DNA of 63,419 nucleotides, from IMG/VR virus record IMGVR_UViG_3300043425_000902, positions 1 to 63,419 of that record, one strand, 5' to 3'. The stretch comes from a virus. The translations under genes were made by a program, and so were the position numbers. Below the pieces are notes generated by a model that saw nothing but the letters and a program-made list of their open reading frames with translations, ran no database searches and had not been told where the DNA came from. Below are positions 1-63,419 of this stretch, piece by piece (position 1 is the stretch's first letter; each line of letters begins with the position of its first letter).

Positions 1-126
1 AAGGAGGCTGACCAGTGAACAAGCATATCATCCACCTCGCCGCTGTCGCTTGGGCAAACGGCGGAACCCTGTCCGGAGCCCGCCTGCACGGGGTCAACCT
101 GCGCGAGGCCGTCCTGAGCGGGGCCG
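1..126. repeat. Terminal direct repeat (circular-genome overlap), left copy
   Basis: Bases 1-126 are identical to 63278-63403. After that the copies differ: the left continues GACCTGTTCGGGGCC, the right GTCCTGAGCGGGGCC. Gene order is continuous across the junction, because the gene ending at 63295 overlaps the restarted pentapeptide gene at 63292. The simplest reading is a circular or circularly permuted molecule whose assembly broke inside the pentapeptide-repeat array. Confidence 0.9.
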
Positions 127-1091
127 ACCTGTTCGGGGCCAACTTGCGCGGGGCCGTCCTGAGCGGGGCCGTCCTGTTCGGGGCCAACTTGCGCGGGGCC
201 GACCTGCGCTGGGCCGACCTGTTCGGGGCCAACTTGCGCGGGGCCGACCTGTCCGGGGCCAACCTGCGCGGGGCCGTCCTGAGCGGGGCCGTCCTGTTCG
301 GGGCCAACTTGCGCGGGGCCGACCTGCGCTGGGCCGACCTGAGCGAGGCCGTCCTGAGCGGGGCCAACCTGCGCGGGGCCGTCCTGAGCGGGGCCAACCT
401 GCGCGGGGCCGTCCTGACCGGGGCCGCCCTCGGCCTCGGTGCCGACCTGTCCGGGGCCGAATACCAAGACGACACCCTCTCCGCCCGCATAGCCGCCGCT
501 GAACGCATGAACAAGCACATCATCCACCTCGCCGCCGTCGCATGGGCGAACGGCGGAACCCTGCGCGGTGCCAACCTGCGCGGTGCCTACCTGCGCGGCG
601 CCGACCTGAGCGGCGCCAACCTGAGCGGTGCCGACCTGCACTACGCCAACCTGAGCGGCGCCGACCTGCGCGGCGCCGACCTGATCGACGCCAACCTGCG
701 CGACGCCAACCTGATCGATGCCGACCTGAGCGGTGCCGACCTGCACTACGCCAACCTGCACGATGCCGACCTGCGCCGTGCCGACCTGATCGATGCCAAC
801 CTGATCGATGCCAACCTGAGCGGCGCCAACCTGAGCGGTGCCTACCTGCGCGGTGCCAAGTACGGAGGCGACACCCTCGCCGCTCTTATCGCCGCCGCCG
901 AGCGCATGGACCGATACACCTTCCACCTGTTCCGGCTTAAGGACGGCCCACACAAGGTCATGGCCGGATGCCGCTGGTTCACAGTCGATGACTACCGCGC
1001 GCACGTCGCGGCGGAATACCCAGACACCGACAAGGCCCGCGAGACGCTGGACATTCTGGACTTCTTCGAGCGGAGGCTGACCAGTGAGTGA
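15..1091 (+). CDS. Pentapeptide-repeat protein with internally duplicated module
   Basis: A 358-residue protein predicted to form a right-handed quadrilateral beta-helix. It holds two tandem modules, each opening with [18 protein letters not shown] (residues 2-19 and 166-183) and followed by A(N/D/V)LxGA-type pentapeptides with Leu at the centre. A non-repeat tail (from about 298) contains [17 protein letters not shown] and a terminal FFERR. The same tail occurs in the pentapeptide protein at 60278-60949, so the two are paralogues. The GTG start follows AAGGAGG at 1-7. The 3' end overlaps the next gene by 8 bp. Known pentapeptide proteins include gyrase-protecting DNA mimics, but nothing here fixes the role. 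Near-identical 15-bp DNA units make the array prone to length change. Confidence 0.9.
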
Positions 1092-1476
1092 CTGGATCGA
1101 ACACAACGGCGGACCCCAGCCGGTCGCGGATGACGTGTGGGTTGAGGTCATATGGCCGACCCCCGAGGGGCTTTATCTAGCGACGTGCCGGGATGAAATC
1201 GAGACAGCCGATGAGATTCCGTGGGATGGCAAACAACGCTACCGCATCCTCAACCAGCACCTGATCGACGCCGCCCGCCTTGAGGGCATCCGGCTAGGGC
1301 TGGAGGCTGCGGGGAAGGCAGCTGCCAAGGGTTCGGATCGCCTAGTCGTTGAGTGGCGGAAAGGGCGCAAGACGGACAACCACCTAGAGGGCCGGAGCGA
1401 CGGCATGGACGAAGCCGCCGAGTTGATCCGCGCCCTAGACCCCGAGACCATCGCAAAGGAGGCTGACCGTGACTGA
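1084..1476 (+). CDS. Hypothetical protein, DWIEH family
   Basis: 130 residues from a GTG start inside the end of the upstream gene, with GGAGG eight bases before it. The N-terminus ([13 protein letters not shown], then a VWVEV strand, and RYRI near residue 55) closely resembles the 132-residue protein at 31552-31950 (TDWIEHTGDTCPV, VVEVEL, RYRI). The second half is a charged helix with [16 protein letters not shown]. The repeated DWIEH...RYRI pattern suggests a small conserved phage domain. Function unknown. Confidence 0.75.
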
Positions 1477-1648
1477 CTTTGCCAAAGACTTTATTTCTCT
1501 GGAAGATGGGTATTACTACTACTGGCCCCATTTTGGAAAGGGTGCCTTCAGCGCCGACAACTTGAGAGCCATTGCGGACGAACTAGATCGAAAAAACAAG
1601 CCTTGGGACGATCAGGTGCAAGCATACTTTAATGAGGCTGACCAATGA
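1469..1648 (+). CDS. Small hypothetical protein (59 aa), AT-richer than neighbours
   Basis: A 59-residue reading frame from a GTG that overlaps the stop of the previous gene, preceded by AAAGGAGGCTGACC. The protein begins [20 protein letters not shown] and ends FNEADQ. The junction sequence GAGGCTGACC(A/G) also occurs before the genes at 15, 1084 and 1645. Its codons are clearly more AT-rich than those of the neighbours (TTT, AAA, ATT), which suggests recent acquisition. Function unknown. Confidence 0.7.
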   Translation: MTDFAKDFISLEDGYYYYWPHFGKGAFSADNLRAIADELDRKNKPWDDQVQAYFNEADQ

Positions 1649-1815
1649 ACCCTAGCTGGCTCATCCTCCACATCATCGACGCCCTGCGCGTCCCCTCGCC
1701 CCCGCCGCATCCGGCAGACGGCTACTGCTCCGATGCTCTGGCCTACGGGCTAGGCGCGGCGGCTGTCGTTGCGTTTGTTGCTATTCTCATTTGGACCAAA
1801 GGAGTGCTGGGATGA
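1645..1815 (+). CDS. Small membrane protein (56 aa)
   Basis: Starts at an ATGA overlap with the previous stop. A Pro-rich middle (RVPSPPPHPADG) is followed by one hydrophobic segment (LGAAAVVAFVAILIW, about residues 36-50) and a short basic end, so it is probably a single-pass inner-membrane protein. It lies in a run of overlapping tiny genes (1469-2310) that are probably cotranslated. Function unknown. Confidence 0.65.
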   Translation: MNPSWLILHIIDALRVPSPPPHPADGYCSDALAYGLGAAAVVAFVAILIWTKGVLG

Positions 1816-1988
1816 CCTACCCCAAAGAACTGCAAGACTACTACGACGCCCACGACGCGATGATGGACGCGGAGCGACAAGGGGATTCTATGCGTCACCT
1901 TTGGCCGCGCCTTTACGGCCTCTACAAGGTCGCCCGATACGCCGCCGTCCGTCGCTGGCTATTGCCCGAGACGCCGGAGTTCGGATGA
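1812..1988 (+). CDS. Small hypothetical protein (58 aa)
   Basis: ATGA overlap with the upstream stop; AAAGGAG lies 9-15 bases before the start. The sequence is helical and charged (MTYPKELQDYYDAHDAMMDA, then a Trp/Arg-rich end with VARYAAVRRWLLPE). No family recognised. Coding status is supported by the overlap chain and the ribosome-binding site. Confidence 0.6.
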   Translation: MTYPKELQDYYDAHDAMMDAERQGDSMRHLWPRLYGLYKVARYAAVRRWLLPETPEFG

Positions 1989-2041
1989 CCCTGCTCGCAG
2001 TCTTGTGTCTCGCGGCGGCTCTGGCGGCTCTCGACCGATGA
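1985..2041 (+). CDS. Possible 18-residue hydrophobic peptide
   Basis: An 18-codon frame (MTLLAVLCLAAALAALDR) linked by ATGA overlaps to the gene before and by shared bases to the gene after. It is almost entirely hydrophobic. It could be a real micro-membrane peptide or only a translational-coupling leader that carries ribosomes to the start at 2038. The overlap architecture is the only support. Confidence 0.3.
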   Translation: MTLLAVLCLAAALAALDR

Positions 2042-2310
2042 GCATGGCCCAGACAATCGCGGAGGTGTGCAACCGCCACCGGATCAGCGTGAAGGACTTC
2101 TACGGCCCCAGCCGTTGCCAGCGCTTCGTGCTGGCGAGGTGGGAGGCCGTGTACACGCTCCGCCAGATCCGGTTCTACGGCCCCGACGGGCCGGGGACCG
2201 GCCCTCACCGCTACAGCTACGGCGTCATCGCGCGGCAGATGCGCCGTGACCCGTCCACCATCCGGCATGCGTACGCGCAGATGAAGCGCCGCCTTGCTGA
2301 AACCCAATAG
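2038..2310 (+). CDS. DnaA domain IV-like DNA-binding protein
   Basis: 90 residues. Two parts resemble the C-terminal DNA-binding domain of DnaA: VKDFYGPSR with a following AR..A helix, and SYGVIARQMRRDPSTIRHA at about residues 60-79, which matches the shape of the DnaA signature helix (IA..F.RDH(S/T)TV.HA). There is no ATPase domain, so it cannot act as a full initiator. Known stand-alone DnaA-C proteins bind DNA; here it may recognise DnaA-box-like sites or modulate host initiation (inference). It lies directly upstream of the HTH regulator and the primase-helicase, with a promoter embedded in its 3' end. Confidence 0.7.
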   Translation: MSMAQTIAEVCNRHRISVKDFYGPSRCQRFVLARWEAVYTLRQIRFYGPDGPGTGPHRYSYGVIARQMRRDPSTIRHAYAQMKRRLAETQ

Positions 2311-2322
2311 GTGCGGTAACGT
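2294..2322 (+). promoter_or_regulatory. Putative promoter with GGTGC half-operator, replication block
   Basis: TTGCTG (2294-2299), 17 bp, TAACGT (2317-2322). The spacer holds GGTGC at 2310-2314, in the same position relative to the -10 as in the promoter family at 58466, 59283 and 61367; the left half-site is degenerate. It lies 30 bp upstream of the HTH gene. Confidence 0.5.
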
Positions 2323-2351
2323 CCGCGCCACATGAACAGGAGCAACACGCC

Positions 2352-2573
2352 ATGACTTCCATGAACGGCATCGACCGCGCCATTGCCAGCGCCGGGTCGA
2401 TCTCCGCCCTCGCCCGTAAGTTGGGCGTCTCGCATCAGGTCGCCAACCGATGGCAGAAGCGGGGCTTCGTGCCCGCCAAGCGCGCCATCGAGATCGAGCT
2501 GCACTACGGGATCCCGGCGCGAGACCTCGTCCACCCCAGCCTGCTGCAGATCGCCTCCCTGATCGCGTCCTGA
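2352..2573 (+). CDS. Cro/YdaS-like helix-turn-helix regulator
   Basis: 73 residues forming one compact HTH domain. SISALARKLGVSHQVANRWQ (about 17-36) fits the Cro/YdaS pattern of helix, turn and recognition helix, and RAIEIELHYGIPARDLVHP matches the following helices of the YdaS_antitoxin family. AGGAG lies shortly before the start. As the first gene after the promoter at 2294, and the only small repressor-like protein seen, it is the best candidate to bind the repeated GCACC-N6-GGTGC operators (inference). Confidence 0.75.
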   Translation: MTSMNGIDRAIASAGSISALARKLGVSHQVANRWQKRGFVPAKRAIEIELHYGIPARDLVHPSLLQIASLIAS

Positions 2574-2580
2574 GTCCCTG

Positions 2581-4647
2581 ATGTCCGCCAGCGTGTCCAC
2601 GATCACACCACACGTGCGGAGGGTTGAGGCGCCGTCTGACCTGCGCGAGCTTCCCGGCTGGCTGTGCTGGCGGAACGAGCAGGTGCCGGGCGAGGAGAAA
2701 CCCCGCAAGGTGCCCTACTACGCCTCCGGGCAGCGTCGCCACGGCAAGCAGGGCGCGCCGGACGACAGGGCCAAGCTCGTGTCCTTCGCCGCAGCGCGCG
2801 ACGCCGCGTCGCGCATGGGCATGGACGGCGTGGGTCTGGCCATGCTGCCGGATTTCGGCGTCACGGCCCTCGACTTCGACTACTGCGTCGACGCCGCCGG
2901 GCGCCTGCCGCCGGAGGTCGAGAGCATCGTCAGCCAGACGTACGCCGAGTACTCCCCGTCGGGGAAGGGTGTGCGGGCCTTCATCAAGGGGCAGCTTGGC
3001 AACCAGAAGAGCCACCGGGACGCGGCCAACAGCTACGGCTTCGAGGTCTTCTCGTCCTCGGGGTACGTGACCTTCACAGGCAACACCCTGCCCTTCACCG
3101 AGGCGTTGGGTCTGGAAGACCTCGTCGCGCCGATGAACGACGACGTCGTGAGCCTCTTCAGGCAGCGCTTCGGTGACGGCGCCACGTCGCAGCGCGACGC
3201 GCCCGGCGCGCCCGGCGCGGACCCCTTCGAGACCTTCGAGCCCACCCTCGGCCTGACCCTCGACGAGGCGCGTGCGTACCTGTCCGACCTCGACCCCAAC
3301 ATGGGCCGCGAGCCGTGGATGCAGGTCGCCATGGCCCTGCATCACGAGTTCGGGGCGGAGGGCTTCGAGCTTTGGAACGACTGGTCTCAGGACGGCGTGC
3401 GCTACCCCGGCACGCATGCTTTGTCGCAGCAGTGGCTGAGCCTCGACAGGCGGCAGCCCGCCGGGCGCCCCATCACCATGCGCACGGTCAAGAAGATGAG
3501 CGCCGAGGCGCGCCGGGAGGCGGGTCTGGAGCCGCGAAGCCTGATTGAGACGCACGCCGAGGCCACGGACACCGACCCGGGCCGCATGTCGTCGAGCGAC
3601 GACTGGAAGGGGAAGTACCGCGTTTACACGGGCCTTGAGTTCTCTCAGCGCCCGCCCATCGACTGGATGATCAAGGGCGTCCTGCCCGACAACGCAGACC
3701 TCGTCATGATGTACGGCGCCAGCGGTTCGGGTAAGTCCTTCGTCGTCCTCGACATGGTCATGTCCCTCGTGCGGGGCGTGGACTGGAGGGGCAGGCGCAC
3801 GAAGCGTAAGCGGGCCCTGTACATCGCCGCGGAAGGCGGAGGGGGTGTCTCGCAGCGCCTGCGCGCGTACAGCCTCCACCACGGCGTGAAGCTCGACAAC
3901 CTGCCCCTCGGCATCATTCACGACGCGCCGAACCTCATGGTGGAGGAGGACGTGTCGGCCCTCGTCAAGGCCATCCTCGACGCGGGCGGCGCCGACCTGA
4001 TCGTCATCGACACGCTGGCTCAGGTCACGCCCGGGGCCAATGAAAACAGCGCCGAGGACATGGGTCTGGCCTTGAAGCATGCGCGGGCCCTGCGCCGCGC
4101 GACGGGCGCCGTCATCCTCCTTGTGGCGCACACGGGCAAGGATCAGGCCAAGGGGATCCGGGGGTGGTCCGGCCTGCACGCCGCGACGGACACGGCGATC
4201 GAGGTCGTCAAGCCGGAGGGCGAAGACGAGGACGACGCGCGCCTGATCCGCATCGCCAAGCAAAAGGACGGTCGCGACGACCTGTCGTGGGGGTTCCGCT
4301 TCGAGACCGTCGTCGTGGCTTTCGACAGCGACAACGAGGAGGTCACGTCTCTGGTGGTCGTCGAGGCCGACCCGCCGACGCGCACGCCCTCCGGCCAGCC
4401 CCGCAAGCTCGGTGCGTGGGAGGAGGCCGTCATGGACTACATCGCGTCCTTGGGCCTGTCCTTCTCCGGCCTGAGCATGGGCGACCTGCTTGACGGCGTC
4501 AGGGACAGCATCCCGGCTCCGGCGCCCGGAGAGCGCGACGTGCGCAGGCAGAACGCGATGCGCGCCGTGCGCTCCCTGTGCAAGGGCCACGACGCGCCCC
4601 TGATCCTCGAAAACGGTTTCGTCACTTTGGGTGCATTTCCCTCTTGA
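2581..4647 (+). CDS. Bifunctional primase-helicase (AEP-like primase, PriCT, RepA-like AAA)
   Basis: 688 residues. The N-terminal part (about 15-175) looks like an archaeo-eukaryotic-type primase/polymerase, with an acidic ALDFDYCVD motif near 95, SPSGKGVRAF near 126 and EVFSSSGYVTFTG near 150. A PriCT-type helical domain follows (about 210-300; YLSDLDPNMGREPWMQVAMA). The C-terminal half is a RecA-fold helicase of the RepA/AAA_25 type: Walker A GASGSGKS (about 380), Walker B DLIVIDTLAQ (about 471), LLVAHTGKD and GWSGLHAATDTAIEV. It probably unwinds DNA and lays primers for the polymerase at 7303. The last codons overlap the next promoter. Confidence 0.85.
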   Translation: MSASVSTITPHVRRVEAPSDLRELPGWLCWRNEQVPGEEKPRKVPYYASGQRRHGKQGAPDDRAKLVSFAAARDAASRMGMDGVGLAMLPDFGVTALDFDYCVDAAGRLPPEVESIVSQTYAEYSPSGKGVRAFIKGQLGNQKSHRDAANSYGFEVFSSSGYVTFTGNTLPFTEALGLEDLVAPMNDDVVSLFRQRFGDGATSQRDAPGAPGADPFETFEPTLGLTLDEARAYLSDLDPNMGREPWMQVAMALHHEFGAEGFELWNDWSQDGVRYPGTHALSQQWLSLDRRQPAGRPITMRTVKKMSAEARREAGLEPRSLIETHAEATDTDPGRMSSSDDWKGKYRVYTGLEFSQRPPIDWMIKGVLPDNADLVMMYGASGSGKSFVVLDMVMSLVRGVDWRGRRTKRKRALYIAAEGGGGVSQRLRAYSLHHGVKLDNLPLGIIHDAPNLMVEEDVSALVKAILDAGGADLIVIDTLAQVTPGANENSAEDMGLALKHARALRRATGAVILLVAHTGKDQAKGIRGWSGLHAATDTAIEVVKPEGEDEDDARLIRIAKQKDGRDDLSWGFRFETVVVAFDSDNEEVTSLVVVEADPPTRTPSGQPRKLGAWEEAVMDYIASLGLSFSGLSMGDLLDGVRDSIPAPAPGERDVRRQNAMRAVRSLCKGHDAPLILENGFVTLGAFPS
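3622..3629 (+). repeat. Over-represented strand-biased octamer GTTTACAC (13 sites)
   Basis: Plus-strand sites start at 3622, 10237, 17813, 23189, 33976, 51817, 54819, 55883, 57911, 59894 and 60847; minus-strand sites occupy 30566-30573 and 58656-58663. The following base is usually G. Sites fall in different reading frames (VYT, RVN, FT), within genes on either strand, and in intergenic DNA at 55883 and 57911. At about two-thirds GC fewer than one copy would be expected by chance. Role unknown. Confidence 0.75.
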
Positions 4648-4672
4648 CGTTGCAATCTTACGGGTGCATAAC
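4644..4672 (+). promoter_or_regulatory. Putative promoter with operator inside the spacer
   Basis: TTGACG (4644-4649), 17 bp, CATAAC (4667-4672). The spacer carries GCAAT-CTTACG-GGTGC (4652-4667), a variant of the repeated GCACC-N6-GGTGC operator. The -35 overlaps the stop codon of the primase-helicase. It drives the genes from 4693 onward. Confidence 0.6.
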
Positions 4673-4681
4673 CCGGGGCAA

Positions 4682-4695
4682 GGAGACCTGACATG
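4682..4695 (+). repeat. Repeated ribosome-binding/start cassette GGAGACCTGACATG
   Basis: The 14-mer GGAGACCTGACATG, which includes the start codon, occurs exactly nine times: 4682, 4917, 53947, 54271, 55903, 57632, 57930, 59337 and 62286. Close variants lie at 58225 (GGAGGCCTGACATG), 58512 (GGAGATCTGACGTG) and 61439 (GGAGACCTGACCATG). It marks the start of accessory and early genes on the + strand only; late genes have ordinary, varied ribosome-binding sites. Confidence 0.9.
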
Positions 4696-4914
4696 ATCAA
4701 AGCGGACAGCGTCGGAAAGCTGGTGGCGAACGCCAGACCCGACACGCGACGCCGGGACTATTTCCGGGCGCTGGACAACCGGGACCTGCTGCTTCACGGC
4801 AAGGAGGCCCTGACCTACACCGACGAGTACGTCTTCGCGCTGATCGAGCGCTTGGAGGACCTGCTCGACCGACAAGACTATCCCGCCCGATGGGCTGAGT
4901 ACTACGAGGACTGA
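4693..4914 (+). CDS. Hypothetical protein (73 aa)
   Basis: 73 residues starting at the GGAGACCTGACATG cassette. The start (MIKADSVGKLVANARPDTRR) resembles that of the next protein (IKANSVGELVGRIRA), so the two share a short N-terminal motif. The rest is a charged helix with RLEDLLDRQDYPARWAEYYED. First gene after the promoter at 4644. Function unknown. Confidence 0.7.
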   Translation: MIKADSVGKLVANARPDTRRRDYFRALDNRDLLLHGKEALTYTDEYVFALIERLEDLLDRQDYPARWAEYYED

Positions 4915-4927
4915 AAGGAGACCTGAC

Positions 4928-5278
4928 ATGTACGAGATCAACATCAAGGCCAACAGCGTCGGAGAGCTGGTGGGGCGCATCCGCGCCCTTGCCGCCGAGT
5001 TCGGCGCCTTCGGGGGCGTCGCCGTGTCCGCGCCCGTCGAGGCCCCGCCCACGCCGACCGCAGCCGTGCCTCTGGCCGTCTCGACGCCGACCGTCGAGGG
5101 GGAGGTGCCGTACGCGGACGTGCGCAACGCCTTCCTGCGCCTCGCCACCCTCAAGGGGCGCGACGTCGTCGGGGAGGTCCTGAAGGCTCACGGCGCCACC
5201 AAGACGGCTCAGGAGTTGGAGCCCTCGTCGTACGCCGCCGTGCTGGCGGACATCGAGCAGAGGCTGGCGGCGGGATGA
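4928..5278 (+). CDS. Hypothetical protein (116 aa)
   Basis: Begins at the GGAGACCTGACATG cassette. A short N-terminal motif (IKANSVGELV) is shared with the preceding protein. An Ala/Pro/Val linker (about 40-60) leads to a helical C-terminus with VRNAFLRLATLKGRDVVGEV, in which the AFLRLATLKGRD stretch resembles small phage recombination-accessory proteins. It overlaps the DUF2800 nuclease by ATGA, so the two are probably cotranslated. Role unknown. Confidence 0.65.
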   Translation: MYEINIKANSVGELVGRIRALAAEFGAFGGVAVSAPVEAPPTPTAAVPLAVSTPTVEGEVPYADVRNAFLRLATLKGRDVVGEVLKAHGATKTAQELEPSSYAAVLADIEQRLAAG

Positions 5279-6393
5279 GCGAACACGCCAAGCTCAGCCC
5301 GTCCGGCGCGCACCGATGGATGCGCTGCCCGGCCTCCCTGCGCAGAGAGGAAGACTTTCCCGACGAGTCCAGCGTCTACGCGCAGGAGGGCACCCGGGCC
5401 CACGAGGCCGCCGCGGCGATCCTCGAAGGTCGAGAGCCTCAGTGGGAAGAGGACGACATCGTCTCGGGCATGCCTGAGCACGTGCAGAGCTACGTTGACC
5501 TCGTCCGCGAGCTTGCGGAGGGCGGCACACTGCTCGTCGAGCAGCGCGTCAGTTTCAGCCCGTACATGGGCGGCGCCGCCGCGTCGGCCTTCGGCACGTC
5601 CGACGCCGTGATCCTGAAGGACCTCACCCTGACCGTGGTGGACCTGAAGTACGGCATGGGTGTCAAGGTGGACGCCGAGGACAACGAGCAGCTGATGCTG
5701 TACGCCTTGGGGTGCTTCAACGAGTTCGGGTGGTACGCGGACTTCAACGAGGTGCGCCTCGTCATCCACATGCCGCGCCTGTCTCACGTCAGCGAGCACT
5801 TCATCTCCGTGGAAGAGCTGCTTGCCTTCGCCAAGCGCGCCAAGGCCGCGGCCCACGTCGCCCTCGCCCCCGACGCGCCCTACGAGCCGGGCGCCAAGCA
5901 GTGCCGCTTCTGCCGCGCCCGCGGCGCATGCGAGGCGCTGAACGGAGAGGTCATGCGCGTCGTGGCCGCCACCGCCGACGAGTTCAACCCCGTCGTGCCG
6001 GACGACAGCGACGCCCTCTCCGAGGCCATGTCGAAGGTCGAACTGGTCGAGGTGTGGTGCAAGGGCGTGCGCGCGGAGGTCGAGCGGCGCCTGCTCGCGA
6101 ACCAGACCGTGCCGGGGTACAAGCTCGTCGAGGGTCGTCAGGGCCCGCGCGGGTGGCGCGACGCCGAGGCGGTCGAGCGTCTGTTCAAGTCGTGGCGCCT
6201 GAAAAAGGAAGACGTCTACGATTTGAGCTTGATTTCACCCACGAAGGCGCAGAAGATGCTTTCCAACACCCCGAAGCGCTGGGCGAAGCTCGAAGCCCTG
6301 ATCCAGCGCAGCGCGGGCAAACTATCCGTGGCTCCCGCCACAGATCGGAGACCGGCCATGTCGGCCTCCGCAACCGCCGACGAGTTCGGCTAA
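5275..6393 (+). CDS. DUF2800 family RecB-like nuclease
   Basis: 372 residues. The opening HAKLSPSGAHRWMRCPASLR is the hallmark start of phage DUF2800 proteins (PD-(D/E)XK fold). Expected nuclease elements follow: GTRAHEAAAAIL, GTSDAVIL, VVDLKYGMGVKVDAEDNEQLMLYALG, and a late cysteine cluster CRFCRARGACEAL (about 210) that may bind an Fe-S cluster or metal as in RecB-like exonucleases. It is adjacent to DUF2815, polymerase, VRR-NUC and SNF2 genes, a grouping common in phages and suggestive of recombination-dependent replication. Confidence 0.85.
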   Translation: MSEHAKLSPSGAHRWMRCPASLRREEDFPDESSVYAQEGTRAHEAAAAILEGREPQWEEDDIVSGMPEHVQSYVDLVRELAEGGTLLVEQRVSFSPYMGGAAASAFGTSDAVILKDLTLTVVDLKYGMGVKVDAEDNEQLMLYALGCFNEFGWYADFNEVRLVIHMPRLSHVSEHFISVEELLAFAKRAKAAAHVALAPDAPYEPGAKQCRFCRARGACEALNGEVMRVVAATADEFNPVVPDDSDALSEAMSKVELVEVWCKGVRAEVERRLLANQTVPGYKLVEGRQGPRGWRDAEAVERLFKSWRLKKEDVYDLSLISPTKAQKMLSNTPKRWAKLEALIQRSAGKLSVAPATDRRPAMSASATADEFG

Positions 6394-6415
6394 TGTGCGA
6401 AAAGGAACGTGCAAA

Positions 6416-6976
6416 ATGAGCGTGCGACTGATCATTCGGAATGTGCGAATTGCTTTCCCGGCCATCTTCGAGCCGCAGGCTGTCGGTGACGGCGAACCCG
6501 CCTACGGCGCCAAGTTCATCGTCCCCACCGACCACCCGCAGATCGACGAGATCCGCAAGGCCGTGCGTGACGTGGCCAAGGGCCAGTGGAACGACAAGGC
6601 GGACTCTGTCCTCAAGCTCCTGACTGCGGACAAGAAGACGGCTTGGGTCGAGGGGCCCTACATCAACAAGGACGGAGAGCCCTACGAGGGGTTCGAGGAC
6701 GCCTTCCACCTGTCCTCGCGCAGCGCCAAGACGCGCCCGACGGCCTACGACAACGCCAACAACCCTGTGACGTCGGCGGACGGCCTGATCTACAGCGGCG
6801 CCTACGTCGATGCGTCCGTCGAGGTCTACGCGCAGGACAACAAGTGGGGGCGGCGGATCAACTGCGGCCTGCGCGGTGTCCGGTTCGTGAACCACGGCCA
6901 GAGCTTCGGCGGCGGGGCCCCGGCTGGCGCCGACGAGTTCGGCGCTCCGGTCGAGGTTGAGGACTCCTTCGTCTGA
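6416..6976 (+). CDS. DUF2815 family protein (probable ssDNA-binding)
   Basis: 186 residues from the ATG with AAGGAAC upstream. MSVRLIIRNVRIAFPAIFEP, YGAKFIVP, KTAWVEGPYINKDGEPYEGF and YSGAYVDASVEVYAQDNKWG match the phage DUF2815 family, regarded as OB-fold ssDNA-binding or annealing proteins. The C-terminus is acidic (FGAPVEVEDSFV), as in many SSBs where the acidic tail recruits partners. It sits directly after the DUF2800 nuclease and shares one base with the gapR start. Confidence 0.8.
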   Translation: MSVRLIIRNVRIAFPAIFEPQAVGDGEPAYGAKFIVPTDHPQIDEIRKAVRDVAKGQWNDKADSVLKLLTADKKTAWVEGPYINKDGEPYEGFEDAFHLSSRSAKTRPTAYDNANNPVTSADGLIYSGAYVDASVEVYAQDNKWGRRINCGLRGVRFVNHGQSFGGGAPAGADEFGAPVEVEDSFV

Positions 6977-7236
6977 TGCCGGAGGCTGGCCACAACTCCG
7001 TCGCGGCTGATGAGCTGAAGAAGCTCATGGACCGCATCGAGACGCTCGACGACGAGCGTGTAGCGCTCGGAGAGCAGATCCGCAGCGTCTACATGGAGGC
7101 GAAAGCCGCGGGCTTTGACACGAAGCCCATCCGAAAGCTCGTCGCCCTGCGACGGCGCGATCGGGGCCAGATCCTTGAGGATAAGGCCATGCTCGAGCTT
7201 TACGCATCCGCCCTCGGCTGCTTGGACCTCGTCTAA
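6976..7236 (+). CDS. gapR: GapR-like DUF2312 nucleoid-associated protein
   Basis: 86 residues. GHNSVAADELKKLMDRIETL, then a coiled coil and AAGFDTKPIRKLVALRRRD, fit the DUF2312/GapR family. In Caulobacter crescentus GapR binds AT-rich, overtwisted DNA and helps topoisomerases ahead of replication forks. Family members are almost confined to Alphaproteobacteria and their phages, which makes this the best host marker in the window. The phage copy sits between the SSB-like protein and the DNA polymerase, consistent with a role at the phage fork. AT-rich palindromic DNA near 53285-53400 and 57430-57480 could be its targets (inference). Confidence 0.85.
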   Translation: MPEAGHNSVAADELKKLMDRIETLDDERVALGEQIRSVYMEAKAAGFDTKPIRKLVALRRRDRGQILEDKAMLELYASALGCLDLV

Positions 7237-7244
7237 ACAGCCCC

Positions 7245-7283
7245 GCGCCCCCGCCGAGAAGTCAGGTCTCCCGGCGGGGGCGC
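7245..7283 (+). terminator. Perfect 12-bp hairpin between gapR and the polymerase
   Basis: GCGCCCCCGCCG (7245-7256) pairs perfectly with 7272-7283 around a 15-base loop. No U-tract follows, so it may be an attenuator, an mRNA-stabilising hairpin or a Rho-independent-like pause that separates the early genes from the polymerase gene. Confidence 0.5.
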
Positions 7284-7302
7284 ACTCCCTTCACAGGCGC
7301 CC

Positions 7303-9252
7303 ATGGACCTCTTTCTCGACACCGAGACGTACAGCACTGTGCCTATTGACTGCGGAGCGCACGCATACGCCGAGCAGTCCAAGGTCCTGCTGGTGATCGT
7401 GGCGCGCGACGATGAGCCTGCGCAGGTTCTCGATTGCACGCAGGACCCGACCGTCCTCGACACCCTCAAGGCCCTTGTGCGCAAGGCGCGCAGGGTCATC
7501 ATCCACAACAGCGCCTTCGACCGCATCGTGCTGGCCAAGCACGGCGTCGACATCCCCCTCACCAAGATCCACGACACCATGGTGCAGGCCCTCGCACACG
7601 CCCTGCCCGCCAAGCTGAGCCTCCTGTGCACCGTGCTGGAGGTCCCGCAGGACAAGGCCAAGAGCAAGCGCGGCGCCGCCCTGATCAACCGCTTCACCAA
7701 GCCCAACACGCGCGGCGAGGTGTCGGACAGCTCGACGCACCCCGACGAGTGGCTGGAGTTCATCGAGTACGGCAGGCTGGACGTCGAGGCCATGCGCGAG
7801 GTCTTCAAGCGCATGCCGACGTGGAACAACACCCCGGCGGAGCGCGAGCTGTGGCTCGTCGATCAGGCCATCAATGATCGTGGGTGCGCCGTCGATCTGG
7901 ACCTCGCCAAGAACGCACAGCGCGCGGCCAAGGCCGAGGTGGGGCGTCTAAACGCCCGCCTGTCAGAGATCACCGGGGGCCGCCTCAAGAGCGCCACGCA
8001 GCGCGCCAAGGTGCTGGACTTTCTGGCCGACGAGGGGCTGATCCTAGAGGACCTGAGGTCGAACACCGTCGCGCAGGCCCTGAAGCGCACCGACCTGACG
8101 CCGCTCATGCGAGAGGTGCTGCAGATCCGCAAGCTGGCCTCGGCGACGAGCCCCGCCAAGTACGCAGCCGTCGAAAAGGCCGCCGTGGGCGGTCGCCTGC
8201 GCGGCGCCCTGCAGTTCTGTGCCGCGGGCCGCACGGGCCGGTGGGGCGGGCGCATCTTCCAGCCCCAGAACCTGCCAAGGCCGACCATCAAGAACGAGTA
8301 CATCGAGCAGGGCATCGACGCCATGCGGGCGGGTGTCGAGGACCTCTTCTTCCCCAACGTCATGGAGCTGTGCACGAGCGCCATCCGTGGCGTCATTGTG
8401 GCGCCTCCCGGGCGGAAACTTGTCGTCGCCGACCTGTCGAACATCGAGGGTCGCGTGCTGGCGTGGCTGGCGGGCGAGAAGTGGAAGCTGGACGCCTTCA
8501 GCGCCTTTGATCGCGGGGAGGGGCCCGACCTGTACAAGGCCTCGTACGCCAAGGCGTACAACAAGCCCGTCGAGAAGGTCGAGCCCGCCGAGAGGCAGAT
8601 CGGCAAGGTCATGGAGCTGGCGCTGGGATATCAGGGCGCCGCGGGCGCCTTCGTGAGCATGGCCGCCCTGTACGGCCTGCAGATACCCGAGACGCAGGCT
8701 GTCGCCCTCGTTCGGGCGTGGCGGTCGGCGCACGTCGCCACGGTCGCGCTTTGGTCGTCGGCTGAGCATGCCATCCGGTCGGCCCTCGCCAACCCCGGCA
8801 AGGCCTTCGTGGCGGGCAAGCTCACGTATCAGGTCACGGGGAGCTGGCTGCTCTGCAAGCTGCCCTCCGGCAATCGCGTCCTGTGCTACCCTAACCCGCG
8901 CATCGGCTCGATGCAGAAGGAGAGGGCGTTTGCTGAGCGCGCCATCGCCTACGACGGCTTTGACATCCTGCGCAGGTGGGGAGAGGTCGTCACGTACGGC
9001 GGCAAGGCCGTCGAGAACGCGACGCAGGCCGTGGCCCGCGACATCCTCGCGGCGGGCATCCTGCGCGCCGAGGAGGCCGGGTATAAGCCCGTCCTGCACG
9101 TGCACGACGAGATCATCTGCGAGACGCCAGACGACCCGTCCTTCAGCTCCGAGGGGCTGGCGGCCATCATGTCCGGCGGCACGCAATGGTCCGTCGGCCT
9201 GCCCCTCGCCGCGGCGGGCTTCGAGACGTACCGATACCGGAAGGGGGATTGA
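7303..9252 (+). CDS. Family A DNA polymerase with 3'-5' exonuclease
   Basis: 649 residues. The N-terminal exonuclease opens with MDLFLDTETY (the D-x-E metal motif at Asp6/Glu8) and has a later EYGRLDVEAM exonuclease motif. Polymerase motif A is VVADLSNIEGRVLAWLAGE (about 374-391), motif B lies in RQIGKVMELALGYQG (about 432-446) and motif C is HVHDEIICE (about 599-607). There is no 5'-3' exonuclease domain, as is usual for phage replicases. It copies the phage DNA primed by the 2581 protein. It starts just after the hairpin at 7245. Confidence 0.92.
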   Translation: MDLFLDTETYSTVPIDCGAHAYAEQSKVLLVIVARDDEPAQVLDCTQDPTVLDTLKALVRKARRVIIHNSAFDRIVLAKHGVDIPLTKIHDTMVQALAHALPAKLSLLCTVLEVPQDKAKSKRGAALINRFTKPNTRGEVSDSSTHPDEWLEFIEYGRLDVEAMREVFKRMPTWNNTPAERELWLVDQAINDRGCAVDLDLAKNAQRAAKAEVGRLNARLSEITGGRLKSATQRAKVLDFLADEGLILEDLRSNTVAQALKRTDLTPLMREVLQIRKLASATSPAKYAAVEKAAVGGRLRGALQFCAAGRTGRWGGRIFQPQNLPRPTIKNEYIEQGIDAMRAGVEDLFFPNVMELCTSAIRGVIVAPPGRKLVVADLSNIEGRVLAWLAGEKWKLDAFSAFDRGEGPDLYKASYAKAYNKPVEKVEPAERQIGKVMELALGYQGAAGAFVSMAALYGLQIPETQAVALVRAWRSAHVATVALWSSAEHAIRSALANPGKAFVAGKLTYQVTGSWLLCKLPSGNRVLCYPNPRIGSMQKERAFAERAIAYDGFDILRRWGEVVTYGGKAVENATQAVARDILAAGILRAEEAGYKPVLHVHDEIICETPDDPSFSSEGLAAIMSGGTQWSVGLPLAAAGFETYRYRKGD

Positions 9253-9255
9253 GCC

Positions 9256-9564
9256 ATGGACGAGTATTTTCAGGACCTGCAGTGGCAGGAAGACTGGCGC
9301 GATAAGGCCCTGCGCGGGGAGTGGGTCCGGTGGGACGACGTCGCCAACGCAGGCGCTCAGGCAGAAGGGGTGTGGGAGCGCAGACACGACACGCAGGAGG
9401 CGCGACTGATGCCTCTTCGACGGAAGTTCCTCGTCCTAACCTTCAAGGAGTGGCTGCGGGGGCTCTTTATCGGAACGCGGCGCTACGCGGTGCACTACTA
9501 TTTCGTGTTTCACCTCGGGCGACGGCGCAGGGTCATGTTCCGTGAAGAGATCGCGCAGCTGTGA
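9256..9564 (+). CDS. Hypothetical basic protein (102 aa)
   Basis: 102 residues, starting three bases after the polymerase stop and overlapping the VRR-NUC gene by four. The first half is acidic and Trp-rich (YFQDLQWQEDWRDKAL); the second is strongly basic with aromatics (RRKFLVLTFKEWLRGLF, HLGRRRRVMF). Its position in the replication operon suggests an accessory replication role. No family recognised. Confidence 0.65.
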   Translation: MDEYFQDLQWQEDWRDKALRGEWVRWDDVANAGAQAEGVWERRHDTQEARLMPLRRKFLVLTFKEWLRGLFIGTRRYAVHYYFVFHLGRRRRVMFREEIAQL

Positions 9565-9848
9565 CCCCCGAGGGGCGGATCCAGTCGTACCTGAAGCGGC
9601 GCATCGCCGAGACCGGCGGCCACCAGCGCAAGCTGCAGTGGATCGGGCGCCGCGGCGCGCCGGACCTGTTCGTGTGGTGGGACGGGCCCCGCCTGTGGTT
9701 CGTCGAGGTCAAGAGCGAGACGGGCAGGCTGAGCACCCTGCAGGAGCTTGAGATCGGGCGCCTGAGGGCGTCCGGCTTTCGTGTGTGCGTCGTGGACTCC
9801 ATGTCTGCGGTGGACGCCTTCATCGCCGAGGCAAAGGAGACAGCATGA
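9561..9848 (+). CDS. VRR-NUC domain endonuclease
   Basis: 95 residues, close to the whole of a stand-alone VRR-NUC domain (PD-(D/E)XK fold). GRIQSYLKRRIAETGGHQRK provides the N-terminal Glu/Gln helix, GRRGAPDLFVWWDG is the G-x-PD motif, and LWFVEVKSETGRLSTLQ is the E-x-K motif followed by the Q helix. Phage VRR-NUCs are proposed branched-DNA endonucleases and commonly sit next to SNF2 helicases, as here. The start overlaps the previous gene; the end overlaps the helicase by ATGA. Confidence 0.88.
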   Translation: MTPEGRIQSYLKRRIAETGGHQRKLQWIGRRGAPDLFVWWDGPRLWFVEVKSETGRLSTLQELEIGRLRASGFRVCVVDSMSAVDAFIAEAKETA

Positions 9849-11212
9849 AACCGCGCTTCATCCCCCACAGCTATCAGCGCGACATCATCCGCTTCATCGA
9901 GGACACCCCTCGCTGCGCCGTCTGGGCGGGCATGGGCACGGGCAAGACGGCCTCGACCCTCATGGCCCTCGACCACCTGTCCCTCGTCGAGGGGAACATC
10001 TTCCCGGCCCTCGTGCTGGCGCCCCTGCGCGTCGCCAAGTCAACGTGGCCGGACGAGGTCGCGAAGTGGGAGGACTTCAAGCACCTGCGCGTGTCGGTGA
10101 TCTCCGGGTCCGTCGGGGAGCGCGAGAGGGCGCTGGCCGACAAGGCCGAGATCTACACCATGAACTACGACAACCTCATCTGGCTGACGTCGGAGCTGAT
10201 CGACCACTGGCCCTTCAAGACGGTCATCGCCGACGAGTTTACACGCCTCAAGAACTACCGCACGCGGCAGGGTGGCCGTCGCTCGCGCGCTCTGGCCGAG
10301 GTCGCGCACCGCGACGTGACGCGCTTCATCGGCCTGACGGGCACGCCCTCTCCGAACGGCCTGTCCGACCTGTGGGGCCAGACGTGGTTCCTCGACAAGG
10401 GCGCGAGGCTGGGCCGGTCGTTCTCCGCCTTCGAGGGGCGGTGGTTCACCCGGGGGTGGGACGGGTACAGCGTCAAGCCCACGCCGTACGCTCAGGAGGA
10501 GATCGAGGACCGCCTGCGCGACATCTGCCTCACCGTTCCCGGCCTGCCTGTTGACGAGCCGATCTTCAACACGATCGAGGTGGACCTGCCTCTCAAGGCC
10601 CGCGCCACGTACAACGAGATGGAGCGGGACATGTTCGTGATGATCGACAAGTTCGGCGTCGATGCGCCCAACGCCGCCACGCAATGCGGCAAGCTGCAGC
10701 AGCTTGCCAACGGCGCCATCTACGTGGACGACGACCACAACTGGGCGGAGGTCCACCGCGCCAAGCTGGAGGCGCTGGAGAGCATCGTCGAGGAGGCGGC
10801 GGGGGCGCCCGTCCTCGTGTCGTACAACTTCCGCTCCGACCTGTCCCGCCTCAAGGCCGCCTTCCCTCAGGCGCAGGTGCTGGACGCCGACCCCGACACC
10901 ATCAAGCGCTGGAACGCGGGCAAGATCCCCATCCTGCTGGCGCACCCCAAGTCCGCCGGGCACGGCCTGAACCTCGCCGAGGGGGGCAACATCCTAGCCT
11001 TCTTCTCGGTGGACTGGAACCTTGAGGAGCACCTCCAGATCATTGAGCGGATCGGTCCCATGCGGCAGAAGCAGGCAGGCCTGAACCGCCCCGTCTTCGT
11101 CCACATGATCTGCGCCAAGAACACCGTCGACTTCATGGTGCTCGAACGCCTGCAGACCAAGCGCAACCGGCAGGACATCCTCCTAGCCGCACTGAAGCGT
11201 CACGCACTCTAG
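9845..11212 (+). CDS. SNF2-type DEAD/DEAH helicase
   Basis: 455 residues from the ATG that overlaps the VRR-NUC stop. FIPHSYQRDIIRFIED supplies the Q-motif, GMGTGKT (29-35) is Walker A, ADEFTRLKN (about 129-137) is the DExx box, and GLTGTPSPNGLSDLWGQ is motif III. The second RecA lobe has GHGLNLAEGGN and QIIERIGPMRQKQ (motifs V and VI). Members of this family remodel DNA and partner VRR-NUC nucleases in phages, probably for recombination-linked replication. Last gene of the replication block. Confidence 0.88.
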   Translation: MKPRFIPHSYQRDIIRFIEDTPRCAVWAGMGTGKTASTLMALDHLSLVEGNIFPALVLAPLRVAKSTWPDEVAKWEDFKHLRVSVISGSVGERERALADKAEIYTMNYDNLIWLTSELIDHWPFKTVIADEFTRLKNYRTRQGGRRSRALAEVAHRDVTRFIGLTGTPSPNGLSDLWGQTWFLDKGARLGRSFSAFEGRWFTRGWDGYSVKPTPYAQEEIEDRLRDICLTVPGLPVDEPIFNTIEVDLPLKARATYNEMERDMFVMIDKFGVDAPNAATQCGKLQQLANGAIYVDDDHNWAEVHRAKLEALESIVEEAAGAPVLVSYNFRSDLSRLKAAFPQAQVLDADPDTIKRWNAGKIPILLAHPKSAGHGLNLAEGGNILAFFSVDWNLEEHLQIIERIGPMRQKQAGLNRPVFVHMICAKNTVDFMVLERLQTKRNRQDILLAALKRHAL

Positions 11213-11221
11213 GCTGCGCAT

Positions 11222-11250
11222 ATGCACTTGACGCGGTGCATAGCACCTGT
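11222..11250 (+). promoter_or_regulatory. Putative promoter/operator upstream of 11286 gene
   Basis: ATGCAC (11222-11227), 17 bp, ACCTGT (11245-11250). The operator GCACT-TGACGC-GGTGC spans 11224-11239, and a second inverted pair GGTGC-ATA-GCACC covers 11235-11247. It aligns base for base in spacing with the promoter at 61367-61395. Confidence 0.55.
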
Positions 11251-11285
11251 CAGGTTGCGGTCTCCAGACATAAAGGAGACGTTAT

Positions 11286-11480
11286 ATGACGCGGGTCGTG
11301 CTGCCTTCGGGCTTCGTTTACCACAGGCCGCCTTACACAGAGGAAGAGGTGGCCGACATCTACCGGCGCCTTGAACAGGTGACGACGTTTACTCGTCCGA
11401 GTCGTAAGGCGCCGAGCCCGCCACAGCCGCACCAAGACCAAGAGCCGCCGTCAGGGCCGGGAGAAACTCCTTCCGGCTAA
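11286..11480 (+). CDS. Small hypothetical protein overlapping the late region tail-to-tail
   Basis: 64 residues, ATG preceded by AAAGGAGACGTTAT and the promoter at 11222. The first 35 residues (MTRVVLPSGFVYHRPPYTEE, then EVADIYRRLEQV) look protein-like; the rest is a Pro/Gln-rich low-complexity tail (SPPQPHQDQEPPSGPG). The last 92 bp are antisense to the end of the 508-residue late gene, so convergent transcripts would overlap. Function unknown. Confidence 0.5.
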   Translation: MTRVVLPSGFVYHRPPYTEEEVADIYRRLEQVTTFTRPSRKAPSPPQPHQDQEPPSGPGETPSG

Positions 11481-12915
11481 GGGCGTCCTTCAGCGCCTTG
11501 GGGCCCCGCTCCCAGATGACGCGGCGCAGGTTCTGCAAGTCCTCGCGCACGGGCTGTCCCGTGCGGGCGGCGTACTCGTAATCGGCCTCCATGGCCGTGC
11601 GGGCTTGGTTGCGGATCTCCGGTGTGTCAAGACGTTCGAGAGCGTTGGGTGCGCCGGACTCTTCGAGGTACTGAAGCATCTGTCGCGTGACGGCACCGGA
11701 TCCGTGAGGCTGCGCCCACTCGTTTTCGTAGCCTTTGTAGCCTGACGCAATACCGACAGCTCGCGGTTGGGCCCCGGGCAGGAGCGTCGAGTACGCGCTT
11801 TCAAGACCGTTCGCGAGGTAGTTTTCGGTTTCCGCCCCTGTCGGGGGTTCGGGGTAGAAGGAAGTCATGGTCACGCCCTGCCCGGTGTCCACCACGTCTC
11901 CAAGCCCGTACCGCTCACCGAGATTTGCGAGGCCTTCAATCTCGCGCTGAGTTTGCTTTTCTGGAAGCGGCGTAAACAGCGAACCGGACAGCTCGCGGGG
12001 AGCCTCGGGCAGCACTTTGTGGTACGCGCCAGCGGCTTGGCCAGACACGGCGGCGCGATACGCTTCCCCGGCTTCCAGCAGGGCTCTGTGCTCAGGCGCA
12101 ATGTCTTCGCCGCCCGGGGTCTCTTTCACGCGCGGCCTGCTTACGAACGCGGGGTTGTATTCGGTTCCTGCCTCGGTCTTGAACATGCCCTGCGCCTCAA
12201 GCATGGGAGCCTGCTCAAGACCCAAAGCGTTGTAGACGATGTCTCGGCTGTTGGGATCTCGAAAGAGGCGCCGGGGGTCAGACGAAAATGCGCCTCTTTC
12301 AAGTTGAAGCTGCGCTGCGTCCGCGGCTGACGTCGGCACTCGCACCAAGTTCGGCAGATGCCCGGTAACTTTGCCGGGGATGACCTCGTGCGTGGCAAAC
12401 GCTACGGCTCGTTCCGGCATTGTCGCCGAAGCGCGAAGGGCTGCGCGCTCTACCGCTTTGGTTCCGGCCTTGAGGGCGGGCTTGGCCGCAGCCGCTCCGG
12501 GCACGGGCAGCATCCCGAGAGCCAGTCCGCCGGTCGCGGCGGCGGCCATCTCGCTGTACTGGCGGTAAGCGGCCATGTCGCCGCGCGCCTTGGCCTCGAT
12601 GGCTTTCTGGCGCAGCTCCTTGGCATCCATCGCGCTCATCACGCCGCCGACGACAGGGAGGTTCTCAGCGACGGTGCGACCGGGGTTGGCCTTGAAGTCT
12701 TCCACCATTCCCATCGCCATGGGCGTGGCGACTTGGTTCTGCAGCACTTGCGGCAAACCCCCGCGCAGAAGGTCGGGCGCGACGCGCATGGCGAGGGCCG
12801 CCGAGTCGCGCAAGGCGTTACCGCTGGATGCGTAGTCGACGGCGCGTTTGCCGAGCGACTTGGCGCCCGCGACGATGGGGTCGTCGAGGATGATGGAGAG
12901 CGGGTTCTTAGGCAT
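11389..12915 (-). CDS. Large probable ejection/internal virion protein, paralogue C
   Basis: 508 residues, last gene of the late region. The N-terminal plan is shared with the two upstream paralogues: NPLSIILDDP, a VDYASSGNALRD stretch, EDFKANPGRTVAENLPVVGG, then an ARGDMAAYRQYSEMAAAATG segment and a hydrophobic Ala/Pro stretch. It ends in a hydrophobic helix (FLPALTAALGLGAAVAGSA) and an acidic SDE tail. The ATG follows GGAG-GCCGACC, the same junction seen before the 15064 gene. It lacks the EVVVTGKR motif of its siblings. Its place at the end of an operon of very long proteins suggests that it enters the host with the DNA (inference). Confidence 0.65.
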   Translation of the reverse strand: MPKNPLSIILDDPIVAGAKSLGKRAVDYASSGNALRDSAALAMRVAPDLLRGGLPQVLQNQVATPMAMGMVEDFKANPGRTVAENLPVVGGVMSAMDAKELRQKAIEAKARGDMAAYRQYSEMAAAATGGLALGMLPVPGAAAAKPALKAGTKAVERAALRASATMPERAVAFATHEVIPGKVTGHLPNLVRVPTSAADAAQLQLERGAFSSDPRRLFRDPNSRDIVYNALGLEQAPMLEAQGMFKTEAGTEYNPAFVSRPRVKETPGGEDIAPEHRALLEAGEAYRAAVSGQAAGAYHKVLPEAPRELSGSLFTPLPEKQTQREIEGLANLGERYGLGDVVDTGQGVTMTSFYPEPPTGAETENYLANGLESAYSTLLPGAQPRAVGIASGYKGYENEWAQPHGSGAVTRQMLQYLEESGAPNALERLDTPEIRNQARTAMEADYEYAARTGQPVREDLQNLRRVIWERGPKALKDALSRKEFLPALTAALGLGAAVAGSAPYDSDE

Positions 12916-15064
12916 GGTCGGCCTCCACTAGGCCCCCTTTAGCGTACACTGGGCCACCAGACAGGATGTGTTGAAGCGCTTCGTCCGGGCTTATGCCGAG
13001 GATCCGCGAAGTCCTCTCCACCGCTTCGTTGATGATGGAGATCATGGGCTGCGGCTTGAAGTTGGGCGTCTTTGCCGTCTTGAGGCCTGCCCAAGTGACG
13101 TCTTGGAAGTTGGCGGGAGCGACGCCGTACTTCGCCGCGAGATCGTGCACGGGCTGCTCGTACAGTCCGTAGTACGTAGGCTGCGCCATCTTTCCGGTGG
13201 GGTCCCACGCGCCCATCATCTGCTCGTCGATGGTGGCTTTGTCGCGATGCCCGAGGAAGTTGCCCTTGAAGTTGAACCTTTTGGGGTTCCCGGCGGTGGT
13301 GAACAGCTCCGGGCTATCCATGAACTTTCGGCCCAGCACGATGTTGCCCATCGCGCCGTGCTTGCCGCCGCCGATCGGATACGGGATTTCGTAACCTTTC
13401 AGTGGTGTGGGCGTTCCGGTCAGGTCGAGGTGGTTCAGGTACCCGGTGGACAGGAAGTTTGTCGCCGGATCGGCGCCGCCGGTCGTTCCCGCCATGCTGT
13501 CGGCGAAGTACTTCTTGAACCGCCTCCGGCCTTCTTCGGGGCCGTACATCTGCATGTATGCCTGCTGCAGTTGCAGCATGGCATACCAGTGCTCTGCGTC
13601 CGGGTTGCCCTGCTGCGCCAGAAACCCCTCCTCCAAACGGCGAAGAGCTGCTGGATCTTGCGCCTTTTCGGTGTGAGCCAAAACAGTGGCTTCTTTTTTG
13701 GGGAGGGTGTCGATGAGCGTCGATCCGGCAAGCGGATAGTCTGCGGGGTCGACGTAGTCCCGCTTGGAGACGTCGAATATCGGCGTGTAGTTGCCCGCCT
13801 TGATGTCCGCAGTGGCCTGTTGCCGCGCCTTTGTCAGGGCTTGGATCTCGGGCGTGTCTGACCCCTTCCCTTCGTAAAAGCGCCCTTTGTTCTTGTCCCA
13901 CTTCTGCTCTGGCGGAGCCGGGTCTGGGTACCGCTCCCGCAGCTTTTCGCGGTCTAGGCCTGCGCTGGGCGCACGGCGCGCGGCGCCGCTTTCCGACCGG
14001 ATGATAGCTGGCGCCGACACCTGTTCGGTGGGCGCTTTGTACAGGTACTCCGCAAGGCGCTCCGGCGACATCGCGCCTTCAAGCCCTTCGCCTCCCGCGT
14101 AGTACCGGACCTCAGCGGGGATGGCGGGGATGCCTAGGGCCCGCGCGACGGCGGCGCGGTTGTTGCCCTCAAGGATAAAGGGCTCTCCCGTGTGGCTGAC
14201 GCCGATCATGATCGGGCCGCCCGCCTCCGCATCGTACCCCCGCTCGCTCATGGAGGGCAGAAGCCGGTCGTACTTCGGGTTGCCCGGTCCCGGGCTTTCG
14301 CGCATGGCCCCGGGAATGTCCTGCAGCTTTTGAGGATCCAAAAGCACGGGGCGGTCCAGATAGCCTGTCACCGCCCCCGCAGGGGCGTTGCGGGCAAAGT
14401 TGCCGCTTGCGCTGTTGTCGGCTGCACGCTCTGCCGCACGCTCGCGCTCGTACTTCAGCCAGTCCCCGCCGGGGTTGTCCCTCTGAACCTTGGGGGGTTC
14501 AAGGCCGTACTTCTCGGTCAGCTTCGAGACGTCGCGCACGACGTCGCGCTCTGCGGCGTTCTTGATCGCGCGCACGCCAGCCTTGCCGACGGCGCGACCG
14601 CCCGGGAGCACACCCGCCGCGATGGTTGCCGAGGAGATGGCGGCAAGCTCTTCCAGCCTGCGCGCCGCACTTTCGTCGCCGCGCTGCCGGGCCTCTTCAG
14701 CCTGATCGCGCAGGGCGCTCGTGTCGAGGGCGGAGAGAGCGCCGCCGACAAAAGGCACAAGCCCGGCCACAGTCTTGACGGGATGCTCCTTGAAGTCTTC
14801 CGCGAACCCTTCGGCGACAGCCTTTCCCCCGCGGACGACACTCCCGACCGGGTCCTTGGCAAGCCGGGACACGTCCTGATCCGCACGACCGCTGGCCACG
14901 TAGTTGCGGAACCGCGCGCCAGCGTCCTGCGCGCCCTGAAGGAGCGACAGGGGGTTGCTCAGCAGCCCTTCCAGCGGCTTGCGCTTCTTGCGGCGCTTGC
15001 CGGTGACGACGACCTCTTCAACCGTCGGGGCGTCGAGCGCGGCGGACATGGGGTTCTCAGGCAC
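12908..15064 (-). CDS. Large probable ejection protein with ParB-like fold, paralogue B
   Basis: 718 residues from a GTG with GGAG seven bases upstream; a TTG six bases earlier is the alternative. TVEEVVVTGKRRKKRK (about 14-29) is followed by the shared paralogue region (NPLSLLQGAQDAGAR, LVPFVGGALSALDTSALRDQ). A ParB/sulfiredoxin-like region contains PIMIGVSHTGEPFILEGNNR and AAVARALGIPAIPAEVRYY (about 280-320). The C-terminal half resembles large polyvalent proteins of phages. It ends AKGGLVEADHA, like its sibling's AKGGLAEIDRA. Probably delivered to the host or part of the ejection apparatus. Confidence 0.65.
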   Translation of the reverse strand: MPENPMSAALDAPTVEEVVVTGKRRKKRKPLEGLLSNPLSLLQGAQDAGARFRNYVASGRADQDVSRLAKDPVGSVVRGGKAVAEGFAEDFKEHPVKTVAGLVPFVGGALSALDTSALRDQAEEARQRGDESAARRLEELAAISSATIAAGVLPGGRAVGKAGVRAIKNAAERDVVRDVSKLTEKYGLEPPKVQRDNPGGDWLKYERERAAERAADNSASGNFARNAPAGAVTGYLDRPVLLDPQKLQDIPGAMRESPGPGNPKYDRLLPSMSERGYDAEAGGPIMIGVSHTGEPFILEGNNRAAVARALGIPAIPAEVRYYAGGEGLEGAMSPERLAEYLYKAPTEQVSAPAIIRSESGAARRAPSAGLDREKLRERYPDPAPPEQKWDKNKGRFYEGKGSDTPEIQALTKARQQATADIKAGNYTPIFDVSKRDYVDPADYPLAGSTLIDTLPKKEATVLAHTEKAQDPAALRRLEEGFLAQQGNPDAEHWYAMLQLQQAYMQMYGPEEGRRRFKKYFADSMAGTTGGADPATNFLSTGYLNHLDLTGTPTPLKGYEIPYPIGGGKHGAMGNIVLGRKFMDSPELFTTAGNPKRFNFKGNFLGHRDKATIDEQMMGAWDPTGKMAQPTYYGLYEQPVHDLAAKYGVAPANFQDVTWAGLKTAKTPNFKPQPMISIINEAVERTSRILGISPDEALQHILSGGPVYAKGGLVEADHA

Positions 15065-17210
15065 GGTCAATCTCCGCTAGGCCGCCCTTGGCGTACGCTT
15101 TGAAGCCTTCGGTCAGGATGCGCTGCCGGGTCTCCGGGTCAAGGCCAAACCCGGGCACCTCGTCGAACTGCCGCTCGTCGTTGTATCGCTCAAACAGGGC
15201 ATCATGCTCGTCGGAGTCGACGATGTCTTCCCACGGCCTGCGGAAATAGTTCGCGATCTCGCTCCCCGACGCGCCGCCCGAGCCACCCGCATACAGGGAG
15301 AACATGTCCATCTCGGGCTGGACGCCGAAGGGCTTCAGCACTTCGTTGATGCGCTTCGGCACGATGCGGTCGTAGAACTCGCGCGAGCCCTTGCCGGGGC
15401 CGACGATGAGATCGGGCGTCTCAAGGACGCCCCAAGGCTCGCTGCGCGAACGCTCGACAAGCGCGCGGGTCAGCGGCTCGCCGATCCGCTTTTCGAGGAG
15501 GTCCGGCGTCCACAGGGCGAGCGCCCGCATCATGTGCTCCGACGACCATGGAAGCCTGTGCGTCGTACCCGCATAGTCGATGGGCGCTATAGAAAACAGC
15601 GGCTCTCCGGGGCGCCACGACTCGGGGCCGCCTAGCGCGCGGGCATTGCGGCTAATGAGTTCTCGGGCCCGCTCTTCATCGAGCGTGTCGAGGGCGCCAA
15701 GCCCTCGCCGAAGGCGGTCTGCGTCAATCGCATCGACGTCCACGGGAACGGTGCGGTAGTGCAGCTCTCGTATCGGGATGTCCTGATTGTACCGCCGAGC
15801 CTGCAGGGCGCCCGGCGTCCACGTGAAATAGTCGCTTTGGCGGCGCGCGGCCTCGGTCAGTGCGCGCTTCAGGCCTAGATCGACCCAGTCGTTCGTGCTT
15901 TCGACGTACGGACCCACCGGCGGCTCGTACGGGTCTCGCTCCTGTTTATTCGCGCGCAGCTGTTGCGCCCAGTCGCTTTGCAGCTCCTCAAGGTGCGTAG
16001 AGCTTCCCAGCGGGTCGTTGGACAGCGGGCGGCTTCGACGTCCCGTGTCGAGGTCATACGCCCACTCTCCGGCCTGTGTGCCGCGCGGGAAAACGTCCCG
16101 GTCAAGCACGCGGATGTGCGCGTACGTGTTGGGATCGTGCTCCCAGTGCGGCGCGCGGTACGCGACACGCGGCCATTTCAGCCTTTCAAGGCTAGGGCTG
16201 CTGTGCTGTCTTTGCGCGATCTCAACCGTCTGGGTTTGATACGGACTTGGCCCACGCAAAAGGATTTCCGAATAGTTCGTGGGGTTGCCGCCATCGAAGT
16301 CTTCCTCACTGAGAGGCTTCGGACCTGCGTCTCTTCCTACATTCAGTGCGAGCGGTTCGCCTCCCGCGGCGTCAAGGCGAGGATTACCCCACCTGTCTAG
16401 CGCGGACTTAGGATCGCGAGCGCTATAGGCGGTCTCATCCATGGCTGAAGGGATCCAAGCCTTGACGCCTAGCGTACGGGCTTTTGGCGGCTCCCGCTCG
16501 ACACCCAGAAGCTGCTCGTCGAAGTGCTTCGCGACCTCGTCCTTCGTCACGGAGGGGCGGTCGCCGAAGACCTCCCGGTACCCCGACCAGCGGATCTCTG
16601 CAGGCTTCACGCCGCTGCGCAGCAGCATCGCCTCTACCTGTTGGGGCGTGCCCTTCTCCTGCGGCAGGTTGCGGGCGACCTCCGCCGCGTGGCTGTAGAG
16701 GTTGAGCGGCGACAGCTTGCGCTCCGCGATGTTCTTGGCGAGGCCCTCGGCGCCCGTCTTGAGGCCGGGCTTGGCGCCGGGGACCATCCCCGCGAGCATC
16801 AGGGGCGTCATGGTCGCTGCGGCGGTCTCCAGCCGCCGTGCGGTCGCCGCGTCGCCGCGGTCTCGGGCCTCTTGAGCCTGCGCGCGGGTGTCCGCGATAT
16901 CCTTGGCGTCGCCGAACGGGGTCAGGCCCAGCAGGGCTTCCGCCGGGTCGCGCCTGAACTCGCGCCCGAAGCTCGACAGGGCGCCGGATGCGGCGCGATC
17001 GAGGGCGCCGACCGGGTCCCGCACGATGTCCTCGCCGAAGCGCATGAGGTCGCCGCTGGCGACGCTTTCGCCCAGCGCGTTGACCAGCGCTCCGGGGACG
17101 CCCTTGGCGCCCTCCAGAAGGGCGCGGGGGTTGCCGAACAGGGCCTTGAGGCGGTTCCGCTTCGGGCGCTTGCCGGTGACGACGACCTCGTCGACAGTGG
17201 TCTCGGTCAC
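15057..17210 (-). CDS. Large probable ejection protein, paralogue A
   Basis: 717 residues from GTG in a GTGA overlap with the upstream gene. It starts MTETTVDEVVVTGKRPKRNR, then NPRALLEGAKGVPGALVNAL, GRE-FRRDPAEALLGLTPFGD and a KDIADTRAQAQEARDRGDAA segment matching its siblings. The middle carries STHLEELQSDWAQQLRANKQ and NDWVDLGLKRALTEAARRQS (about 400-450), a pattern known from phage polyvalent and MuF-like proteins. C-terminal AKGGLAEIDRA. The catalytic role, if any, cannot be assigned. Likely packaged and ejected. Confidence 0.65.
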   Translation of the reverse strand: MTETTVDEVVVTGKRPKRNRLKALFGNPRALLEGAKGVPGALVNALGESVASGDLMRFGEDIVRDPVGALDRAASGALSSFGREFRRDPAEALLGLTPFGDAKDIADTRAQAQEARDRGDAATARRLETAAATMTPLMLAGMVPGAKPGLKTGAEGLAKNIAERKLSPLNLYSHAAEVARNLPQEKGTPQQVEAMLLRSGVKPAEIRWSGYREVFGDRPSVTKDEVAKHFDEQLLGVEREPPKARTLGVKAWIPSAMDETAYSARDPKSALDRWGNPRLDAAGGEPLALNVGRDAGPKPLSEEDFDGGNPTNYSEILLRGPSPYQTQTVEIAQRQHSSPSLERLKWPRVAYRAPHWEHDPNTYAHIRVLDRDVFPRGTQAGEWAYDLDTGRRSRPLSNDPLGSSTHLEELQSDWAQQLRANKQERDPYEPPVGPYVESTNDWVDLGLKRALTEAARRQSDYFTWTPGALQARRYNQDIPIRELHYRTVPVDVDAIDADRLRRGLGALDTLDEERARELISRNARALGGPESWRPGEPLFSIAPIDYAGTTHRLPWSSEHMMRALALWTPDLLEKRIGEPLTRALVERSRSEPWGVLETPDLIVGPGKGSREFYDRIVPKRINEVLKPFGVQPEMDMFSLYAGGSGGASGSEIANYFRRPWEDIVDSDEHDALFERYNDERQFDEVPGFGLDPETRQRILTEGFKAYAKGGLAEIDRA

Positions 17211-20200
17211 CGCGTGTCTCCCGCCTCGAACTCCCGCTGCGCTTGCATGAACGCGGGGATCTTGTCTGGGGTCAAGATGTCGTCCAGCTTCATGCCGGTC
17301 TTTTTGCCGACGTACGCCTTGTAGGCCGCACGCTGCGCAGGCGTGTTGAAGGGGTGCGGCGCGTAGCGCTCGATCACGGCGTCAAGGGTCTTGCCCGCGA
17401 AGCGGTTGCGCAGCAGCGCCTCGTGCGCCGCGTCGCCGTTCTCTAGCGTGTCGAACTTGGCGAGGCCCGTCTTTTCGTCGAAGCCGACGAAGCCCGGCTG
17501 CTTGGCCACCCACGGCGACTTGCTCTTCTTCCCCTCGGCGTTCTGCACGATGTACATGATCGCGCCGCGGTTGTTGAAACGGTTCGTGGCGGCCCCCGCC
17601 GCGGGCGTGTCCTCGGGCGGCATGCCGAAGAAGTCTCCCAGCTCTTTCTCGCGCTGCTCGGGGGGCTTGTCGTCTTCCTCCGTGATCTGCGGCGCGGGCA
17701 CGTCGGGAGGCGCCGTCGGGGACGGGCCCGGCGTGCCGCCGACGTACGTCGCGGTCGGCTGCACCGTGCGCCGGGGCAGGGAGCCAAGGAGGCTGGACCC
17801 GGAGACGATGGCGTTTACACGGCGCATGAACGCGCGGGCAGGACCCTCGCCGTACATCTTTTGGATGCGCGCCATGACCTCGTCGGTCTTGGCCGGGTCG
17901 AGCAGCTCCTGCGTGACCCGCACGGCCTCCTCGCGGCTCATGCCGCGCCCCTCAAGCCAGCGCAGGGCTGGGCCGAGGACCGTGAGCCCGCGCGTGGCGC
18001 GCTCGGCGGCGTTCGCGGCGGTCGGCAGCTCGTCGACGCCTCCGGCACCCCGCGCGGCGGCGGTGGACTCTCCGGCGGCGAGGGCGGCGCGGCTGGAGCG
18101 GTTGACGAGGGCTGTGGCGCGGCGGATGAGCGTCGCCGCCGCCTCAGGGCCCATCAGGGCCTCGACGTTCTCGCGCAGCCGGGCGTCGGTGCGCAGGGCG
18201 CTCAGGAACGACTCCGCCCCCTCGCTCGTGCCGACGGCCTTGGTAGCGGCGTCGCGCCACGCCACCAGAGCGGCCCGCCTCTCACGCGGCGCGAGGTTGG
18301 CGACAGCCGCGGCGAAGTCCGGCGACAGGATGTTGGGCAGGTTCCCGCCGAGCTTGAGAGCGCCGAACAGGCCTTCCGCCTCCTTGGCGGTCTGCGCCGC
18401 GACGGGGAAGGCCTCTTGCTCCTGAGCCGTGAACAGCAGGTCGCGCAGGGTCGGGTTCTCGCGGCTCCACTTGTCCCAGCGGCTGCCGGTCTTGGCCTCG
18501 TCGGGGCCGAGGATCTGCGCCTGAGCGTCCTTGCGCATGGCCTCCCACTCGGGGCTGCCTGCGCCGAGCCTGTCCCTCGCCGCCTTGAGGTTGGTGATGC
18601 CGGTCGGGCTCTTGTCGGTCAGGCTCCCGAACAGCAGGCCGCGCGCACGGCCCGGGTCGTTCTCGACGAGGGCGGCCACGGTCGGGTCGTTGACATAGTT
18701 GCTGTAGTAGTCGCGCGCCTTGAGGATGGCGTCGCGCGTCTTGGAGACGGCCTGCGTGTTCCCTGAGAAGCGCCCCGCCATGTCCAGCCGGTCGACGAGA
18801 CCGTCGAGGGTCCGCCGCGCCTTGCCTGCCGCCGTGGCGGCGGTGGTTCCCGGCACGGCCCGCTCGATCTGCGACAGTTCGCGGCGAAGGCTGAAGATGT
18901 CCGTCGAGGTGAGGGACGACATCTGCGGCTGCTCCAGCCGCTCAAGCGCCTTGAGCACGGGCGTGATCTCGTCAGGCACGACGGTGTAGTCGCTGATCGC
19001 CTCGCGCAGGGCGGCGTTGAACTCTCCGACCGTGGTGGGGCCGATGCCGCGCGCCGTGGCGACCTCAGGGGCGCCGCCGGGAACGATGCGCATGTAGTGC
19101 GTCTCGCCTTCGGTGTACGGCACGCCGAGGTCGTCGAAGCGCTGCCGGTAGTACTTCTCCTCCTGCGGCGTCATGCGCTTCCAGTTGCCGACGGTCTCGC
19201 CGTCGTCACGGGACAGCTGGACGGTGGCGGGCTCCTTGGCGATGGCCGCTTCGTCGTAGGCCTGATCCATGGCGCCCTTGGCGGCGTTGGCCTCGGCCTT
19301 GAGCCTCTCCGCAAAGGCCGACGCGGGCTGGCCCAGCTCGTCGACCTGCGGCGTAATGCCGCGCTGCGCGGCGCTCACGGCGCCTTCCGCCTCCGTGCGC
19401 AGGGCCGCGCCCGTCACGCCCGGAGCCTCGGGGCTGATCTCGCCCGTGGCGCGAGCGCCAGCGGCCTGCGTGCCGGACGGCCCGCGCACCTCTTCGTTGT
19501 ACTTCCTGAACATGCCCGACGTGTCAGGCTCCGCGGCGCCCGTCCGGCGCGCCAACCTCGACGTGATGCCCTCATCAAGGACATCGACGGGCCGGGCCTC
19601 GACGCCAACCTCGGACAGCGCGCCCCGGGTGAGGCCCATGTCCTCGGTGTTGGCGACGGCAGGCCGTCCGCCGGGCTGGACGCTCTCACGCGCAGCGCGC
19701 GTCAGGGCCTCTTCGGGCGCTCCGAAGGCGGCGGTGTTGGCTGCCCACGGCTTGCCCATGAGCGCACCCACGCCCGTCATGGCGCCAATGCGCTGCAGGC
19801 TCGGCGTCTCTCCGCTGTACGCCTGACGTATGGCCTCGGAGCCTCCGCTCAGGATGGCGGACAGGGCGGTGGGCCCCAGCTGCGTCGTCGGGCGCCCGCT
19901 CACGAGCCCGGTAAGCCCTTGCCCGACGGCGGTGGCTGTCGGGTACCGCTCGGTGTCGAGACGCTCTTGGATGGGCGACCAGCCGAGCTTTTCCTGCAGC
20001 CAGTACGGCATGCGCTCCAGCAGTTCGCCCTGTCCCTGCAGCCCCGCGCCGTATCCCGATGCGCCTCCGATAACCGCACCCACCAGCGCGCCTGTAGGCG
20101 CCGTAACTTCGGCGAACGGGCCGCCAAGCATGCCCAGCGCTCCGCCCGTGCGCGCGCCCACCCCAGCCCCGGGAATGGCGGAGAGCATGGGGATCATAGA

Positions 20201-20599
20201 ACGCGACGCGCTGCGCACTGCAGCCCCGAACGCGCCACCCGGCGTCGAGGGCTCGCTCTCGCGTATCCGCGCCCCGATGTCCTGCTTTCCCGCCTTGGGG
20301 CCGATGCTGCGCTCGATCGCCGACTTCAGGTCGTCGACGCCCATGTACCGACCACCCATGTTGGTCGCGGCGGCTTCTTCTTCCGTGAGGCCGGGCCCGG
20401 CAAGCGTGGTCGGAGGCTCGTCCGTCTTGGGGAAGTCCGGCACCTGCTTCGGCTTCGCCTCGGGGTTGATGCGCTTCTCGACGAGCTTGCCGTCGGGCGT
20501 GATGAGGCCACGCGAGACCGCCGTCTCGTACAGGGCCTGCTCTTCCGGCTGGAGCAGGCCGCGCTTGGCGCCTTCAGCGAGGAGTTCGTATTCCGTCAT
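17207..20599 (-). CDS. 1130-aa internal virion protein with C-terminal muralytic-like domain
   Basis: The longest gene in the window. The N-terminus is MTEYELLAEGAKRGLLQPEE, then SRSMIPMLSAIPGAGVGART and a Gly/Ala-rich hydrophobic stretch (about 130-210) that could cross a membrane. A long helical middle follows. The last 120 residues have FNNRGAIMYI, GFVGFDEKTGLAKFDTLENG, AAHEALLRNRF, TLDAVIERYAPHPFNTPAQR and YVGKKTG. This matches the phage lysozyme-like domain with an NNPGN(I/L)xY opening, except that here the motif reads NNRGAIMY. It may bore through peptidoglycan during DNA entry, like T7 gp16 (inference). ATGA and GTGA overlaps link it to both neighbours. Confidence 0.7.
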   Translation of the reverse strand: MTEYELLAEGAKRGLLQPEEQALYETAVSRGLITPDGKLVEKRINPEAKPKQVPDFPKTDEPPTTLAGPGLTEEEAAATNMGGRYMGVDDLKSAIERSIGPKAGKQDIGARIRESEPSTPGGAFGAAVRSASRSMIPMLSAIPGAGVGARTGGALGMLGGPFAEVTAPTGALVGAVIGGASGYGAGLQGQGELLERMPYWLQEKLGWSPIQERLDTERYPTATAVGQGLTGLVSGRPTTQLGPTALSAILSGGSEAIRQAYSGETPSLQRIGAMTGVGALMGKPWAANTAAFGAPEEALTRAARESVQPGGRPAVANTEDMGLTRGALSEVGVEARPVDVLDEGITSRLARRTGAAEPDTSGMFRKYNEEVRGPSGTQAAGARATGEISPEAPGVTGAALRTEAEGAVSAAQRGITPQVDELGQPASAFAERLKAEANAAKGAMDQAYDEAAIAKEPATVQLSRDDGETVGNWKRMTPQEEKYYRQRFDDLGVPYTEGETHYMRIVPGGAPEVATARGIGPTTVGEFNAALREAISDYTVVPDEITPVLKALERLEQPQMSSLTSTDIFSLRRELSQIERAVPGTTAATAAGKARRTLDGLVDRLDMAGRFSGNTQAVSKTRDAILKARDYYSNYVNDPTVAALVENDPGRARGLLFGSLTDKSPTGITNLKAARDRLGAGSPEWEAMRKDAQAQILGPDEAKTGSRWDKWSRENPTLRDLLFTAQEQEAFPVAAQTAKEAEGLFGALKLGGNLPNILSPDFAAAVANLAPRERRAALVAWRDAATKAVGTSEGAESFLSALRTDARLRENVEALMGPEAAATLIRRATALVNRSSRAALAAGESTAAARGAGGVDELPTAANAAERATRGLTVLGPALRWLEGRGMSREEAVRVTQELLDPAKTDEVMARIQKMYGEGPARAFMRRVNAIVSGSSLLGSLPRRTVQPTATYVGGTPGPSPTAPPDVPAPQITEEDDKPPEQREKELGDFFGMPPEDTPAAGAATNRFNNRGAIMYIVQNAEGKKSKSPWVAKQPGFVGFDEKTGLAKFDTLENGDAAHEALLRNRFAGKTLDAVIERYAPHPFNTPAQRAAYKAYVGKKTGMKLDDILTPDKIPAFMQAQREFEAGDTR

Positions 20600-22047
20600 C
20601 GCCGCCTCGTCGCGTTCAGAGCCTCAAGCACCTCGTCGTCCGTCATCTCGCTGGGCGCCTTGCCCGAGGTGGGCTGCGTGATGGCCTTCACTCGCCGGTA
20701 CATGGACATCACCTGCTGCCCGTCGCGCTTCATGCTCTCCAGCACGTTGGTGTAGTGCTGAATGACGATCTTGGCGTTGGCTTGGACATCTTCCAGCTTC
20801 ATGGACTGGTTGAGCGCGGCGATGGACCTTTCGAGCATGGCCAGTTCGCGCTCGGTGACCGAGCCTAGGCCGGATGCGCCCGTGGTGCTCTGCTGCTTCA
20901 GCTCGGCCAGCTTGGCCATGGCGAGGTTGCCGACGGTCGTCTTCAGCTCTTCCGCCACCGAGAACGGCTCGGACCCGGGCGCGAACTTCAGGATGGCGCC
21001 CGCCGGGCCCGTCGTGAGGCCGGTGAACCGCGAATACAGGCGGCGGATCTGGTTGAGCTTGGCCGTCTCCGAGACGAGGCCCGACTGCAGCGCGTTCAGG
21101 TTCGACAGGTACTCTTCGGGCGTCGGCAGGGGCTTCTCGTTGGCGAAGGGCTTGAACTCCCCGGTCGAGGTCTCGAACTGTCCGCGGATGTACGTGCCGC
21201 CTGACCGGCGCAGGGCCTCATCCCCTGACACGACCTTCAGGCCGGGGATCGGCGTGGCGCCGGTCGTGGTGACGTTGTAGATGGCGTCGGGGTTCAGGCC
21301 CAGCGCCTCTCCGGGCACACCCACCTGCCCGACGTACTGTCGCCACTTTTCTCCGGCAGGCGCGCCCGCCGCAGGAGCACCCTCGCCGGGAGGCGGAGGG
21401 GGCGGAGGAGGCATGGCGCCCGCAGCCGGGGCCCCGGGCGCAGCGCCCATGGCGGCAGCTCCACCCGCGACCTGATCCGGGGTGACTTGGCTGAGGTCTT
21501 GCAGGGAGTTGAAGGGCACGGTCTGGCCGCCTTCGAGGACGACCATGCCGTCAGGGACCCTCGCTCCGGTGTAGGGGTTGAACGAGTACATCTTGCCGTC
21601 GGTGGTGTTGTACTGCGTGACGAGCTTGGCGAGCTTGGGCGTCCTCGGGGCGGTCTTGGTGAGGTACTTCAGCTCAAGGGCGGAGTCCGCGAGCTTCTTT
21701 TTCAGCTCCTGCTCGGCGTCCTGCGCCGCGGCCTGAGCCTGCTGCTCGCGGATCTTGTCTCCGCTGCTTTGCCAGCTCTCCAGCCCCTGTTGCAGGCCGA
21801 CCCACCCAGACCCCCAGCGGTTGGGCTTGGCCGCGGCGAGGAAGGCGCGCGACAGACGCTGCAGGTCGCTCGGCACCGCCATCTGGCGCGCCTCACGGAT
21901 CTTCCGACCGTACTCGTCGTACGCGGCGCTCGTGCTCTGCTTGAGGGACGCGAGCGTGCCCGCGGGCAGAGCCATGCTCTGTTCCTGCGGGGCGATCGTG
22001 GAGAGGGCGCCGGAGGCCTGCGTCGAGTCTTCGTCTTCGGGGTCCAT
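20596..22047 (-). CDS. Internal virion / DNA-transfer-like protein (483 aa)
   Basis: N-terminal coiled-coil region (IREAQQ-type helices rich in Ala/Gln/Glu), an Ala/Pro linker with eight consecutive prolines (about 215-222), and a C-terminal helical domain with VAEELKTTVGNLAMAKLAEL, GASGLGSVTERELAMLERSI and AALNQS. That last pattern is common in phage DNA-transfer or internal virion proteins. It overlaps the 1130-residue gene by ATGA. Probably part of the ejection complex. Confidence 0.6.
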   Translation of the reverse strand: MDPEDEDSTQASGALSTIAPQEQSMALPAGTLASLKQSTSAAYDEYGRKIREARQMAVPSDLQRLSRAFLAAAKPNRWGSGWVGLQQGLESWQSSGDKIREQQAQAAAQDAEQELKKKLADSALELKYLTKTAPRTPKLAKLVTQYNTTDGKMYSFNPYTGARVPDGMVVLEGGQTVPFNSLQDLSQVTPDQVAGGAAAMGAAPGAPAAGAMPPPPPPPPGEGAPAAGAPAGEKWRQYVGQVGVPGEALGLNPDAIYNVTTTGATPIPGLKVVSGDEALRRSGGTYIRGQFETSTGEFKPFANEKPLPTPEEYLSNLNALQSGLVSETAKLNQIRRLYSRFTGLTTGPAGAILKFAPGSEPFSVAEELKTTVGNLAMAKLAELKQQSTTGASGLGSVTERELAMLERSIAALNQSMKLEDVQANAKIVIQHYTNVLESMKRDGQQVMSMYRRVKAITQPTSGKAPSEMTDDEVLEALNATRRR

Positions 22048-22056
22048 CAGCCGCTC

Positions 22057-23094
22057 CTAGATGTAGCCCTTGCTCTTCAGCCAGTCGAACACTTCCGTGG
22101 CGGTGGCGAGAGCCGTGTTGATGTTGCTGGCCGTCGTCGGGCCCGGGCCCGCAGGCGTGCCCTGCGGCTCGTACCCCTTGTACGTCTCGCCCTGCGGGAT
22201 GCCGCCCTGCAGGGTCTTGGCCGTCGCGGCGGCGTCGTTGATGCGCTTCTGCTTGTCGGCCTGCTCGTTGATCCAGTCCTGATACGCGACGTCGTAGTTC
22301 TTCTGGACCTGACCCTGCTGCTTGTCGCCGATGGTGGACAGGGCTCCGGCGCCCGTGAGCCCGAGGGCCTGCTGGCGCGCCGCCATGTCGCCCATCTGCG
22401 CGGCGGTGGCGCGGCGGGAGGTGATGTCGCCCGCGCCGAGGGCGCCAGCCGTCTGGCCGAGGCCCGCGATGCGCGACAGGTCGGTATTCGCGGCGCTCAG
22501 GGCTCCGCTGTAGCCGGACGACAGGGCCTCGGCCTGCTTGGCCGTGATGCCCTCCATCGTATCGCGGATGCCCCGACCGATCATCTCGGCCTGACGCGAC
22601 CCGCCGAACTGCCCCGACTTGATGAAGCGGTCGCTGATCTCCGGCAGGATTTGCTCGCGCAGGGTGCGCGCGCCGAGTTCCCCGATGCGGTTGACCACCG
22701 CGTCTTGGTAGGGGTTCATGTATTGCTGCACCTGAGACGCCGACGTCTGCGCGGCGCGGTTCAGGTAGGGCTGGGCGGTCTCAAGGCCGCCCGGCGCGTT
22801 CATCAGGCCCGCCGTGGCGCCCTGAGCCGCGTTCAGGCCCGGCTGGTAGGAAAACGCCGCGTCCTTGGTGGCCGCGAACCCAGCCTGCTGGTCGGGCGTG
22901 AACCCCGCGACGCGCGGGCCCTGATAGGTCAGGTACGGGGCGTCCATGACCGCGCGCTGGTTCGACAGCACCTGCATGGTGTAGTTGTTGTACCAGTCCG
23001 GCAGGACTGTCGTCTTGGTGTAGGCCTTCGGCTGAACGGCGGCGTTGCCGCTGTTCAGGAAGGTGGTCATGCCGTCGTCGGTGCCTGTGGGCAT
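22057..23094 (-). CDS. Structural/internal virion protein (345 aa)
   Basis: LPDWYNNYTMQVLSNQRAVM, YQGPRVAGFTPDQQAGF, VQQYMNPYQDAVVNRIGELG and FIKSGQFGGSRQAEMIGRGI form a pattern recurrent in podovirus proteins placed between the tail hub and internal proteins. The sequence is Ala/Gln/Gly-rich and mostly helical, with no signal peptide, and ends EVFDWLKSKGYI. A nine-base gap separates it from the next gene. The exact virion location is not shown by sequence. Confidence 0.6.
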   Translation of the reverse strand: MPTGTDDGMTTFLNSGNAAVQPKAYTKTTVLPDWYNNYTMQVLSNQRAVMDAPYLTYQGPRVAGFTPDQQAGFAATKDAAFSYQPGLNAAQGATAGLMNAPGGLETAQPYLNRAAQTSASQVQQYMNPYQDAVVNRIGELGARTLREQILPEISDRFIKSGQFGGSRQAEMIGRGIRDTMEGITAKQAEALSSGYSGALSAANTDLSRIAGLGQTAGALGAGDITSRRATAAQMGDMAARQQALGLTGAGALSTIGDKQQGQVQKNYDVAYQDWINEQADKQKRINDAAATAKTLQGGIPQGETYKGYEPQGTPAGPGPTTASNINTALATATEVFDWLKSKGYI

Positions 23095-23095
23095 C

Positions 23096-25582
23096 TTAGG
23101 TTCGTCCTCCGCGCAGGTAGGCTTCGGGGGGTTTGGCGTTAGCGCTGAAAGCCCCCTTGGCGAGCTTCCTGCCCTTGTGCTTGCGGATGTTTACACGGAA
23201 CTGGTCGAGGCGGTCAGCCCCGGCTTTCGTCGAGCCGTCTCCGAGCAGGGCCACGGTCTCGGCGTCAATGACGTACTCCCCGTCGCTCAGGCGGGCCGGG
23301 ATCTTGTCGTCGCGCCCGGAACCCATGCCGCGCACGGCGAAGCCGCCGCGGGCGAAGTCCTCGGGGTTGGCGGACGGCGCGGGCATCGGCAGCGGGCGGG
23401 CGACCACGTCGCGGAACGGCGTGGGGTTGGTCGGCGCTTGGTTGTAGACGCCCGCCTCGTAAGGCGTCGGGCCGGTGAAGGTTGGGCCTGCGCCGGGCAG
23501 CGTAGACGCCGCAGGAACGCCGCTGACAGCGAACGGCGAGGTCGGGGCGGTGGGCGACTGGGGGGCGGTTCGCGCCAGCCGTTCGTTAACGGCGGCTTGC
23601 GCATCGGCCTCGGTCGCGTAGTCCCGCCAGAACACACCGTTCCCGGCTTCCCCGGTCTTGGCGTAGAACTTCCCGCCGTGAGACACGACCTTTGAAGGGT
23701 CAGCCTTGTCCAGCACCGCGCTGGTTTGCGCCCACGCATCGTTCTGCGCCTTGATCGCGGCGCGCGAGTTCGCAGACTGAACCGCGTAATCCGAGGCGTA
23801 CTTGTCGGCCTCTTCGCGGGTGTTGAACGTCGCCCCTGTGTCACCGATCATCACGGTGTATCCGCCGGGCCCACCACCGACGCGCGGCGTGAAATTGGGG
23901 ACCGGCGGGCTGTCGTTGGTCGGCTCAGGCCAGTAGCCGCCCGCCACCTGAACATCAGGCGTCGGGGTCACGTTGGCCGCAAAGCCGGTGGGCGACGGGA
24001 GGATACCCGACGGGCGCTGCGGCGTGCTGTTCAGGAACGCGACCTGCCCGCGCTGCCCGTAAGTGGCCCACTCCTCGGGCGTCATGCTGACGTTGCGCGC
24101 TGACATGTCGGCGAACGGCCCGGAAGGTGGCGGGAGCTTGGCGCGGAAGATGTCGGGCAAGCTGCCCGGGGTGCCCGCGTCGAGCACGCCAGCCGGAAGC
24201 GATGCGGGGCCTGAGCCTTGCGTCGCGGTCGTGACGCCGCCTGACACAAGCGACAGAAGTTTGAGCCAGTCGGCCCAGCTCATCCCGGCGGGCTTTTTGC
24301 TGTCGTCCAAACTGTCGTCGCCCGGATCGCTGCTGGTTTCCCCGTCGTCCGTGCCGCTGAACGTATCGGTCCCGGGCAGACTATCTTCACTGGGCTCGAC
24401 GACAACTTCCGAGACATCGGTCGCAGGGGTTGTGGTTACGGTGCTGAGGGCTCCGCCCGGCAGGCTGTCGTTACCACCGCCCTCGACGACGACTTCCGAG
24501 ACCGACGGCTCGGCGGTCTTGGGGGCGGCGGTCACGCTGGTGAGAGCCCCGACGCCAGCGCCGGTCAGTGGGTCCGTGCTGGCGGTAACGTCCACCCCCT
24601 CGATGGTGTTGCCGACTGTGTCAGCGCCCGTGCCGCCCCGCATGACGTTCTGGCCGCCCGCTCCGGTAACGGCGGAGCCCCCGACTGCACTAAGTGCGCC
24701 ACCAGTCACCGCGTCAACGCCGCCCTTGACGCCTTGGACAATGACCTCTCGGACGGTGTTTCCCGCGCCGGTAGCCGCTTTGCCGAGGGTGTCGGTGACG
24801 ACGTTCCCCGCCCCGTCGACGGCGCGCGTGACCGCGTTGAGAGGCTTCATCACGGCGGAGTAGCCGTTGTACATAGCCTGCCCTATGGGGCTCTCGCTGT
24901 TCGCCAGCACCTTGCCCAGCTTGCCGACGGCAGTGCCCCCGACGTAGGTCAGGCCCGCGCTCAGCGCGGCGCGCTTGACAGTCTCCTCGAAACTGCGCCC
25001 CTGAGCCACGGACGACAGCGCCGAGCCCGCGGCGGAGCCCACGGCAGCCCACGCCAGACCGATGCCCGGCGCAAGGATGGCGCCGATGATCGGCAGGGCG
25101 AAGTCGGCCACCTTGCCGAGCAGGCTTTGCTTCTTGGGGTCCCAGCGCTCCTCGGCCATGGACACCCAGCCGCCCTCGTCGGTCGGCTTCTGGATGGCCC
25201 ACGCCGCCGTGCGGCCTTGGTTCTGGGATATTGAGTTGGCGACGGCGGTGGCGGTTTGCGCCGCCTCGGGCCCCGCCCCCTCGAAGACGACATCACCCGT
25301 CATCTTGTCGACGAGACGGATCTTCTGCCCGGGGGCAACCATCACGGCGCCCGCGAAATCCCCGTCGTTGGTGTAGGCCGCGTAGTAGGGGGTGGCGTAG
25401 CCCTTGTTCGGATCGGCAGGCATGAGCTGCGCGTTGCGGAGCGGCGACTCCGGCTTCGGCGGGTCGCCGGGCGTCGCGCTCGCAGTCCCGTAGCGCCCGC
25501 GCTGAACGGCGCCGGGGCTCACGGCGAAATCGCCGCGCTCGCCCTGCAGGACTTCCGGGTTTACAGCAAAGCCTTCAGGCAT
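23096..25582 (-). CDS. Large virion protein with repeated EVVVE motifs (828 aa)
   Basis: Starts MPEGFAVNPEVLQGERGDFA, followed by a second FAVSPGAVQRG repeat. Hydrophobic Gly/Ala segments (about 150-200; FALPIIGAILAPGIGLAWAA) may insert in a membrane. The middle contains four related strands: VREVIVQG, GVDVTAS, VSEVVVEGG and VSEVVVEPS. The C-terminus has DDKIPARLSDGEYVIDAETV, a motif frequent in phage tape-measure-like and internal proteins, then a basic RKHKGRKL. It shares one base with the upstream stop. Likely an ejection or tail-internal protein; the function of the repeats is unknown. Confidence 0.6.
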   Translation of the reverse strand: MPEGFAVNPEVLQGERGDFAVSPGAVQRGRYGTASATPGDPPKPESPLRNAQLMPADPNKGYATPYYAAYTNDGDFAGAVMVAPGQKIRLVDKMTGDVVFEGAGPEAAQTATAVANSISQNQGRTAAWAIQKPTDEGGWVSMAEERWDPKKQSLLGKVADFALPIIGAILAPGIGLAWAAVGSAAGSALSSVAQGRSFEETVKRAALSAGLTYVGGTAVGKLGKVLANSESPIGQAMYNGYSAVMKPLNAVTRAVDGAGNVVTDTLGKAATGAGNTVREVIVQGVKGGVDAVTGGALSAVGGSAVTGAGGQNVMRGGTGADTVGNTIEGVDVTASTDPLTGAGVGALTSVTAAPKTAEPSVSEVVVEGGGNDSLPGGALSTVTTTPATDVSEVVVEPSEDSLPGTDTFSGTDDGETSSDPGDDSLDDSKKPAGMSWADWLKLLSLVSGGVTTATQGSGPASLPAGVLDAGTPGSLPDIFRAKLPPPSGPFADMSARNVSMTPEEWATYGQRGQVAFLNSTPQRPSGILPSPTGFAANVTPTPDVQVAGGYWPEPTNDSPPVPNFTPRVGGGPGGYTVMIGDTGATFNTREEADKYASDYAVQSANSRAAIKAQNDAWAQTSAVLDKADPSKVVSHGGKFYAKTGEAGNGVFWRDYATEADAQAAVNERLARTAPQSPTAPTSPFAVSGVPAASTLPGAGPTFTGPTPYEAGVYNQAPTNPTPFRDVVARPLPMPAPSANPEDFARGGFAVRGMGSGRDDKIPARLSDGEYVIDAETVALLGDGSTKAGADRLDQFRVNIRKHKGRKLAKGAFSANAKPPEAYLRGGRT

Positions 25583-25812
25583 CAGTTCACCTCGAGCAAG
25601 GGATAGACGCGCTCGGCCCAGTCGCGCCAGTCCTCAAACTGATAAGGGTTGGGGATCGCCTGCTGTGTGAACGGTGATGCTCGCACGAAGCCGATGGCCC
25701 AGTCCTGCCAACGCGCTTCGTCCTCCAGCTTGCCGAAGGACCACGCATCACTCACGGAGAGGATAACACTATCCGCCCAGTCTGTCAGCGTCATGTTTCG
25801 AGGATTGATCAT
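25582..25812 (-). CDS. Small hypothetical protein (76 aa)
   Basis: ATGA overlap with the hub gene upstream and a one-base overlap downstream. The sequence is rich in Trp and acidic residues (TLTDWADSVILSVSDAW, EDEARWQDWAIGFVRA, DWRDWAERVYPLLEVN). A recurring DWA motif appears three times. Its position between the hub and the long internal proteins suggests a minor virion component. No family recognised. Confidence 0.65.
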   Translation of the reverse strand: MINPRNMTLTDWADSVILSVSDAWSFGKLEDEARWQDWAIGFVRASPFTQQAIPNPYQFEDWRDWAERVYPLLEVN

Positions 25813-27350
25813 CCGATCATCGTCCCGTCGCCCGGCTGGAAGTGCCCAAGGATCAGGCCCATCTGGTAGTCGCCGCCCACCACGTTCGACGCGAAGCGGA
25901 ACCGCAGTTGGCGCCGCTGCGTCTTGAGGTAGACGACCTGATCCGTCTGGCCCGTCGCCGCCGCAGGGAACGGCATGAACGGCCCCTCGACTTCCGGCGA
26001 GCGGGCGTTGAACCGACCGTGCACCGACACCATCATCTCGCCGGACTGCACGAAGTCGGGCTCGATGTAGGCGATGTGCAGTTGCTTGTTGATCTTGCCC
26101 TCGCTGGAAATGGGCAGGGAGATTTCCGCCGTCTCGAAGAACGAGTAGATCGGCTGAGTGGACGTGCCATCCACCTCGTCGACGCCGGTCTCGTGGACCC
26201 ACAGCTTGTAGCCGCTGGTCGAGGACTGCACGCCGGTCAGCAGCGGCTTGCGGAACACCGAGGGCGACGTGCCGGCGGACCTGCCGCCGTTCGGCAACTC
26301 GCAGTCATACCACGAGTTCTCGCGCACGTTGTAGATGATGGCGTGGCTGCACTCCGTCGCCTCGCCGCGCGGGTAGCACCACCAGATTTCGCCGTAGCGC
26401 GGCACCTTGAAGGCGAAGACCTTCTGCGCGTGATTGACGTTCAGGCCGTCGAAGAACCAGTTGATGTTCATGGCGTTCGGCACTTCGCGCACCACGCCGT
26501 TGAACATGAGGAACCTGTCAACGCCCAGCCAGAAGAACACCCCGTCGTACTCGATGACGCTGTTGGGCGACAGGATCGAGGACTCGGTGCTCAGGGTGTC
26601 GAACTGGAAGACCTCCGCGCCGCCCACGAAGGTGGCCCGCACGACGGCGTCCAGCGACCACATCAGGCCCGACGGCGAGTTGCCCGGGCCGCCCCGGAGC
26701 GGCATGGCCTTGACGATCTTCTGCGCCGTGACGTTTGCGGATCCGCTACCGCTGCCGGTGAAGTCGGTCGGGTCGCCCGCCACGGACCAGGCCACATAGC
26801 CGTTTGTCCCATAGATGAAGGTGTAGGGGTGCAGCGCCACGACGCCGCCGGTGCAGTTGCCGCCGGACGGCAGGGTGATCGCCGTCAGGGCGCCGGTGCC
26901 GAGGATCGGGCCGGAGAACAACTCGCCGCCGTTGCTGTTGGCGATGTTCGTCCCGTTCGGCGCCACCTGCGCCACCAGCAGGTTCTGCGTGCTGTCGCTG
27001 TCGATGTCGAACTGCCAGACGTTGGCGGCGTCAGCCGTGAAGCCCGACGTCGGGGTGCGGTCGGTGATGACCGAGGTGTTGTTCGACGAGTCGATGAAGA
27101 ACCGCTCGATCTTGTTGGCCGAGCCGGAGTGCACGTAGGTCAGGTCGTTCTGCGTGTAGGCGTTCAGCGCCCGGCTGACCTCGGACAGGTACTTGTTGAT
27201 GGAGCGATAGCCGCCGATCTTCCGCGGCAGGCCGCGCTGGAAGCGGACCCACTGCCCGTCGACATAGGCGTCGCCCTCCAGCATGGTGCCGTCGCGCTTT
27301 ATGCCGGGCTGGGACTGGATGCGGATGATGCTGGTTGACGGCGGGGGCAT
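25809..27350 (-). CDS. Tail hub / packaged-DNA stabilisation protein (P22 gp10-like)
   Basis: 513 residues beginning MPPPSTSIIRIQSQPGIKRD, then GDAYVDGQWVRFQRGLPRKI and GGYRSI. It continues with many short beta-strand repeats (FGVDRFLMFNGVVREVPN-like stretches, EIWWCYPRG, NSWYDCELPNGGRSA). This opening and repeat style match the P22 gp10 family that closes the portal channel and forms the tail hub. The ATG is one base into the upstream stop. It is next to the fibre and neck genes, which fits. Confidence 0.7.
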   Translation of the reverse strand: MPPPSTSIIRIQSQPGIKRDGTMLEGDAYVDGQWVRFQRGLPRKIGGYRSINKYLSEVSRALNAYTQNDLTYVHSGSANKIERFFIDSSNNTSVITDRTPTSGFTADAANVWQFDIDSDSTQNLLVAQVAPNGTNIANSNGGELFSGPILGTGALTAITLPSGGNCTGGVVALHPYTFIYGTNGYVAWSVAGDPTDFTGSGSGSANVTAQKIVKAMPLRGGPGNSPSGLMWSLDAVVRATFVGGAEVFQFDTLSTESSILSPNSVIEYDGVFFWLGVDRFLMFNGVVREVPNAMNINWFFDGLNVNHAQKVFAFKVPRYGEIWWCYPRGEATECSHAIIYNVRENSWYDCELPNGGRSAGTSPSVFRKPLLTGVQSSTSGYKLWVHETGVDEVDGTSTQPIYSFFETAEISLPISSEGKINKQLHIAYIEPDFVQSGEMMVSVHGRFNARSPEVEGPFMPFPAAATGQTDQVVYLKTQRRQLRFRFASNVVGGDYQMGLILGHFQPGDGTMIG

Positions 27351-27916
27351 CAGAGCGTGACCTCGGCCTCGATGGTGACGGTCGCGCTGTCCAGCACGGT
27401 GGTCGTGCCGACCTTGCGGATGTCCACGGTGAACGTGCAGGACTTGATGCCGAGGGTGCTGCGGGTCACGGTCCAGTCGCGGGTAGACGACAGCGCCACC
27501 CACGAGCCGCTGGTACCGCTGGACAGCGTGCCTGACGTCACGGTGACGTACGCCTCGTAGTTGGCCGCCGCGCCGGTGGGCGTCACCCAATCCTCGATGT
27601 AGTTGAACGTGCCGCTCGGGCTCTCGGTGTAGACCTTGCCGTTCGAGTTCAGCCGGTAGCCGTTCGTAGCGGAGCCGGGCGTCGGGGCCGACGAGTAGCT
27701 GCTCTGGTTCGTGATGCTGATCGTCGGGGCCGACGTGCCGTAGAAACTGCCGATGCTGATCGCTCCGCTGGACGGCACCGCGCCGTTGGTGCCCGACGTG
27801 CCCGCCGGGACATAAGTGCCGCCCGCATAGTAGTCGCCGAGGGACGGCGACGAGGGGCCGCCGAACTCGCCCTTGATGTCGTTCAGGCTCAGCGCACCGC
27901 TGGTCGGCAGCGTCAC
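27350..27916 (-). CDS. Tail fibre-associated protein (188 aa)
   Basis: LPTSGALSLNDIKGEFGGPS followed by a Ser/Gly/Thr-rich region (GTSGTNGAVPSSGAISIGSF) is a common opening of phage tail-tip and fibre proteins. The C-terminal half is predicted beta-rich (WVALSSTRDWTVTRSTLGIK, TFTVDIRKVGTTTVL) and may be an Ig-like or adhesin fold. It lies between the S74 fibre and the hub. GTG and ATG overlaps link it to both neighbours. Confidence 0.6.
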   Translation of the reverse strand: MTLPTSGALSLNDIKGEFGGPSSPSLGDYYAGGTYVPAGTSGTNGAVPSSGAISIGSFYGTSAPTISITNQSSYSSAPTPGSATNGYRLNSNGKVYTESPSGTFNYIEDWVTPTGAAANYEAYVTVTSGTLSSGTSGSWVALSSTRDWTVTRSTLGIKSCTFTVDIRKVGTTTVLDSATVTIEAEVTL

Positions 27917-30201
27917 CGCAGGTTCTCCAGGTCGATGATGCGGGCGTGCAGGTCGTCAATCTGGTCCTGCTGCACCTTGATGGCCTCGATGAGCAGGGGC
28001 ACCAGCCGCGAGTAGTCCAGCGTCAGGTAGCGGTCGTCGACAGGCGCCGGGGCCACGACCTCGGGCATGACGGCCTGCACGTCCTGCGCCGACACGCCGA
28101 CCTCGCGCTTGGACTTGTAGCCTAGGGCCTCGGCGGTGGCGTTGGCCCGATAGTAGAAGCCCTTGAGCGCCTTGACCTTGCCGATGGCGTCGTGGATCGG
28201 GCCGAGGCGCTGCTTCAGCCTGTCGTCGGAGAAGTAGGCGGTGATGTTGCCGGTCGCCGTGATCCCGCCGTTCACCGACAGGCCGGCCATCGTGTAGCTG
28301 TTGCTGCTGTTCAGCGCGTTGGCCGTGCTGGCGGTCGTCGCCGACGTCGCGCTGGTGGCCGACGTGGCCGTGGCCGCGTTGCCGCTGATGCTGATGGCCC
28401 ATGTGCCGCTGGCCCCGGAGCCCGAGGTGGAGGGCACGTCAAGCGCGGAGCGGGCGCCGGACGCGGTCGTCGCGCCCGTGCCGCCGTTGGCGAGAGCGAG
28501 CGTGCCGCCGAGGGTCAGGGTGCCACTGGTCGTGATGGGGCCGCCCGACAGGGTCATGCCGGTAGAGCCGCCAGACCCGCTGACGCTGGTCACGGTGCCT
28601 CCGCCCCCGCCGGTCGCCGCGATGGTGATGCCGCCGGCGCTGTTGGTGATGGTGACGTTGCTGCCCGCCGTCAGCGTGGCGAGCGAGTAGCCCGAGCCGT
28701 TGCCGATCAGCAGTTGGCCATTGGTCGGCGTGCCGGTGAGGCCCGTGCCGCCGTTCGCGGTGGCGAGGGTGCCGCCCAGCGTGATCGTGCCGCTGGTCGT
28801 GATGGGCGAGCCGCTGGCCGTCAGGCCGGTCGTGCCGCCGGACAGGGCGACGCTCGTCACGGTGCCGCCCCCGCCGCCCCCGCCGCCACCCGTGTTGGTG
28901 ATGGTTATGGAGCCGCTGGCGTTGGTGATCGAGATGCCCGAGCCCGCCGTGAGCGTGGCGGCGGTGTAGTTGGTCCCGTTGCCGATCAGCACTTGCCCGT
29001 TCGACGGGACGGTCGTGACGCCGGTGCCTCCGTAGGCGGGAGCCAGTGCGGTCGTCAGGCCGGACAGCGAGGTGATGTCGGAGTTGGCGCCCGACGCCGC
29101 CGCCGACAGGTTGACCCGCGCGCCGGAAGCCGTCGTGGAGCCCGTGCCGCCGTCCGCGATGCTGACCGGCGTGGAGATGCCGCCCGTGTCGGCGTCGACC
29201 ACGTTGGACCCGTCGCAGTAGAAGATGCCGCGGGAGTTGCGCACCACGTTGATGGCCGGCGTCTGCGCGGCGGTGCGCACGCCGAGGGTGTAGGAGCCGC
29301 CGGTCGTGGAGTTGTCGATCCAGTACTGCTGCGTCGTGGACGGGACCACGATCTCCATGTTGGCCGTCAGCGTGCCGGTGAACTTGTAGGCCACGCGGTT
29401 CAGTTCGCTGCCGCTCAGGGTGTAGGGCGAGGACTGGCCGGTCAGGCTGATTGACGTGTAGTCGAACGCGAAGGTGGCGCTGCGCCCGAGGCCGAAGGTG
29501 TACCAAGCCGACCCGTCCGTCACGACCCGGCAACTGTCGCCGGGCGACAGCACGAGCGTCGTGGCGCCGTTGATCAGTTCCGAGGAGGCCGGGTCGATGG
29601 TCAGGTTGCCCGTGCCGCCGTTGCGGATATCGGCGAACCAGTTGTTGCCCAGCGTGCTGGCGGCGATCAGCGACACGGTGCCGAGCGCGCCGGTCCAGAC
29701 GTAGGCCGCACCCCGCGCGCCGGCGGGCAGCGTGAAGTTGCTGTTGAAGGTCGTGACGGTCTCGGCGACGGACAGGGTCGAGCCCGTGGCGATCAGGCCG
29801 AAGCCGGCCAGCGACGAGGCTTGAGCCTGGGCGGTCGTGGCGCCAAGCTGGAACGTGCGCCAGGTTCCCGCCGCCGTGCTGTTGTCGACGAGGTAGACTT
29901 CCCACTGGGCTCCCGCCGCGATGGACAGGAGCGTGCCGCCGCTCGCGTCCTTGATGGTGATGGTCGAGGGGCCGAGGTTGTTGAACAGCACCGTCTGGCC
30001 GACGCCGGTCAGCGTGGCGTCGGGCATGGTGACCGCAAACGCGCCGGACGGCGACACGTCGATGATCGAGGCGGCGACCGGCGTCGTGGTGTTGGACTCC
30101 AGCGGCCATTCCAGCGCGGTGTCCGCCGTCAGCGCGAGGGCGAGATACGAGACGTCAGAGGGGTAGAGGTTCGAGCCTCCAAACACTTCGGTGTAGGACA
30201 C
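27913..30201 (-). CDS. Tail fibre/spike with C-terminal S74 intramolecular chaperone
   Basis: 762 residues. The N-terminal half is beta-rich. A repeat region (about 350-600) alternates GGTG-TT-ASGAR and TNGQLLIGNG-type modules with a nine-glycine linker. The last 110 residues form a Peptidase_S74 domain: YFSDDRLKQRLGPI carries the Ser-Asp catalytic pair, then VKALKGFYYRAN, EVGVSAQDVQAVMPEVV, LDYSRLVPLLIEAI and a terminal coiled coil. S74 domains trimerise the fibre and cut themselves off. Probable host-receptor binder. Its module sequence is shared with the fibre at 37357-38514. Confidence 0.85.
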   Translation of the reverse strand: MSYTEVFGGSNLYPSDVSYLALALTADTALEWPLESNTTTPVAASIIDVSPSGAFAVTMPDATLTGVGQTVLFNNLGPSTITIKDASGGTLLSIAAGAQWEVYLVDNSTAAGTWRTFQLGATTAQAQASSLAGFGLIATGSTLSVAETVTTFNSNFTLPAGARGAAYVWTGALGTVSLIAASTLGNNWFADIRNGGTGNLTIDPASSELINGATTLVLSPGDSCRVVTDGSAWYTFGLGRSATFAFDYTSISLTGQSSPYTLSGSELNRVAYKFTGTLTANMEIVVPSTTQQYWIDNSTTGGSYTLGVRTAAQTPAINVVRNSRGIFYCDGSNVVDADTGGISTPVSIADGGTGSTTASGARVNLSAAASGANSDITSLSGLTTALAPAYGGTGVTTVPSNGQVLIGNGTNYTAATLTAGSGISITNASGSITITNTGGGGGGGGGTVTSVALSGGTTGLTASGSPITTSGTITLGGTLATANGGTGLTGTPTNGQLLIGNGSGYSLATLTAGSNVTITNSAGGITIAATGGGGGTVTSVSGSGGSTGMTLSGGPITTSGTLTLGGTLALANGGTGATTASGARSALDVPSTSGSGASGTWAISISGNAATATSATSATSATTASTANALNSSNSYTMAGLSVNGGITATGNITAYFSDDRLKQRLGPIHDAIGKVKALKGFYYRANATAEALGYKSKREVGVSAQDVQAVMPEVVAPAPVDDRYLTLDYSRLVPLLIEAIKVQQDQIDDLHARIIDLENLR

Positions 30202-30855
30202 CTATGCCTCCTTGCGGGCGGAGTTGCGGTCGAGCACCTTGGCGAGGTCCTCGCCGTTGAGCATGGCGGCGGCGCGGTCGTACATGCCCTGCCACACTTG
30301 GATGCGCTCGTCGTTCTTGAGGAAGGGGGTCGCCTCCAGCAGCGTGCCGTACAGCAGCAGCTGGGGCGCGTACTCAGTCAGCCAATTGGTTTGCACCGTG
30401 TCGTCCAGCAGCGGCGGCAGCTCGTAGTAGAGGATCTCGAAGGGGTACGCGGCGTCGGGTGTCGGAGCGAAGACCCAGTGGCTGTAGTCGTAGTCCGCCG
30501 TGAAGACGGGTTCGCCGGTCTCGCCCTCGTCGGGCCAGTACTGCCGGACGTACTCGTAGGAGCGCGTGTAAACCTGCTTGCGGGTGCTGTTGCCGGTCCC
30601 CGTGCCGATGTTGATCGACACCGTGTCGCGCCAGCGGTCGGGCTTGGCGTAGACGGACTGGCCGGGCGTCAGGGCGCCCGTGACGACGTTGATGAAGCCT
30701 TGGACCTTCAGCTCCCGGGCGATGCGGCGCTCGGCAAGGTTGATGAGGCGGGGGAGCTGCTCGATGATGACGGGGTCGTTGCCGAGCGTGGACCCGCGCT
30801 CAAGGTACCGCTGCACGTCTTCTTTGAGCGTGGTGAAGGTCGTCGTCGTCGCCAT
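30202..30855 (-). CDS. Neck/adaptor-like protein (217 aa)
   Basis: Starts with FTTLKEDVQRYLERG and RLINLAERRIARELKVQGF, followed by beta-rich KPDRWRDTVSINIGTG and YELPPLLDD, and a helical end (LLLYGTLLEATPFLKNDER). This layout is typical of small head-tail adaptor proteins of podoviruses. It follows a 436-bp non-coding stretch with a weak promoter, so it may head its own transcription unit. Confidence 0.6.
   Translation of the reverse strand: MATTTTFTTLKEDVQRYLERGSTLGNDPVIIEQLPRLINLAERRIARELKVQGFINVVTGALTPGQSVYAKPDRWRDTVSINIGTGTGNSTRKQVYTRSYEYVRQYWPDEGETGEPVFTADYDYSHWVFAPTPDAAYPFEILYYELPPLLDDTVQTNWLTEYAPQLLLYGTLLEATPFLKNDERIQVWQGMYDRAAAMLNGEDLAKVLDRNSARKEA
30566..30573 (-). repeat. GTTTACAC octamer, one of two minus-strand copies
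   Basis: In-frame as part of QVYTR of the adaptor gene. The family is described at 3622-3629. This copy and the one at 58656-58663 are the only exact matches found in the minus-strand orientation. Confidence 0.5.
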
Positions 30856-30921
30856 TGAGCACCTTGTCGGGGGCTGATGGACGCCGCAGCCCTCATCAGG
30901 ACCTCGACCGTCAGTCTGTGG

Positions 30922-30950
30922 AGTGTATCACGCCGCCGGGCGGCAGGGAA
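30922..30950 (-). promoter_or_regulatory. Weak putative late promoter
   Basis: On the minus strand TTCCCT (30950-30945), 17 bp, TACACT (30927-30922), about 65 bp before the adaptor start at 30855. The spacer holds GCCGCCCGGCGGC, an inverted repeat. Similarity to consensus is modest. Confidence 0.3.
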
Positions 30951-30988
30951 GGATGCGTTTGAGGCTCACGCATGACACGCAAACCGGG

Positions 30989-31023
30989 TTGTGGCTCACG
31001 GATGGGGGTCCCATAAGCCACAA
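30989..31023. repeat. Hairpin-forming inverted repeat
   Basis: TTGTGGCT (30989-30996) pairs with AGCCACAA (31016-31023); inside, TGGG and CCCA form a second stem around GGT. It could be a bidirectional terminator, an operator or part of a structured RNA. Confidence 0.55.
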
Positions 31024-31291
31024 GTTATACCCGCAGGCTTGGCGCATAAGCTGGGGGCTATAAAGCAAGGGCCGAGGTTGCCCCCGGCCCTGCGACTCAC
31101 GCCCGAAGCGGTGCGGGTTGATGTTTGCCCGCCTACGGGCGTCGGATTGATGTGCCAAACGGGAACCAGCCGCCCGGCGCTTCGGTGGTCGATGATCCAT
31201 TTGGGAACATCGACCTTGGATAAATCCCAAACCCCGCCCAGGGGAGGAAAGGAGTATCCCTTGTGGCACCAGACGCCATCAGCGCGGGGCG

Positions 31292-31555
31292 TCAACCCTC
31301 TTTGCCACCCCAAGGGATTTTGTGCAGCCGAGCGGCGGAAGCGGCGAACAGGAAGGCGCAGTGATACATAGACGACCGGCGTCCACCGCAGAAAGTCTCG
31401 TGCCCGTTCTCTCCAGCCAGAGCCACGACGAGGGTTTCTACTTCGCCGTAGACGCCCGCCTCAATGTCGTCGGCTATGTTCCGCAGCATCTTCGCCGGGT
31501 CTCTGAAGTCGGGCGGTTTGATTTCCCCGACGATCTTGAGGTCTGGCTTGCTCAC
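31292..31555 (-). CDS. Conserved phage hypothetical protein (87 aa)
   Basis: DPAKMLRNIADDIEAGVYGE, a VVAL strand, ETFCGGRRSS and HCAFLFAASAARLHKIPWGG form a pattern seen in small phage proteins of unknown role. The ATG overlaps the upstream stop (ATGA). It is the last member of a four-gene block (31292-32368) downstream of the lysis genes. Two cysteines and a His could bind metal, but spacing gives no clear motif. Confidence 0.65.
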   Translation of the reverse strand: MSKPDLKIVGEIKPPDFRDPAKMLRNIADDIEAGVYGEVETLVVALAGENGHETFCGGRRSSMYHCAFLFAASAARLHKIPWGGKEG

Positions 31556-31950
31556 GCCTTGTCCACCGATCCGTTGAGGACGTAGTGGAGGAGGCGGTCT
31601 GCGAAATGCTCAAGGGAAACCACCCCGGGCGGATTCCCAACGCTCTCCTGCACCGCCAGTTTCAGGCACTCCAGACGCAGGGTGATGAGGTCGGGTTCGG
31701 GCTTGGTCGGGACGCCGAACGTGGGGCCGGTGTAGTCCTCGTGCGTCTTGGGCATCTCGGGCTCCGGGGGCTTTGCGGGGGCGATGATGCGGTAGCGGGT
31801 GATGCCTCCGTCCTCCGTCCAAAGAAAGCGGTGAGCAGGCTGCGCGTGCGACCGGGCTTTTATGCCTGCGCCATATTGCAACTCCACCTCCACCACCGTC
31901 TCCGGGTCTACCGGGCAGGTGTCGCCGGTGTGTTCGATCCAGTCGGTCAT
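31552..31950 (-). CDS. DWIEH-family hypothetical protein (132 aa)
   Basis: TDWIEHTGDTCPVDPETVVE, then VELQYG and GGITRYRIIAP, mirror the protein at 1084-1476, so this domain occurs twice, once per transcription direction. The second half has a Pro-rich linker (PAKPPEPEMPKTHEDYTGP) and a helix with LRLECLKLAVQESVG. ATGA overlaps link it to both neighbours. Function unknown. Confidence 0.7.
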   Translation of the reverse strand: MTDWIEHTGDTCPVDPETVVEVELQYGAGIKARSHAQPAHRFLWTEDGGITRYRIIAPAKPPEPEMPKTHEDYTGPTFGVPTKPEPDLITLRLECLKLAVQESVGNPPGVVSLEHFADRLLHYVLNGSVDKA

Positions 31951-32108
31951 CGCTTGTCCTCCTTGAACAGGATGCCCGGCTCCACCGTGCCCGACCCCCA
32001 GATGGCCTTGGAAAGCTCATCGAGCTTCCGCTGCGCCTCCGCGGACGGCTTCGGGCTCGGCTCGGGGAACTCGCCGTCCTCCCACTGGTGCGAGGTCCAG
32101 CGGGTCAT
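31947..32108 (-). CDS. Small hypothetical protein (53 aa)
   Basis: ATGA overlap with the previous gene; begins MTRWTSHQWEDGEFPEPSPK and ends WGSGTVEPGILFKEDKR. Hydrophilic, with a short amphipathic helix (AEAQRKLDELSKAIW). No recognised family. Probably translationally coupled within the 31292-32368 block. Confidence 0.6.
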   Translation of the reverse strand: MTRWTSHQWEDGEFPEPSPKPSAEAQRKLDELSKAIWGSGTVEPGILFKEDKR

Positions 32109-32368
32109 CACGGCAGCTCCTCGCCGTCCATCCAACAGCGCACCCAGTTGACGAGGGTGTACATGTCGGCGTCGCGCTTCGCCATCGGGGCGTTGCCGAA
32201 CACGGGGGCGACGGGAGTGGTGTCGGCCCGCCAGTCGCCGAAGCCCTCGCGCTTTTCGAGGACCAGACGGTCTCCGTCGATCGTGACGGTCAGGGGTGTG
32301 GTGAGCTTGCCGTCCGCGCCCATGCGGAGGAAGTGGCGGTAGTTGGAAGTGTCAGGGGTGTCGGTCAT
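32108..32368 (-). CDS. Hypothetical protein (86 aa)
   Basis: MTDTPDTSNYRHFLRMGADG, then a beta-rich core (LTVTIDGDRLVLEKREGFGD) and a helical end with MYTLVNWVRCWMDGEELP. GGAG lies 9-12 bases before the start. First gene of the small block following the endolysin. No family recognised. Confidence 0.6.
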   Translation of the reverse strand: MTDTPDTSNYRHFLRMGADGKLTTPLTVTIDGDRLVLEKREGFGDWRADTTPVAPVFGNAPMAKRDADMYTLVNWVRCWMDGEELP

Positions 32369-32415
32369 GGTAGGCTCCTCTCTCCATGACGTTTTCGCCC
32401 CTGACAGCCGTCACG

Positions 32416-32844
32416 TCAACCCGTTAGGGTGCCACCCTTCTGGAAGTGCGAGATGGTCTTGCCGCCCGTGTACTGAAAGTGCGGGAACTCCTTCATGCGG
32501 ACCCAGCGCCCGGCCCACTCCAGACCGGCCTTCTCGCCCAGCTCCCCGACGCGCTGCCACAGGGCCCCGTCGGCGCCGCGGGTGCCCCACACGGGCTTGC
32601 CGTTGCGCAGGGGGACGACGTCGTACGCGACGCGGTACTGGTGGTACGACTGGCCGCCGCGGGCCTTGGTGACGATCCTGCCGGGCTTGGTGCGCCCCTG
32701 AGCGTACAGCTCGTCCTGCTCCTGCGCTGAGCGGTACGTGCACGTGATCAGCACGTCGATGCCCTCGGCAGTGCACATTTCCATGTGCCTGCGGCAGCGC
32801 TCCTGCACAAGCGGGTGCAGGTCCTTGATGTTACGGCTTGGCAT
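32416..32844 (-). CDS. Endolysin: L-alanyl-D-glutamate (M15/VanY-like) peptidase
   Basis: 142 residues, the usual length for phage M15 endolysins of the T5 type. After the IDVLITCTYRSAQEQDELYA motif come SYHQYRVAYDVVP (zinc ligands His68 and Asp75) and EFPHFQ (His122), the complete H-D-H set with VKW replaced by MKE upstream. It cuts peptidoglycan side chains at lysis. No signal peptide is visible, so it needs a holin. It directly follows the spanin pair, forming a lysis cassette with the holin-like genes at 33344 and 34771. Confidence 0.9.
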   Translation of the reverse strand: MPSRNIKDLHPLVQERCRRHMEMCTAEGIDVLITCTYRSAQEQDELYAQGRTKPGRIVTKARGGQSYHQYRVAYDVVPLRNGKPVWGTRGADGALWQRVGELGEKAGLEWAGRWVRMKEFPHFQYTGGKTISHFQKGGTLTG

Positions 32845-33151
32845 GGGATCTCCTCCAGAACTGATACCAAGGCTTGGCGGGCGGCGGCTCGATCAGGGAC
32901 AGCAGGCCCACCCGCTTGGCCTCGCAGTCCTGCAGCGCGACCTCTTGCCGCACCGAGAAGACGGCGAGGTCGGCGATGGTCTTGACGTCAGCCTCCGGCC
33001 CGAGGCACGGCTGCTTGAACGCCTGCGGGATCGGCGTCCTTGCCGCCGGGGTGGCGCAGGCCGTCAATGCCAGAACGCCAAGCAGACAGGATGCCGTCAG
33101 GGACAGGCGTCTCGGCGCCGGGCGCCTCTTTGATGCGGACAGTGGCGACAT
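32831..33151 (-). CDS. Rz1: Rz1-like outer-membrane spanin lipoprotein
   Basis: 106 residues. After a basic N-terminus, LSLTASCLLGVLALTAC gives a type II signal peptide with lipobox LTAC (lipidated Cys32), followed by the Pro-rich ATPAARTPIP stretch typical of o-spanins. The first half is encoded inside the Rz-like gene in another frame, the classic nested Rz/Rz1 arrangement, and it extends past the Rz stop. At 106 residues it is longer than lambda Rz1, with a C-terminal acidic/helical extension. It fuses outer and inner membranes with Rz at lysis. Confidence 0.8.
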   Translation of the reverse strand: MSPLSASKRRPAPRRLSLTASCLLGVLALTACATPAARTPIPQAFKQPCLGPEADVKTIADLAVFSVRQEVALQDCEAKRVGLLSLIEPPPAKPWYQFWRRSHAKP

Positions 33152-33347
33152 TCCCCTTCTCCCGAATGACGACGGTTTTCTCGGTGTAGGCGTTGGCGGC
33201 GTCAAGCGCGCGCCGCGTTTCAACGACCTCGGCGGCGGACGCCTCGGCGCGCTTGCGCTGGATGTTGAACATCACCCGGTAGTAGCCCACCACGACGAGG
33301 GCGAAGATGACGATCCCGAAGGCGATGATCACGAGGTAGCGGTTCAC
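32988..33347 (-). CDS. Rz: Rz-like inner-membrane spanin
   Basis: 119 residues from a GTG in a GTGA overlap with the holin-like gene. One N-terminal transmembrane segment (YLVIIAFGIVIFALVVVGYY, residues 4-23) is followed by a long helix (QRKRAEASAAEVVETRRALD) and a Pro/Gly end, the layout of i-spanins. The Rz1-like frame lies within and beyond its 3' half. Paired action with Rz1 disrupts the outer membrane after endolysin action. Confidence 0.75.
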   Translation of the reverse strand: MNRYLVIIAFGIVIFALVVVGYYRVMFNIQRKRAEASAAEVVETRRALDAANAYTEKTVVIREKGNVATVRIKEAPGAETPVPDGILSAWRSGIDGLRHPGGKDADPAGVQAAVPRAGG

Positions 33348-33604
33348 GATACGATCTCCTTGACCTCCTCGGCGGTCTTCACGGCCTCGGCCTTGAGGCG
33401 GGTCAGGTCCACGAGCGTGGCGCCCGCCATGTAGACGAAAGCCAGCATGATGTTGGCAAAGATGAGGCCGAGCCCGACCCACTTCAGGGCGTCGGGCTCG
33501 TCGATCTTCCAGATGGCGACGGCGATCGCAGAGAAGTTCAACCCCGTGCAGAGGAAGGTGAACAGCCTGCGCCAGAACCACTGGACCTCAAGGACGGGCT
33601 TCAT
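33344..33604 (-). CDS. Holin-like membrane protein (86 aa)
   Basis: The ATG overlaps the metallophosphoesterase stop. Two hydrophobic segments (about 14-29, FTFLCTGLNFSAIAVAIW, and 37-58, WVGLGLIFANIMLAFVYMAG) and a charged C-terminal tail (RLKAEAVKTAEEVKEIVS) fit a two-pass holin or antiholin. It is immediately upstream of the spanins and endolysin. The holin assignment comes from topology and context, not from a family match. Confidence 0.6.
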   Translation of the reverse strand: MKPVLEVQWFWRRLFTFLCTGLNFSAIAVAIWKIDEPDALKWVGLGLIFANIMLAFVYMAGATLVDLTRLKAEAVKTAEEVKEIVS

Positions 33605-34752
33605 GTCGCGCTCTTCCCCAGCTCCCACTTCTGCCGCCTCCACGTCAGGTACTCCGCCATCTCGGTCAGGTCGAAGAAGGGCTTGATGAAGCGGACGGGG
33701 TCGTCAGCGTAGTCGGGGTCGATGACGGCACCCATGGCGCGGGCCCAGTTCTCGTCCTTGAAGCCCTTCTCCTTGGCGTAATGGTCCCAGTCCTTGTACG
33801 CGCCCGCACGGAAGCCGTGGCAAAGACGCTTCGGGTCGTTGTGCCAGATGGGCACGTACCCCGACTGGTGGCGGTGGCCGCAGGCGAGGATGTGGTCCCG
33901 GTACCCGAAGAGGGTCTCGCGGACAAGGGCGTGCGCCGGGTTGAACTGGGATCGACCCGGGAAGTCGTGTCGGACGTTTACACGCACCGACGCGCCGTTG
34001 GGCAGGTTCAGCTGCATGCGCGCCCCGCCGTCCGAATAGACGCCGATGGCCTTGTGCAGGCGGTGCATGATCTCGGCGGGGTCGCCGTAGTCCGTGTGCC
34101 ACGCCCCGTGGTTGCCCGGCTCCCAGAGGAGCCACGGCAGCTGGAGCATCAGCCACTTGATGAGCTTTAGCGACTGGCGCGCGGTGACGCTCTGGTTGGC
34201 GTAGAGCCGCATAAGCCTTCCGACCCAGTTGTTGCTGGTGTCGCCGACGTTGACGGCCATGATCCCGGGAGTGTCCCGGCAGACGGCCACATCACGCTCA
34301 AGGTCGCCCCACGCGCAGCCCGGGTCGTCGACGTGCGGGTCGCCGATGAAGCTGATGGCGACGGGGCCGTCCATGGTGACCTTGACCTGACGAAGCTCCG
34401 TCGCGGACTCGTGCAGCTTCCGTTTGGCGTGCCGATCCTTGAGCAGGCCGATCAGCTCCTCTGCCGAAAGCTCGCCGTCGTGCGGGAGGCCCTCAAGCTC
34501 AAAGATCGGCGCAGCTTTGACGGGCCGGTAGGCCGACTGGCGCGGCTCCAGTCCATACAACTCCTTGGCCCGCTTGAGCCGGGAGCGCACAGTCATGGCG
34601 GGGATCGCCTCTCGCTGAGCGAAGACCAAGACTGCGCCGGGGTTCTCGTTGTCCCCCTTGACGCCCGGGTAAGGCACGCCCTCACCCATGATTTCCTCGA
34701 TGGCCGCGATGAGATCCTCCGCGGCCTCGCGACTGATTGAAGGCATTGGCAC
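33601..34752 (-). CDS. Metallophosphoesterase-fold protein with N-terminal HTH-like region
   Basis: 383 residues. Residues about 15-75 (EAAEDLIAAIEEIMGEGVPY, AMTVRSRLKRAKELYGLEP) look like a helical DNA-binding region. The core has calcineurin-like metal motifs: ISFIGDPHVDD (D-x-H), VNVGDTSNNW (GD with a downstream Asn), WEPGNHGAW (GNH) and LACGHRHQSG (GH-x-H). Substrates of phage members of this family are unknown; nucleic acid or a signalling nucleotide is possible. It lies between tail and lysis genes, an unusual place for an enzyme. Confidence 0.75.
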   Translation of the reverse strand: MPMPSISREAAEDLIAAIEEIMGEGVPYPGVKGDNENPGAVLVFAQREAIPAMTVRSRLKRAKELYGLEPRQSAYRPVKAAPIFELEGLPHDGELSAEELIGLLKDRHAKRKLHESATELRQVKVTMDGPVAISFIGDPHVDDPGCAWGDLERDVAVCRDTPGIMAVNVGDTSNNWVGRLMRLYANQSVTARQSLKLIKWLMLQLPWLLWEPGNHGAWHTDYGDPAEIMHRLHKAIGVYSDGGARMQLNLPNGASVRVNVRHDFPGRSQFNPAHALVRETLFGYRDHILACGHRHQSGYVPIWHNDPKRLCHGFRAGAYKDWDHYAKEKGFKDENWARAMGAVIDPDYADDPVRFIKPFFDLTEMAEYLTWRRQKWELGKSAT

Positions 34753-34770
34753 GTGAGTGCTCCGTAACTG

Positions 34771-35004
34771 TTACCGGGGGGCCTTCGTGTCCAGCTTGTC
34801 GTAGATCTTGTCGAGAAGCTCGTGGATCCGCCCGATGTCCTGACGGAAGTCATCCTTGGACACGTACTCTTTGGGCAGGTCGGCGCGCAGACCGGCCAAG
34901 TCCGTGCGCAGCTCCTTCACGGCGCCCCACAGCTCACGCAGGAACCACCCTCCGAGGGCCATGACGAGGGCGGCGAAAATCTGCAGGATGGCGTCCCACT
35001 GCAT
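34771..35004 (-). CDS. Small membrane protein, candidate second holin/antiholin (77 aa)
   Basis: MQWDAILQIFAALVMALGGW gives a single N-terminal transmembrane helix. A long charged coiled coil follows (LRELWGAVKELRTDLAGLRA, then IHELLDKIYDKLDTKAP). Single-pass proteins of this design occur near phage lysis genes. Another possibility is a membrane-anchored structural protein. Start chosen at the ATG with AGCTAAG-type upstream bases. Confidence 0.5.
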   Translation of the reverse strand: MQWDAILQIFAALVMALGGWFLRELWGAVKELRTDLAGLRADLPKEYVSKDDFRQDIGRIHELLDKIYDKLDTKAPR

Positions 35005-35009
35005 GGCAC

Positions 35010-35333
35010 TTAGCTCCAATCGCTCCGGGGTGGGTAATCCGTGCGGCGCTTGGCTCGCTCGGGGTGGTCGTACTGACCCGGGCGCTTGCCCTCGTCGCGC
35101 TCGATCGCTTTCTCGCAGTGGTGCGGGTCGATCCAGTCGAGGATGCGGCACAGGACACAGGCAAACTTCCGGCCCCGCCGCCGGTCCTTGGCGATGCGGG
35201 AGCTGATCGTTTCATCCTCGTCGCCGCCGAGGATGACATTGAGCAGTTGGTCGGCGGCCACGAAGAGGCGCCGGAAGTAGGACAGGATGGGGCGACCGGG
35301 GACGGTCGCGCTCTCTTGCGGCATCTCGTTCAC
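35010..35333 (-). CDS. Hypothetical protein (107 aa)
   Basis: Helical segment RRLFVAADQLLNVILGGDED, then a basic Cys-containing part (DRRRGRKFACVLCRILDWID, PHHCEKAIERDEG). The C-x2-C and H-H-C pattern could bind zinc, but spacing is unusual. It overlaps the upstream gene by ATGA. This protein type recurs in phages next to holin genes (from memory); function unknown. Confidence 0.6.
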   Translation of the reverse strand: MNEMPQESATVPGRPILSYFRRLFVAADQLLNVILGGDEDETISSRIAKDRRRGRKFACVLCRILDWIDPHHCEKAIERDEGKRPGQYDHPERAKRRTDYPPRSDWS

Positions 35334-35758
35334 GGCGACTCCCCTGCGAGGATCTGCGCGGCGCGGCCCGGCGCGAGCAGCTGAGCCGCCTCCAGCGCCG
35401 GAAGGCCCGCTTGGATGTCCGGGTCGCTCAGGCGCACGACGGTCGCTTGGCTCAGCTTGTACTGGTAGACGGCCACCATCGGGCTGACCTTGGCCGCTTC
35501 GAGCAGTGCGCCCAGCTCCGCGTCCGTGAACAGCCGCAGGAAGTCGACCTTGTTCAACTCGTCGACAGGCGGCGGGGGCGGCGGGTCGGGCGTGAAGGGG
35601 AAGAAGCCCTGCCCGCTGTAGCCGAGTTCCGCAGCGGCTTCCGGCACGGCGGCGGACAGGTCGGCGAGACAGGCGTCCGACAGGCCCACCAGAGCGGCGG
35701 GAAGCGGGGCCGGGTCGCCCATGAGGGTCGAGGGGAGGGTCTTGCGTTGGTAGAGCAT
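35330..35758 (-). CDS. Tail-fibre-adjacent protein (142 aa)
   Basis: LPSTLMGDPAPLPAALVGLS at the N-terminus and a six-proline linker lead to a helical domain (VDFLRLFTDAELGALLEAAK, VVRLSDPDIQAGLPALEAAQ, LLAPGRAAQIL). The FLRLFT...LSDPD...GRAAQIL pattern occurs in small phage proteins coded after tail fibres and could act in assembly. It directly follows the Gly-rich fibre gene, which fits an assembly role (inference). Confidence 0.55.
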   Translation of the reverse strand: MLYQRKTLPSTLMGDPAPLPAALVGLSDACLADLSAAVPEAAAELGYSGQGFFPFTPDPPPPPPVDELNKVDFLRLFTDAELGALLEAAKVSPMVAVYQYKLSQATVVRLSDPDIQAGLPALEAAQLLAPGRAAQILAGESP

Positions 35759-35765
35759 CAGGGCC

Positions 35766-36677
35766 TCACAGAAGTATCACGCGACCATTCAGGTCTGTAC
35801 CTGCGCCGTTTCGCGCCGGATCGGACGCATTGCCCGGCGTGGTGCCGGAGCCCGAAAGCATGGACTGGTTGGTGACAAAGGTTGGGTTGAAATAGCTGGA
35901 GCCGCCGCCACCACCCGCGCCTGAAAAGTCGGAGCCTGCGCCGCCGCCGCCTCCGAAATACCCGCCGCCGCCGCCACTGCCCCCGTAGCCGCCCGCACCC
36001 CCGGTCATGCCGCTGCCCGGCGAACCGTTGGTGGAGAACAGCCCTCCGCCGCCTATGCCCCCGGCCCCCGCAGCGGACTGCGTGGCTCCGCCGCCGCCCG
36101 TGTCACTTCCTGCGGGGTCGGTGCTCCCGGTGCCGCCGTTTGGCCATCCGCCAGCCCCGCCGAGTACGCTAGCGTTAGAGTACCCGGCGCCGCCACCAGC
36201 CCCGGCCACGAGAACCCGAACACCGGATGCGTCAACCAGAACGCCAGACCACCCTCCCCCGGAACCGCCGAACGGGCCGGAGGCTCCGCGCCCTTGGCCG
36301 ACGCCTAGGCGAAAAGTTACGCCTGCCGTGAGTTGAATGACCCCGCCCGCAAACCCCCCGGCTCCGGCGCTCGCCGACCCGCCGCCGTACCGCGTGCCGC
36401 CTTCACCCCACAGTTTGGCCGAGACGCTGAATGTTGAAAGCGGAGTGACATACCAAATGCCCTGCGTTCCAAGGTTCAGCGCCCCGTCCGTGTCGAGGTT
36501 CCAGACGGTCTTGCCGTTCACCGCCGGGGAGATTTGCAGGACGCGGTTGCCCCGCTTCCGTCCGTCGACGCCCTGAGCCTGCATCCTCATGCCGCCCTCG
36601 AACATGCTCTGGGTCCCAGCAGCCATGTTCATGGACTGGGCTGTCAGGCCGACAGGACCGAGGGGCTGGACGGGCAT
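35766..36677 (-). CDS. Glycine-rich tail fibre / receptor-binding protein
   Basis: 303 residues. The N-terminal third is beta-rich (GNRVLQISPAVNGKTVWNLD). The rest is dominated by Gly/Ser/Ala with YGG and GGGG stretches (GFAGGVIQLTAGVTFRLGVG, GAGGGAGYSNASVLGGAGGW) and ends TDLNGRVILL. This composition matches Gly-rich domains of phage adhesins that form polyglycine-II bundles. Likely at the fibre tip. Confidence 0.65.
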   Translation of the reverse strand: MPVQPLGPVGLTAQSMNMAAGTQSMFEGGMRMQAQGVDGRKRGNRVLQISPAVNGKTVWNLDTDGALNLGTQGIWYVTPLSTFSVSAKLWGEGGTRYGGGSASAGAGGFAGGVIQLTAGVTFRLGVGQGRGASGPFGGSGGGWSGVLVDASGVRVLVAGAGGGAGYSNASVLGGAGGWPNGGTGSTDPAGSDTGGGGATQSAAGAGGIGGGGLFSTNGSPGSGMTGGAGGYGGSGGGGGYFGGGGGAGSDFSGAGGGGGSSYFNPTFVTNQSMLSGSGTTPGNASDPARNGAGTDLNGRVILL

Positions 36678-36678
36678 G

Positions 36679-37344
36679 TTAGTAGCCGAAGCCCTCGGCG
36701 CGGAACACGATGCCGGTGTTCGTCACGCCAATCGCCACATACAGCGTCTCGGAGGCGCTCAGGATCAACGGCGAGGAGTCGGTGTAGCCGAAATCGCCGC
36801 CGGTCTGGCCGGTGGTCTGCGCCACGGTGTAGGCGGCCAGCAGCACGGACTTGATGAACCGCTTGGTCGTGCCGCCGTCATTCGAGACGTAGAGTTGCAG
36901 TTCGGTCGCGGTGTTGGTGGCGCGGGCGAGGGCCGTCAGCCTTGTGATCCGCGCACCGTTCGCCGAGGTCCGAGCCAGTTGCGCCAGCACCGCCGTGCCG
37001 CCGCCCGTCGCGTTCGACGTGGCGTTGGAGCCGTGGGTGAAGGTGTAGGCGTCCACGCCCGTGACGGTGATGGTGTAGGCGCCCGAAGGCGTGATGCCGC
37101 CGACCGCAGCCGAGCCGCTGATCGTGACCTGCATCCCCGTGAAAAGGCCGTGATCGGGGTGTGAAACCGTCACCGTCGGCGAGCCGTTCGTGACCGTGAA
37201 CGGGTTGGGCGGCAGCAGGTCCTGCCGGGCCAGCAGCACGCTGTTGGTCGGTGAGTCCGTGTAGGTGCTGTTCGCCGTGGTGGCGACGGCGGTAGCGGTG
37301 AAGGGCCGCTGCGGCGTGACGATTGAGGTGGGGGTGACAGCCAT
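36679..37344 (-). CDS. Structural/fibre-associated protein (221 aa)
   Basis: Beta-rich: TPTSIVTPQRPFTATAVATT, TVTVSHPDHGLFTGMQVTIS, GGITPSGAYTITVTGVDAYT, FTHGSN. These resemble short Ig-like or bacterial-adhesin repeats of phage structural proteins. A later helix-strand part ends SETLYVAIGVTNTGIVFRAE. It lies between two fibre genes, so a minor tail protein is likely. Confidence 0.55.
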   Translation of the reverse strand: MAVTPTSIVTPQRPFTATAVATTANSTYTDSPTNSVLLARQDLLPPNPFTVTNGSPTVTVSHPDHGLFTGMQVTISGSAAVGGITPSGAYTITVTGVDAYTFTHGSNATSNATGGGTAVLAQLARTSANGARITRLTALARATNTATELQLYVSNDGGTTKRFIKSVLLAAYTVAQTTGQTGGDFGYTDSSPLILSASETLYVAIGVTNTGIVFRAEGFGY

Positions 37345-37356
37345 GAGGTTCAGTCC

Positions 37357-38514
37357 TTAGAGAGCGGAGGCCATGGCGACGACCTGCGCCAGCGAGGGTC
37401 CAGACGAGGTTGCGGCGATGGTGATGGAGCCAGTGCCGTTGGTGATGCTGATGCCTGACCCCGCCGTGAGCGTGGCCTTCGTCAGCGTGTTGCCGGTGGT
37501 GTTGCCGATCAGCAGTTGGCCGTCGGTGTAGGTCGTCTGGCCCGTGCCGCCGCTGGCGACCGGCAGCGTGCCGTTGACGCCAGCCGACAGGGAGACCGTG
37601 TTCTTCTCCCACAGGCTCGTGCTGCTGTTGTAGACGATGGTCTGGCCGTTCGACGGCGACTGCGCGGAGACGTTGTGGATCTCGTCCAGTTCGTAGCCGT
37701 TCTGCACCTTGACGAACAGGGAGCCCTGCGTCGGGTGTGCATACTCGACCACGGCCACATAGACGATGTGCGTCGGAGCGTAGGGCTTGGTCGCCGTCAT
37801 GGCCCCCGCCACCGCGCCGCTCAGGTAGAGTTGCTGGCCGTCGGTGAACGCCGAGGTGTCCACGTTCGACACGCGACCGATCACGGTCACGTTGCCGTTG
37901 GTGTTGTTCGCCAGATCGGCGGAGATCAGCCCGAGGGTCTGCGCCGAGGTCGCGTCGCTGTTCGCCTGCGCCTTGGAGACCGTCGGGATCTGGCCGGTGG
38001 CGCCCGTGATGTAGACCACCGTGCCCTTGGTCAGGGTCGAGCCGGTCGCGTTGCGGACCCGCACGATCATGTTGGTCGACGCCGCCACCGCGAGATCAAT
38101 GGCCGTCGTGCCTGTCACCACAACCGACCCGTCAGCCGAAGAGACGGTCTGCACGGCGGTGTCGGCCTTCGTGCCTTGCGCCGCTGTGGCGTAGGCCGTG
38201 GAGTTGGTGGTCGCCGCGGTGCCGAGCCCGAGAGCCGTGCGCGCGCCGCTCGCCGTCGTGGCGCCCGTGCCGCCGTTGGCCAGCGCAAGGGTGCCACCTA
38301 GCGTTACGGCTCCGTTGGTCGGCGTTGACGGCGTCAGGCCGGTGGTCCCGCCGCTGAACGAGGTGACGCCAGTCCCGGCGACGTTCAGCGTGGAGAACTT
38401 CACCTTGTAGGTGACGCCGCCCACGATGTAGGGCAGGTAGCCGTTCGCATCGAGGCCGGTGTACTCGTTGAGCTGCGAGATGCGCGTCGGGATGAGGTTG
38501 CTGGGCACGCTCAT
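37357..38514 (-). CDS. Tail fibre protein with GGTG/TNGQLLIGN modules (385 aa)
   Basis: The N-terminus (SNLIPTRISQLNEYTGLDAN, YLPYIVGGVTYKVKF) resembles virion-attachment parts of fibres. Repeats follow: GGTTGLTPSTPTNGAVTLGG, LANGGTGATTASGARTALGL and YTDGQLLIGNTTGNTLTKAT, closely matching modules in the 762-residue fibre at 27913. The middle has SAQSPSNGQTIVYNSSTSLW, a common fibre repeat. No S74 domain. Start overlaps the previous stop by ATGA. Confidence 0.7.
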   Translation of the reverse strand: MSVPSNLIPTRISQLNEYTGLDANGYLPYIVGGVTYKVKFSTLNVAGTGVTSFSGGTTGLTPSTPTNGAVTLGGTLALANGGTGATTASGARTALGLGTAATTNSTAYATAAQGTKADTAVQTVSSADGSVVVTGTTAIDLAVAASTNMIVRVRNATGSTLTKGTVVYITGATGQIPTVSKAQANSDATSAQTLGLISADLANNTNGNVTVIGRVSNVDTSAFTDGQQLYLSGAVAGAMTATKPYAPTHIVYVAVVEYAHPTQGSLFVKVQNGYELDEIHNVSAQSPSNGQTIVYNSSTSLWEKNTVSLSAGVNGTLPVASGGTGQTTYTDGQLLIGNTTGNTLTKATLTAGSGISITNGTGSITIAATSSGPSLAQVVAMASAL

Positions 38515-38813
38515 GGGAGCAGGAACTCCTCGAAGTCCTCGGTGACGAGGAAGATGTTTCCGTCCTCTGAGATGACGCCCGCCGGGTCCGTAGCGATGCT
38601 CTCGTCGGGGCGCACGAAGCGCAGGGTGATCTGCTCAGTCTCGCGAGCCGGAAGCCGGTAGGGGTCGAAGTCGTCGAGGTCGGCCTCGCAGACCATCAGG
38701 CCCGGGAAGTTCGGGTCGGACTGCAGGTCGTCGAGCGAGAACTTGCGGCTGCAGCGCGCGCACAGGCCGATGCCGAGGGTCGAGCGTCCGCGGGTGTCGA
38801 GGTAGACCGCCAT
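38511..38813 (-). CDS. Zinc-ribbon-like small structural protein (100 aa)
   Basis: YLDTRGRSTLGIGLCARCSR, then DLQSDPNFPGLMVCEADL: a C-x2-C pair and a later Cys suggest a metal-binding knuckle (the fourth ligand may be Asp). The C-terminal half is acidic and beta-rich (EQITLRFVRPDESI). Small proteins of this type sit between neck and fibre genes of podoviruses. Role unknown. Confidence 0.55.
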   Translation of the reverse strand: MAVYLDTRGRSTLGIGLCARCSRKFSLDDLQSDPNFPGLMVCEADLDDFDPYRLPARETEQITLRFVRPDESIATDPAGVISEDGNIFLVTEDFEEFLLP

Positions 38814-38816
38814 GGC

Positions 38817-39803
38817 TTACCTCGTGTAGGCGCTGATGTTGGGCGCCCAGCGGATGGGCGAGTTGTCGCGCTCCTCAGCCCACGCCTCGGCCTCAGCCTG
38901 CGCGGCCTTGGTGTCCAGCAGCGGGATCATGTCGGGCGCCACGTCGGGGATCTCAAGCGCCAGCTTGGCGGCGAGCAGGGCGATCACGGCGTCGAGCCAC
39001 CGCTGCGGGACCTCGATGTCCTGCGTCATGGTGCCGACGTCCATGATGTGCCGGTGACGCCACGCGACGATCTGGTAGACGGTCGAGCCGGAAGCAGGGA
39101 CCGGCCACAGGTGCATGACGGGCGCGGGGACCTGCCGGTCGAACCAGTATTGCAGGGGGCGGAGCGACTTGAACGCCTTGTTGGGCAGGTTCGTGTAGTC
39201 GTCCTTGTTCAGCCTGCCGAACGGGATTTCCGTCGGACTGTTGCCGAAGTAGACCTGCGTGTAGTCCAGCACGCCGGTCGTGGCGCGCACGCGGAAGTAG
39301 GGCGCGGAGATGATCTGCGAGACGTCGAACCACGTCCACTCGCCAGCAGTGGCGGATGGCGTCTCGGTCTGGACGGTGGTCCACGTTGCGCCGTCGGCTG
39401 ACCGCTCAAGGGCGATGGGGGTTGAGGCGGCGGACCACAGCACGCCGACAGTGGTAACGGGCGCATCGGCGCCGAACGCCGTGCTGTAGGTCGTCGAGGT
39501 GACGGTGTTCGTGCCGGTCACTTCCTGCAAGACGCGCAGGTTGACGTTGAGGATGTCGACGGTGCCGACCGGCAGGGTGACGTCGCCGACGCCCTCGTAG
39601 AGCGGCAGGATGACCTTCTCGACGCACCAGAGCGGCACGCCGCGGTTGGCGAGATTGGACAGCAGCAGGTAGAGCTGGTCCTTGGCAATCTCGATGTTCT
39701 CGCCGGAGACGGTCTCGGGCAGCAGTTTCGTGCGCCGGAAGGCGTTGTCGATCACCTTGCGGGTGTCGAACACAGTCTGCGAGATTGTGCCGGAGTAGGC
39801 CAT
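38817..39803 (-). CDS. Neck/tail adaptor protein (328 aa)
   Basis: N-terminal ISQTVFDTRKVIDNAFRRTK, ENIEIAKDQLYLLLSNLANR and GVPLWCVEKVILPLYEGVGD match the adaptor or tubular-tail class found in many podoviruses. A central beta domain (SAASTPIALERSADGATWTT) looks like an inserted Ig/galactose-binding fold. The C-terminus has VAWRHRHIMDVG and PQRWLDAVIALLAAKLALEI, typical for such adaptors. It has its own good promoter at 39862-39890. Confidence 0.65.
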   Translation of the reverse strand: MAYSGTISQTVFDTRKVIDNAFRRTKLLPETVSGENIEIAKDQLYLLLSNLANRGVPLWCVEKVILPLYEGVGDVTLPVGTVDILNVNLRVLQEVTGTNTVTSTTYSTAFGADAPVTTVGVLWSAASTPIALERSADGATWTTVQTETPSATAGEWTWFDVSQIISAPYFRVRATTGVLDYTQVYFGNSPTEIPFGRLNKDDYTNLPNKAFKSLRPLQYWFDRQVPAPVMHLWPVPASGSTVYQIVAWRHRHIMDVGTMTQDIEVPQRWLDAVIALLAAKLALEIPDVAPDMIPLLDTKAAQAEAEAWAEERDNSPIRWAPNISAYTR

Positions 39804-39861
39804 GGCAGGTCCGCTGTGGGGGTCAGCAGTCCGCTAAGTCGCAGCAGACCTGTCTGGTCAG

Positions 39862-39890
39862 ATTGTACAGGAGGCAGGTCGGCCTAGCAA
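39862..39890 (-). promoter_or_regulatory. Sigma70-like late promoter
   Basis: On the minus strand TTGCTA (39890-39885), exactly 17 bp, TACAAT (39867-39862). This is the closest fit to consensus seen in the late region. It sits about 60 bp before the adaptor start at 39803 and does not contain the GCACC/GGTGC operator. Confidence 0.55.
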
Positions 39891-40276
39891 CCGACCATGC
39901 CACCGTTGCGCATTTTGGTCAGGGGCTTGCCCGGGTGCATGACGCGCTCGTGCTTGTGGACCGCCTTGCGCACGGTCGCCTTGTCCTGTGCCTTGTCGCC
40001 TTTGACGGCTCCACCCTTCACGTAACCGCCCTTGGCGAAGGGCCGCGAGGTGGGCTCATCCTTCACCGGGTCGTAGCCACGCTTGGCGTCAGCCGCCTTG
40101 GTCGCCGCACTGCGCGCAGCAACCAGTCGGCTGTAGCCTTCGCCGACGGTCTTGGGCGGCGCCGCCTTCATGCGGCTGCGGACGTTGCGCATCTGGTCGG
40201 CGGTAAGCGGGCGCGAGGTAGGCTCGTCCTTCACCGGGTCATAAACGGTCTTGGTGGTGTTTTTGTAGCCCTTCAT
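39884..40276 (-). CDS. Basic MKGYK-type protein with internal repeat (130 aa)
   Basis: Start MKGYKNTTKTVYDPVKDEPT is nearly the same as that of the next protein upstream (MKGYKDTTKTVY). A segment YDPVKDEPTSRP occurs twice (about 12-23 and 65-76). Lys/Arg-rich, with FAKGGYVKGGAVKGDKAQDK and a C-terminal MRNGGMVGC. Could be a DNA-binding or condensation protein packed in the virion (inference from charge). Confidence 0.55.
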   Translation of the reverse strand: MKGYKNTTKTVYDPVKDEPTSRPLTADQMRNVRSRMKAAPPKTVGEGYSRLVAARSAATKAADAKRGYDPVKDEPTSRPFAKGGYVKGGAVKGDKAQDKATVRKAVHKHERVMHPGKPLTKMRNGGMVGC

Positions 40277-40292
40277 GGGGTCAGATCCTTGT

Positions 40293-40592
40293 CTAGCAGT
40301 TCCACGCACGCAGCGACTTGTTGATGCGGCTGTTGGGGTCGCGGGCCGTCTCCGCGCTGGTGAGTTTCGCCTTCATGCCCTTCATCCGGGCGCAGAAGCT
40401 GTCGCGGCGCGGACCACCCTCGGGCTGAGGGCGCTTCAGGCCCGGCTTGCCGGGGTTGGCGCGGTTGTAGGAGGCGCGGCCCTTGGCGTTCAATCCGCCG
40501 TCGGGGTCCTTGCCCTCTTTGCGGGTCCACGCCGGGGTTCTGCCGCCCTCCGACATGTAGACCGTCTTCGTCGTGTCCTTGTAGCCCTTCAC
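40293..40592 (-). CDS. Basic MKGYK-type protein (99 aa)
   Basis: GTG start. MKGYKDTTKTVYMSEGGRTP, then GLNAKGRASYNRANPGKPGL, RPQPEGGPRRDSFCARMKGM and KAKLTSAETARDPNSRINKS, a pattern common to small phage proteins coded between neck and capsid genes. Highly basic. The N-terminal motif is shared with the downstream protein at 39884. Possibly a virion DNA-associated protein. Confidence 0.6.
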   Translation of the reverse strand: MKGYKDTTKTVYMSEGGRTPAWTRKEGKDPDGGLNAKGRASYNRANPGKPGLKRPQPEGGPRRDSFCARMKGMKAKLTSAETARDPNSRINKSLRAWNC

Positions 40593-40596
40593 CGCA

Positions 40597-40965
40597 TTAC
40601 CTCCGCGTCACCAGACCGCCGCGGGCGTAGCCGGGCATCAGGGGGCCTCCCGCCTTGACGGGAGACTGCCCCAGCGCGGCGCCGAGAGACCCCATGGACC
40701 CCTGCTGCTGGCGCAGCTCCGGGTTTGAGGCGGCGCCCGCAAAGGGCGAGGGGGTGCCTTGAGCCTGACCTGAGTCCCCGGGCCCCGGGGCCGGAGGAGC
40801 AGACGGCGGGGGCGGGCCGATGGGAGAGGGCATCGGCTGGCGGGGAGCTTGATCAGGCGGCGCAGGGCTTTGGGGGCTCGGTTGCGCACCATTGAACAGG
40901 CTCAAGGCTTCTTGGATGGCGATCTTGGCCTGTTCGGTCTGCTCTCTGAGTGACAGGTCGTACAT
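40597..40965 (-). CDS. Proline-rich hypothetical protein (122 aa)
   Basis: A short N-terminal helix (MYDLSLREQTEQAKIAIQEA), then a long Pro/Ala/Gly-rich disordered region (about 28-80) and a C-terminus ending GGPLMPGYARGGLVTRR. The YARGGLV ending resembles the AKGGLVE ends of the ejection proteins. Probably a minor structural or linker protein. No enzymatic motif. Confidence 0.5.
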   Translation of the reverse strand: MYDLSLREQTEQAKIAIQEALSLFNGAQPSPQSPAPPDQAPRQPMPSPIGPPPPSAPPAPGPGDSGQAQGTPSPFAGAASNPELRQQQGSMGSLGAALGQSPVKAGGPLMPGYARGGLVTRR

Positions 40966-40967
40966 GG

Positions 40968-41378
40968 TCAGGCCGTGCGCCTCTTGATGTCGTAGGGGTA
41001 CGACAGGGTGGTCGTGGTGAAGATGTCTGTAACATGGGGGCCGCTCACCGTAAATTGCTCGGTGGGGCCGCCTCCGACGGTTATGCTGATCGCCGCAATG
41101 TCCTGCGCCTCGGTGGCGGACAGGGCCATGGTGATCGCGGCCCCCAGCGACAGACTGATCGCCGCAACGTCCTGCGCCTCAGTGGCGGCCAGCGCGACCG
41201 TGGTGCGCACTACCACGTCAATCGCGGCAATGTCCTGCGCCTCAGTGGCGGCAAGCGAAACGGTGATTGGGTTGGCGACGGTGACGCTGAGTGCAGCAAC
41301 GTCCTGCGCCTCAGTGGCGGCCAGCGAGACGGTGATCGTCCCGACAGCACCCTGCGGGGATAGAAGGGTCAGCAGCAT
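40968..41378 (-). CDS. Protein with four tandem LAATEAQD repeats (136 aa)
   Basis: Four near-identical units of about 20 residues centred on (V/I)(S/A)LAATEAQD(V/I)AA (about residues 10-95) are encoded by near-identical DNA units at roughly 41075-41345. A non-repeat C-terminus follows (FTVSGPHVTDIFTTTTLSYP). Predicted as short beta-strands alternating with acidic turns. Possibly a structural repeat protein. The DNA repeats should allow copy-number change. Confidence 0.6.
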   Translation of the reverse strand: MLLTLLSPQGAVGTITVSLAATEAQDVAALSVTVANPITVSLAATEAQDIAAIDVVVRTTVALAATEAQDVAAISLSLGAAITMALSATEAQDIAAISITVGGGPTEQFTVSGPHVTDIFTTTTLSYPYDIKRRTA

Positions 41379-41401
41379 TGAGCGCCCTCCCGGCTAGGCG
41401 C

Positions 41402-41566
41402 TCAGGGCAGCGAGCGCAGTTGATCCAGCGTCAGTTGCGTCTGCTCGATCTGGTTTTCCAGCGCCACCACGCGGGCGACATCGCCCTGCGCCGTGGCGGT
41501 CGCCAGAAGGCCGTTCATCGTGGTGATCTGGTTCTGCAGCAGCCGGATCAGGTCGGAGATGGTCAC
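41402..41566 (-). CDS. Small coiled-coil protein (54 aa)
   Basis: Starts at a GTG in a GTGA overlap with the 537-residue gene. VTISDLIRLLQNQITTMNGL, then VARVVALENQIEQTQLTLDQ form one continuous amphipathic helix with heptad-like Leu/Val/Ile. Coding potential is supported by the overlap and by third-position GC. May form a helical bundle with a larger structural protein. Confidence 0.6.
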   Translation of the reverse strand: MTISDLIRLLQNQITTMNGLLATATAQGDVARVVALENQIEQTQLTLDQLRSLP

Positions 41567-43176
41567 ACCAGCACCACGAGTTCTTGAGCCACGGTCGAGA
41601 GGTGGGACTGGAGCAGCACCACGTCGTAGGTGTCTGTCCCGTCGATGGCTGCATACGCCGCCATGCGCTTGCCGAGCGCCGCCGTGCCGGTCTGGAGGAA
41701 GTCAGTCGGGGCGTAGGGCGACAGAACCCGGTTCTGAACGTCGAACCGGAAAATCTGGCTGACCTGCGAGGCGACGTAGGGGTTGGTGTAGAACATCCGC
41801 CCCTCGTTCTCGAACGGGGCGTAGGTCCCGCAGGTGCCGGTGCCGATGGTCGCAGCGCCCGAGCCCTCGTAGACAATCGCGCCCGACCATGTGCCGGTGA
41901 TGGTGGCCGCGATGTCCAGAACATCAAGCGTGACCGCTGCGCCGCCACGGAAGAAGTAGCAGAACGAGTGCCGGGCGTTGCGAGCCGCATCCGGCTGGAT
42001 GCCGAACGAAGGCATCCACATGCCGCCCGCACCGTTTGCCGCCGGGGCCGCGCCGAAGTAGGTGGTGGACCACGCCCCCGCCGCGATGCTGTTGGTGCCG
42101 TTGTTCACGGTCGCATCGCCGTAGTTGTAGGTATAGACCGTCGTAACCGCTGTGGACCGCACGAGGATCAGGTTCGGGAGTTCGATGACGTATTTCGCGC
42201 TGCTGGAGGGCTGCGTCGTCCACGCCGTGCCGAGGGTGTAGACCGGCGAGGCCCCCGCCGTGTGAGACGCGATGATCCGCCGCTGGCCGACCGCCGCCGG
42301 GGTGGTGGTGTCCTGCACGATGCGGATCTGGAAGTTGCGGTATTCGTTGGCGAGGACCACCGCGTCCCCAAGGGTCGCTTGGCCGGTGAGCGTCGAAGCA
42401 CCCGAGGCCGTGGCGGTCAGCGAGGTCAGGCCGGTGTCGTAGGTAAAGGCACCCTTCACCAGACCCTCGCCGGGCTTCATGTCGTAGGGGCCGAACTGCT
42501 CGTCTAGCACCATGATGTCGGAGTCGGTGCCGATGGTGGCGGGCAGGCCCGTGGTCGAAAGGCCAGTCGAAAGGGTGTTGGCCGCAACCTCCAGCGAACG
42601 CCAGATGTTCGCCGCCGTGGTGCCCGCGCCGAGCATGAACACCCGGCCCGCGATGATCTCGTAGCGGGCACCCGTCGAGGGCGTGAAGCTGAAGGCCGCG
42701 CCGACCGTGATCGTCGGCGTCGTGCCCGCCGTGTTGCCGGTGATGAACCGCTCCTCGGTCTTGCCCGCCGTGGCGTCGATGATCCGCAGCTTGAAGCCGA
42801 AGTCGCCCGAGCCGCCACGGTTGGCGAGCATGTTCAGGCCGACCGCCGTCGGGAAAGCCGTAGAGATCACGACGCTCGTAGTCGTCGCGCCCGCCGCAAT
42901 CGTGCCCACAAGGCCGAGGGACGGGGCGAAGGCCATGGCCGCGCCCGCGCCGAAGGTGCCAGCCAGCGCGGGCGACTGGACGAAAGCCCACGCCTTGGTG
43001 ACGATATTGAAGCGGTTCAGAACCGTGTTGGAGGTCAGTTGGTAGACGAAGGGGTTGCGGCTGACATCCGAGCGCAGGTCCGAAGTCAGACAATGCGCCG
43101 CCGCGTGGGTGGCCGGTGCCGGGGCGACCTGCCTCCAGACCAGCGGGTCGATGACCTTCTTGAAGGTGTTGGCCAA
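41563..43176 (-). CDS. Structural protein, tail/capsid accessory (537 aa)
   Basis: 537 residues, beta-rich throughout (FVYQLTSNTVLNRFNIVTKA, FMLGAGTTAANIWRSLEVAA, GAFTYDTGLTSLTATASGAS, FYTNPYVASQVSQIFRFDVQ). No enzymatic motif or signal peptide. Position two genes after the capsid block and the length suggest a head- or tail-associated structural protein. Likely a beta-propeller or sheath-like fold (inference). Confidence 0.5.
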   Translation of the reverse strand: MANTFKKVIDPLVWRQVAPAPATHAAAHCLTSDLRSDVSRNPFVYQLTSNTVLNRFNIVTKAWAFVQSPALAGTFGAGAAMAFAPSLGLVGTIAAGATTTSVVISTAFPTAVGLNMLANRGGSGDFGFKLRIIDATAGKTEERFITGNTAGTTPTITVGAAFSFTPSTGARYEIIAGRVFMLGAGTTAANIWRSLEVAANTLSTGLSTTGLPATIGTDSDIMVLDEQFGPYDMKPGEGLVKGAFTYDTGLTSLTATASGASTLTGQATLGDAVVLANEYRNFQIRIVQDTTTPAAVGQRRIIASHTAGASPVYTLGTAWTTQPSSSAKYVIELPNLILVRSTAVTTVYTYNYGDATVNNGTNSIAAGAWSTTYFGAAPAANGAGGMWMPSFGIQPDAARNARHSFCYFFRGGAAVTLDVLDIAATITGTWSGAIVYEGSGAATIGTGTCGTYAPFENEGRMFYTNPYVASQVSQIFRFDVQNRVLSPYAPTDFLQTGTAALGKRMAAYAAIDGTDTYDVVLLQSHLSTVAQELVVLV

Positions 43177-43186
43177 GGTTCTGCTC

Positions 43187-43615
43187 CTAGGTAATGCGTG
43201 CGCGGACGCATTGCGCCCAAGCCGAACGGTTCTGGTCGAGAACGGTCATCTGGGCGCTGTAGCCGCCGATGCCCGCGATGTTGGTCAGGGAGCCCAGCGT
43301 CGTGACCGTCGAGCAGGTCGTCACCGTGGTTACGGTTGAGACAGTCGTCACCGTCCCAGACTCCACCACGACCGTTCCGCGCTGGCGCTGGAGGCTCTTG
43401 TCGTAACCGAGCGGCGCGGCCAAAATGTTGAAGATCCGCAGCAACAGGTTCTGCGAACCACCATCGTTGACCGGCATGGGGTTGGCTTCGGAAACGTCAA
43501 CCGCCGTCCCGTCCGCCCCGATGCCGACCTTGATGCGCTGGTGCAGGACGCCGCCGATGTCGTCCGCCGCGACGACAGCGCCTGACCCGGGTGTATAGCC
43601 TACGTTGTCAGCCAT
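43187..43615 (-). CDS. Small structural protein (142 aa)
   Basis: DDIGGVLHQRIKVGIGADGT, AVDVSEANPMPVND and LLLRIFNILAAPLGYDKSLQ, followed by a Val/Thr-rich repeat (TVVVESGTVTTVSTVTTVTT). Phage proteins with such a V-T-rich stretch usually occur near fibre or capsid-associated genes. Ends RSAWAQCVRARIT. Function unknown. Confidence 0.55.
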   Translation of the reverse strand: MADNVGYTPGSGAVVAADDIGGVLHQRIKVGIGADGTAVDVSEANPMPVNDGGSQNLLLRIFNILAAPLGYDKSLQRQRGTVVVESGTVTTVSTVTTVTTCSTVTTLGSLTNIAGIGGYSAQMTVLDQNRSAWAQCVRARIT

Positions 43616-43621
43616 GACCCC

Positions 43622-43996
43622 TTACCCGTGCGTGAGAGTAGCTGCGGTCAGGTCGACGCTCTGGCCGGAGGTGAACGTCGTGGTGCTGACGATGACGTTC
43701 GTGCCGCTGGTGCCGACCGTCAGGCCGTCGCAGACCACGGTGCCGGTGGAGTCCTTGAACCGGGCCAGCGCCGCGGTGCCGCTGTTCGACGCCGTGGTGC
43801 TGATCGGCAGGGCGCTGAACGACAGCACGCCGCTGGACACGGTGCCGCACGGGTCGTCCATCGTGACGGTCGCCAGCACGGTCGTGTAGCTGGTCGTGCA
43901 GACCTCCAACGTGCCGGACGCCGGGCCGCCGTCGATGGCGTCGCGCACCACCGTCATGCGGCTGTTCTTGACCGTGGTGCTGTAGTTAACCGCCAT
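43622..43996 (-). CDS. Small structural protein (124 aa)
   Basis: MAVNYSTTVKNSRMTVVRDA, IDGGPASGTLEVCTTSYTTV, then SFSALPISTTASNSGTAALA. The opening YSTTVKNSRMTVVRDAID with a later LEV strand is recurrent in phage capsid-block proteins. The start ATG overlaps the preceding gene by 11 bp. Probably a head-associated beta-sandwich. Confidence 0.55.
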   Translation of the reverse strand: MAVNYSTTVKNSRMTVVRDAIDGGPASGTLEVCTTSYTTVLATVTMDDPCGTVSSGVLSFSALPISTTASNSGTAALARFKDSTGTVVCDGLTVGTSGTNVIVSTTTFTSGQSVDLTAATLTHG

Positions 43997-44570
43997 TGGC
44001 CACACCCCGCAGAGCCGCAAGGAAGTCGCGGGCTGCGCCTTCGAGCGTCGCGGCGGTGGCCTCGGCCTCGGCCTTCTTGGCGAGGGCGTCGCTGAGCGCG
44101 GTCTGCGCGGCGGCGGACGCCTTCTCGATGTCGCCCGCCTCGGCCTTGGCCGCCCGGACCAGCTCCAGCGCCTCAGCCTTGGCGGCCTTGAGCGCCTTGT
44201 CCGCCTCGGCCTTGAGCGCCTTGGCGTCGGCCACCGCGGCAGCCTTGGCCTTGTCGGCGTCGGAGAGCAGGGTGTTGGCCTTGTTGGCCATCTCGTCGGC
44301 GGCGGCCTTGGCCTTGATCACGATGGCCTCGGCTTCGTTCTTGGCCTTGGCGAGTTTTTCCGTGGCCTCGCTCCTTTTGGAGGAGGCCTCGTCGAAAGCC
44401 TTGGCGGCGTCGCCCGCGATGCCGAGATCCTGCTTGGCCTTGATCGCGGCGTCCTCGGCCTGACGCAGCATGTTGATGCGGTCAGCGAAGGCGGACCCAC
44501 CCTCGGCGGCCAGAGCCACCTTGGCGGCGAAGTCCGAGTTGCCGCCTCCTGCAGTGAGCGTGTCGGTCAT
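43986..44570 (-). CDS. Long coiled-coil protein (194 aa)
   Basis: Almost the whole chain (about 20-185) is a high-Ala/Lys/Glu helix with heptads (EDAAIKAKQDLGIAGDAAKA, KLAKAKNEAEAIVIKAKAAA, DEMANKANTLLSDADKAKAA). The start chosen, MTDTLTAGGG, has GGGAGCC upstream. It could be a tail-rod, a scaffold-like or a spacer protein. There is no hydrophobic segment, so it is not a membrane protein. Confidence 0.55.
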   Translation of the reverse strand: MTDTLTAGGGNSDFAAKVALAAEGGSAFADRINMLRQAEDAAIKAKQDLGIAGDAAKAFDEASSKRSEATEKLAKAKNEAEAIVIKAKAAADEMANKANTLLSDADKAKAAAVADAKALKAEADKALKAAKAEALELVRAAKAEAGDIEKASAAAQTALSDALAKKAEAEATAATLEGAARDFLAALRGVANGG

Positions 44571-44581
44571 GCCCGGCTCCC

Positions 44582-44908
44582 TTAGTTGTACGCCACGCCC
44601 GACTGGACGAGGGTCAGTGCTGCTGTGCCCGTGCCCGCGGTCACGGTGATGCGGATGCCCCGGACGGCGAAGGCGTAGTTGCTGACCGCGTTCGCCGAAA
44701 GAGAGGCGAGGGTCGTGTGCGGGAACCACGTGGCCGAGGCGGGGGTGAAGTTGGCGGCGAACACGTCGTCGAACGTGTGCTCAACCGTGTAGGTGACAGT
44801 GCCCGTCACCTTGACCGCGACCCCGACATTGAAGGGGTTGAGCGCGATGTCCATCGGCACAACAGCGCTGCTGCCGATGCCGGTCTGGCTGACTGTCACT
44901 GGACGCAT
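44582..44908 (-). CDS. Small structural protein (108 aa)
   Basis: MRPVTVSQTGIGSSAVVPMD, IALNPFNVGVAVKVTGTVTY, TVEHTFDDVFAANFTPASAT and WFPHTTL are typical of small phage head proteins that bear a beta-sandwich. Located in the capsid block. A hairpin at 44932-44953 precedes it. Confidence 0.55.
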   Translation of the reverse strand: MRPVTVSQTGIGSSAVVPMDIALNPFNVGVAVKVTGTVTYTVEHTFDDVFAANFTPASATWFPHTTLASLSANAVSNYAFAVRGIRITVTAGTGTAALTLVQSGVAYN

Positions 44909-44931
44909 GGTGTCGTCTCCGAAAGGGGTGA

Positions 44932-44953
44932 GGGCCGATCCGAAGACCGGCCC
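44932..44953 (-). terminator. Hairpin between capsid-block genes
   Basis: GGGCCG (44932-44937) pairs with CGGCCC (44948-44953) around a ten-base loop. No U-tract. Possibly a partial terminator or stabiliser of upstream mRNA. Confidence 0.35.
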
Positions 44954-44959
44954 CCGGAG

Positions 44960-45400
44960 TTAGGCGCCCGTGGTCTGGACGTAGTTGACGGTCACGCGGA
45001 CCTGACCCGCAGTCGGCTGACCGACAGAAGTCACGGTGGCCACGAACGGCGCCGTGGCGCCGATGTCATCCATGGCCGCCAGCTGCGCCGCCGAGAAGGT
45101 CGGAATGGTCCGACCCGCGGTCTTGGCGTTGACGCCCGAGACGTACTGGGTGCCCGCAGCCGCGGTGCCCGCCGTCAGCGTCGCCGAAGTGGCGCTGTTG
45201 TAGGCGGTCAGCACGTCGCAGATGACGTTCACGATCTGGCTGTTGACCGGCAGGTTGAGCGTGCCGCTCTGGACCAGCGTCGCGTCGAAGTTGATCAGCA
45301 TGGTCTGCGAGAGCACGACCAGTCCAATGTTGGCGCCCCGCGGATCCCCGGCTTGGATGTCGCCGGAGGCCAGAGGGCCGTTGTTGTGGGTTTGAGCCAT
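44960..45400 (-). CDS. Capsid-block structural protein (146 aa)
   Basis: MAQTHNNGPLASGDIQAGDP, RGANIGLVVLSQTMLINFDA, TLVQSGTLNLPVNSQIVNVI. A beta-rich protein placed directly after the major capsid gene, so a decoration or head-completion role is likely (inference). A strong hairpin separates it from the capsid gene. Confidence 0.55.
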   Translation of the reverse strand: MAQTHNNGPLASGDIQAGDPRGANIGLVVLSQTMLINFDATLVQSGTLNLPVNSQIVNVICDVLTAYNSATSATLTAGTAAAGTQYVSGVNAKTAGRTIPTFSAAQLAAMDDIGATAPFVATVTSVGQPTAGQVRVTVNYVQTTGA

Positions 45401-45438
45401 GTGGCGAGTCTCCGAGTGAGGGGTGGATCAACGAGGTT

Positions 45439-45462
45439 GGAGCCGGGGTCACCCCCGGCTCC
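45439..45462 (-). terminator. Perfect 10-bp hairpin after the major capsid gene
   Basis: GGAGCCGGGG (45439-45448) and CCCCGGCTCC (45453-45462) form a perfect stem with a four-base loop, nine bases beyond the capsid stop. There is no U-tract. It may raise capsid mRNA stability or reduce read-through. Confidence 0.55.
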
Positions 45463-45470
45463 GTGTCTCG

Positions 45471-46385
45471 TCAGACGCCAGCGGTCCCGTAGATGCCGCG
45501 CGGATCGGTCCAGCCGAACGCATAACGCTCGGTGGCCTTGTACCGCATGGAGTCGGTCTCGAAGTCGCCTTCCATGGACTTCTCCAGCCCGCGGCGCTTG
45601 GCCAGCTTCAGGCCTTCGGGCGCATCGGTCTGGATCCACCAAGCGGTGGTCGAGGTGATACGCGCGAGGTTGGCCTGACCGCCCTTGAGCATGCCCATGG
45701 ACTTCACCGGGTTGATGTCGTTGTTGGCCGTGCCAGCGCGCAGGGCCGAGTTCAGGATGACCTCGGCTTGAAACACGTTGGAGGGGCCGGTCACGAGCTG
45801 AGTGCCGGTGAGCCGGATGCGCTTGCCGTTGCTGTCGACGGCGTTGCGGATCTGGATCAGGAGCTGCTCCACCGAGGTCTGGGACATCGCCGCAGCGGTG
45901 CTCAGGACGTTGGAGAAGGTGCCGTTGACGATCGGGTGGTTGTTGGCCACCAGCGCCACGCCGTCGCCGCCCTGATACGAACCGTTGAAGGAGCGGTTCA
46001 GGACGTTGGCGCCGAGGGTCTCCTTGGTCTCGACCAGCGACTGGGCGAGGTGCTTGGAGTAGGTCGAGCCGATGCGGATGTGGTCGCCGTCCTCGACAAG
46101 GACCTTGGTCAGGGCGAAGGCCAGACCGTAGACCTTGTAGATGTAGCGCTGCAGGAAGAGCACGCCGCCGGACTGGTAGGTGACGGGCATGCCGTCGGGC
46201 AGTTCGGGGGCGGCGCCCATGCCGTAGAGAACAGGCTCTTCGTGGTAGTTCCGCGGCGTGCCGCTGAACTCCTTGAAGACCTGCTTCCACTCGTCGGCGC
46301 GCTGGTCGTAGATGCCGTCGAACTCTTCGTTCATGATCGGCTCGACGATGGACCGGAAGTCGGTTGACCTCATGGGGTTAGCCAT
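45471..46385 (-). CDS. Major capsid protein
   Basis: 304 residues. STDFRSIVEPIMNEEFDGIY, FKEFSGTPRNYHEEPVLYGM and RYIYKVYGLAFALTKVLVED form the N-terminal half. GANVLNRSFNGSYQGGDGVA and VANNHPIVNGTFSN follow, and a C-terminal TDAPEGLKLAKRRGLEKSME and FGWTDPRGIYGTAGV are typical of phage capsid proteins of the Mu F-like HK97-fold group. No enzymatic motifs. Order scaffold, small head protein, 186-residue protein, this gene, plus the hairpin just after its stop, agree with high expression. Confidence 0.8.
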   Translation of the reverse strand: MANPMRSTDFRSIVEPIMNEEFDGIYDQRADEWKQVFKEFSGTPRNYHEEPVLYGMGAAPELPDGMPVTYQSGGVLFLQRYIYKVYGLAFALTKVLVEDGDHIRIGSTYSKHLAQSLVETKETLGANVLNRSFNGSYQGGDGVALVANNHPIVNGTFSNVLSTAAAMSQTSVEQLLIQIRNAVDSNGKRIRLTGTQLVTGPSNVFQAEVILNSALRAGTANNDINPVKSMGMLKGGQANLARITSTTAWWIQTDAPEGLKLAKRRGLEKSMEGDFETDSMRYKATERYAFGWTDPRGIYGTAGV

Positions 46386-46399
46386 TGCGTGGGTCCTCC

Positions 46400-46960
46400 T
46401 TAGAAGGCGACGCGGTCAGCGACGAACTGGTGTTCGGCGATCTGGACCTGAAGGATGACGAAAGAGTCGCCGAACGCATTGTCGGGACCGGGCGAGGCGT
46501 TCAGGATGCGCAGCGACGCACTGGCGGCGGTCGTCAGCGTGGCGGCGTCGAGCATGAGCTGCGACAGGCCAGTGACGGTGGAACCGGCGGTGATGGTCGT
46601 GAAGTCAGCCTGAGAGCCGATGTCCGCCACGGCGATGGTCGCCGAGGACTGGATCTCGTAGACGATGGACGGGTCGATCGTCGCGTAGGCCACGATGTCA
46701 GTGGCCGAGGTGCCGGACACCCAGCGGTTGGACACGCGGCGGCGCCCTTCGCTGTCGGTGAACTCGACGCCTTGGAAGGTGCCGACGAAGCGGTCGCCGA
46801 TGGCGGCGGCCTCAAGGGTCCCGTTGGTGCCGATCTTGACCGGCTGGTTCTGGAGGATGTTCGCGCCGTATCCCGTGATGATCGACATGGCGACGGGACG
46901 AACCACGCCGCTGGGCGAATAGACGGGACGGAGGCCGAACGGTTGGGAAGTCGCGGGCAT
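46400..46960 (-). CDS. Head-stabilising/decoration-like protein (186 aa)
   Basis: MPATSQPFGLRPVYSPSGVV, INTGYG-like ITGYGANILQ and GDRFVGTFQGVEFTDSEGRR occur in phage proteins coded next to major capsid genes. Beta-rich, no signal. Fourteen bases separate it from the capsid start. Role as a decoration or capsid-assembly protein is inferred from position. Confidence 0.6.
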   Translation of the reverse strand: MPATSQPFGLRPVYSPSGVVRPVAMSIITGYGANILQNQPVKIGTNGTLEAAAIGDRFVGTFQGVEFTDSEGRRRVSNRWVSGTSATDIVAYATIDPSIVYEIQSSATIAVADIGSQADFTTITAGSTVTGLSQLMLDAATLTTAASASLRILNASPGPDNAFGDSFVILQVQIAEHQFVADRVAF

Positions 46961-46998
46961 TGCGTCTTACCTCATTCGAGGGGGTTGCGGGAACCCGA

Positions 46999-47535
46999 CT
47001 AGGAGAAGACCCCCCGGGCGGGTTGGTTGGATCCGAGTTCTGCCATGCCGTCTTCCATTTCGATCGGAAGGCCGTCCCCTCGTCCTTGCTCCACGAGCCG
47101 CTGGGCGTCGTAGTTCAGGCGTTCGGCTTCTCTGGCGGGGGCCTCGTGGTGAGCTTCCTGCATGAACGCCAAATAGAGGTTCATGGGCAGCTTAAACGCG
47201 AGCATCTCGTTGACGCCGATGCACCCTGCGTACTCACCCGTCTTCAGGGTGGCGTGGTCCAGACCGGGTGCGTCTTCCGCAGTCACCGGCATGTACCCCA
47301 GCATCATCCTGCGATGGATGCTGTCGCGGGGGTTCGTCGTCGTCAGCCAGCACACATGGTAGCCGGGGATCGGCGGCAGGTCAGGCAGAGCATCGTTGAA
47401 CATCTGCTGGCGGAACATCGTCAGCCGGTCGTCATCGGTCCTCACACGATCCTCGGTGACGTGACGGTCACCAGCCGCGCGAGACCGGCGTCCAGCACCG
47501 ATTTCCTTCTTCAGCCTATCATCCTCTTCGTGCAT
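46999..47535 (-). CDS. Hypothetical capsid-block protein (178 aa)
   Basis: Start ATG has AAAGGACGAGAC before it. The N-terminus is charged (MHEEDDRLKKEIGAGRRSRA). The core has LPPIPGYHVCWLTTTNPRDS, IHRRMMLGYMPVTAEDAPGL and INEMLAFKLPMNLYLAFMQE-like helices. The pattern of P-G-Y-H-V-C-W-L with T-T-N-P is seen in phage proteins between scaffold and capsid genes. Function unknown. Confidence 0.6.
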   Translation of the reverse strand: MHEEDDRLKKEIGAGRRSRAAGDRHVTEDRVRTDDDRLTMFRQQMFNDALPDLPPIPGYHVCWLTTTNPRDSIHRRMMLGYMPVTAEDAPGLDHATLKTGEYAGCIGVNEMLAFKLPMNLYLAFMQEAHHEAPAREAERLNYDAQRLVEQGRGDGLPIEMEDGMAELGSNQPARGVFS

Positions 47536-47551
47536 TGTCTCGTCCTTTCTT

Positions 47552-48502
47552 TCAGCGCGCGTTGGCGCCGGAGTTGCGGTCGTACTTGGCGTAAGCGCGG
47601 AGGTACTTTTCCCGCAGGACGGGATCCTCCCAAGCGCCCAGCTCCTCAAGCGCGGCGCGGCGTTCGGGCGTGACGAACACCGTGTTCTTGCGGGTGGTGG
47701 GCGGTGCGTGCTCGCGGGTGGTTCCCATGGGCGGAGCCTTGTTGCGTCGGGGTGCGGGAGCCGCGGGCGCGGCGTCGCCGGACGGATTGAAGGCCTCGTT
47801 GATGCGCCGGGTCAGCTCGAAATAGTAGTCGGGCGTGCGGGGGTTGAGCCCCTCGCGCGTCAAGGCCTCGTCGATGCGCCGGGCCGTGACGGACGCGATG
47901 TCGGTCCCGTTCGGCTTGTACCAGTCGTTCTCCTCGACCCACTGCTGGGCGTAGGAGCGCACGATGGGGTCCGCGGCGGGCGTCGCCCGGGACTGGTTGA
48001 AGCGCTCGACGTCCTGAGACAGCTGGGCCGCCCGGACGCGGGCGTCGTCGCGCAGGTTGATGGCCGCGGCCACGTCGTCGCCGTTGCCCGCCTCGACGGC
48101 CTTGGCGATGATCTGCTCCGCGCGGCGCACGTCGATCTCGGCGTTGCGCAGGGCGGCGTGCAGGTTGTTCTCGATCTGCGACTGGCTGACGCCTTCAAGC
48201 TGGTTGAGCCGCTGGACGAGGGTCGCGTTCAGCTCGCGCTGCGCGCGCAGGTCGGCTTCGAGGCGCTGCTTGGCGATCTTCTGCGCCTGCCTGCGCTTGA
48301 GCCGCTTGGCGCGGTTGCGGCTGATGGCGCCTTCGTCGCTCTCTTCCTCGTCCTCATCCTCGTCGTCCCCGAGGCGGACGTCTTCCTCGTCTTCCTCAGG
48401 CTCTTCGGGCTCGGGCGCCGGAGCTTCCGCTTCGCCGCCCTCGGGGATGTCATCGGTCTCGATGATGACCAGCTCTTCCGTGTCCTCTTCGGTCGAGGCC
48501 AT
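47552..48502 (-). CDS. Probable scaffolding protein (316 aa)
   Basis: Very acidic N-terminus (about 1-60; EEPEEDEEDVRLGDDEDEDE), then basic NRAKRLKRRQAQKIAK, a long coiled coil (about 75-190; LNATLVQRLNQLEGVSQSQI, ADLRAQRELN), and a C-terminal helix rich in Arg/Glu. Size, charge and position between portal and capsid fit an assembly scaffold. The family is not identified by sequence. Confidence 0.7.
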   Translation of the reverse strand: MASTEEDTEELVIIETDDIPEGGEAEAPAPEPEEPEEDEEDVRLGDDEDEDEEESDEGAISRNRAKRLKRRQAQKIAKQRLEADLRAQRELNATLVQRLNQLEGVSQSQIENNLHAALRNAEIDVRRAEQIIAKAVEAGNGDDVAAAINLRDDARVRAAQLSQDVERFNQSRATPAADPIVRSYAQQWVEENDWYKPNGTDIASVTARRIDEALTREGLNPRTPDYYFELTRRINEAFNPSGDAAPAAPAPRRNKAPPMGTTREHAPPTTRKNTVFVTPERRAALEELGAWEDPVLREKYLRAYAKYDRNSGANAR

Positions 48503-48518
48503 GCGCGTCTCCTTTGCG

Positions 48519-48947
48519 CTAGATGAAGGCCTTGATGGCCAGCGGGTCGCCGGTCACAAGGCCAAGGATGTCGAGGTCGTTGAACAGGGCGAGGATGGCT
48601 TCATCCTCTCCATCGTTCGTCATCACCGTCCAGCGATCTCCGCCGTACTTCGGGACGCGAACAAAATCGCCCGGCGCGCACCACGCACCTTCAGGCCAAA
48701 GGGTCATCTTCTCGCGGTTGTGGAAGGCGAGGGGGCCAACGGCGAGAACCTTGGCCACCTGCGTGTTGTAGTGCTCGGTCTCGCGGACGTCGTCCGTCAG
48801 GATGATGCCGCCCTTCGTGACCTTCTTGGGGGTCCGAAACTGGACCAGAACCCGGGAGCCGAAGGGGCTGACCAGCGGGTCACAGGGCGGGAAGGCCTCC
48901 TCAAGGGTGCCGTAGTCGAACGCGACCTTGTTCGCGATGCTTTGCAT
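48519..48947 (-). CDS. GroES-like cochaperonin (phage-encoded)
   Basis: 142 residues. SPFGSRVLVQFRTPKKVTKG, GIILTDDVRETEHYNTQVAK and VLAVGPLAFHN give the GroES fold elements: the mobile-loop region rich in Gly/Ile/Leu, then V-A-K-V-x-A-V-G-P. GDFVRVPKYGGDRWTVMTND matches the later GroES strand (G-D-x-V). Some phages code a cochaperonin (T4 gp31) that adapts host GroEL to fold the capsid protein. It lies directly between portal and scaffold, consistent with capsid folding. It is longer than bacterial GroES (about 95) through an N-terminal lead and a C-terminal tail. Confidence 0.8.
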   Translation of the reverse strand: MQSIANKVAFDYGTLEEAFPPCDPLVSPFGSRVLVQFRTPKKVTKGGIILTDDVRETEHYNTQVAKVLAVGPLAFHNREKMTLWPEGAWCAPGDFVRVPKYGGDRWTVMTNDGEDEAILALFNDLDILGLVTGDPLAIKAFI

Positions 48948-48956
48948 GTGTGCTCC

Positions 48957-49151
48957 TCATGCGTTGTAACTCTTGCGCTCCTGCTCCTGAAAAGCGTTCA
49001 GGAGCAGGTCGCGCACGCGCTGGTAGCCTTCGTGCAGGCCGACGGCTCGGCCATACTCGAAGGCGTCACGTCCCGCAGGCGTCGACAGGAGCGTGTTGGC
49101 GACGCGCGCCTGCTCCATCTCGATCATCCTGACGATCATCTCGGGGGTCAT
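48957..49151 (-). CDS. Small hypothetical protein (64 aa)
   Basis: MTPEMIVRMIEMEQARVANT, PAGRDAFEYGRAVGLHEGYQ and RVRDLLLNAFQEQERKSYNA. Helical, overlapping the tiny upstream gene by ATGA. Similar small genes follow portal genes in related phages (from memory). Function unknown. Confidence 0.6.
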   Translation of the reverse strand: MTPEMIVRMIEMEQARVANTLLSTPAGRDAFEYGRAVGLHEGYQRVRDLLLNAFQEQERKSYNA

Positions 49152-49258
49152 TTGGGCGGCAGCGGGCCCTTGCGCTCACTGCCGGGGATGGGCTTGCCCA
49201 TCGCCATGCGCTTGTGCTGGTTGATCGGGCCCGAGGGCGCCGCGGGGGACTTGGCCAT
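49148..49258 (-). CDS. Tiny basic protein (36 aa)
   Basis: ATG at 49258 with GGAGGctgac just upstream and ATGA overlap with the following gene. Sequence MAKSPAAPSGPINQHKRMAM then GKPIPGSERKGPLPPK: Lys/Pro-rich, mostly disordered. Its strong ribosome-binding site and tight packing between portal and the 64-residue gene support coding. Confidence 0.6.
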   Translation of the reverse strand: MAKSPAAPSGPINQHKRMAMGKPIPGSERKGPLPPK

Positions 49259-49259
49259 G

Positions 49260-51767
49260 TCAGCCTCCGTTGGGGTTGGGGTTCTGCGAGGGGTTCGCCG
49301 TCTGCCCGTGCTCGATGTTGAGCAGGGCCAGATCCATCGCCGTGCGGTTGTCGGCGTCGTTCATCGAGATGCGCGACTGCACGTCGAGCTTGAGCCGCGT
49401 GTCCTCGCGCTGCTCCTGCATCTGCTCCAGCTCTCGCTGCATGTTGAGCTTGGCCTGCGCCACCTGCTGGTCGAACTGCAGGCGCAGCTGGTCCATCTGG
49501 TGCTCGAACTGCATGCGCTGCTGGTCCATCTGCGCCTTCATCTGGTCGGCCTTGGCGCGCCGCTCGGTCTCGGCCTGCGCCGCGGCGATCGCCGGGTCCG
49601 GCGGAGGTTGGGGCGCCATGGACTGCATCATCTGGATGGCTTGCATGATGACGGGGTTCAGGGCGCTGAAGGCCTCGTTCGCGCTCTTCGACACCGTCGT
49701 GGCGGCCTCGGACAGGAGCCGGTCGAAGGCCTGCTTGTCCTCGACGCTCTTGTTGTTCTTGGCCGCCTCGCCGAGGTCCATGCCCGTGGCCTCGTTGCCC
49801 AGCTCGTAGACCTGCTGGGCGTACCACATGGCAAGGTGCTCCTTGATGTGGTTCAGCACGCCGGGCAGGAACTGCTGGGCGATGAGGGGGTTGCCGCCCA
49901 GCGTCGGGTTCAGCAGGTAGGTCAGGTGCGTGTTGAGGTGCGCGACGTGGTCCTGCTGCGGGAAGGCGACGACGGGTCGGCCCATGGTCATGGCCACGTT
50001 CTCGGCGACCGCGTTCTGCTCCTGAGGCTCGACGGGCGGGACCAGCAGGTCCTCGGCGTTGGGCACCTTGAGCGTCTCAAGGATGCGCTCCTCGACCTTG
50101 CGCGCGTTGTAGAGCATCGGCATGGCCGCCGCCCGCTGGGCGATGGTCTGGATCTGCGCGATGCGCTGGGTCTCGGAGAAGATGTTGGGGTCGCTGACGG
50201 GGACGACGTCCATCGGCCCGGAGAAGTCGGCCTGCTTGGCGATCTCCTCGCCGACCTCCTCCTTCTGCTTCGCGTCGTCGAGGTACATCCCGTTGAGGCG
50301 GTGCAGGATGCCCAGCAGGCGCGCCATGGCGTTGTGCAGGCGCATGTGGATGGCGCTGAACACCACCATGCCCTGCTCGATCTTGGCCATGGTGGTGCCG
50401 ACGGGCACGTTGGCGTTGCCGTCCGACACGTCGTCCATGGTCGTGCGCACGACGCCCTTGCCGGAGTCGACGAGGAAGCCGAGGAGCTGGAACAGCACGC
50501 CGGAGGGCGGGTTGAACGGCAGGGGCATGGCGATCTTGCGGACGTCGTCCACGTTGATGCCGCCCTCGATCTCCGTCACCTGCGTGGGTTGGATCTCGAC
50601 GCTCTGCCCGCCGATCCCGGCGCCCTTCAGCTTCAGCATGCTCTGGCTGTTGCTGATGTGCGCGGAGTCGAGGAGCGCCCGCAGGGCCCCGGTGGCCGCG
50701 GCGGACAGGCCGCCAATCATGTGCGTGATGCCGATGGGGTACGCCCCGCGCCAAGGCACGAAGGGGAACTCCACGAACCACTGCAGCTCTTCGCGGCTCT
50801 CGTCGTCCTCGTCCCAGTTGCGGTAGATGCTCAGCACCTCCGACGTGGTCTTGTCGACGGTCAGGATGTACGGCGCCGGGCCGTCCTCGATGTCGAGGTT
50901 GGTGTAGATCTCGAAGACCGTGCGCAGGCCGTCCTCGTTGAAGGCGCTCTCCGTGCGCCCCTCGATCTTGTCGTTGGCGATGTCGGCTTTGCTGCGCTCG
51001 GGGTCCGACGAGGGGGGCAGGATGTCCACGTCGCGGTACATGCCGCTCGTGACGCGCTCCTCGTAGTCCTGAGCCGTCAGGTACTGCACGTGGGTCTTGC
51101 GCTGCGCCGTGTAGAAATTGGTCGCCGCAAACGGGATGAACATCTCGTCGACGGCCACGAACAGGAACTGGGGCCGGTTGCGCGCCTCGTTCCACGTCAC
51201 CTTCATGTACTGCACGCCGCTCAGGGGCACCTGCGTGAGCAGCTGCTCCAGCTCGGAGCGGAACTCGTGGCACTGGGTCGTCAGCTGCCAGTTCATGAAG
51301 TCGGTCTTGCGGCGCGCCTTCAGGACCTTGTCGCGCGTGACCCTGCCCGGGATGAAGTCCTTGACGGGCCCCGCGGCGGGGAACAGCTCCTTGATGGCGC
51401 GGGACGAGAAGTCCACGCACGCCTCGGTCAGGAGGGGATGCACGACCTTGCTGGCGCCTTGGAACTGGGCGCCGCCCGGCGCGTCGTCGCCGAGGCCCGT
51501 GCGTCGGATGCCCTCCTCGTACTGCTCGTCGCGCTTGGCCCGCGCGTCCTTGTCCTTCGTGATCAGGTCAAGGTACTGCGTGGCGATCTTCTTGAGCACA
51601 CCCGGGTCGAGGGTCTCGGCGAGGTTGTCGAGGAAGCCTTCGGAGGGCTCGTCGCTCTCCTCGTCGCCCAGCGTGACGATCGCACCGCCGTCCGGCGTGT
51701 ACTCAACGCCGTCGTCTTCCTCGGTGACGGGGATGTAGGCGCCTTCGTCGAGATCGTCAGACGGCAT
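49260..51767 (-). CDS. Portal (head-tail connector) protein
   Basis: 835 residues, at the large end for portals. An acidic N-terminus (about 1-50), then KKIATQYLDLITKDKDARAK, GAQFQGASKVVHPLLTEACV and DFSSRAIKELFPAAGPVKDF. Later GVQYMKVTWNEARNRPQFLF, PAPYILTVDKTTSEVLSIYR and YPIGITHMIGGLSAAATGAL agree with podovirus portals. The C-terminus is a Gln-rich coiled coil (MQQQRMQFEHQ-type). It overlaps terL by 11 bases. Forms the dodecameric channel through which DNA is packaged and ejected. Confidence 0.85.
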   Translation of the reverse strand: MPSDDLDEGAYIPVTEEDDGVEYTPDGGAIVTLGDEESDEPSEGFLDNLAETLDPGVLKKIATQYLDLITKDKDARAKRDEQYEEGIRRTGLGDDAPGGAQFQGASKVVHPLLTEACVDFSSRAIKELFPAAGPVKDFIPGRVTRDKVLKARRKTDFMNWQLTTQCHEFRSELEQLLTQVPLSGVQYMKVTWNEARNRPQFLFVAVDEMFIPFAATNFYTAQRKTHVQYLTAQDYEERVTSGMYRDVDILPPSSDPERSKADIANDKIEGRTESAFNEDGLRTVFEIYTNLDIEDGPAPYILTVDKTTSEVLSIYRNWDEDDESREELQWFVEFPFVPWRGAYPIGITHMIGGLSAAATGALRALLDSAHISNSQSMLKLKGAGIGGQSVEIQPTQVTEIEGGINVDDVRKIAMPLPFNPPSGVLFQLLGFLVDSGKGVVRTTMDDVSDGNANVPVGTTMAKIEQGMVVFSAIHMRLHNAMARLLGILHRLNGMYLDDAKQKEEVGEEIAKQADFSGPMDVVPVSDPNIFSETQRIAQIQTIAQRAAAMPMLYNARKVEERILETLKVPNAEDLLVPPVEPQEQNAVAENVAMTMGRPVVAFPQQDHVAHLNTHLTYLLNPTLGGNPLIAQQFLPGVLNHIKEHLAMWYAQQVYELGNEATGMDLGEAAKNNKSVEDKQAFDRLLSEAATTVSKSANEAFSALNPVIMQAIQMMQSMAPQPPPDPAIAAAQAETERRAKADQMKAQMDQQRMQFEHQMDQLRLQFDQQVAQAKLNMQRELEQMQEQREDTRLKLDVQSRISMNDADNRTAMDLALLNIEHGQTANPSQNPNPNGG

Positions 51768-53259
51768 ACGGGTTCACGATCCTCTTGGGCGCGACGTACC
51801 CGTCGCTGGCAGACTTGTTTACACGCATTACACCCGAAATCAGGCCCTTGTCCATAAGCAGGCGCGCGGCTTGGCTCACGGAGTCGACGTAGTCGTCGTG
51901 CTTGATCGACTTGTCGCCGCGGAAGGCGCACACCTGCTCCAGCATGGGCTCGACCCACGTCTTGGGCTTGCCGGGGCGCTTCTCGCTCTCCGGCAGCCAG
52001 AACAGGCCCTTCTGGAAGAGGTGGCTGACGACGTGCAGGCGCGACGTCTTGTCCGCCCGGCCCGGGTTGTAGGCGTAGGCTTGGATCCCCTCGCGCTCCA
52101 GAGACTGGCGCAGGCTGATGCCGCTGCCTTTGTCCTCGATGAGCACCATGTCCGGCTTGCGCCCGGCGCCGGTCTGGCGCACCGGCCCAAGCAAAGGCTG
52201 GATGACCGGCTCGTCGGCGTCGTCGCCGTACGACACGTTCAGCTCCTTGCGGACGCGCTTGAGCAGGTCGGGCAGGCCGAGGTGCTCGCTCCAGCAGTCG
52301 AGGAGGAGCGCCTTCATGACCCCCTCGTGCCAGAAGACGCCCCAGACCGTGCAGGCCGATGCGTCGGGGTCGTGCGTGCGCCGGTCGAGCGTCTTCTCCG
52401 TGAAGGCCGTGTCGAGGGACATGACGATCCACTCGAACTTGGGCAAGGGCTTGCTGGCTGGCCACATCTTGAACCACGACCGGGCGATGATGCCGCCCTC
52501 CTCGGCGTCGATCAGCTCACCGTACAGCTCCTGACGACCGAGGGTCGTGCCCTCGTACTGCGCGATCTGCTCATAGAACGACTCCGGCAGGTTCGCGCGG
52601 TTGTCGAAAGTCGAGCCCGTGGTGATGACCCGGCCCTTCTTCGCCTTCGTCAGCCTGCGCACCAGATCGCGCGGCTTGGGCGTTGTCGTCCAGACCACGC
52701 GGGGCATGGCGCCGAGGCGCAGGCCCATCATGGCCATGTCCCACGTCTCTTCGCCCTTCGTCCACGCCGCCAGCTCGTCGCCCCAGATCCGGGCGAACTG
52801 CGGGCCGCGCAGTCGCTCCGGCTCCTCCGCCGAAAATCCGCGGATGATCGCCGGTTTGCCCGACTCCGTCCTGATCGTGATGATGAGGTTGGTCTTGTTG
52901 TAGTCGAGCACCAGCTCCTGAGGCATGATGTGGAGCAGGCCAGCGGGCCCCTCGAAGCACGTGTGCCGCACGTCGTTCAGCGTCGGCGCGATCACGGCGC
53001 TGGGATGAGCGAGGGGGTCATAGTAGGCGTCGTGCAACAGCCATTGGGCCCCCGTGAGGGTCTTGCCGAAGCCTCGACCGGCCATCAGGCCCCACTCGAC
53101 CCATGGTCCTTCGGGCGGCTCCTGCTTCTCGCGGGCCGTCAAGGCCCACTCCATCTGCCATTTGATGGCCACCACCTGCTCGATCGGCAGTTGGCCCGAG
53201 GAAACCGCGTCAAACAGCGTTTTACGCTGCTCTTCCGTGAGCTTTTTGAAGGGTAGCAT
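51757..53259 (-). CDS. terL: Terminase large subunit
   Basis: 500 residues from the ATG preceded by GGAG. ATPase: Walker A AGRGFGKT (60-67), Walker B IWGDE (Asp161/Glu162), and coupling motif VVWTTTPKP (about 188-196). RNase H-like nuclease: SLDTAF (Asp283), VLIEDKGSG (Asp376) and HDDYVDSVSQ (Asp455/Asp456). It cuts the concatemer and drives DNA into the head. It is the first gene of the late region; an upstream extension in the same frame has no ribosome-binding site and runs through an AT-rich control region. Confidence 0.93.
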   Translation of the reverse strand: MLPFKKLTEEQRKTLFDAVSSGQLPIEQVVAIKWQMEWALTAREKQEPPEGPWVEWGLMAGRGFGKTLTGAQWLLHDAYYDPLAHPSAVIAPTLNDVRHTCFEGPAGLLHIMPQELVLDYNKTNLIITIRTESGKPAIIRGFSAEEPERLRGPQFARIWGDELAAWTKGEETWDMAMMGLRLGAMPRVVWTTTPKPRDLVRRLTKAKKGRVITTGSTFDNRANLPESFYEQIAQYEGTTLGRQELYGELIDAEEGGIIARSWFKMWPASKPLPKFEWIVMSLDTAFTEKTLDRRTHDPDASACTVWGVFWHEGVMKALLLDCWSEHLGLPDLLKRVRKELNVSYGDDADEPVIQPLLGPVRQTGAGRKPDMVLIEDKGSGISLRQSLEREGIQAYAYNPGRADKTSRLHVVSHLFQKGLFWLPESEKRPGKPKTWVEPMLEQVCAFRGDKSIKHDDYVDSVSQAARLLMDKGLISGVMRVNKSASDGYVAPKRIVNPYAV

Positions 53260-53317
53260 GGCGCTCCAAGCCCGTTTGGGCCGAATTACGACCGTTTTTT
53301 GGTCTCTGCAAGCCCCT

Positions 53318-53333
53318 GCACCGGAAAAAGTGC
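53318..53333 (-). promoter_or_regulatory. Operator-like site upstream of terL (one mismatch)
   Basis: GCACC-GGAAAA-AGTGC; on the minus strand GCACT-TTTTCC-GGTGC, the same variant as the operator at 11224. About 60 bp upstream of the terL start. Confidence 0.45.
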
Positions 53334-53354
53334 GTTTTTGGCGTAAAAACTGCA

Positions 53355-53370
53355 AAAAATTGCAATTTTT
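53355..53370. repeat. 16-bp perfect AT-rich palindrome
   Basis: AAAAATTGCAATTTTT is a perfect palindrome. An adjacent stem GTTTTT (53334-53339) and AAAAAC (53345-53350) lies just left of it. Such sequence is rare in this GC-rich genome. Candidate protein-binding, unwinding or GapR-target element upstream of the late operon. Confidence 0.6.
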
Positions 53371-53412
53371 GGGCGTTTTTGGCTGATTTTTAGGGGGGCG
53401 GGGTTGCGGGGA

Positions 53413-53428
53413 GCACCTTACAGGGTGC
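53413..53428. promoter_or_regulatory. Exact copy of the phage operator GCACC-N6-GGTGC
   Basis: GCACC-TTACAG-GGTGC lies 154 bp upstream of terL. Good -10 sequences are not seen at the expected spacing on either strand, so it may act as a distal operator or control a divergent promoter. Confidence 0.5.
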
Positions 53429-53847
53429 ACCTATTGGTCATTTTTGAAAAAATTGGTGAGTGGGGGTGGAACAATTCTCAGGGCACCCGGAAACGGGGGT
53501 ATGGGGTCCACAGCATCTCGCCCCCAGCCCCCTCCCAGCCCGGCCCTGCACCCGAAAAGCTCAATGATATCAGCCACTTGGCCAGCTGCGCCGAGCCCAG
53601 ACCCATGGCTCACGGCCACGCTGCCCTGCGCCATCGGCCTGCAGCACGCAGGCTGCAGCACACCGCACCGGAGATCGCCACCGGCTGGGTGCAGGTGGGA
53701 TGTGGCAGTTGGTAATGGGTTACCTGAGGCAGGCTGCCGCTGGCTGGGCGTGGGAGGAGACCCCCAGCCCCAACCCGGCCGGATGGGAGCCCCTCACCAC
53801 ACCCAAGCCCTTGATAACACTGGACTTCCTGCCTGCCCTACGCGCGC

Positions 53848-53862
53848 GCACCTATAATGTGC
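53848..53862 (+). promoter_or_regulatory. Putative promoter/operator with TATAAT
   Basis: TATAAT (53853-53858) sits inside a shortened operator GCACC-TATAA-TGTGC (15 bp). No convincing -35 at 17 bp. About 95 bp upstream of the gene at 53958. Confidence 0.4.
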
Positions 53863-53957
53863 AATCGGCTGCATCTTTTTGGTTGCAGACATGTTCAAAC
53901 GGGTCCATACGTTGGCTCCCGGCTGTACCGGGGCCACACAACCTATGGAGACCTGAC

Positions 53958-54221
53958 ATGACCTTCACTCGTGAAAACCTCGAAGCCCTGATCGCTGAGT
54001 GCGGATCGTTCCTCCCGGCAGACGCTGGATACCGGGAGTGCGCCGACCTCGACGGGCAGGCCGCCCACCTGTTCCTGCAGGCCCTCGGATACTCCGTCCT
54101 CGGCCACCAAGACCGGCACACCCACGGCTGCGCCTACACCGCTTGCGGCGTGATCCTGAGCACAAACGGGTTCGTCCACCGCGACATCAACTTGGCGTGG
54201 AAGCTCCACCGCAAGGCCTGA
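53958..54221 (+). CDS. Hypothetical early protein (87 aa)
   Basis: Starts at the GGAGACCTGACATG cassette. MTFTRENLEALIAECGSFLP, ADAGYRECADLDGQAAHLFL, DRHTHGCAYTACGVILSTNG. Three cysteines and two histidines in the middle could bind metal. First gene of the divergent + strand unit leading to the helicase. No family recognised. Confidence 0.65.
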   Translation: MTFTRENLEALIAECGSFLPADAGYRECADLDGQAAHLFLQALGYSVLGHQDRHTHGCAYTACGVILSTNGFVHRDINLAWKLHRKA

Positions 54222-54281
54222 CCCCTCTCACCCCAGCCCGGGGCATCCCGCCCCGGGCCCACCACCCCATGGAGACCTGAC

Positions 54282-55793
54282 ATGACCTTCGCCCCCACCC
54301 CCCAGCAGGAAGCCTTCCTGAGCGCCCTGCGCACCACCACCTCGAACATCGCTCTGGAGGCCCGCGCGGGCTGCGGCAAGACCTCGACGCTCCTGCTGGG
54401 CGTTGACGTCGTGCGCGACCTGAACGCCCGCAACCGCGTGATCCTCGCCGCTTTCAACAAGGCGATCGTCGAGGAGGTCGAGACCAAGCTGACCAAGGCC
54501 GGTCACGGCTTCCCGCACGTGCAGGCCAAGACCGCCCACGGCCTCGGCCTGAGCCTGCTCAAGGACGCTGGCATCGACACCCGCCGAGGCCTGAACGCGC
54601 ACAAGGTCCGCGACCTGATCACCGCCGCCGGGCAGTCCGACGGCCTGTACCGCGACTACGCCTCGACCATCTCCAAGCTCGTCTCGCAGGCCAAGCAGGC
54701 CGCCCTCGGCGTGTTCGGGTCCGCCTCGGACGTCGAGCGCTGGCAGGGCCTCGCTGACCACTACGGCATCGAGCTGGAGGACGCCTACGCTGCGCGGATC
54801 ATCGCGGCGGCTCAGGACGTTTACACGCGGTCCTGCGCCGACCGCGAGACGTTCGACTTCGACGACATGATCCTCCTGCCTCTGCTGGCCAAGCTGTCGT
54901 CGCGCTTCCCTGCGGACTTCCTGTTCGTGGACGAGGCGCAGGACCTGAGCCCGGCCCGGCAGGCCCTGCTGGCCAAGTTCGTGAAGCCCCGCTTTGGCCG
55001 CCTGATCGTCGTGGGCGACCCGGCGCAGGCGATTTATGGCTTCGCCGGGGCCGACGCGCGGGCCTTCCAGAACCTGATCAGCGACTGGCGCTGCACCGTC
55101 CTGCCCCTGTCCGTCACCTTCCGCTGCCCCAAGGCGGTGGTCGCCGAGGCTCAGAAGATCGTGCCCGACATCACCGCCGCAGACAGCGCTCCCGAGGGCG
55201 TCGTGCGCAGCGAGGCGTCCCTGCCGCCCGTCCTCATCCCGGGCGAGGACGCGATCCTTTGCCGGAACACCGCCCCGCTCATCTCTCAGGCCTACGCGCT
55301 GATCCGCGCGGGCATCCCGGCCAAGGTCGAGGGTCGGGACATCGGGGAGGGCCTCGCCGCCCTCGCGCGACGCTGGAAGGTGCGCACGTGCGCCGAGCTG
55401 CTGGCGCGCCTCGACGCGCATCAGGAGCGCGAGGCCGCCAAGCTCGCGAAGCGGCCCGACGGCGAGGAGCAGGTCGAGCGCCTCGCCGACCGCCTCGACA
55501 CCCTGCGCGAGATCGTCTTCGCCTGTCAGGCCAAGGGCCTGCAGCTGGTGACCGACGTCACCTCGGCCATCGCCGACCTGTTCGGCGACGACGTGTCGAA
55601 GACGAAGGCGGCTGTGACGCTGGCCACGTACCACCGCTCGAAGGGCCGGGAGTGGGAGCGCGTCTTCCTGCTGGAGCACGCCGCGCGCTGCCCCTCCCGG
55701 GCCGCCCGCCAGCAGTGGCAGCTGGAGCAGGAGTACAACCTCGCCTACGTGGCCATCACCCGCGCCAAGCGCGAGCTGGTCTACGTCGGCTGA
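54282..55793 (+). CDS. UvrD/Rep-like superfamily 1 helicase
   Basis: 503 residues, shorter than host UvrD (about 720). QQEAFLSAL (Q-motif), ARAGCGKT (27-34, Walker A), FDFDDMILLP and VDEAQDLSPARQALL (about 216-230, motif II), GDPAQAIYGFAGA (motif III), TFRCPKAVV (motif IV), TYHRSKGREWERV (motif V) and EYNLAYVAITRAKREL (motif VI). Likely 3'-5' unwinding in phage repair or replication. Starts at the GGAGACCTGACATG cassette 60 bases after the previous gene. Confidence 0.9.
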   Translation: MTFAPTPQQEAFLSALRTTTSNIALEARAGCGKTSTLLLGVDVVRDLNARNRVILAAFNKAIVEEVETKLTKAGHGFPHVQAKTAHGLGLSLLKDAGIDTRRGLNAHKVRDLITAAGQSDGLYRDYASTISKLVSQAKQAALGVFGSASDVERWQGLADHYGIELEDAYAARIIAAAQDVYTRSCADRETFDFDDMILLPLLAKLSSRFPADFLFVDEAQDLSPARQALLAKFVKPRFGRLIVVGDPAQAIYGFAGADARAFQNLISDWRCTVLPLSVTFRCPKAVVAEAQKIVPDITAADSAPEGVVRSEASLPPVLIPGEDAILCRNTAPLISQAYALIRAGIPAKVEGRDIGEGLAALARRWKVRTCAELLARLDAHQEREAAKLAKRPDGEEQVERLADRLDTLREIVFACQAKGLQLVTDVTSAIADLFGDDVSKTKAAVTLATYHRSKGREWERVFLLEHAARCPSRAARQQWQLEQEYNLAYVAITRAKRELVYVG

Positions 55794-55830
55794 CCCCAGC
55801 CCCGCCCCGGGTTCGCCCGGGGCGGGATCT

Positions 55831-55874
55831 GAAACAATTCGTGATTGGCACCCGCTTGGGTGCAGGAGTACAGA
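55831..55874 (+). promoter_or_regulatory. Phage promoter/operator, member with 18-bp spacer
   Basis: Upstream element GAAACAATTCGTGA (55831-55844), -35 TTGGCA (55845-55850), 18 bp, -10 TACAGA (55869-55874). Operator GCACC-CGCTTG-GGTGC at 55848-55863. The GTTTACAC octamer follows at 55883. Confidence 0.7.
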
Positions 55875-55913
55875 GGAGGTGCGTTTACACGCGCCGAACA
55901 GAGGAGACCTGAC

Positions 55914-56543
55914 ATGATCCACCAGACCATCCAGCACACCACCCGCGAGGGCTGGCTCCACGCCTTCGCCGAGGCCGCCCGCCCCCGCTTCATCGAGGCT
56001 GGGCACCCCCTGCCTGAGACCCTGCGCATCGGCATCGGCTGGGGCAGCGGCGGGGCCCGCTCGCGGGCCATCGGCGAGTGCTACTACGGGGCCGCCAGCG
56101 CAGACGGGGTCCGCGCTATCATCATCACGCCCGGTGCGGGCATGGATGACGCCGCGCGTGCCGCCGACGTCCTGACGCACGAGCTGGCCCACGCCGCTCT
56201 GCCGGAGGGCGTCGGGCACAAGGCCCCCTTCAAGCGCCTCGTGACCGCCCTCGGCCTCGAAGGCAAGGCGACGGCCACCGTGGCCGGGGATGCGTGGCGT
56301 GCGTGGGCCCTGCCCATCATCGAGAGCCTCGGCCCCTACCCCCACGCCGCCCTGTCAGCCGGGTCCACCGGCAAGAAGAAGCAGAACACGCGCATGCTCA
56401 AGGCCGAGTGCTCCGAGTGCGGGTACACCGTGCGCGTCACCCGCAAATGGCTCGACGTCGGCTCTCCGCGCTGCGGCTTGTGCGAGGACGCGCCCCGCCT
56501 GATCTGCGAGGACGCCGGGGGAGAGGAGGGAGACGACGAGTAG
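55914..56543 (+). CDS. SprT-like zinc metalloprotease-fold protein
   Basis: 209 residues starting at the GGAGACCTGACATG cassette. The catalytic motif HELAHA (His89, Glu90, His93) and a following GHKAPFKRLV (His102 as third ligand) match SprT/WSS1-type metalloproteases. A C-terminal zinc ribbon CSECGYTVR and CGLCEDAP has two C-x2-C pairs. SprT-family members act on DNA-bound proteins; phage forms may clear or modify host factors (inference). The tail is acidic (EDAGGEEGDDE). Ends four bases from the convergent terS. Confidence 0.8.
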   Translation: MIHQTIQHTTREGWLHAFAEAARPRFIEAGHPLPETLRIGIGWGSGGARSRAIGECYYGAASADGVRAIIITPGAGMDDAARAADVLTHELAHAALPEGVGHKAPFKRLVTALGLEGKATATVAGDAWRAWALPIIESLGPYPHAALSAGSTGKKKQNTRMLKAECSECGYTVRVTRKWLDVGSPRCGLCEDAPRLICEDAGGEEGDDE

Positions 56544-56546
56544 GCC

Positions 56547-57047
56547 TCAGGCGGGCCCCTCCAGAGCCTTGCGGGGCTCTGGCAGGGGCACGGGCCGGGA
56601 CACGCCCTCCAGCGCCTCCTGAGGCTTCTGGAGGGCCTCCATGGGCGCCACAGGCCTCAGCAGGGCCATCACCTCGATCACCGCCGGGTTCAGCTGCAGC
56701 TTGTTGCCCTCGGCGTCGGCCAGCTGCGTCCGCTCTCCGTACCGCCTCGGGTCGAGGCGTGCGAGGAGGCGCAGCCTGTGGTCCGCCCTCGCCTTGTCCC
56801 TGCTGGCCTCCGTCGGCACACCCTCGACCGGGGCCAGCCCATCGACGATGTCGAGGCTCTCCTCCGCAATGATGTCGTAGCAGACCTCCTTGGCCTCCTG
56901 CACCGCCTGCTCCAGAGCGGGATCCTGCCGCCTCCAGTCCCTCCACCGCGTGGGCGGGATGTCGAGCTGCCGGAGGGCCTTGTGCATCAGGACGCCCTTG
57001 CGCATCCGCTCCAGCACCTCTTCAACCTGCACCCAGTCGATTGCCAC
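56547..57047 (-). CDS. terS: Probable terminase small subunit / DNA-binding packaging protein
   Basis: 166 residues from a GTG with GGAGGAGG upstream. An N-terminal HTH-like part (VQVEEVLERMRKGVLMHKAL, IPPTRWRDWRRQDPALEQAV), a helical middle (DKARADHRLRLLARLDPRRY, GERTQLADAEGNKLQL) and a Pro-rich tail. The RLRLLARLDPRRYGE sequence is typical of small terminases. It lies 3.3 kb from terL across four + strand features, facing the candidate pac/ori region at 57269-57421. Confidence 0.65.
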   Translation of the reverse strand: MAIDWVQVEEVLERMRKGVLMHKALRQLDIPPTRWRDWRRQDPALEQAVQEAKEVCYDIIAEESLDIVDGLAPVEGVPTEASRDKARADHRLRLLARLDPRRYGERTQLADAEGNKLQLNPAVIEVMALLRPVAPMEALQKPQEALEGVSRPVPLPEPRKALEGPA

Positions 57048-57268
57048 CGCGCGACCTCCTCCGTGAACGAGGGTTCCAGCATACCACACCCCCACCCTCC
57101 ACCGCTACCCGCCAAGGGCTTCCTTGACGACGGGGACCTGCACCCTTCTGCTTGCTACCTGTCCGGGTCCTCTGCACCCTGTCCTGTGCACCCCCTCCCG
57201 CCCCTCTCCCCCTCCCACCCCGCTCCCCTCAGCCCCTGCCCCAGCCGCCCACCGCCCCGCCAACACCA

Positions 57269-57421
57269 GCAACACCGGGCCTGAGCACCCCGTGCAACAC
57301 CGCAACACGAGGGGCCCCCTCTAAAGAGGGGCCCCCCGACGTGTTGCAGTGGTGTTGCACTGGCGGGGTGCCTGCGGGTCTTACAACACGTTGCAACATG
57401 TTGTGCCGTGTTGCGTGTTGG
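57269..57421. repeat. GCAACAC iterons around a long interrupted palindrome
   Basis: GCAACAC starts at 57269, 57294 and 57302; the reverse form GTGTTGC starts at 57341, 57352 and 57408, with GTGTTGG at 57415. The arms 57292-57309 and 57340-57360 are inverted copies (identical apart from a three-base insertion). They enclose a hairpin of CCCCTCT/AGAGGGG, extended by GGGG/CCCC, at 57311-57338. A separate 10-bp palindrome CAACATGTTG lies at 57394-57403. Candidate initiator or terminase binding site. Confidence 0.65.
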
Positions 57422-57461
57422 CACCCAGAAAAGCGCCACCAAAAACGGCACCTTTTATGTT

Positions 57462-57522
57462 ACAATTCGTGATCAAAATCTGCACCTTCCCTGTTGCACC
57501 CACCCCCTCCCACCTGTACAAC
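57462..57522 (+). promoter_or_regulatory. Promoter with ACAATTCGTGA element, no inverted operator
   Basis: ACAATTCGTGA (57462-57472), -35 TTGCAC (57494-57499), 17 bp, -10 TACAAC (57517-57522). GCACC occurs as a direct repeat (57482 and 57496), but no GGTGC partner is present, so its control may differ from the other members. Confidence 0.55.
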
Positions 57523-57642
57523 ACTCTCAGAGGCGACGCGGTGAGACAGCCACGTCGATGTCCTCGACCCCCGCTCCGGGGCCGGGCTGCCCGGGACAGG
57601 AGGCGAGGCGGGGCGCTCTCCCCGCCGCCTTGGAGACCTGAC

Positions 57643-57909
57643 ATGTCGCGCAACGGCCTCACCCTGACCGAGCAGACGCTGCTCGCATCCGCCAACAGCC
57701 GCGGCGTGGTCCACTTCCAGACCTACACCAAGCGCCGCGGATACGCCTTCTACACGGTCGGCGGGCGGGAGCTGCGCGCCGCGCAGAAGCTCGTCAAGCG
57801 CGGCCTGCTGCGCGAGGGGGAGCACAAGTCCAGCTCGACCTACGTGCGGTACTCCATGGGCTACCGGCAGGAGCGCTGGACCGACCACTTCTTCCACACC
57901 GTTCTGTAG
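57643..57909 (+). CDS. Hypothetical protein (88 aa)
   Basis: GGAGACCTGACATG start. MSRNGLTLTEQTLLASANSR, GVVHFQTYTKRRGYAFYTVG, RELRAAQKLVKRGLLREGEH: a winged-helix-like arrangement (helix, beta, basic helix) is plausible but unproven. First gene after the iteron region. A GTTTACAC octamer follows its stop. Confidence 0.6.
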   Translation: MSRNGLTLTEQTLLASANSRGVVHFQTYTKRRGYAFYTVGGRELRAAQKLVKRGLLREGEHKSSSTYVRYSMGYRQERWTDHFFHTVL

Positions 57910-57940
57910 CGTTTACACGACCTCACACAGGAGACCTGAC

Positions 57941-58234
57941 ATGAAAGACTACATCTACGTGGGATCCGCCCCCACCGACGAGGACTGCGTCCAAGTGACG
58001 CGGGACGCGGACTACCTGCCCGCCATGCGCGCGGAGTGCCTGCGGTACATCGCCGCCCTGCGCGCCAAGTACGGCCCGGAGCCTGAGGGCGCGGAGCTGC
58101 GCCTGAAGCGGGAGGGGCACGACTTTGGGCCGTACATCGAGGTGGTGTGCGTCTTCGACCCCACCGACGACGCAGCCGTCGAGTACGCCTACGACGTCGA
58201 GGGCGGCCTGCAATTCTGGCCGGAGGAGGCCTGA
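57941..58234 (+). CDS. Hypothetical protein (97 aa)
   Basis: GGAGACCTGACATG start. MKDYIYVGSAPTDEDCVQVT, ADYLPAMRAECLRYIAALRA, EGHDFGPYIEVVCVFDPTDD. Alpha/beta composition with acidic bias; a GPYIEVVCVFD strand appears central. No family recognised. It is in a run of small + strand genes likely expressed early. Confidence 0.6.
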   Translation: MKDYIYVGSAPTDEDCVQVTRDADYLPAMRAECLRYIAALRAKYGPEPEGAELRLKREGHDFGPYIEVVCVFDPTDDAAVEYAYDVEGGLQFWPEEA

Positions 58235-58235
58235 C

Positions 58236-58457
58236 ATGACCTACCGCACCGTCACCATCGAGCTGAACCGCCGCGCGTCGACGATCGAGGCCCACGCCTC
58301 GGTCGTCCGGCGGGCCCTGACGGGCAGCTTCACCACCGAGGCGTCCCTCGACGCCGCCCTGCGCGCAGCGCGCCACCTCGCCGCCGAGGCCCAAGCCCTC
58401 GCCGCACATCTGCAGGCCCAAGCCCTCGCCGCACAACCGGAGACCACGCCACAGTGA
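58236..58457 (+). CDS. Hypothetical helical protein (73 aa)
   Basis: Start at the GGAGGCCTGACATG variant. MTYRTVTIELNRRASTIEAH, ASVVRRALTGSFTTEASLDA, then an Ala/Leu-rich helix with HLAAEAQALAAHLQAQALAA (AQALAAHL-type repeat). Probably a short coiled coil. No family recognised. Confidence 0.55.
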   Translation: MTYRTVTIELNRRASTIEAHASVVRRALTGSFTTEASLDAALRAARHLAAEAQALAAHLQAQALAAQPETTPQ

Positions 58458-58465
58458 AGAAAGTC

Positions 58466-58494
58466 CTTGCACCCCCAGGGGTGCGGGTGTACGG
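58466..58494 (+). promoter_or_regulatory. Phage promoter/operator
   Basis: -35 TTGCAC (58466-58471), 17 bp, -10 TACGGT (58489-58494). Operator GCACC-CCCAGG-GGTGC at 58468-58483. The upstream element reads GAAGAAAGTCC here instead of GAAACAATTCGTGA. Confidence 0.7.
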
Positions 58495-58522
58495 TCTGAC
58501 TGTGAACGCAAGGAGATCTGAC

Positions 58523-58807
58523 GTGATCCGGTATGTGGTTACCAACCCCGACGGGGACGCCGTCGCAGAGGGCCTCACCTCCGAGGAGGCCGGGCGCCTG
58601 ATCCTGTCCTACTGCTCGCACAGCATCAAGCCGTGGGGCAGGGGGTGGCTGCTGCGTGTAAACGGCACCCCGCGCCGCGGCGTGGGCCCCGGCTGCACGC
58701 GCGAGGAGGCCACGGAGATCATGTTGCGCGGCGTGGCGCGCGACGCCCGCATCGAAGATGGATGGCCCGCCGAGGCCCGCTTTCAACCCGACAGGGAGAG
58801 TGAATGA
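58523..58807 (+). CDS. Hypothetical protein (94 aa)
   Basis: GTG start in the GGAGATCTGACGTG variant, placed correctly after the promoter at 58466. IRYVVTNPDGDAVAEGLTSE, AGRLILSYCSHSIKPWGRGW, REEATEIMLRGVARDARIED. The core looks like an alpha/beta domain with a Trp-containing loop. A minus-oriented GTTTACAC lies within it (LRVNGT). Function unknown. Confidence 0.6.
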   Translation: MIRYVVTNPDGDAVAEGLTSEEAGRLILSYCSHSIKPWGRGWLLRVNGTPRRGVGPGCTREEATEIMLRGVARDARIEDGWPAEARFQPDRESE

Positions 58808-59256
58808 TGACTGACGAAGAGCTGGACAAGGCGCGAGCCGCCGAGGCTTGGCGTGTTTTCTCGACCAGCGATGCCGACTTTACAATCGAGGCGCTTGGGG
58901 AGATCGCCGCCCGCCTAGCCCGCGAAGGCTGGACGCCGCCCGTTGACCCGGACCTGCTGGTAGCGCGGGAGATCGCGGCGAAGGGGTGGGGCGAAGTGGG
59001 TTTGGGTTTGTCCACGGCTGAAACCGCCGCCCTCGTCACACAGACCCTTGCGGGGAGCTACGACACACATCTGTTTGTCCGCGCCGCCCTCGCCGCCTAC
59101 AAGGCCGGGCGAGAAGCCGAGGCCGAGCGGGCGAAGGTGCTGCTGGCGGCGCTGGACGACATGCAGAAAAACAGCATGACCGTTTGGAGCGCCCGCGCAA
59201 GCGCCGCCCTCGCCGCCTACAAGGCCGGAAAGGCGACTGGAAAAGGCCCTCGCTGA
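58804..59256 (+). CDS. Hypothetical protein with AALAAYKAG repeats (150 aa)
   Basis: ATGA overlap with the previous gene. MMTDEELDKARAAEAWRVFS, FTIEALGEIAARLAREGWTP, then two copies of (A)ALAAYKAG (about 93-101 and 137-145), and after the stop the DNA runs on into a third decayed copy (GCTGACTACAAGGC). This suggests a local duplication with a frame change. Helical overall. No family recognised. Confidence 0.6.
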   Translation: MMTDEELDKARAAEAWRVFSTSDADFTIEALGEIAARLAREGWTPPVDPDLLVAREIAAKGWGEVGLGLSTAETAALVTQTLAGSYDTHLFVRAALAAYKAGREAEAERAKVLLAALDDMQKNSMTVWSARASAALAAYKAGKATGKGPR

Positions 59257-59267
59257 CTACAAGGCTT

Positions 59268-59311
59268 GAAACAATTCGTGACTTGCACCTGAACGGGTGC
59301 GGAGCTACTTT
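59268..59311 (+). promoter_or_regulatory. Phage promoter/operator, canonical member
   Basis: GAAACAATTCGTGA (59268-59281), -35 TTGCAC (59283-59288), 17 bp, -10 TACTTT (59306-59311). Operator GCACC-TGAACG-GGTGC at 59285-59300. Confidence 0.75.
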
Positions 59312-59347
59312 CTGACTGTGGCCACTGGGGCCGCAAGGAGACCTGAC

Positions 59348-59518
59348 ATGGACAACTACACCGCCGTCGGCCTTGCCGAGGGTTTCATCGAGACGGACGA
59401 CGAGACGCAGGTCGTCGCCGCATGGCAGCACCTGCACGACACGGGCCTCGCCTACCAGCTGCAGGGCTGGTTCGGGCGCACCGCCCAGCACCTCCTCGCG
59501 GAGGGGGTGATCCAGTGA
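59348..59518 (+). CDS. Small hypothetical protein (56 aa)
   Basis: GGAGACCTGACATG start. MDNYTAVGLAEGFIETDDET, QVVAAWQHLHDTGLAYQLQG and a WFGRTAQHLLAEGVIQ end. Helical with Trp/His. The WQHLHDTGLAYQLQGWFGR pattern is common in short phage genes. Function unknown. Confidence 0.6.
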   Translation: MDNYTAVGLAEGFIETDDETQVVAAWQHLHDTGLAYQLQGWFGRTAQHLLAEGVIQ

Positions 59519-59931
59519 TTGAACAGCACACGCCGGGGCCTTGGCGCGTCATCCATTATGATGCAGGAGATAGACCCTATCGAGACCATAACGGTCCGTG
59601 CCCCGGCATTTTTGCATCCGAAGAACAGGATTGCAGCATAGTCCATTGGGATGGATTCAAACAAAAGCATTGGTCATCCGCAAACGGGAATCAAAAACAG
59701 ATAGAAGCCAACGCCCGCCTGATCGCCGCCGCGCCAAGCCTCCTGAAGGCTCTGGAGGATCTGCTGGCCAGTGACTTGGTCCGGCTTGGGTGGCTGCCGT
59801 TGCCCGGCACGCCCGACTTCCCTGAAATGAGCCTCAGCCTTCGTGAGCGCGCCGCGCCGATCTTCGCCGCCCGCGCCGCCATCGCCGCGGCGCGTTTACA
59901 CAACCCCCAAACACAGGAGAGCGGGGAATGA
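59515..59931 (+). CDS. HTPGPW-type phage hypothetical protein (138 aa), AT-rich middle
   Basis: GTG start in a GTGA overlap. EQHTPGPWRVIHYDAGDRPY and NARLIAAAPSLLKALEDLLA are the hallmarks of a widespread phage protein of unknown role. The middle DNA (59550-59710) is much more AT-rich than the flanks, with codons such as ATA, CAT, AAA and TTT, suggesting transfer from a lower-GC phage. A GTTTACAC octamer lies at its 3' end. Confidence 0.75.
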   Translation: MIEQHTPGPWRVIHYDAGDRPYRDHNGPCPGIFASEEQDCSIVHWDGFKQKHWSSANGNQKQIEANARLIAAAPSLLKALEDLLASDLVRLGWLPLPGTPDFPEMSLSLRERAAPIFAARAAIAAARLHNPQTQESGE

Positions 59932-60281
59932 GCACTGAAATGGATGTCGCCAAGGCGCTGGTCCGAACGGCCCTCGCCAAGGGGTACAGGGTCGTCATCT
60001 GGGACGGCTTCAGCGAGACCGACGACGGTCTGCGGGACATGCTGTACCTGATGCCGCCCGGGGAGGTCCCCGACGCGGTTCTGGAGGACGCGCTGGGGCG
60101 CACGGAGGAGGACAGCATCTACCTCACCACGCCGGACGGGAAGCACCTCGGCACCCTGTGGCTGATCTGGGGCAACGACCCGAGCGGCGAGGAGCTGGTC
60201 GCGGACATGACCTCCACCGACGCCGCCCGGGACGTCGTCAACGACGTCAACCGCTCCTTTGGCTTCGAGGTGTACGAATGA
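59928..60281 (+). CDS. Hypothetical protein (117 aa)
   Basis: ATGA overlap. [60 protein letters not shown]. Ends RSFGFEVYE. Acidic alpha/beta protein. No family recognised. Coupled to the pentapeptide gene downstream by another ATGA. Confidence 0.6.
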
Positions 60282-60949
60282 CCCACATCACGTACACAGC
60301 TGGCGGGGGTGGCGGTGGCGGGATGTCCACCGTGCCGGGCCCCATCGAGCGCGACAGGGACAGGTACATCCGCTACCTCGCCGTCAACGCGTGGATCAAC
60401 GGCGACAGGGTGTACCTGCTGAAATACGCCAACCTGCAGGGCGCCGACCTGTCGGACCTGAACCTGTCGGGCGCACACCTGAGCTGCGCCAACCTCCGCG
60501 ATGCGTGTCTGGTTCGCACAAACCTGTCGGGCGCAATTCTGGGTCACGCCGACCTGTCAGGCGCGCAGCTCAACGGCGCAAACCTGAAAGCGGCCCAGCT
60601 GCAGCACGCCAATCTGCAGGGTGCGCGGCTGGATGCCGCCATCATCCCCTTCGCAGGGTTCTACGGGGCGAAACTTGAGGGGAGCACCTTCCTCGAGGCT
60701 AGATACCTCAAAGAGGCGAACCTGTGCGGAGCGAGCTACTACGGCGAGCTGCGCCGGTACGCCATCAGCGCAGATCGCGGGGACTACGTGTTCCACCTGC
60801 TGAAGTACGACGACGGCCCGCCCAAGGTCCGCGCCGGGTGCCGCCTGTTTACACTCTCCGAGTACCGCAGGCACACGTGGTCCTATTTCGGGTCGCGCAA
60901 ATGGCGCCAGACCCGAGCCATCCTGAAACTGTTCGAGGCATACAAATGA
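60278..60949 (+). CDS. Pentapeptide-repeat protein, second paralogue
   Basis: 223 residues; the start could also be the ATG at 60323. A Gly-rich lead (TAGGGGGGG) is followed by [18 protein letters not shown] and about 25 A(N/D)L-type repeats (about 65-155). The tail has [34 protein letters not shown] and a terminal ILKLFEAYK. The tail repeats the one of the 358-residue protein at 15 (VFHLL/TFHLF, DGP-KV-AGCR). A GTTTACAC octamer lies in the tail (RLFTL). Function unknown. Confidence 0.85.
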
Positions 60950-61353
60950 CCCGCAAATATCGCAGATGGACTGAAGCCGAGGACCTGACCCTGCGCACGC
61001 GGTACGCTGCGGGGGACAGCTACGAGGACATCGCCCTCATCCTCGACAGGGAGCTGCACTCCGTGCGCTGCCGCGTGTATGACCTGCGATGCACGGATCC
61101 GAACGACGAGGCTCTCGCGCGCCGCAAGACGCGCCCCAAGCCTCGCCTCGCCCTGTCGTGCGCTCCGCCCCATCAGGGGCCTCAGGAGCCGCCCCCTGCG
61201 GCGCCCTCTCGCCCGGGCGGGTGGCTCAGCGAGGCGCTGGACGACGTGCGGTACAGGCTCGACGTCCTGCGGCAGCAGGAGGCGGACATCGCCTCGGCCC
61301 GGGCCGCTCTTGAGCAGACCCTGTCCGTTCTGGAGGGCCTGCGCATCGGCTGA
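60946..61353 (+). CDS. Myb/GcrA-like DNA-binding protein
   Basis: 135 residues, ATGA overlap. [42 protein letters not shown] is a SANT/Myb-type or GcrA-like helix-turn-helix with the R-S-V-R-C-R recognition helix. A disordered Pro-rich linker ([16 protein letters not shown]) and a C-terminal coiled coil (about 100-132) may give dimers. A sequence-specific DNA-binding role is likely. It could control the phage or mimic a host regulator (inference). Confidence 0.7.
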
Positions 61354-61395
61354 AACAATTCGTGATTTGCACCCATATAGGTGCAGTGCTACTGT
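61352..61395 (+). promoter_or_regulatory. Phage promoter/operator, canonical member
   Basis: GAAACAATTCGTGA (61352-61365), -35 TTGCAC (61367-61372), 17 bp, -10 TACTGT (61390-61395). Operator GCACC-CATATA-GGTGC at 61369-61384. It overlaps the stop codon of the Myb-like gene by two bases. Confidence 0.75.
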
Positions 61396-61447
61396 CTGAG
61401 GGTGGGGAGCGGGGCCGTGGTGGCCCTGCCCCACGGGAGACCTGACC

Positions 61448-61795
61448 ATGACCCAAGTGTTCAAGAAGTCCGACGCCCTCACGCACTGGGCCGCCCTGCC
61501 CAAGGACGCCCCGCTCCGCCCCCACGCGATCGCGTACAAGTCGCGCGGCTCGACCTACGGCCACGACGGGGTGCGCGTCGAGGGGTCCCGGGACTTCATC
61601 GACGCCGTCCTCGGGCGTCTCTCCGACCTGCTCGACATGGAAAGCGACGACACCCGGATCAGCATCTCGTACCAGACGGTCGAGGCGAGGCCGGGCAAGG
61701 ACCACAACGGCGGCGAGTACGTCTGCTACCTCAAGTTCCACGAGCGGGGGCCTGAGGCGCGCATCGCCAACCGCGTCTTTGGACGCGCCGCCTGA
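61448..61795 (+). CDS. Hypothetical protein (115 aa)
   Basis: Start at a GGAGACCTGACCATG variant. MTQVFKKSDALTHWAALPKD, APLRPHAIAYKSRGSTYGHD, RVEGSRDFIDAVLGRLSDLL and a strand pair ISISYQTVEARPGKDHNG. Alpha/beta composition, with a conserved-looking GVRVEGS strand. Expressed alone from the 61367 promoter. Function unknown. Confidence 0.65.
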   Translation: MTQVFKKSDALTHWAALPKDAPLRPHAIAYKSRGSTYGHDGVRVEGSRDFIDAVLGRLSDLLDMESDDTRISISYQTVEARPGKDHNGGEYVCYLKFHERGPEARIANRVFGRAA

Positions 61796-61802
61796 AGGCG
61801 CA

Positions 61803-61831
61803 TTGCACCCCACCCGGTGGGGTGCTACCTT
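61803..61831 (+). promoter_or_regulatory. Phage promoter with 21-bp palindromic operator
   Basis: -35 TTGCAC (61803-61808), 17 bp, -10 TACCTT (61826-61831). GCACCCCACC and GGTGGGGTGC form perfect 10-bp arms around one base (61805-61825), longer than the standard operator. The upstream element is absent. Confidence 0.7.
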
Positions 61832-61850
61832 CCTCTCAAGGAGACATCCC

Positions 61851-62009
61851 ATGACCCTTCAATTCATCATCGCCGCCCTGTGGCTCGCCCTGTTCGCTCA
61901 CTCGATGTACAGCATCGGGGTTTCCAGCGACCGGGCGGGGTGGTGGCTCGCCGCCATTGCGCAGGCCGTTCTCGCGATCAACACCTTCATCGGGGCGTTC
62001 GCCGAATGA
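61851..62009 (+). CDS. Small two-pass membrane protein (52 aa)
   Basis: AAGGAGACATCCC precedes the ATG. LQFIIAALWLALFAHSMYSI (about 3-22) and WWLAAIAQAVLAINTFIGAF (about 31-50) are two transmembrane helices with a short DRAG loop. Next to another tiny membrane protein, so they may form a pair. Membrane-active early proteins or superinfection exclusion are possible (inference). Confidence 0.65.
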   Translation: MTLQFIIAALWLALFAHSMYSIGVSSDRAGWWLAAIAQAVLAINTFIGAFAE

Positions 62010-62110
62010 AACGCGACCTCATCTGGTGGGCGTGGCAGATCTTCTGCGCCCTCATCATCGCCGCCAGCCTAACGGCCTTCCTGTCCATCGCCGTGAGCCT
62101 GATCCCATGA
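62006..62110 (+). CDS. Tiny membrane protein (34 aa)
   Basis: ATGA overlap at both ends. MKRDLIWWAWQIFCALIIAA then SLTAFLSIAVSLIP: one long hydrophobic helix with positive N-terminus (inside). Similar in size to phage membrane micro-proteins. Confidence 0.6.
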   Translation: MKRDLIWWAWQIFCALIIAASLTAFLSIAVSLIP

Positions 62111-62295
62111 CCCCGGACACGTACGTCGTCGTCACCCCCGGGGCCGACGGACACCCCGACCGCGTCGCGCTGATGACGATGGACCGGGACGAGGCGGTCA
62201 CCGAGGCCAAGCTCCTGTCCGCCTACCACCCCTTCGTTTTCCTCGGGCGCCTCGACACCATCGTCATCGCCCTCCCCACCAGCAAGGAGACCTGA
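62107..62295 (+). CDS. Small hypothetical protein (62 aa)
   Basis: ATGA overlap. MTPDTYVVVTPGADGHPDRV, ALMTMDRDEAVTEAKLLSAY, HPFVFLGRLDTIVIALPTSK. Alpha/beta pattern of alternating strands; the C-terminal codons K-E-T are encoded by the next gene's GGAGACC cassette. Confidence 0.6.
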   Translation: MTPDTYVVVTPGADGHPDRVALMTMDRDEAVTEAKLLSAYHPFVFLGRLDTIVIALPTSKET

Positions 62296-62296
62296 C

Positions 62297-62473
62297 ATGC
62301 CCCCGTCCCCCGAAGACATCGCCGCCCTGCGCTCCGCGTTCCGGGCGGCGCAGCAAGCCGCAGCCGACGCTCACCTCGCCTACATGCAGGCCATGGCCCG
62401 AGAGATCCGGGCCCGCGACGCCATCGAGGACGCCCTGCGCGACGCCCGGGAGGACGAGACATGCGCCTCCTGA
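62297..62473 (+). CDS. Small helical protein (58 aa)
   Basis: GGAGACCTGACATG start. MPPSPEDIAALRSAFRAAQQ, AAADAHLAYMQAMAREIRAR, DAIEDALRDAREDETCAS: one amphipathic helix rich in Ala/Arg/Glu. Overlaps the next gene by 13 bases. Function unknown. Confidence 0.6.
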   Translation: MPPSPEDIAALRSAFRAAQQAAADAHLAYMQAMAREIRARDAIEDALRDAREDETCAS

Positions 62474-62817
62474 CCCTCGCCTTGGCGGCCAGCCTGTGCC
62501 TGCCTCCGCCCGCCCACGCCGTCGCGTCCAGCGAGACCGCCAAGGCCCTGTACGAGGACTGCACGGCTGACGACGACACCTACCTCAAGGTCGCGTACTG
62601 CGTCGGCCAGATCCGCGGTATGGTGATCGGCGCCCAGATCGCCTTCACCGCCGAGGAGCTGACCCTGTGCTACCCCGACGACGTGCGGAACCGGGAGCTG
62701 CTGCAGGCCTTCCTCGACTACTACCGCGACAACCCGTCTAAACGTCTTGAACCCGCCTTCGTCACGGTCGTCCTGTCCGTCACGACGCGCTGGCCGTGCA
62801 CCGGAGGCAAGCGATGA
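62461..62817 (+). CDS. Secreted Rap1a/Tai-like protein
   Basis: 118 residues. A Sec signal peptide (MRLLTLALAASLCLPPPAHA, cleavage likely after Ala20) precedes the domain. ALYEDCTADDDTYLKVAYCV, GQIRGMVIGAQ, LCYPDDVRNRELLQAFLDYY and a final RWPC place four Cys (about 34, 48, 70 and 114) as in the Rap1a/Tai immunity fold, known from Serratia T6SS immunity proteins and found in many alphaproteobacterial genomes. Expected in the periplasm. A role in host defence, exclusion or lysis control is possible (inference). Confidence 0.75.
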   Translation: MRLLTLALAASLCLPPPAHAVASSETAKALYEDCTADDDTYLKVAYCVGQIRGMVIGAQIAFTAEELTLCYPDDVRNRELLQAFLDYYRDNPSKRLEPAFVTVVLSVTTRWPCTGGKR

Positions 62818-62996
62818 CCCCCACCGAACAAGCCCGCCGGGCGGTGGGCTACGCGCTCGAAGAGGCCGAGATGTTCGACGGCATGACCCGCGCGGACGTT
62901 GAACGCCACCACACCGCCTTTGATGCTATGCCTGACACGCTACTGGTATCGCTGGCCCGCCAGCTATGGACCGTGAAAAGGGAGACGATGCGATGA
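62814..62996 (+). CDS. Small hypothetical protein (60 aa)
   Basis: ATGA overlap. MTPTEQARRAVGYALEEAEM, FDGMTRADVERHHTAFDAMP, DTLLVSLARQLWTVKRETMR. Helical; HH pair at the centre. Function unknown. Confidence 0.6.
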   Translation: MTPTEQARRAVGYALEEAEMFDGMTRADVERHHTAFDAMPDTLLVSLARQLWTVKRETMR

Positions 62997-63295
62997 GTGA
63001 TGAACCCGACGAGGTCTACGCTGCGTGGGAAGCCTGCGCCTGCGACCGATATAAAGACGAGGAAAACGGCAACCCCCTTGGCCTCCCCCAAGGGATGCCG
63101 AACATCGACGATTTTAAAGACGGCTACCGCGCCGGTCAGGCCGCATCCGCAGAGCGGATCAAGGCGCTGGAGGAAGAGATCGCCGCCATGCAGGAAATAC
63201 CGGGAAACCTTCGGGTCGAGATGAGCGACATGCTGACCCGACTGCATGAACTACACCCCGAGGATTTTGTGTGGCTCAAGGAGGCTGACCAGTGA
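62993..63295 (+). CDS. Hypothetical protein (100 aa)
   Basis: ATGA overlap. MSDEPDEVYAAWEACACDRY, KDEENGNPLGLPQGMPNIDD, FKDGYRAGQAASAERIKALE, then EEIAAMQEIPGNLRVEMSDM. A C-A-C pair near the N-terminus and a coiled coil in the middle. The last codons (KEADQ) are encoded by the AAGGAGGCTGACCAG cassette that starts the pentapeptide gene. Confidence 0.65.
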   Translation: MSDEPDEVYAAWEACACDRYKDEENGNPLGLPQGMPNIDDFKDGYRAGQAASAERIKALEEEIAAMQEIPGNLRVEMSDMLTRLHELHPEDFVWLKEADQ

Positions 63296-63403
63296 ACAAG
63301 CATATCATCCACCTCGCCGCTGTCGCTTGGGCAAACGGCGGAACCCTGTCCGGAGCCCGCCTGCACGGGGTCAACCTGCGCGAGGCCGTCCTGAGCGGGG
63401 CCG
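63278..63403. repeat. Terminal direct repeat, right copy
   Basis: Identical to 1-126. The following 16 bases (63404-63419) then match an internal AVLSGAN-type pentapeptide unit of the left copy instead of the bases at 127-142. Confidence 0.9.
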
Positions 63404-63419
63404 TCCTGAGCGGGGCCAA
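63292..63419 (+). CDS. Pentapeptide-repeat gene, start only (truncated by window edge)
   Basis: Second copy of the start of the gene at 15: [21 protein letters not shown], then [20 protein letters not shown]. It differs from the left copy after residue 37 ([11 protein letters not shown] against [11 protein letters not shown]). It runs off the end, and it is the same gene if the molecule is circular. Confidence 0.85.
   Translation, partial: MNKHIIHLAAVAWANGGTLSGARLHGVNLREAVLSGAVLSGA

Follow-up and report, generated by a model that had tools for sequence, protein, structure and literature searches.

A Cro-like gene and a family of palindromes

The DNA analyzed here (the window, i.e., the whole 63,419-nucleotide stretch of the IMG/VR record IMGVR_UViG_3300043425_000902) encodes, on the + strand at positions 2352..2573, a 73-aa protein (P0001) with the recognition helix SHQVANRW. 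The gene is located directly upstream of a primase/helicase gene, and the same arrangement is found in the cultured Caulobacter phage GB2A. The protein matches the Pfam families YdaS (1e-10) and Phage_CI_repr (above the cut-off), scores just under the cut-off for P22_Cro (30.0 bits against 30.2), and produces a PDB hit to the Xfaso 1 Cro (E 8e-9). The AlphaFold model, with input rows taken from the window and IMG/VR sequences only, reached a pLDDT of 93.5, with 3bd1 as the top Foldseek match (TM 0.71–0.84). Judging from the sequence matches and the model, the protein is of the Cro type, with a predicted Cro fold nearest to that of the Xfaso 1 Cro. Rfam and tRNA searches gave no match, and a search for near phages at the DNA level found none.

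At least eight non-coding gaps of this phage carry the same predicted operator, mostly within promoters. Over the whole window, the consensus is TGCACC-N6-GGTGCA, a symmetric 18-bp palindrome with 12 defined positions. The first-pass annotation had described a recurring GCACC-N6-GGTGC family, and this description is borne out by five exact copies, all non-coding (53413, 55848, 58469, 59285, and 61369), compared with a mean of 0.25–0.3 in dinucleotide shuffles of the window; in an unbiased palindrome scan of the window, no other motif is as enriched (e = 0.17). The test proposed along with that description, a count of the 10-base core with one mismatch, yielded no enrichment (9 observed vs 6.5 expected), and neither did a count with two mismatches in the window (83 vs 84.6). 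Going from the 10-base core to the 12 symmetric positions brings the enrichment back: with at most one mismatch, the window contains eight sites against 0.225 expected and a maximum of two among 200 shuffles, and all eight are in the non-coding DNA that makes up approximately 7% of the genome. The family of operators is genuine and admits a better definition than visual inspection gives; two of its members, at 57173 and 57481, are additional to those originally listed. Because the 10-base core with mismatches is not enriched, the looser members proposed at 2294, 4644, and 11222 are unsupported by the counts. The half-site version at 4644 is at chance level by sequence alone, and the weak operator-like site with two mismatches in the non-coding DNA upstream of gene 4693 (4651..4668, + strand) is not significant on its own.

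Register of the operators in promoters

The window contains five copies of TTGCAC-N17-TA (57494, 58467, 59283, 61367, and 61803), with spacer lengths peaking sharply at 17. In four of these the spacer is occupied by the operator, and at 57494 it is the right half-site that forms the -35 hexamer; a sixth promoter, at 55845, has TTGGCA and an 18-bp spacer. The composite T[TG]GCACC-N6-GGTG[CG]-N4,5-TA is found five times in the window and never in 100 shuffles. The proposed plan of at least six promoters stands with these six members, but not with 11222, where a good operator (TGCACT-TGACGC-GGTGCA, one mismatch, 11223..11240, + strand, upstream of gene 11286) comes without the TTGCAC or -10 of the family.

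All six promoters are on the + strand. At 55831..55874, GAAACAATTCGTGA (55831–55844) precedes TTGGCA-N18-TACAGA, with the operator at 55847–55864 within the spacer. The region 57459..57522 combines GTTACAATTCGTGA (57459–57472), the operator TGCACC-TTCCCT-GTTGCA (57481–57498), and the promoter TTGCAC (57494)-N17-TACAAC. TTGCAC-N17-TACGGT at 58467..58495 holds the operator 58468–58485 in its spacer, as does TTGCAC-N17-TACTTT at 59268..59311 (operator 59284–59301) and TTGCAC-N17-TACTGT at 61352..61395, where the operator (61368–61385) is perfect at all 12 positions; each of the latter two begins with GAAACAATTCGTGA. The last promoter, TTGCAC-N17-TACCTT (61803..61831), contains an operator with two mismatches (61804–61821) and the longer palindrome GCACCCCAC-CCG-GTGGGGTGC (61805–61825). 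Thus, five of the eight operators with at most one mismatch are located in recognizable early-region promoters, to which the site at 61804 can be added. For the sites at 53412, 57173, and 11223, no clear promoter was found. As originally reported, exact copies of GAAACAATTCGTGA are present at 55831, 59268, and 61352, and the ACAATTCGTGA core is exact at 57462. ACAATTCGTGA is a second conserved element besides the operator.

Elsewhere, an operator with one mismatch (TGCACC-CTGTCC-TGTGCA, 57173..57190, no strand) lies between terS and the early genes, and a weak operator-like site with two mismatches (53870..53887, + strand) directly follows a TATAAT -10 (53851). Two operators had been placed upstream of terL, which starts at 53259 on the minus strand. 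One contains the exact core at 53413 (AGCACC-TTACAG-GGTGCA, 53412..53429, no strand), and its position, 79–132 bp before terL, is conserved in eight other non-redundant phages; the other, at 53317/53318, is only operator-like, with two mismatches (53317..53334, no strand). A terL promoter of the family at 53412 is at most tentative, as the candidate -10s of the relatives are at inconsistent spacings.

The half-sites overlap the -35 hexamer, and in RNA the two 5-bp arms could pair around the 6-nt loop, so the sites might be read as the -35 elements of host-type promoters plus chance, or as RNA hairpins or terminators. We consider this extremely improbable: a -35 does not need a second symmetric half-site, chance predicts 0.225 sites rather than eight, and hairpins or terminators are ruled out by the location of most sites upstream of the -10, which leaves them outside the transcript of that promoter, by the missing T-run, and by the right-register sites (GTTGCA), which break a stem pair. 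The spacers also bear on the suggestion that a protein bound there could block or bend the promoters. Promoters activated by MerR-type regulators have spacers of 19–20 bp, and those seen here are 17 bp in five promoters and 18 bp in one. Spacers of this length do not fit a MerR-type activator that binds the spacer, so that blocking is the better reading and bending is disfavored.

Co-variation of recognition helix and operator

In dozens of relatives, the letters of the site vary together with the recognition helix of the Cro-like protein. For the counts, non-redundant relatives were grouped by the end of this helix. Phages with an NRW helix contain 12 GCACC-N6-GGTGC sites (e = 0.32) and none of the form TGCAA-N8-TTGCA. 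Those with a Y[NQASTY]W helix, a class that includes GB2A, have 27 TGCAA-N8-TTGCA sites and 41 with N7, 68 altogether (e ~0.5 per spacing), and a single GCACC-N6-GGTGC site against e = 1.07. Unbiased palindrome scans recovered the same division: GCACC-N6-GGTGC ranks first both in the window and in the NRW phages taken together, and TGCAA-N8-TTGCA ranks first in G017 and also, once a tandem-repeat gene is set aside, in GB2A. The TGCAA-N7/8-TTGCA sites often occupy the same promoter positions as the operators of the window; sites within promoters are also present in L005, L008, L137, L138, L141, and GB2A, and in many phages of the Y class the left half-site is the -35, with a TAnnnT peak at spacer 17. 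Some relatives are less informative: the NRW-clade fragment L216 has no exact site in the available DNA, the sister phage L142, with a Y-type helix, has GCAA-type sites in numbers too small to decide, and L144-type phages (helix YVW) contain almost no sites of either kind, with no convincing candidate from the palindrome scan. The helix switch maps to few tree branches, and the co-variation is therefore strong but not many times independent.

Operators that overlap promoters and co-vary with the recognition helix are the pattern of a Cro repressor, and since the operator letters differ in step with the helix, the Cro-like protein very probably binds all the sites. Alternatively, a host regulator or another phage DNA-binding protein could bind the palindromes, with the match to the Cro-like clade being a by-product of shared ancestry. 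The small number of branches on which helix and operator switch is compatible with such a scenario, and the GapR-like protein of these phages is also widely shared. However, several records that carry the sites yielded no GapR-like protein, and GapR is not known to bind specific palindromes. The Myb-like (60946) and DnaA-C-like (2041) proteins are absent from most site-bearing phages and were dismissed as binders for this lack of co-occurrence. With a site that changes as the Cro-like helix changes and that precedes the Cro-like gene itself, a different binder appears very unlikely.

The promoter of the repressor gene was claimed to belong to the same family. In the window, the candidate is TTGCTG-N17-TAACGT (2294..2322, + strand), whose operator (2298–2315) is degenerate, matching 9 of the 12 positions; by sequence the half-site at 2294 is at chance level, and it is made plausible by the relatives only. 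The orthologous genes have a cognate operator at this place, exact in G011, with one mismatch in G017/L165 and L161, and degenerate in GB2A and G021; the promoter of the GB2A gene has the form TTGCAA-N17-TA and includes one good half-site. Given the degenerate site in the window, the case for autoregulation comes mainly from the relatives. The proposal of the first-pass annotation that the HTH protein at 2352 is the regulator gains support from its Cro-likeness, the co-variation of helix and operator, the own-gene operators of the relatives, and the lack of co-occurrence of the Myb-like and DnaA-C-like proteins with the sites, and a phage-wide regulon under this protein is strongly supported.

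Predicted early repression and known systems

The sites are very likely operators of an orphan Cro-type repressor (2352–2573) that is predicted to bind them and shut down the early promoters. A repressor dimer would bind the 18-bp TGCACC-N6-GGTGCA, which in most early promoters found overlaps the site of RNA polymerase: all but the first base of the -35 TTGCAC comes from the left half-site and the remainder of the operator lies within the 17-bp spacer, with the right half-site taking the place of the -35 at 57494. Bound repressor would exclude RNA polymerase, so that its accumulation in the lytic cycle should turn off the early genes together, its own promoter included.

The same protein might instead be an activator or a dual regulator, activating, for example, promoters with the operator at about -39.5. 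The operator center is near -39.5 in GB2A, in L005, and at 57481 of the window, close to class II activator positions, and the conserved 53412 site near terL and the late region has no clear repressible promoter. We find this unlikely: in most promoters of the window the operator fills an optimal 17-bp spacer and covers the -35, so that a dimer bound there should keep the polymerase off; a protein of 73 residues offers little space for an activation domain of its own; and the PDB relatives of the protein are Cro repressors.

None of PF00717, PF00589, and PF00239 had a match in the window, in GB2A, or in seven relatives, of which some are fragments. With neither an integrase nor an S24-type CI found there, the repressor looks like an orphan Cro, and the picture does not fit a lambdoid cI/cro switch, which has a CI-type partner and an integrase. 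A prophage search in species genomes returned only TerL relatives that were distant or on MAG contigs. The phages are probably virulent. Extending this further is tentative, but possibly a large and mostly uncultured family of virulent phages of Alphaproteobacteria relies on one orphan Cro, with no CI, to brake its entire early program, with a half-site as the -35; the matched pairs would have diverged into incompatible codes, and a second regulator at ACAATTCGTGA (about -43.5 or -63.5) would provide the opposite, activating input in this phage and those closest to it. The result is a map of regulation, readable from sequence, for a phage group that has received little study, in which a cultured member (Caulobacter phage GB2A/RW) makes every step testable. 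The repressor helices and their matching operators form a natural series that bears on how DNA recognition evolves under the constraint that all sites of a genome change at once. A further question is why a Cro repressor is kept in a phage in which no lysogeny genes were found.

Among known systems, the Cro lytic repressors (Xfaso 1, N15, P22, and lambda Cro) are the best solved relatives of the window protein by sequence and fold and are likewise short HTH proteins with a palindromic operator overlapping promoters. Cro recognition helix and half-site co-vary (Hall et al. 2005, cited in PMC4488713), and the PY54 genome carries just one site for its Cro (PMC4488713). Unlike the known Cro systems, the window phage has no S24-type partner or integrase that we could find, and unlike the few operators at OR/OL, its many operators are spread over the early region. 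The phiC31 repressor, whose sites are conserved inverted repeats (CIRs), and P1 C1, lysogeny repressors of temperate phages, each act on many near-identical operators at or near early promoters genome-wide. The window has a genome-wide set of the same kind, although the phiC31 and P1 proteins are unrelated or larger, whereas that of the window is a 73-aa Cro with a half-site doubling as the -35. Mycobacteriophage L5-type immunity repressors also have sites throughout a phage genome, but these stoperators are asymmetric, bound by monomers, and also stop elongation (PMC9283540); the sites of the window are symmetric, non-coding, and mostly inside promoters. A further comparison is with the Caulobacter phages RW, RLK, KcrB, and GB2A (the proposed Riverwalkvirus; PMC11053796, the text of which makes no mention of promoters or a repressor), cultured relatives with 59% identical TerL and the same gene order around the repressor. 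The GB2A group has its own operator family, TGCAA-N8-TTGCA, in early promoters, which differs from that of the window in the half-site letters, the recognition helix, and the use of the right half-site as the -35 in the promoter operators.

Operators and promoters in the window

GCACC-N6-GGTGC, the core of the operator family proposed in the first-pass annotation, is the top palindrome in an unbiased scan of the window, with five exact sites (53413, 55848, 58469, 59285 and 61369) against 0.25-0.3 expected from dinucleotide shuffles and 0.17 from a second-order Markov model. All five are non-coding, a compartment that makes up roughly 7% of the genome. The count originally proposed, allowing one mismatch in the ten core bases, is at chance level, as is the count with two. 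The longer TGCACC-N6-GGTGCA is more useful as a motif than the ten-base core; with at most one mismatch, it has eight sites, all non-coding (11223, 53412, 55847, 57173, 57481, 58468, 59284 and 61368), versus 0.225 expected and a maximum of two in any of 200 shuffles.

The spacing from TTGCAC to TA shows a sharp spike at 17, contributed by five promoters. At 58467, 59283, 61367 and 61803, the palindrome occupies the spacer and its left half overlaps the -35, and at 57494 the -35 is the right half-site, altered to GTTGCA. The promoter at 55845 has TTGGCA and an 18-bp spacer. Positions 2294, 4644 and 11222, previously listed as members, do not closely fit this plan.

A second conserved element, GAAACAATTCGTGA / GTTACAATTCGTGA, lies upstream of operator-promoters at 55831, 57459, 59268 and 61352 and in the related viral loci L005 and L006. 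Across 4.2 Mb of fetched loci, ACAATTCGTGA is confined to the flanks of operator-promoters in the window and its near copy L136, and in L005 and L006. Measured from the -10, the element is centred at about -43.5 at 59268 and 61352 (about 1 bp further at 55831) and at about -63.5 at 57459 and in two of the three L005 copies. These placements, two helical turns apart, resemble class II and class I activator positions, and the element is possibly an activator site.

The Cro-like protein and its relatives

The candidate repressor P0001 (2352-2573, + strand) matches the Pfam families YdaS and Phage_CI_repr, with P22_Cro just below the cut-off. Among proteins of solved structure, its closest relatives are Xfaso 1 Cro and, in profile comparison, N15 and P22 Cro. 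Its predicted fold (pLDDT 93.5) best matches 3bd1 and next best the N15 Cro-operator complex 6on0. The label 'YdaS toxin' denotes no more than a family, and YdaS/T have been argued to be regulators in a published letter (PMC5917428). The window also encodes a GapR-like DNA-binding protein (6976-7236; PF10073, 8e-24) common to many relatives including the cultured Caulobacter phage GB2A, and a small DNA-binding-like protein (60946-61353; phrog_323, D5-like transcriptional regulator) that is almost absent from the relatives searched.

TerL and repressor searches of viral contigs yielded some 230 related loci. When non-redundant loci are sorted by how their recognition helix ends, operator type shows a double dissociation. 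NRW loci have 12 GCACC-N6-GGTGC sites (0.32 expected) and no TGCAA-N8-TTGCA, whereas Y[NQASTY]W loci have 27 of the latter and 41 of its N7 version (about 0.5 expected for either spacing), together with a single GCACC-N6-GGTGC (1.07 expected). In the left-half-site register of the Y class, TAnnnT again peaks at spacer 17. In the tree, NRW proteins cluster as a single group whose sister is the Y-type L142. The differing positions, N32 and R33, align by eye with Asn31 and Lys32 of lambda Cro, both of which contact bases, and the difference would be consistent with a change to GC-rich bases in the inner half-site.

Same-plan promoters are present in L005, L008, L137, L138 and L141. In G011, the repressor-gene promoter TTGACG-N17-TACCGT contains a perfect operator, and in G017/L165 and L161, CGCAA-N8-TTGCA precedes the repressor gene within TTGCCG-N17-TA. 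In GB2A, once a tandem-repeat gene is set aside, TGCAA-N8-TTGCA is the most strongly enriched palindrome (5 versus 0.01-0.03 expected), and the right half-site serves as the -35 of TTGCAA-N17 promoters, including that at 18563 before the 'transcriptional repressor' gene at 18618. Five Y-class loci (L277, L278, L295, L326 and L332) share a conserved block, TTTTTTACTCGTAGAAGATAATTTTTCC, preceded by two overlapping TGCAA operators. The operator that precedes terL in the window recurs 79-132 bp before terL in the closest phages; although it is conserved, no promoter was identified for this operator, which may serve the divergent early/late region.

Genome layout

By simple gene prediction and family searches, the + strand, at about 53.9-63.4 kb and 1-11.2 kb, carries genes for replication along with small early genes; structural genes occupy the - strand (11.4-53.3 kb), with TerL at 51757-53259 (-). 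Among cultured phages, RW, RLK, KcrB and GB2A of Caulobacter (PMC11053796) are closest, with TerL 59% identical. The window is a single IMG/VR virus record, and its 126-bp end repeat (1-126/63278-63403) lies inside a pentapeptide-repeat gene, and given this location, the assembly may be collapsed at the window ends; pentapeptide-repeat genes occupy 15-1091 and 60278-60949. Nine + strand genes are preceded by an identical ribosome-binding leader, GGAGACCTGACATG (4682, 4917, 53947, 54271, 55903, 57632, 57930, 59337 and 62286). CAACAC/GTGTTG words and short inverted repeats abound in the 57250-57530 intergenic region, between terS (-) and early genes (+); this region may be an origin of replication or have some other regulatory role. 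The small protein encoded at 62461-62817 combines what looks like a signal peptide with a Rap1a-like domain (PF18602, 1e-11).

Life style and mode of control

The window, GB2A and seven relatives, some of these records being fragments, were searched for tyrosine integrases, resolvase-type recombinases and S24 repressors; none was found, whereas control genomes gave positive matches. We infer, as the most economical reading, an orphan Cro in virulent phages. Where operators cover the -35 and a 17-bp spacer, a bound repressor would exclude RNA polymerase, and because sites occur at numerous early promoters, and in relatives also before the repressor gene within its promoter, early genes would be expected to shut off together in a self-limiting manner. 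The phage regulon is real and well developed, with binding and repression by P0001 putative. In principle it is an ordinary arrangement: a Cro-type putative repressor, operators distributed genome-wide and a half-site that doubles as the -35.

What the first reader, a model, noticed from the sequence alone, without database searches (positions are those of the whole stretch)
57269..57480. Candidate replication origin or packaging site with iterons and a nested palindrome
Six exact GCAACAC/GTGTTGC iterons, inverted arms at 57292-57309 and 57340-57360 around a strong hairpin (57311-57338), a 10-bp palindrome (57394-57403), and an AT-rich stretch (57430-57480) occur in a region without genes. terS lies next to it. 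The arms differ only by a three-base insertion, so the whole can fold as a long cruciform.
Basis: partly seen in the sequence, partly recalled or inferred. Interest (0 to 1): 0.72.

Follow-up and report, generated by a model that had tools for sequence, protein, structure and literature searches.

The report
Phage replication origin beside terminase gene
The repeats and hairpin next to the DNA-packaging gene are most likely the place where this phage starts copying its DNA, and comparing many related phages shows which part of the phage's own copying enzyme reads the repeats and how the two change together.

Summary
Six exact GCAACAC sites lie in 146 bp of a 547-bp gene-free gap between terS and the early genes, around a long hairpin (z = -8.5). 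The best reading is a replication origin, not a terminase site. (1) TerS DNA-binding domains are swapped among relatives without regard to the repeats: 85% identical domains sit beside different repeats, 21% identical ones beside the same repeats. (2) A gene-blind scan of viral contigs finds the same element directly 3' of homologues of the window's primase-helicase gene (2581-4647). (3) Across 73 such proteins, the repeat core (GCAAC, GCACC, GCAGC) is best predicted, among 660 columns, by residue 658 in helix 3 of a C-terminal winged helix: mostly R/K or N with GCAAC, H or D with GCACC, S/T with GCAGC. Related phages switch both together; held-out loci show four exceptions. (4) The hairpin apex (CTWWAG) stays while repeats change. 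The system works like P4 alpha, pRN1 ORF904 and RSF1010, fused into one protein, with the origin about 8 kb from the initiator gene. Packaging nearby is not excluded: a cultured relative's terminal repeat ends in the same gap. Nothing has been tested at the bench.

The parts
57096..57642 (.). Divergent gene-free region between terS (minus) and the first early gene (plus)
   Evidence: ORF list and family searches
57269..57421 (.). Whole iteron and hairpin element (proposed replication origin core)
57269..57275 (+). Iteron GCAACAC
57294..57300 (+). Iteron GCAACAC, left arm of long hairpin
57302..57308 (+). Iteron GCAACAC, left arm of long hairpin
57341..57347 (-). Iteron GCAACAC (reads GTGTTGC on +), right arm of long hairpin
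57352..57358 (-). Iteron GCAACAC (reads GTGTTGC on +), right arm of long hairpin
57408..57414 (-). Iteron GCAACAC (reads GTGTTGC on +)
57292..57360 (.). Long imperfect palindrome or hairpin with a three-base bulge
57311..57338 (.). Inner GC-rich hairpin; apex CTCTAAAGAG (reverse strand CTCTTTAGAG) fits the conserved CTWWAG apex
57382..57421 (.). Second inverted-repeat module with GCAAC cores at 57390 and 57393, palindrome 57394-57403 and GTGTTGC at 57408
   Evidence: the same two-module layout in relatives
57430..57480 (.). AT-rich stretch (61% AT), candidate DNA-unwinding element
57494..57522 (+). Promoter-like TTGCAC-N17-TACAAC, same hexamers and spacing in L005; TTGCAC-N18-TATAAC in L002 and L022
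   Evidence: not called by the strict sigma-70 scan
2581..4647 (+). Primase (prim-pol type N-terminus, PriCT-2), RepA-type AAA_25 helicase and C-terminal winged helix: proposed initiator
4414..4629 (+). C-terminal winged-helix domain (residues 612-683); residue N658 (codon 4552-4554) in helix 3 is the column that best tracks the iteron sequence

Best explanation
The element is a double-stranded replication origin. The C-terminal winged helix of the phage's primase-helicase (window 2581-4647) binds the GCAACAC iterons. Several copies bound on both flanks would load the RepA-type helicase ring and help open the AT-rich stretch and extrude the hairpin. The hairpin, whose apex is conserved while the iterons vary, would then be a single-strand initiation site where the primase domain starts primers, on the model of RSF1010 ssi hairpins. 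Shown by sequence comparison: the element exists, it recurs beside primase-helicase genes, and its iterons co-vary with helix 3 of the winged helix. Inferred: binding, helicase loading, hairpin priming and actual origin activity. In this phage clade the origin sits about 8 kb from the initiator gene, in the gap between terS and the early genes.
For: A gene-blind pattern scan of viral contigs gave 69 matches. Many lie directly at the 3' end of homologues of the window primase-helicase, for example L109, L110, L116, L120, L133, L135, L142 and L143, and more distant ones such as L094, L098 and L122. Eighty relatives fetched by protein alone carry iteron clusters 3' of the gene in nearly all cases. 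In 55 proteins with GCAAC, GCACC or GCAGC iterons, residue 658 has the highest mutual information of 660 columns (1.07 bits; the next is 0.64 bits, two residues away): GCAAC with R30 K3 V2 N2 M1 L1, GCACC with H11 D2, GCAGC with S2 T1. On a tree of the rest of the protein the iteron class changes 9 times; L327 (GCAAC, R) lies among L307, L320 and L296 (GCACC, H), and L314 (GCAAC, R) is sister to L319 (GCACC, H). Residue 658 falls in helix 3 of a predicted winged helix, and the best fold matches are almost all winged-helix domains. Held-out loci agree for H (L361, L371, L455), R (L358, L390, L446), N (L449), V (L374) and most S/T. The inter-iteron spacer holds the CTWWAG apex in 48 of 66 elements, against 3.7 expected. 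TerS domain types do not follow the iterons.
Against: No experiment. Held-out exceptions: L360 (R with GCACC), L440 and L503 (S with GCAAC), L452 (D with GCAGC), so one residue does not fully set specificity. Caulobacter phage RW shares N at this position but has no GCAAC cluster; its repeats look like CTAGYCGC. GC skew does not mark this site. Foldseek E-values for the winged helix are weak (best 0.05), though nearly all top hits are winged helices. The apex motif was chosen after seeing the data. Nine of the 39 GCAAC members were found by the iteron pattern itself.
Confidence: 0.85

Rival explanations
1. A packaging (pac or cos) or concatemer-processing site: TerS binds the iterons and the hairpin positions the cut or primes duplication of the terminal repeat, as proposed for T7.
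For: The element is adjacent to terS. In cultured relatives RW, KcrB and GB2A the 2940-bp terminal repeat ends in the equivalent divergent gap, 14 bp from a cluster of five CTAGYCGC repeats.
Against: TerS helix-turn-helix types are re-assorted relative to iterons: L030 and L075, 85% identical, have different iterons; L030 and L031, 21% identical, have the same iterons. In many phages the element lies beside the primase-helicase gene, not terS. The iterons track another protein.
Confidence: 0.06
2. One region with two functions: origin core (iterons and hairpin) plus a separate packaging terminus in the same gap, read by TerS at some other sequence.
For: Position of the terminal-repeat end in RW, KcrB and GB2A; terS next door; the gap is 547 bp and the iteron element takes about 150.
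Against: No TerS-specific sequence was identified; the end position is known only for relatives with about 59% identical TerL, and I did not find how their ends were determined.
Confidence: 0.35
3. An operator: the primase-helicase (or another phage protein) binds the iterons to repress the divergent early promoter, and the hairpin is incidental.
For: A promoter-like sequence lies just beside the array at 57494-57522 and is conserved in L005.
Against: In the primase-adjacent phages the element is 3' of the gene, where it cannot be its promoter operator. The hairpin apex is conserved across different iteron classes. Six or more sites around a hairpin is more than an operator needs. It may still be a side effect of origin binding.
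Confidence: 0.05
4. An RNA feature such as a terminator or regulatory RNA hairpin.
For: Strong inverted repeat.
Against: No Rfam match, no terminator-like T-run, and repeats on both strands in matched pairs, as expected of protein sites on duplex DNA.
Confidence: 0.02

Closest known systems
Phage P4 alpha protein and P4 ori
   Same: One multidomain protein carries primase, helicase and a C-terminal winged helix that binds origin repeats (PMC4234260, citing Yeo et al. 2002).
   Different: P4 alpha has a bacterial-type TOPRIM primase (PMC4234260) and, from my own knowledge, an SF3 helicase; the window protein has a prim-pol type N-terminus and an AAA_25 RepA-type helicase.
Sulfolobus plasmid pRN1 ORF904 and its stem-loop origin (PMC4234260)
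   Same: Prim-pol primase, helicase and C-terminal winged helix; a stem-loop 3' of the gene is required and still works when moved elsewhere; stem conserved in structure, not in sequence. The same paper notes a stem-loop 3' of the replication gene in Bordetella phage BIP-1.
   Different: pRN1 has no iterons and an SF3 helicase; its binding motif was not identified.
RSF1010 oriV with RepC, RepA and RepB'
   Same: Iterons read by one factor, RepA-family hexameric helicase, and hairpins (ssiA, ssiB) used by the primase (PMC4234260).
   Different: Three separate proteins and longer iterons in RSF1010; one fused protein here.
Alteromonas phage PB15 (KX982260)
   Same: 13 GGTTCA repeats around a CACACCTTATAGGTGTG hairpin directly 3' of a TOPRIM-helicase gene.
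   Different: TOPRIM primase and other iterons; not annotated as an origin in the record.

Membership tests
Iteron-type replication origin | Several copies of a short repeat clustered in a non-coding region beyond chance | tested here: met
   6 copies in 146 bp; 1 of 1000 resamplings as dense
Iteron-type replication origin | Repeats read by the replicon's own initiator | tested here: met
   By co-variation only: residue 658 of the primase-helicase tracks the iteron core, highest of 660 columns; no binding assay
Iteron-type replication origin | AT-rich unwinding stretch beside the repeats | tested here: met
   57430-57480, 61% AT, top 0.1% of windows
Iteron-type replication origin | Supports autonomous replication | not testable with these tools
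   Needs a plasmid assay or marker-frequency data
P4 alpha / pRN1 ORF904 type replicator | Primase, helicase and C-terminal winged helix in one protein | tested here: met
   Solved prim-pol type primases match residues 12-181, PriCT-2 231-305, AAA_25 354-523, predicted winged helix 612-683
P4 alpha / pRN1 ORF904 type replicator | SF3 helicase domain | tested here: not met
   Pfam gives AAA_25 (RepA/RecA-like) instead; so it works like these but is not a member
RSF1010 type oriV | RepA-family helicase | tested here: met
   AAA_25, E = 6.8e-36
RSF1010 type oriV | Hairpin single-strand initiation sites used by the primase | tested here: inconclusive
   A hairpin with conserved apex lies between the iterons; its use by the primase is untested
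TerS-bound pac site | Site sequence follows the TerS DNA-binding domain | tested here: not met
   HTH types and iterons re-assorted
TerS-bound pac site | Packaged DNA ends at or near the site | tested here: inconclusive
   True of the gap in RW, KcrB and GB2A; unknown for this phage

The most novel reading that the evidence does not exclude
Phage origins and their fused primase-helicases carry a nearly readable recognition code: one residue in helix 3 of the winged helix largely sets the middle base of the GCA[A/C/G]C iteron, so origin specificity can switch in a few steps, has done so repeatedly, and separates co-infecting phages into origin-compatibility groups. The initiator can act at an origin kilobases away beside terS, in a gap that may also hold the packaging end.
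Probability: 0.45. Interest if true: 0.72.

Novelty: new variant of a known kind. Interest (0 to 1): 0.62.

Why it matters
Origins of most environmental phages are unknown. This gives a sequence rule that locates the origin, names the protein and the residue that read it, and predicts the repeat from the protein for a large group of phages and prophages of Proteobacteria. It joins three textbook systems (P4, pRN1, RSF1010) in one fused protein and offers many natural protein and origin pairs for testing how initiator specificity evolves.

Tried and rejected
TerS as reader of the iterons: rejected by domain re-assortment. RNA element or terminator: no Rfam or terminator hit. GC-skew mapping of the origin: skew follows gene strand and shows no turn at 57.3 kb. 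Direct DNA similarity in cultured phages: none. TerS protein search in cultured phages: no match. RW as a simple positive control for GCAAC iterons: failed, it has no GCAAC cluster. Dense clusters in L357 and in L446 (GCAGC) turned out to be protein-coding repeats and were discarded. A paper on the RW-type phages' ends was not found in the library. Bordetella phage BIP-1 could not be read for comparison: not held under that accession.

Full report
What was checked. The window is a 63,419-bp virus record. The gap 57096-57642 lies between terS (minus strand; Pfam Sf6_terminase) and small early genes on the plus strand.

Relatives with the element beside terS. A scan of viral contigs with the window TerL gave 80 loci. 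Six of them (L002, L005, L022, L030, L031, L035) carry the same GCAACAC repeats around a GC-rich hairpin upstream of terS. Others carry the same layout with other repeats: TGCAGCA (for example L017, L049, L058, L075), GTCACAC (L026), CCTCTCATC (L027), ACATCTCG (L032) and CCATGGGAC or GCACCATGG types (L070, L040). So the layout is kept while the repeat sequence is replaced.

The TerS N-terminal helix-turn-helix region is swapped between phages without regard to the repeats. L030 and L075 are 85% identical there but have GCAACAC and TGCAGCA repeats. L030 and L031 are only 21% identical but have the same repeats. L031 and L049 are 76% identical with different repeats. The TerS C-terminus and TerL follow the phage lineage instead. 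This removes the simplest packaging-site reading.

The element appears beside the replication gene elsewhere. A pattern scan that knows nothing of genes (two GCAACAC, 20-50 bases, then GTGTTGC) found 69 viral contigs. In many of them the element begins at or just after the 3' end of a homologue of the window's primase-helicase gene at 2581-4647. Eighty relatives of that protein, fetched by protein alone, nearly all have a repeat cluster 3' of the gene. An unbiased count of the commonest 6-mer gave 5 to 16 copies in 260 bp in most loci, against about 3.5 in resampled sequence.

The repeat tracks one helix of the primase-helicase. In 55 proteins whose repeats have a GCAAC, GCACC or GCAGC core, I ranked all 660 alignment columns by mutual information with the core. 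The best is residue 658 (window numbering): GCAAC goes with R (30), K (3), V (2), N (2), M (1) and L (1); GCACC with H (11) and D (2); GCAGC with S (2) and T (1). No residue is shared between classes. The second-best column is two residues away. On a tree built from the rest of the protein the class changes nine times, and near neighbours differ in both repeat and residue together: L327 against L307, L320 and L296; L314 against L319. Proteins outside this group with other repeats (CCCTTCA, CCCGACTT, CCCTACTT) have a different helix 3 altogether.

Structure. A model of the last 100 residues has helix, short strand, helix, helix and two strands, a winged-helix order, with residue 658 in the third helix. 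Solved-structure matches are weak in E-value but almost all are winged-helix domains. The full-length model and family searches give a prim-pol type N-terminus (solved primases match residues 12-181), PriCT-2 and a RepA-type AAA_25 helicase.

Held-out test. Loci not used for the rule came from bacterial genomes and from a further viral scan with the window's clade. Agreements: H with GCACC in L361, L371 and L455; R with GCAAC in L358, L390 and L446; N with GCAAC in L449; V with GCAAC in L374; S or T with GCAGC in about a dozen related loci. Exceptions: L360 (R, GCACC), L440 and L503 (S, GCAAC) and L452 (D, GCAGC). Apparent conflicts in L357 and in one L446 cluster were coding repeats. The association is strong but one residue does not determine everything.

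The hairpin. Between the innermost facing repeats, 48 of 66 elements contain an apex of the form CTWWAG (or a one-base variant), against 3.7 expected from shuffled spacers, and this holds across repeat classes. Stems of five or more pairs occur in 25 of 57 spacers, against 3.2 expected. The motif was chosen after looking, so the number is a guide only. A constant hairpin beside changing repeats fits two readers: the variable winged helix for the repeats, and a constant part of the protein, perhaps the primase, for the hairpin.

How it most likely works. Shown by comparison: element, recurrence, co-variation, predicted fold. Inferred: the winged helix binds the repeats, the helicase ring is loaded, the AT-rich stretch opens, and the primase starts at the exposed hairpin. 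This is the order of events described for RSF1010 (RepC on iterons, RepA unwinding, RepB' priming beside stem-loops) and close to P4 alpha and pRN1 ORF904 (PMC4234260). In pRN1 the stem-loop 3' of the gene is needed and still works when moved, which makes an origin 8 kb from its initiator gene unsurprising.

Packaging. The cultured relatives RW, KcrB and GB2A have identical 2940-bp terminal repeats whose right end lies in the equivalent gap, 14 bp from five CTAGYCGC repeats out of 14 in the genome. So the gap may hold both the origin and a terminus. RW also warns against over-reading the residue rule: it has N at 658 but no GCAAC cluster.

Limits. All evidence is comparative. The host is unknown. 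Nine of the 39 GCAAC proteins were found through the repeat pattern, but the H and R separation does not depend on them. The classes used a count threshold set by me. No published description of this origin family was found among the papers searched, which does not show that none exists.

Noticed in passing
window 1-142 and 63278-63419: The record's ends repeat each other (139 of 142 bases) inside a pentapeptide-repeat gene, so the genome is probably circularly closed with an assembly join there.
   Followed up: partly
L437 position 1 = window 57318: A contig from another metagenome, identical to the window over the first 5000 bases, starts in the loop of the inner hairpin: a second assembly broke at this structure.
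   Followed up: partly
window 53700-56543: A UvrD-type helicase gene and two other plus-strand genes sit between terL and terS, which are both on the minus strand.
   Followed up: no
L030, L031, L035, L049, L058, L072, L075 (terS genes): TerS N-terminal helix-turn-helix domains of at least three kinds are exchanged between related phages while the C-terminus is kept; what DNA each kind reads is unknown.
   Followed up: partly
MK929790 57116-59918: The RW-type phages have a terL split in two around a methyltransferase gene, with the left end of the terminal repeat inside the N-terminal part.
   Followed up: no
L386, L392, L394, L396, L399, L401, L405 and others (3' of gene): A further prophage group in beta- and gammaproteobacteria has CGGGAA repeats 3' of the helicase gene together with a PKRxTERAQ-type helix, which looks like another repeat and helix pairing.
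   Followed up: no
L362, L373, L383 (3' of gene): Proteins with RDQRR at the start of helix 3 go with GAAGCA repeats, suggesting that a second position also contributes to specificity.
   Followed up: no
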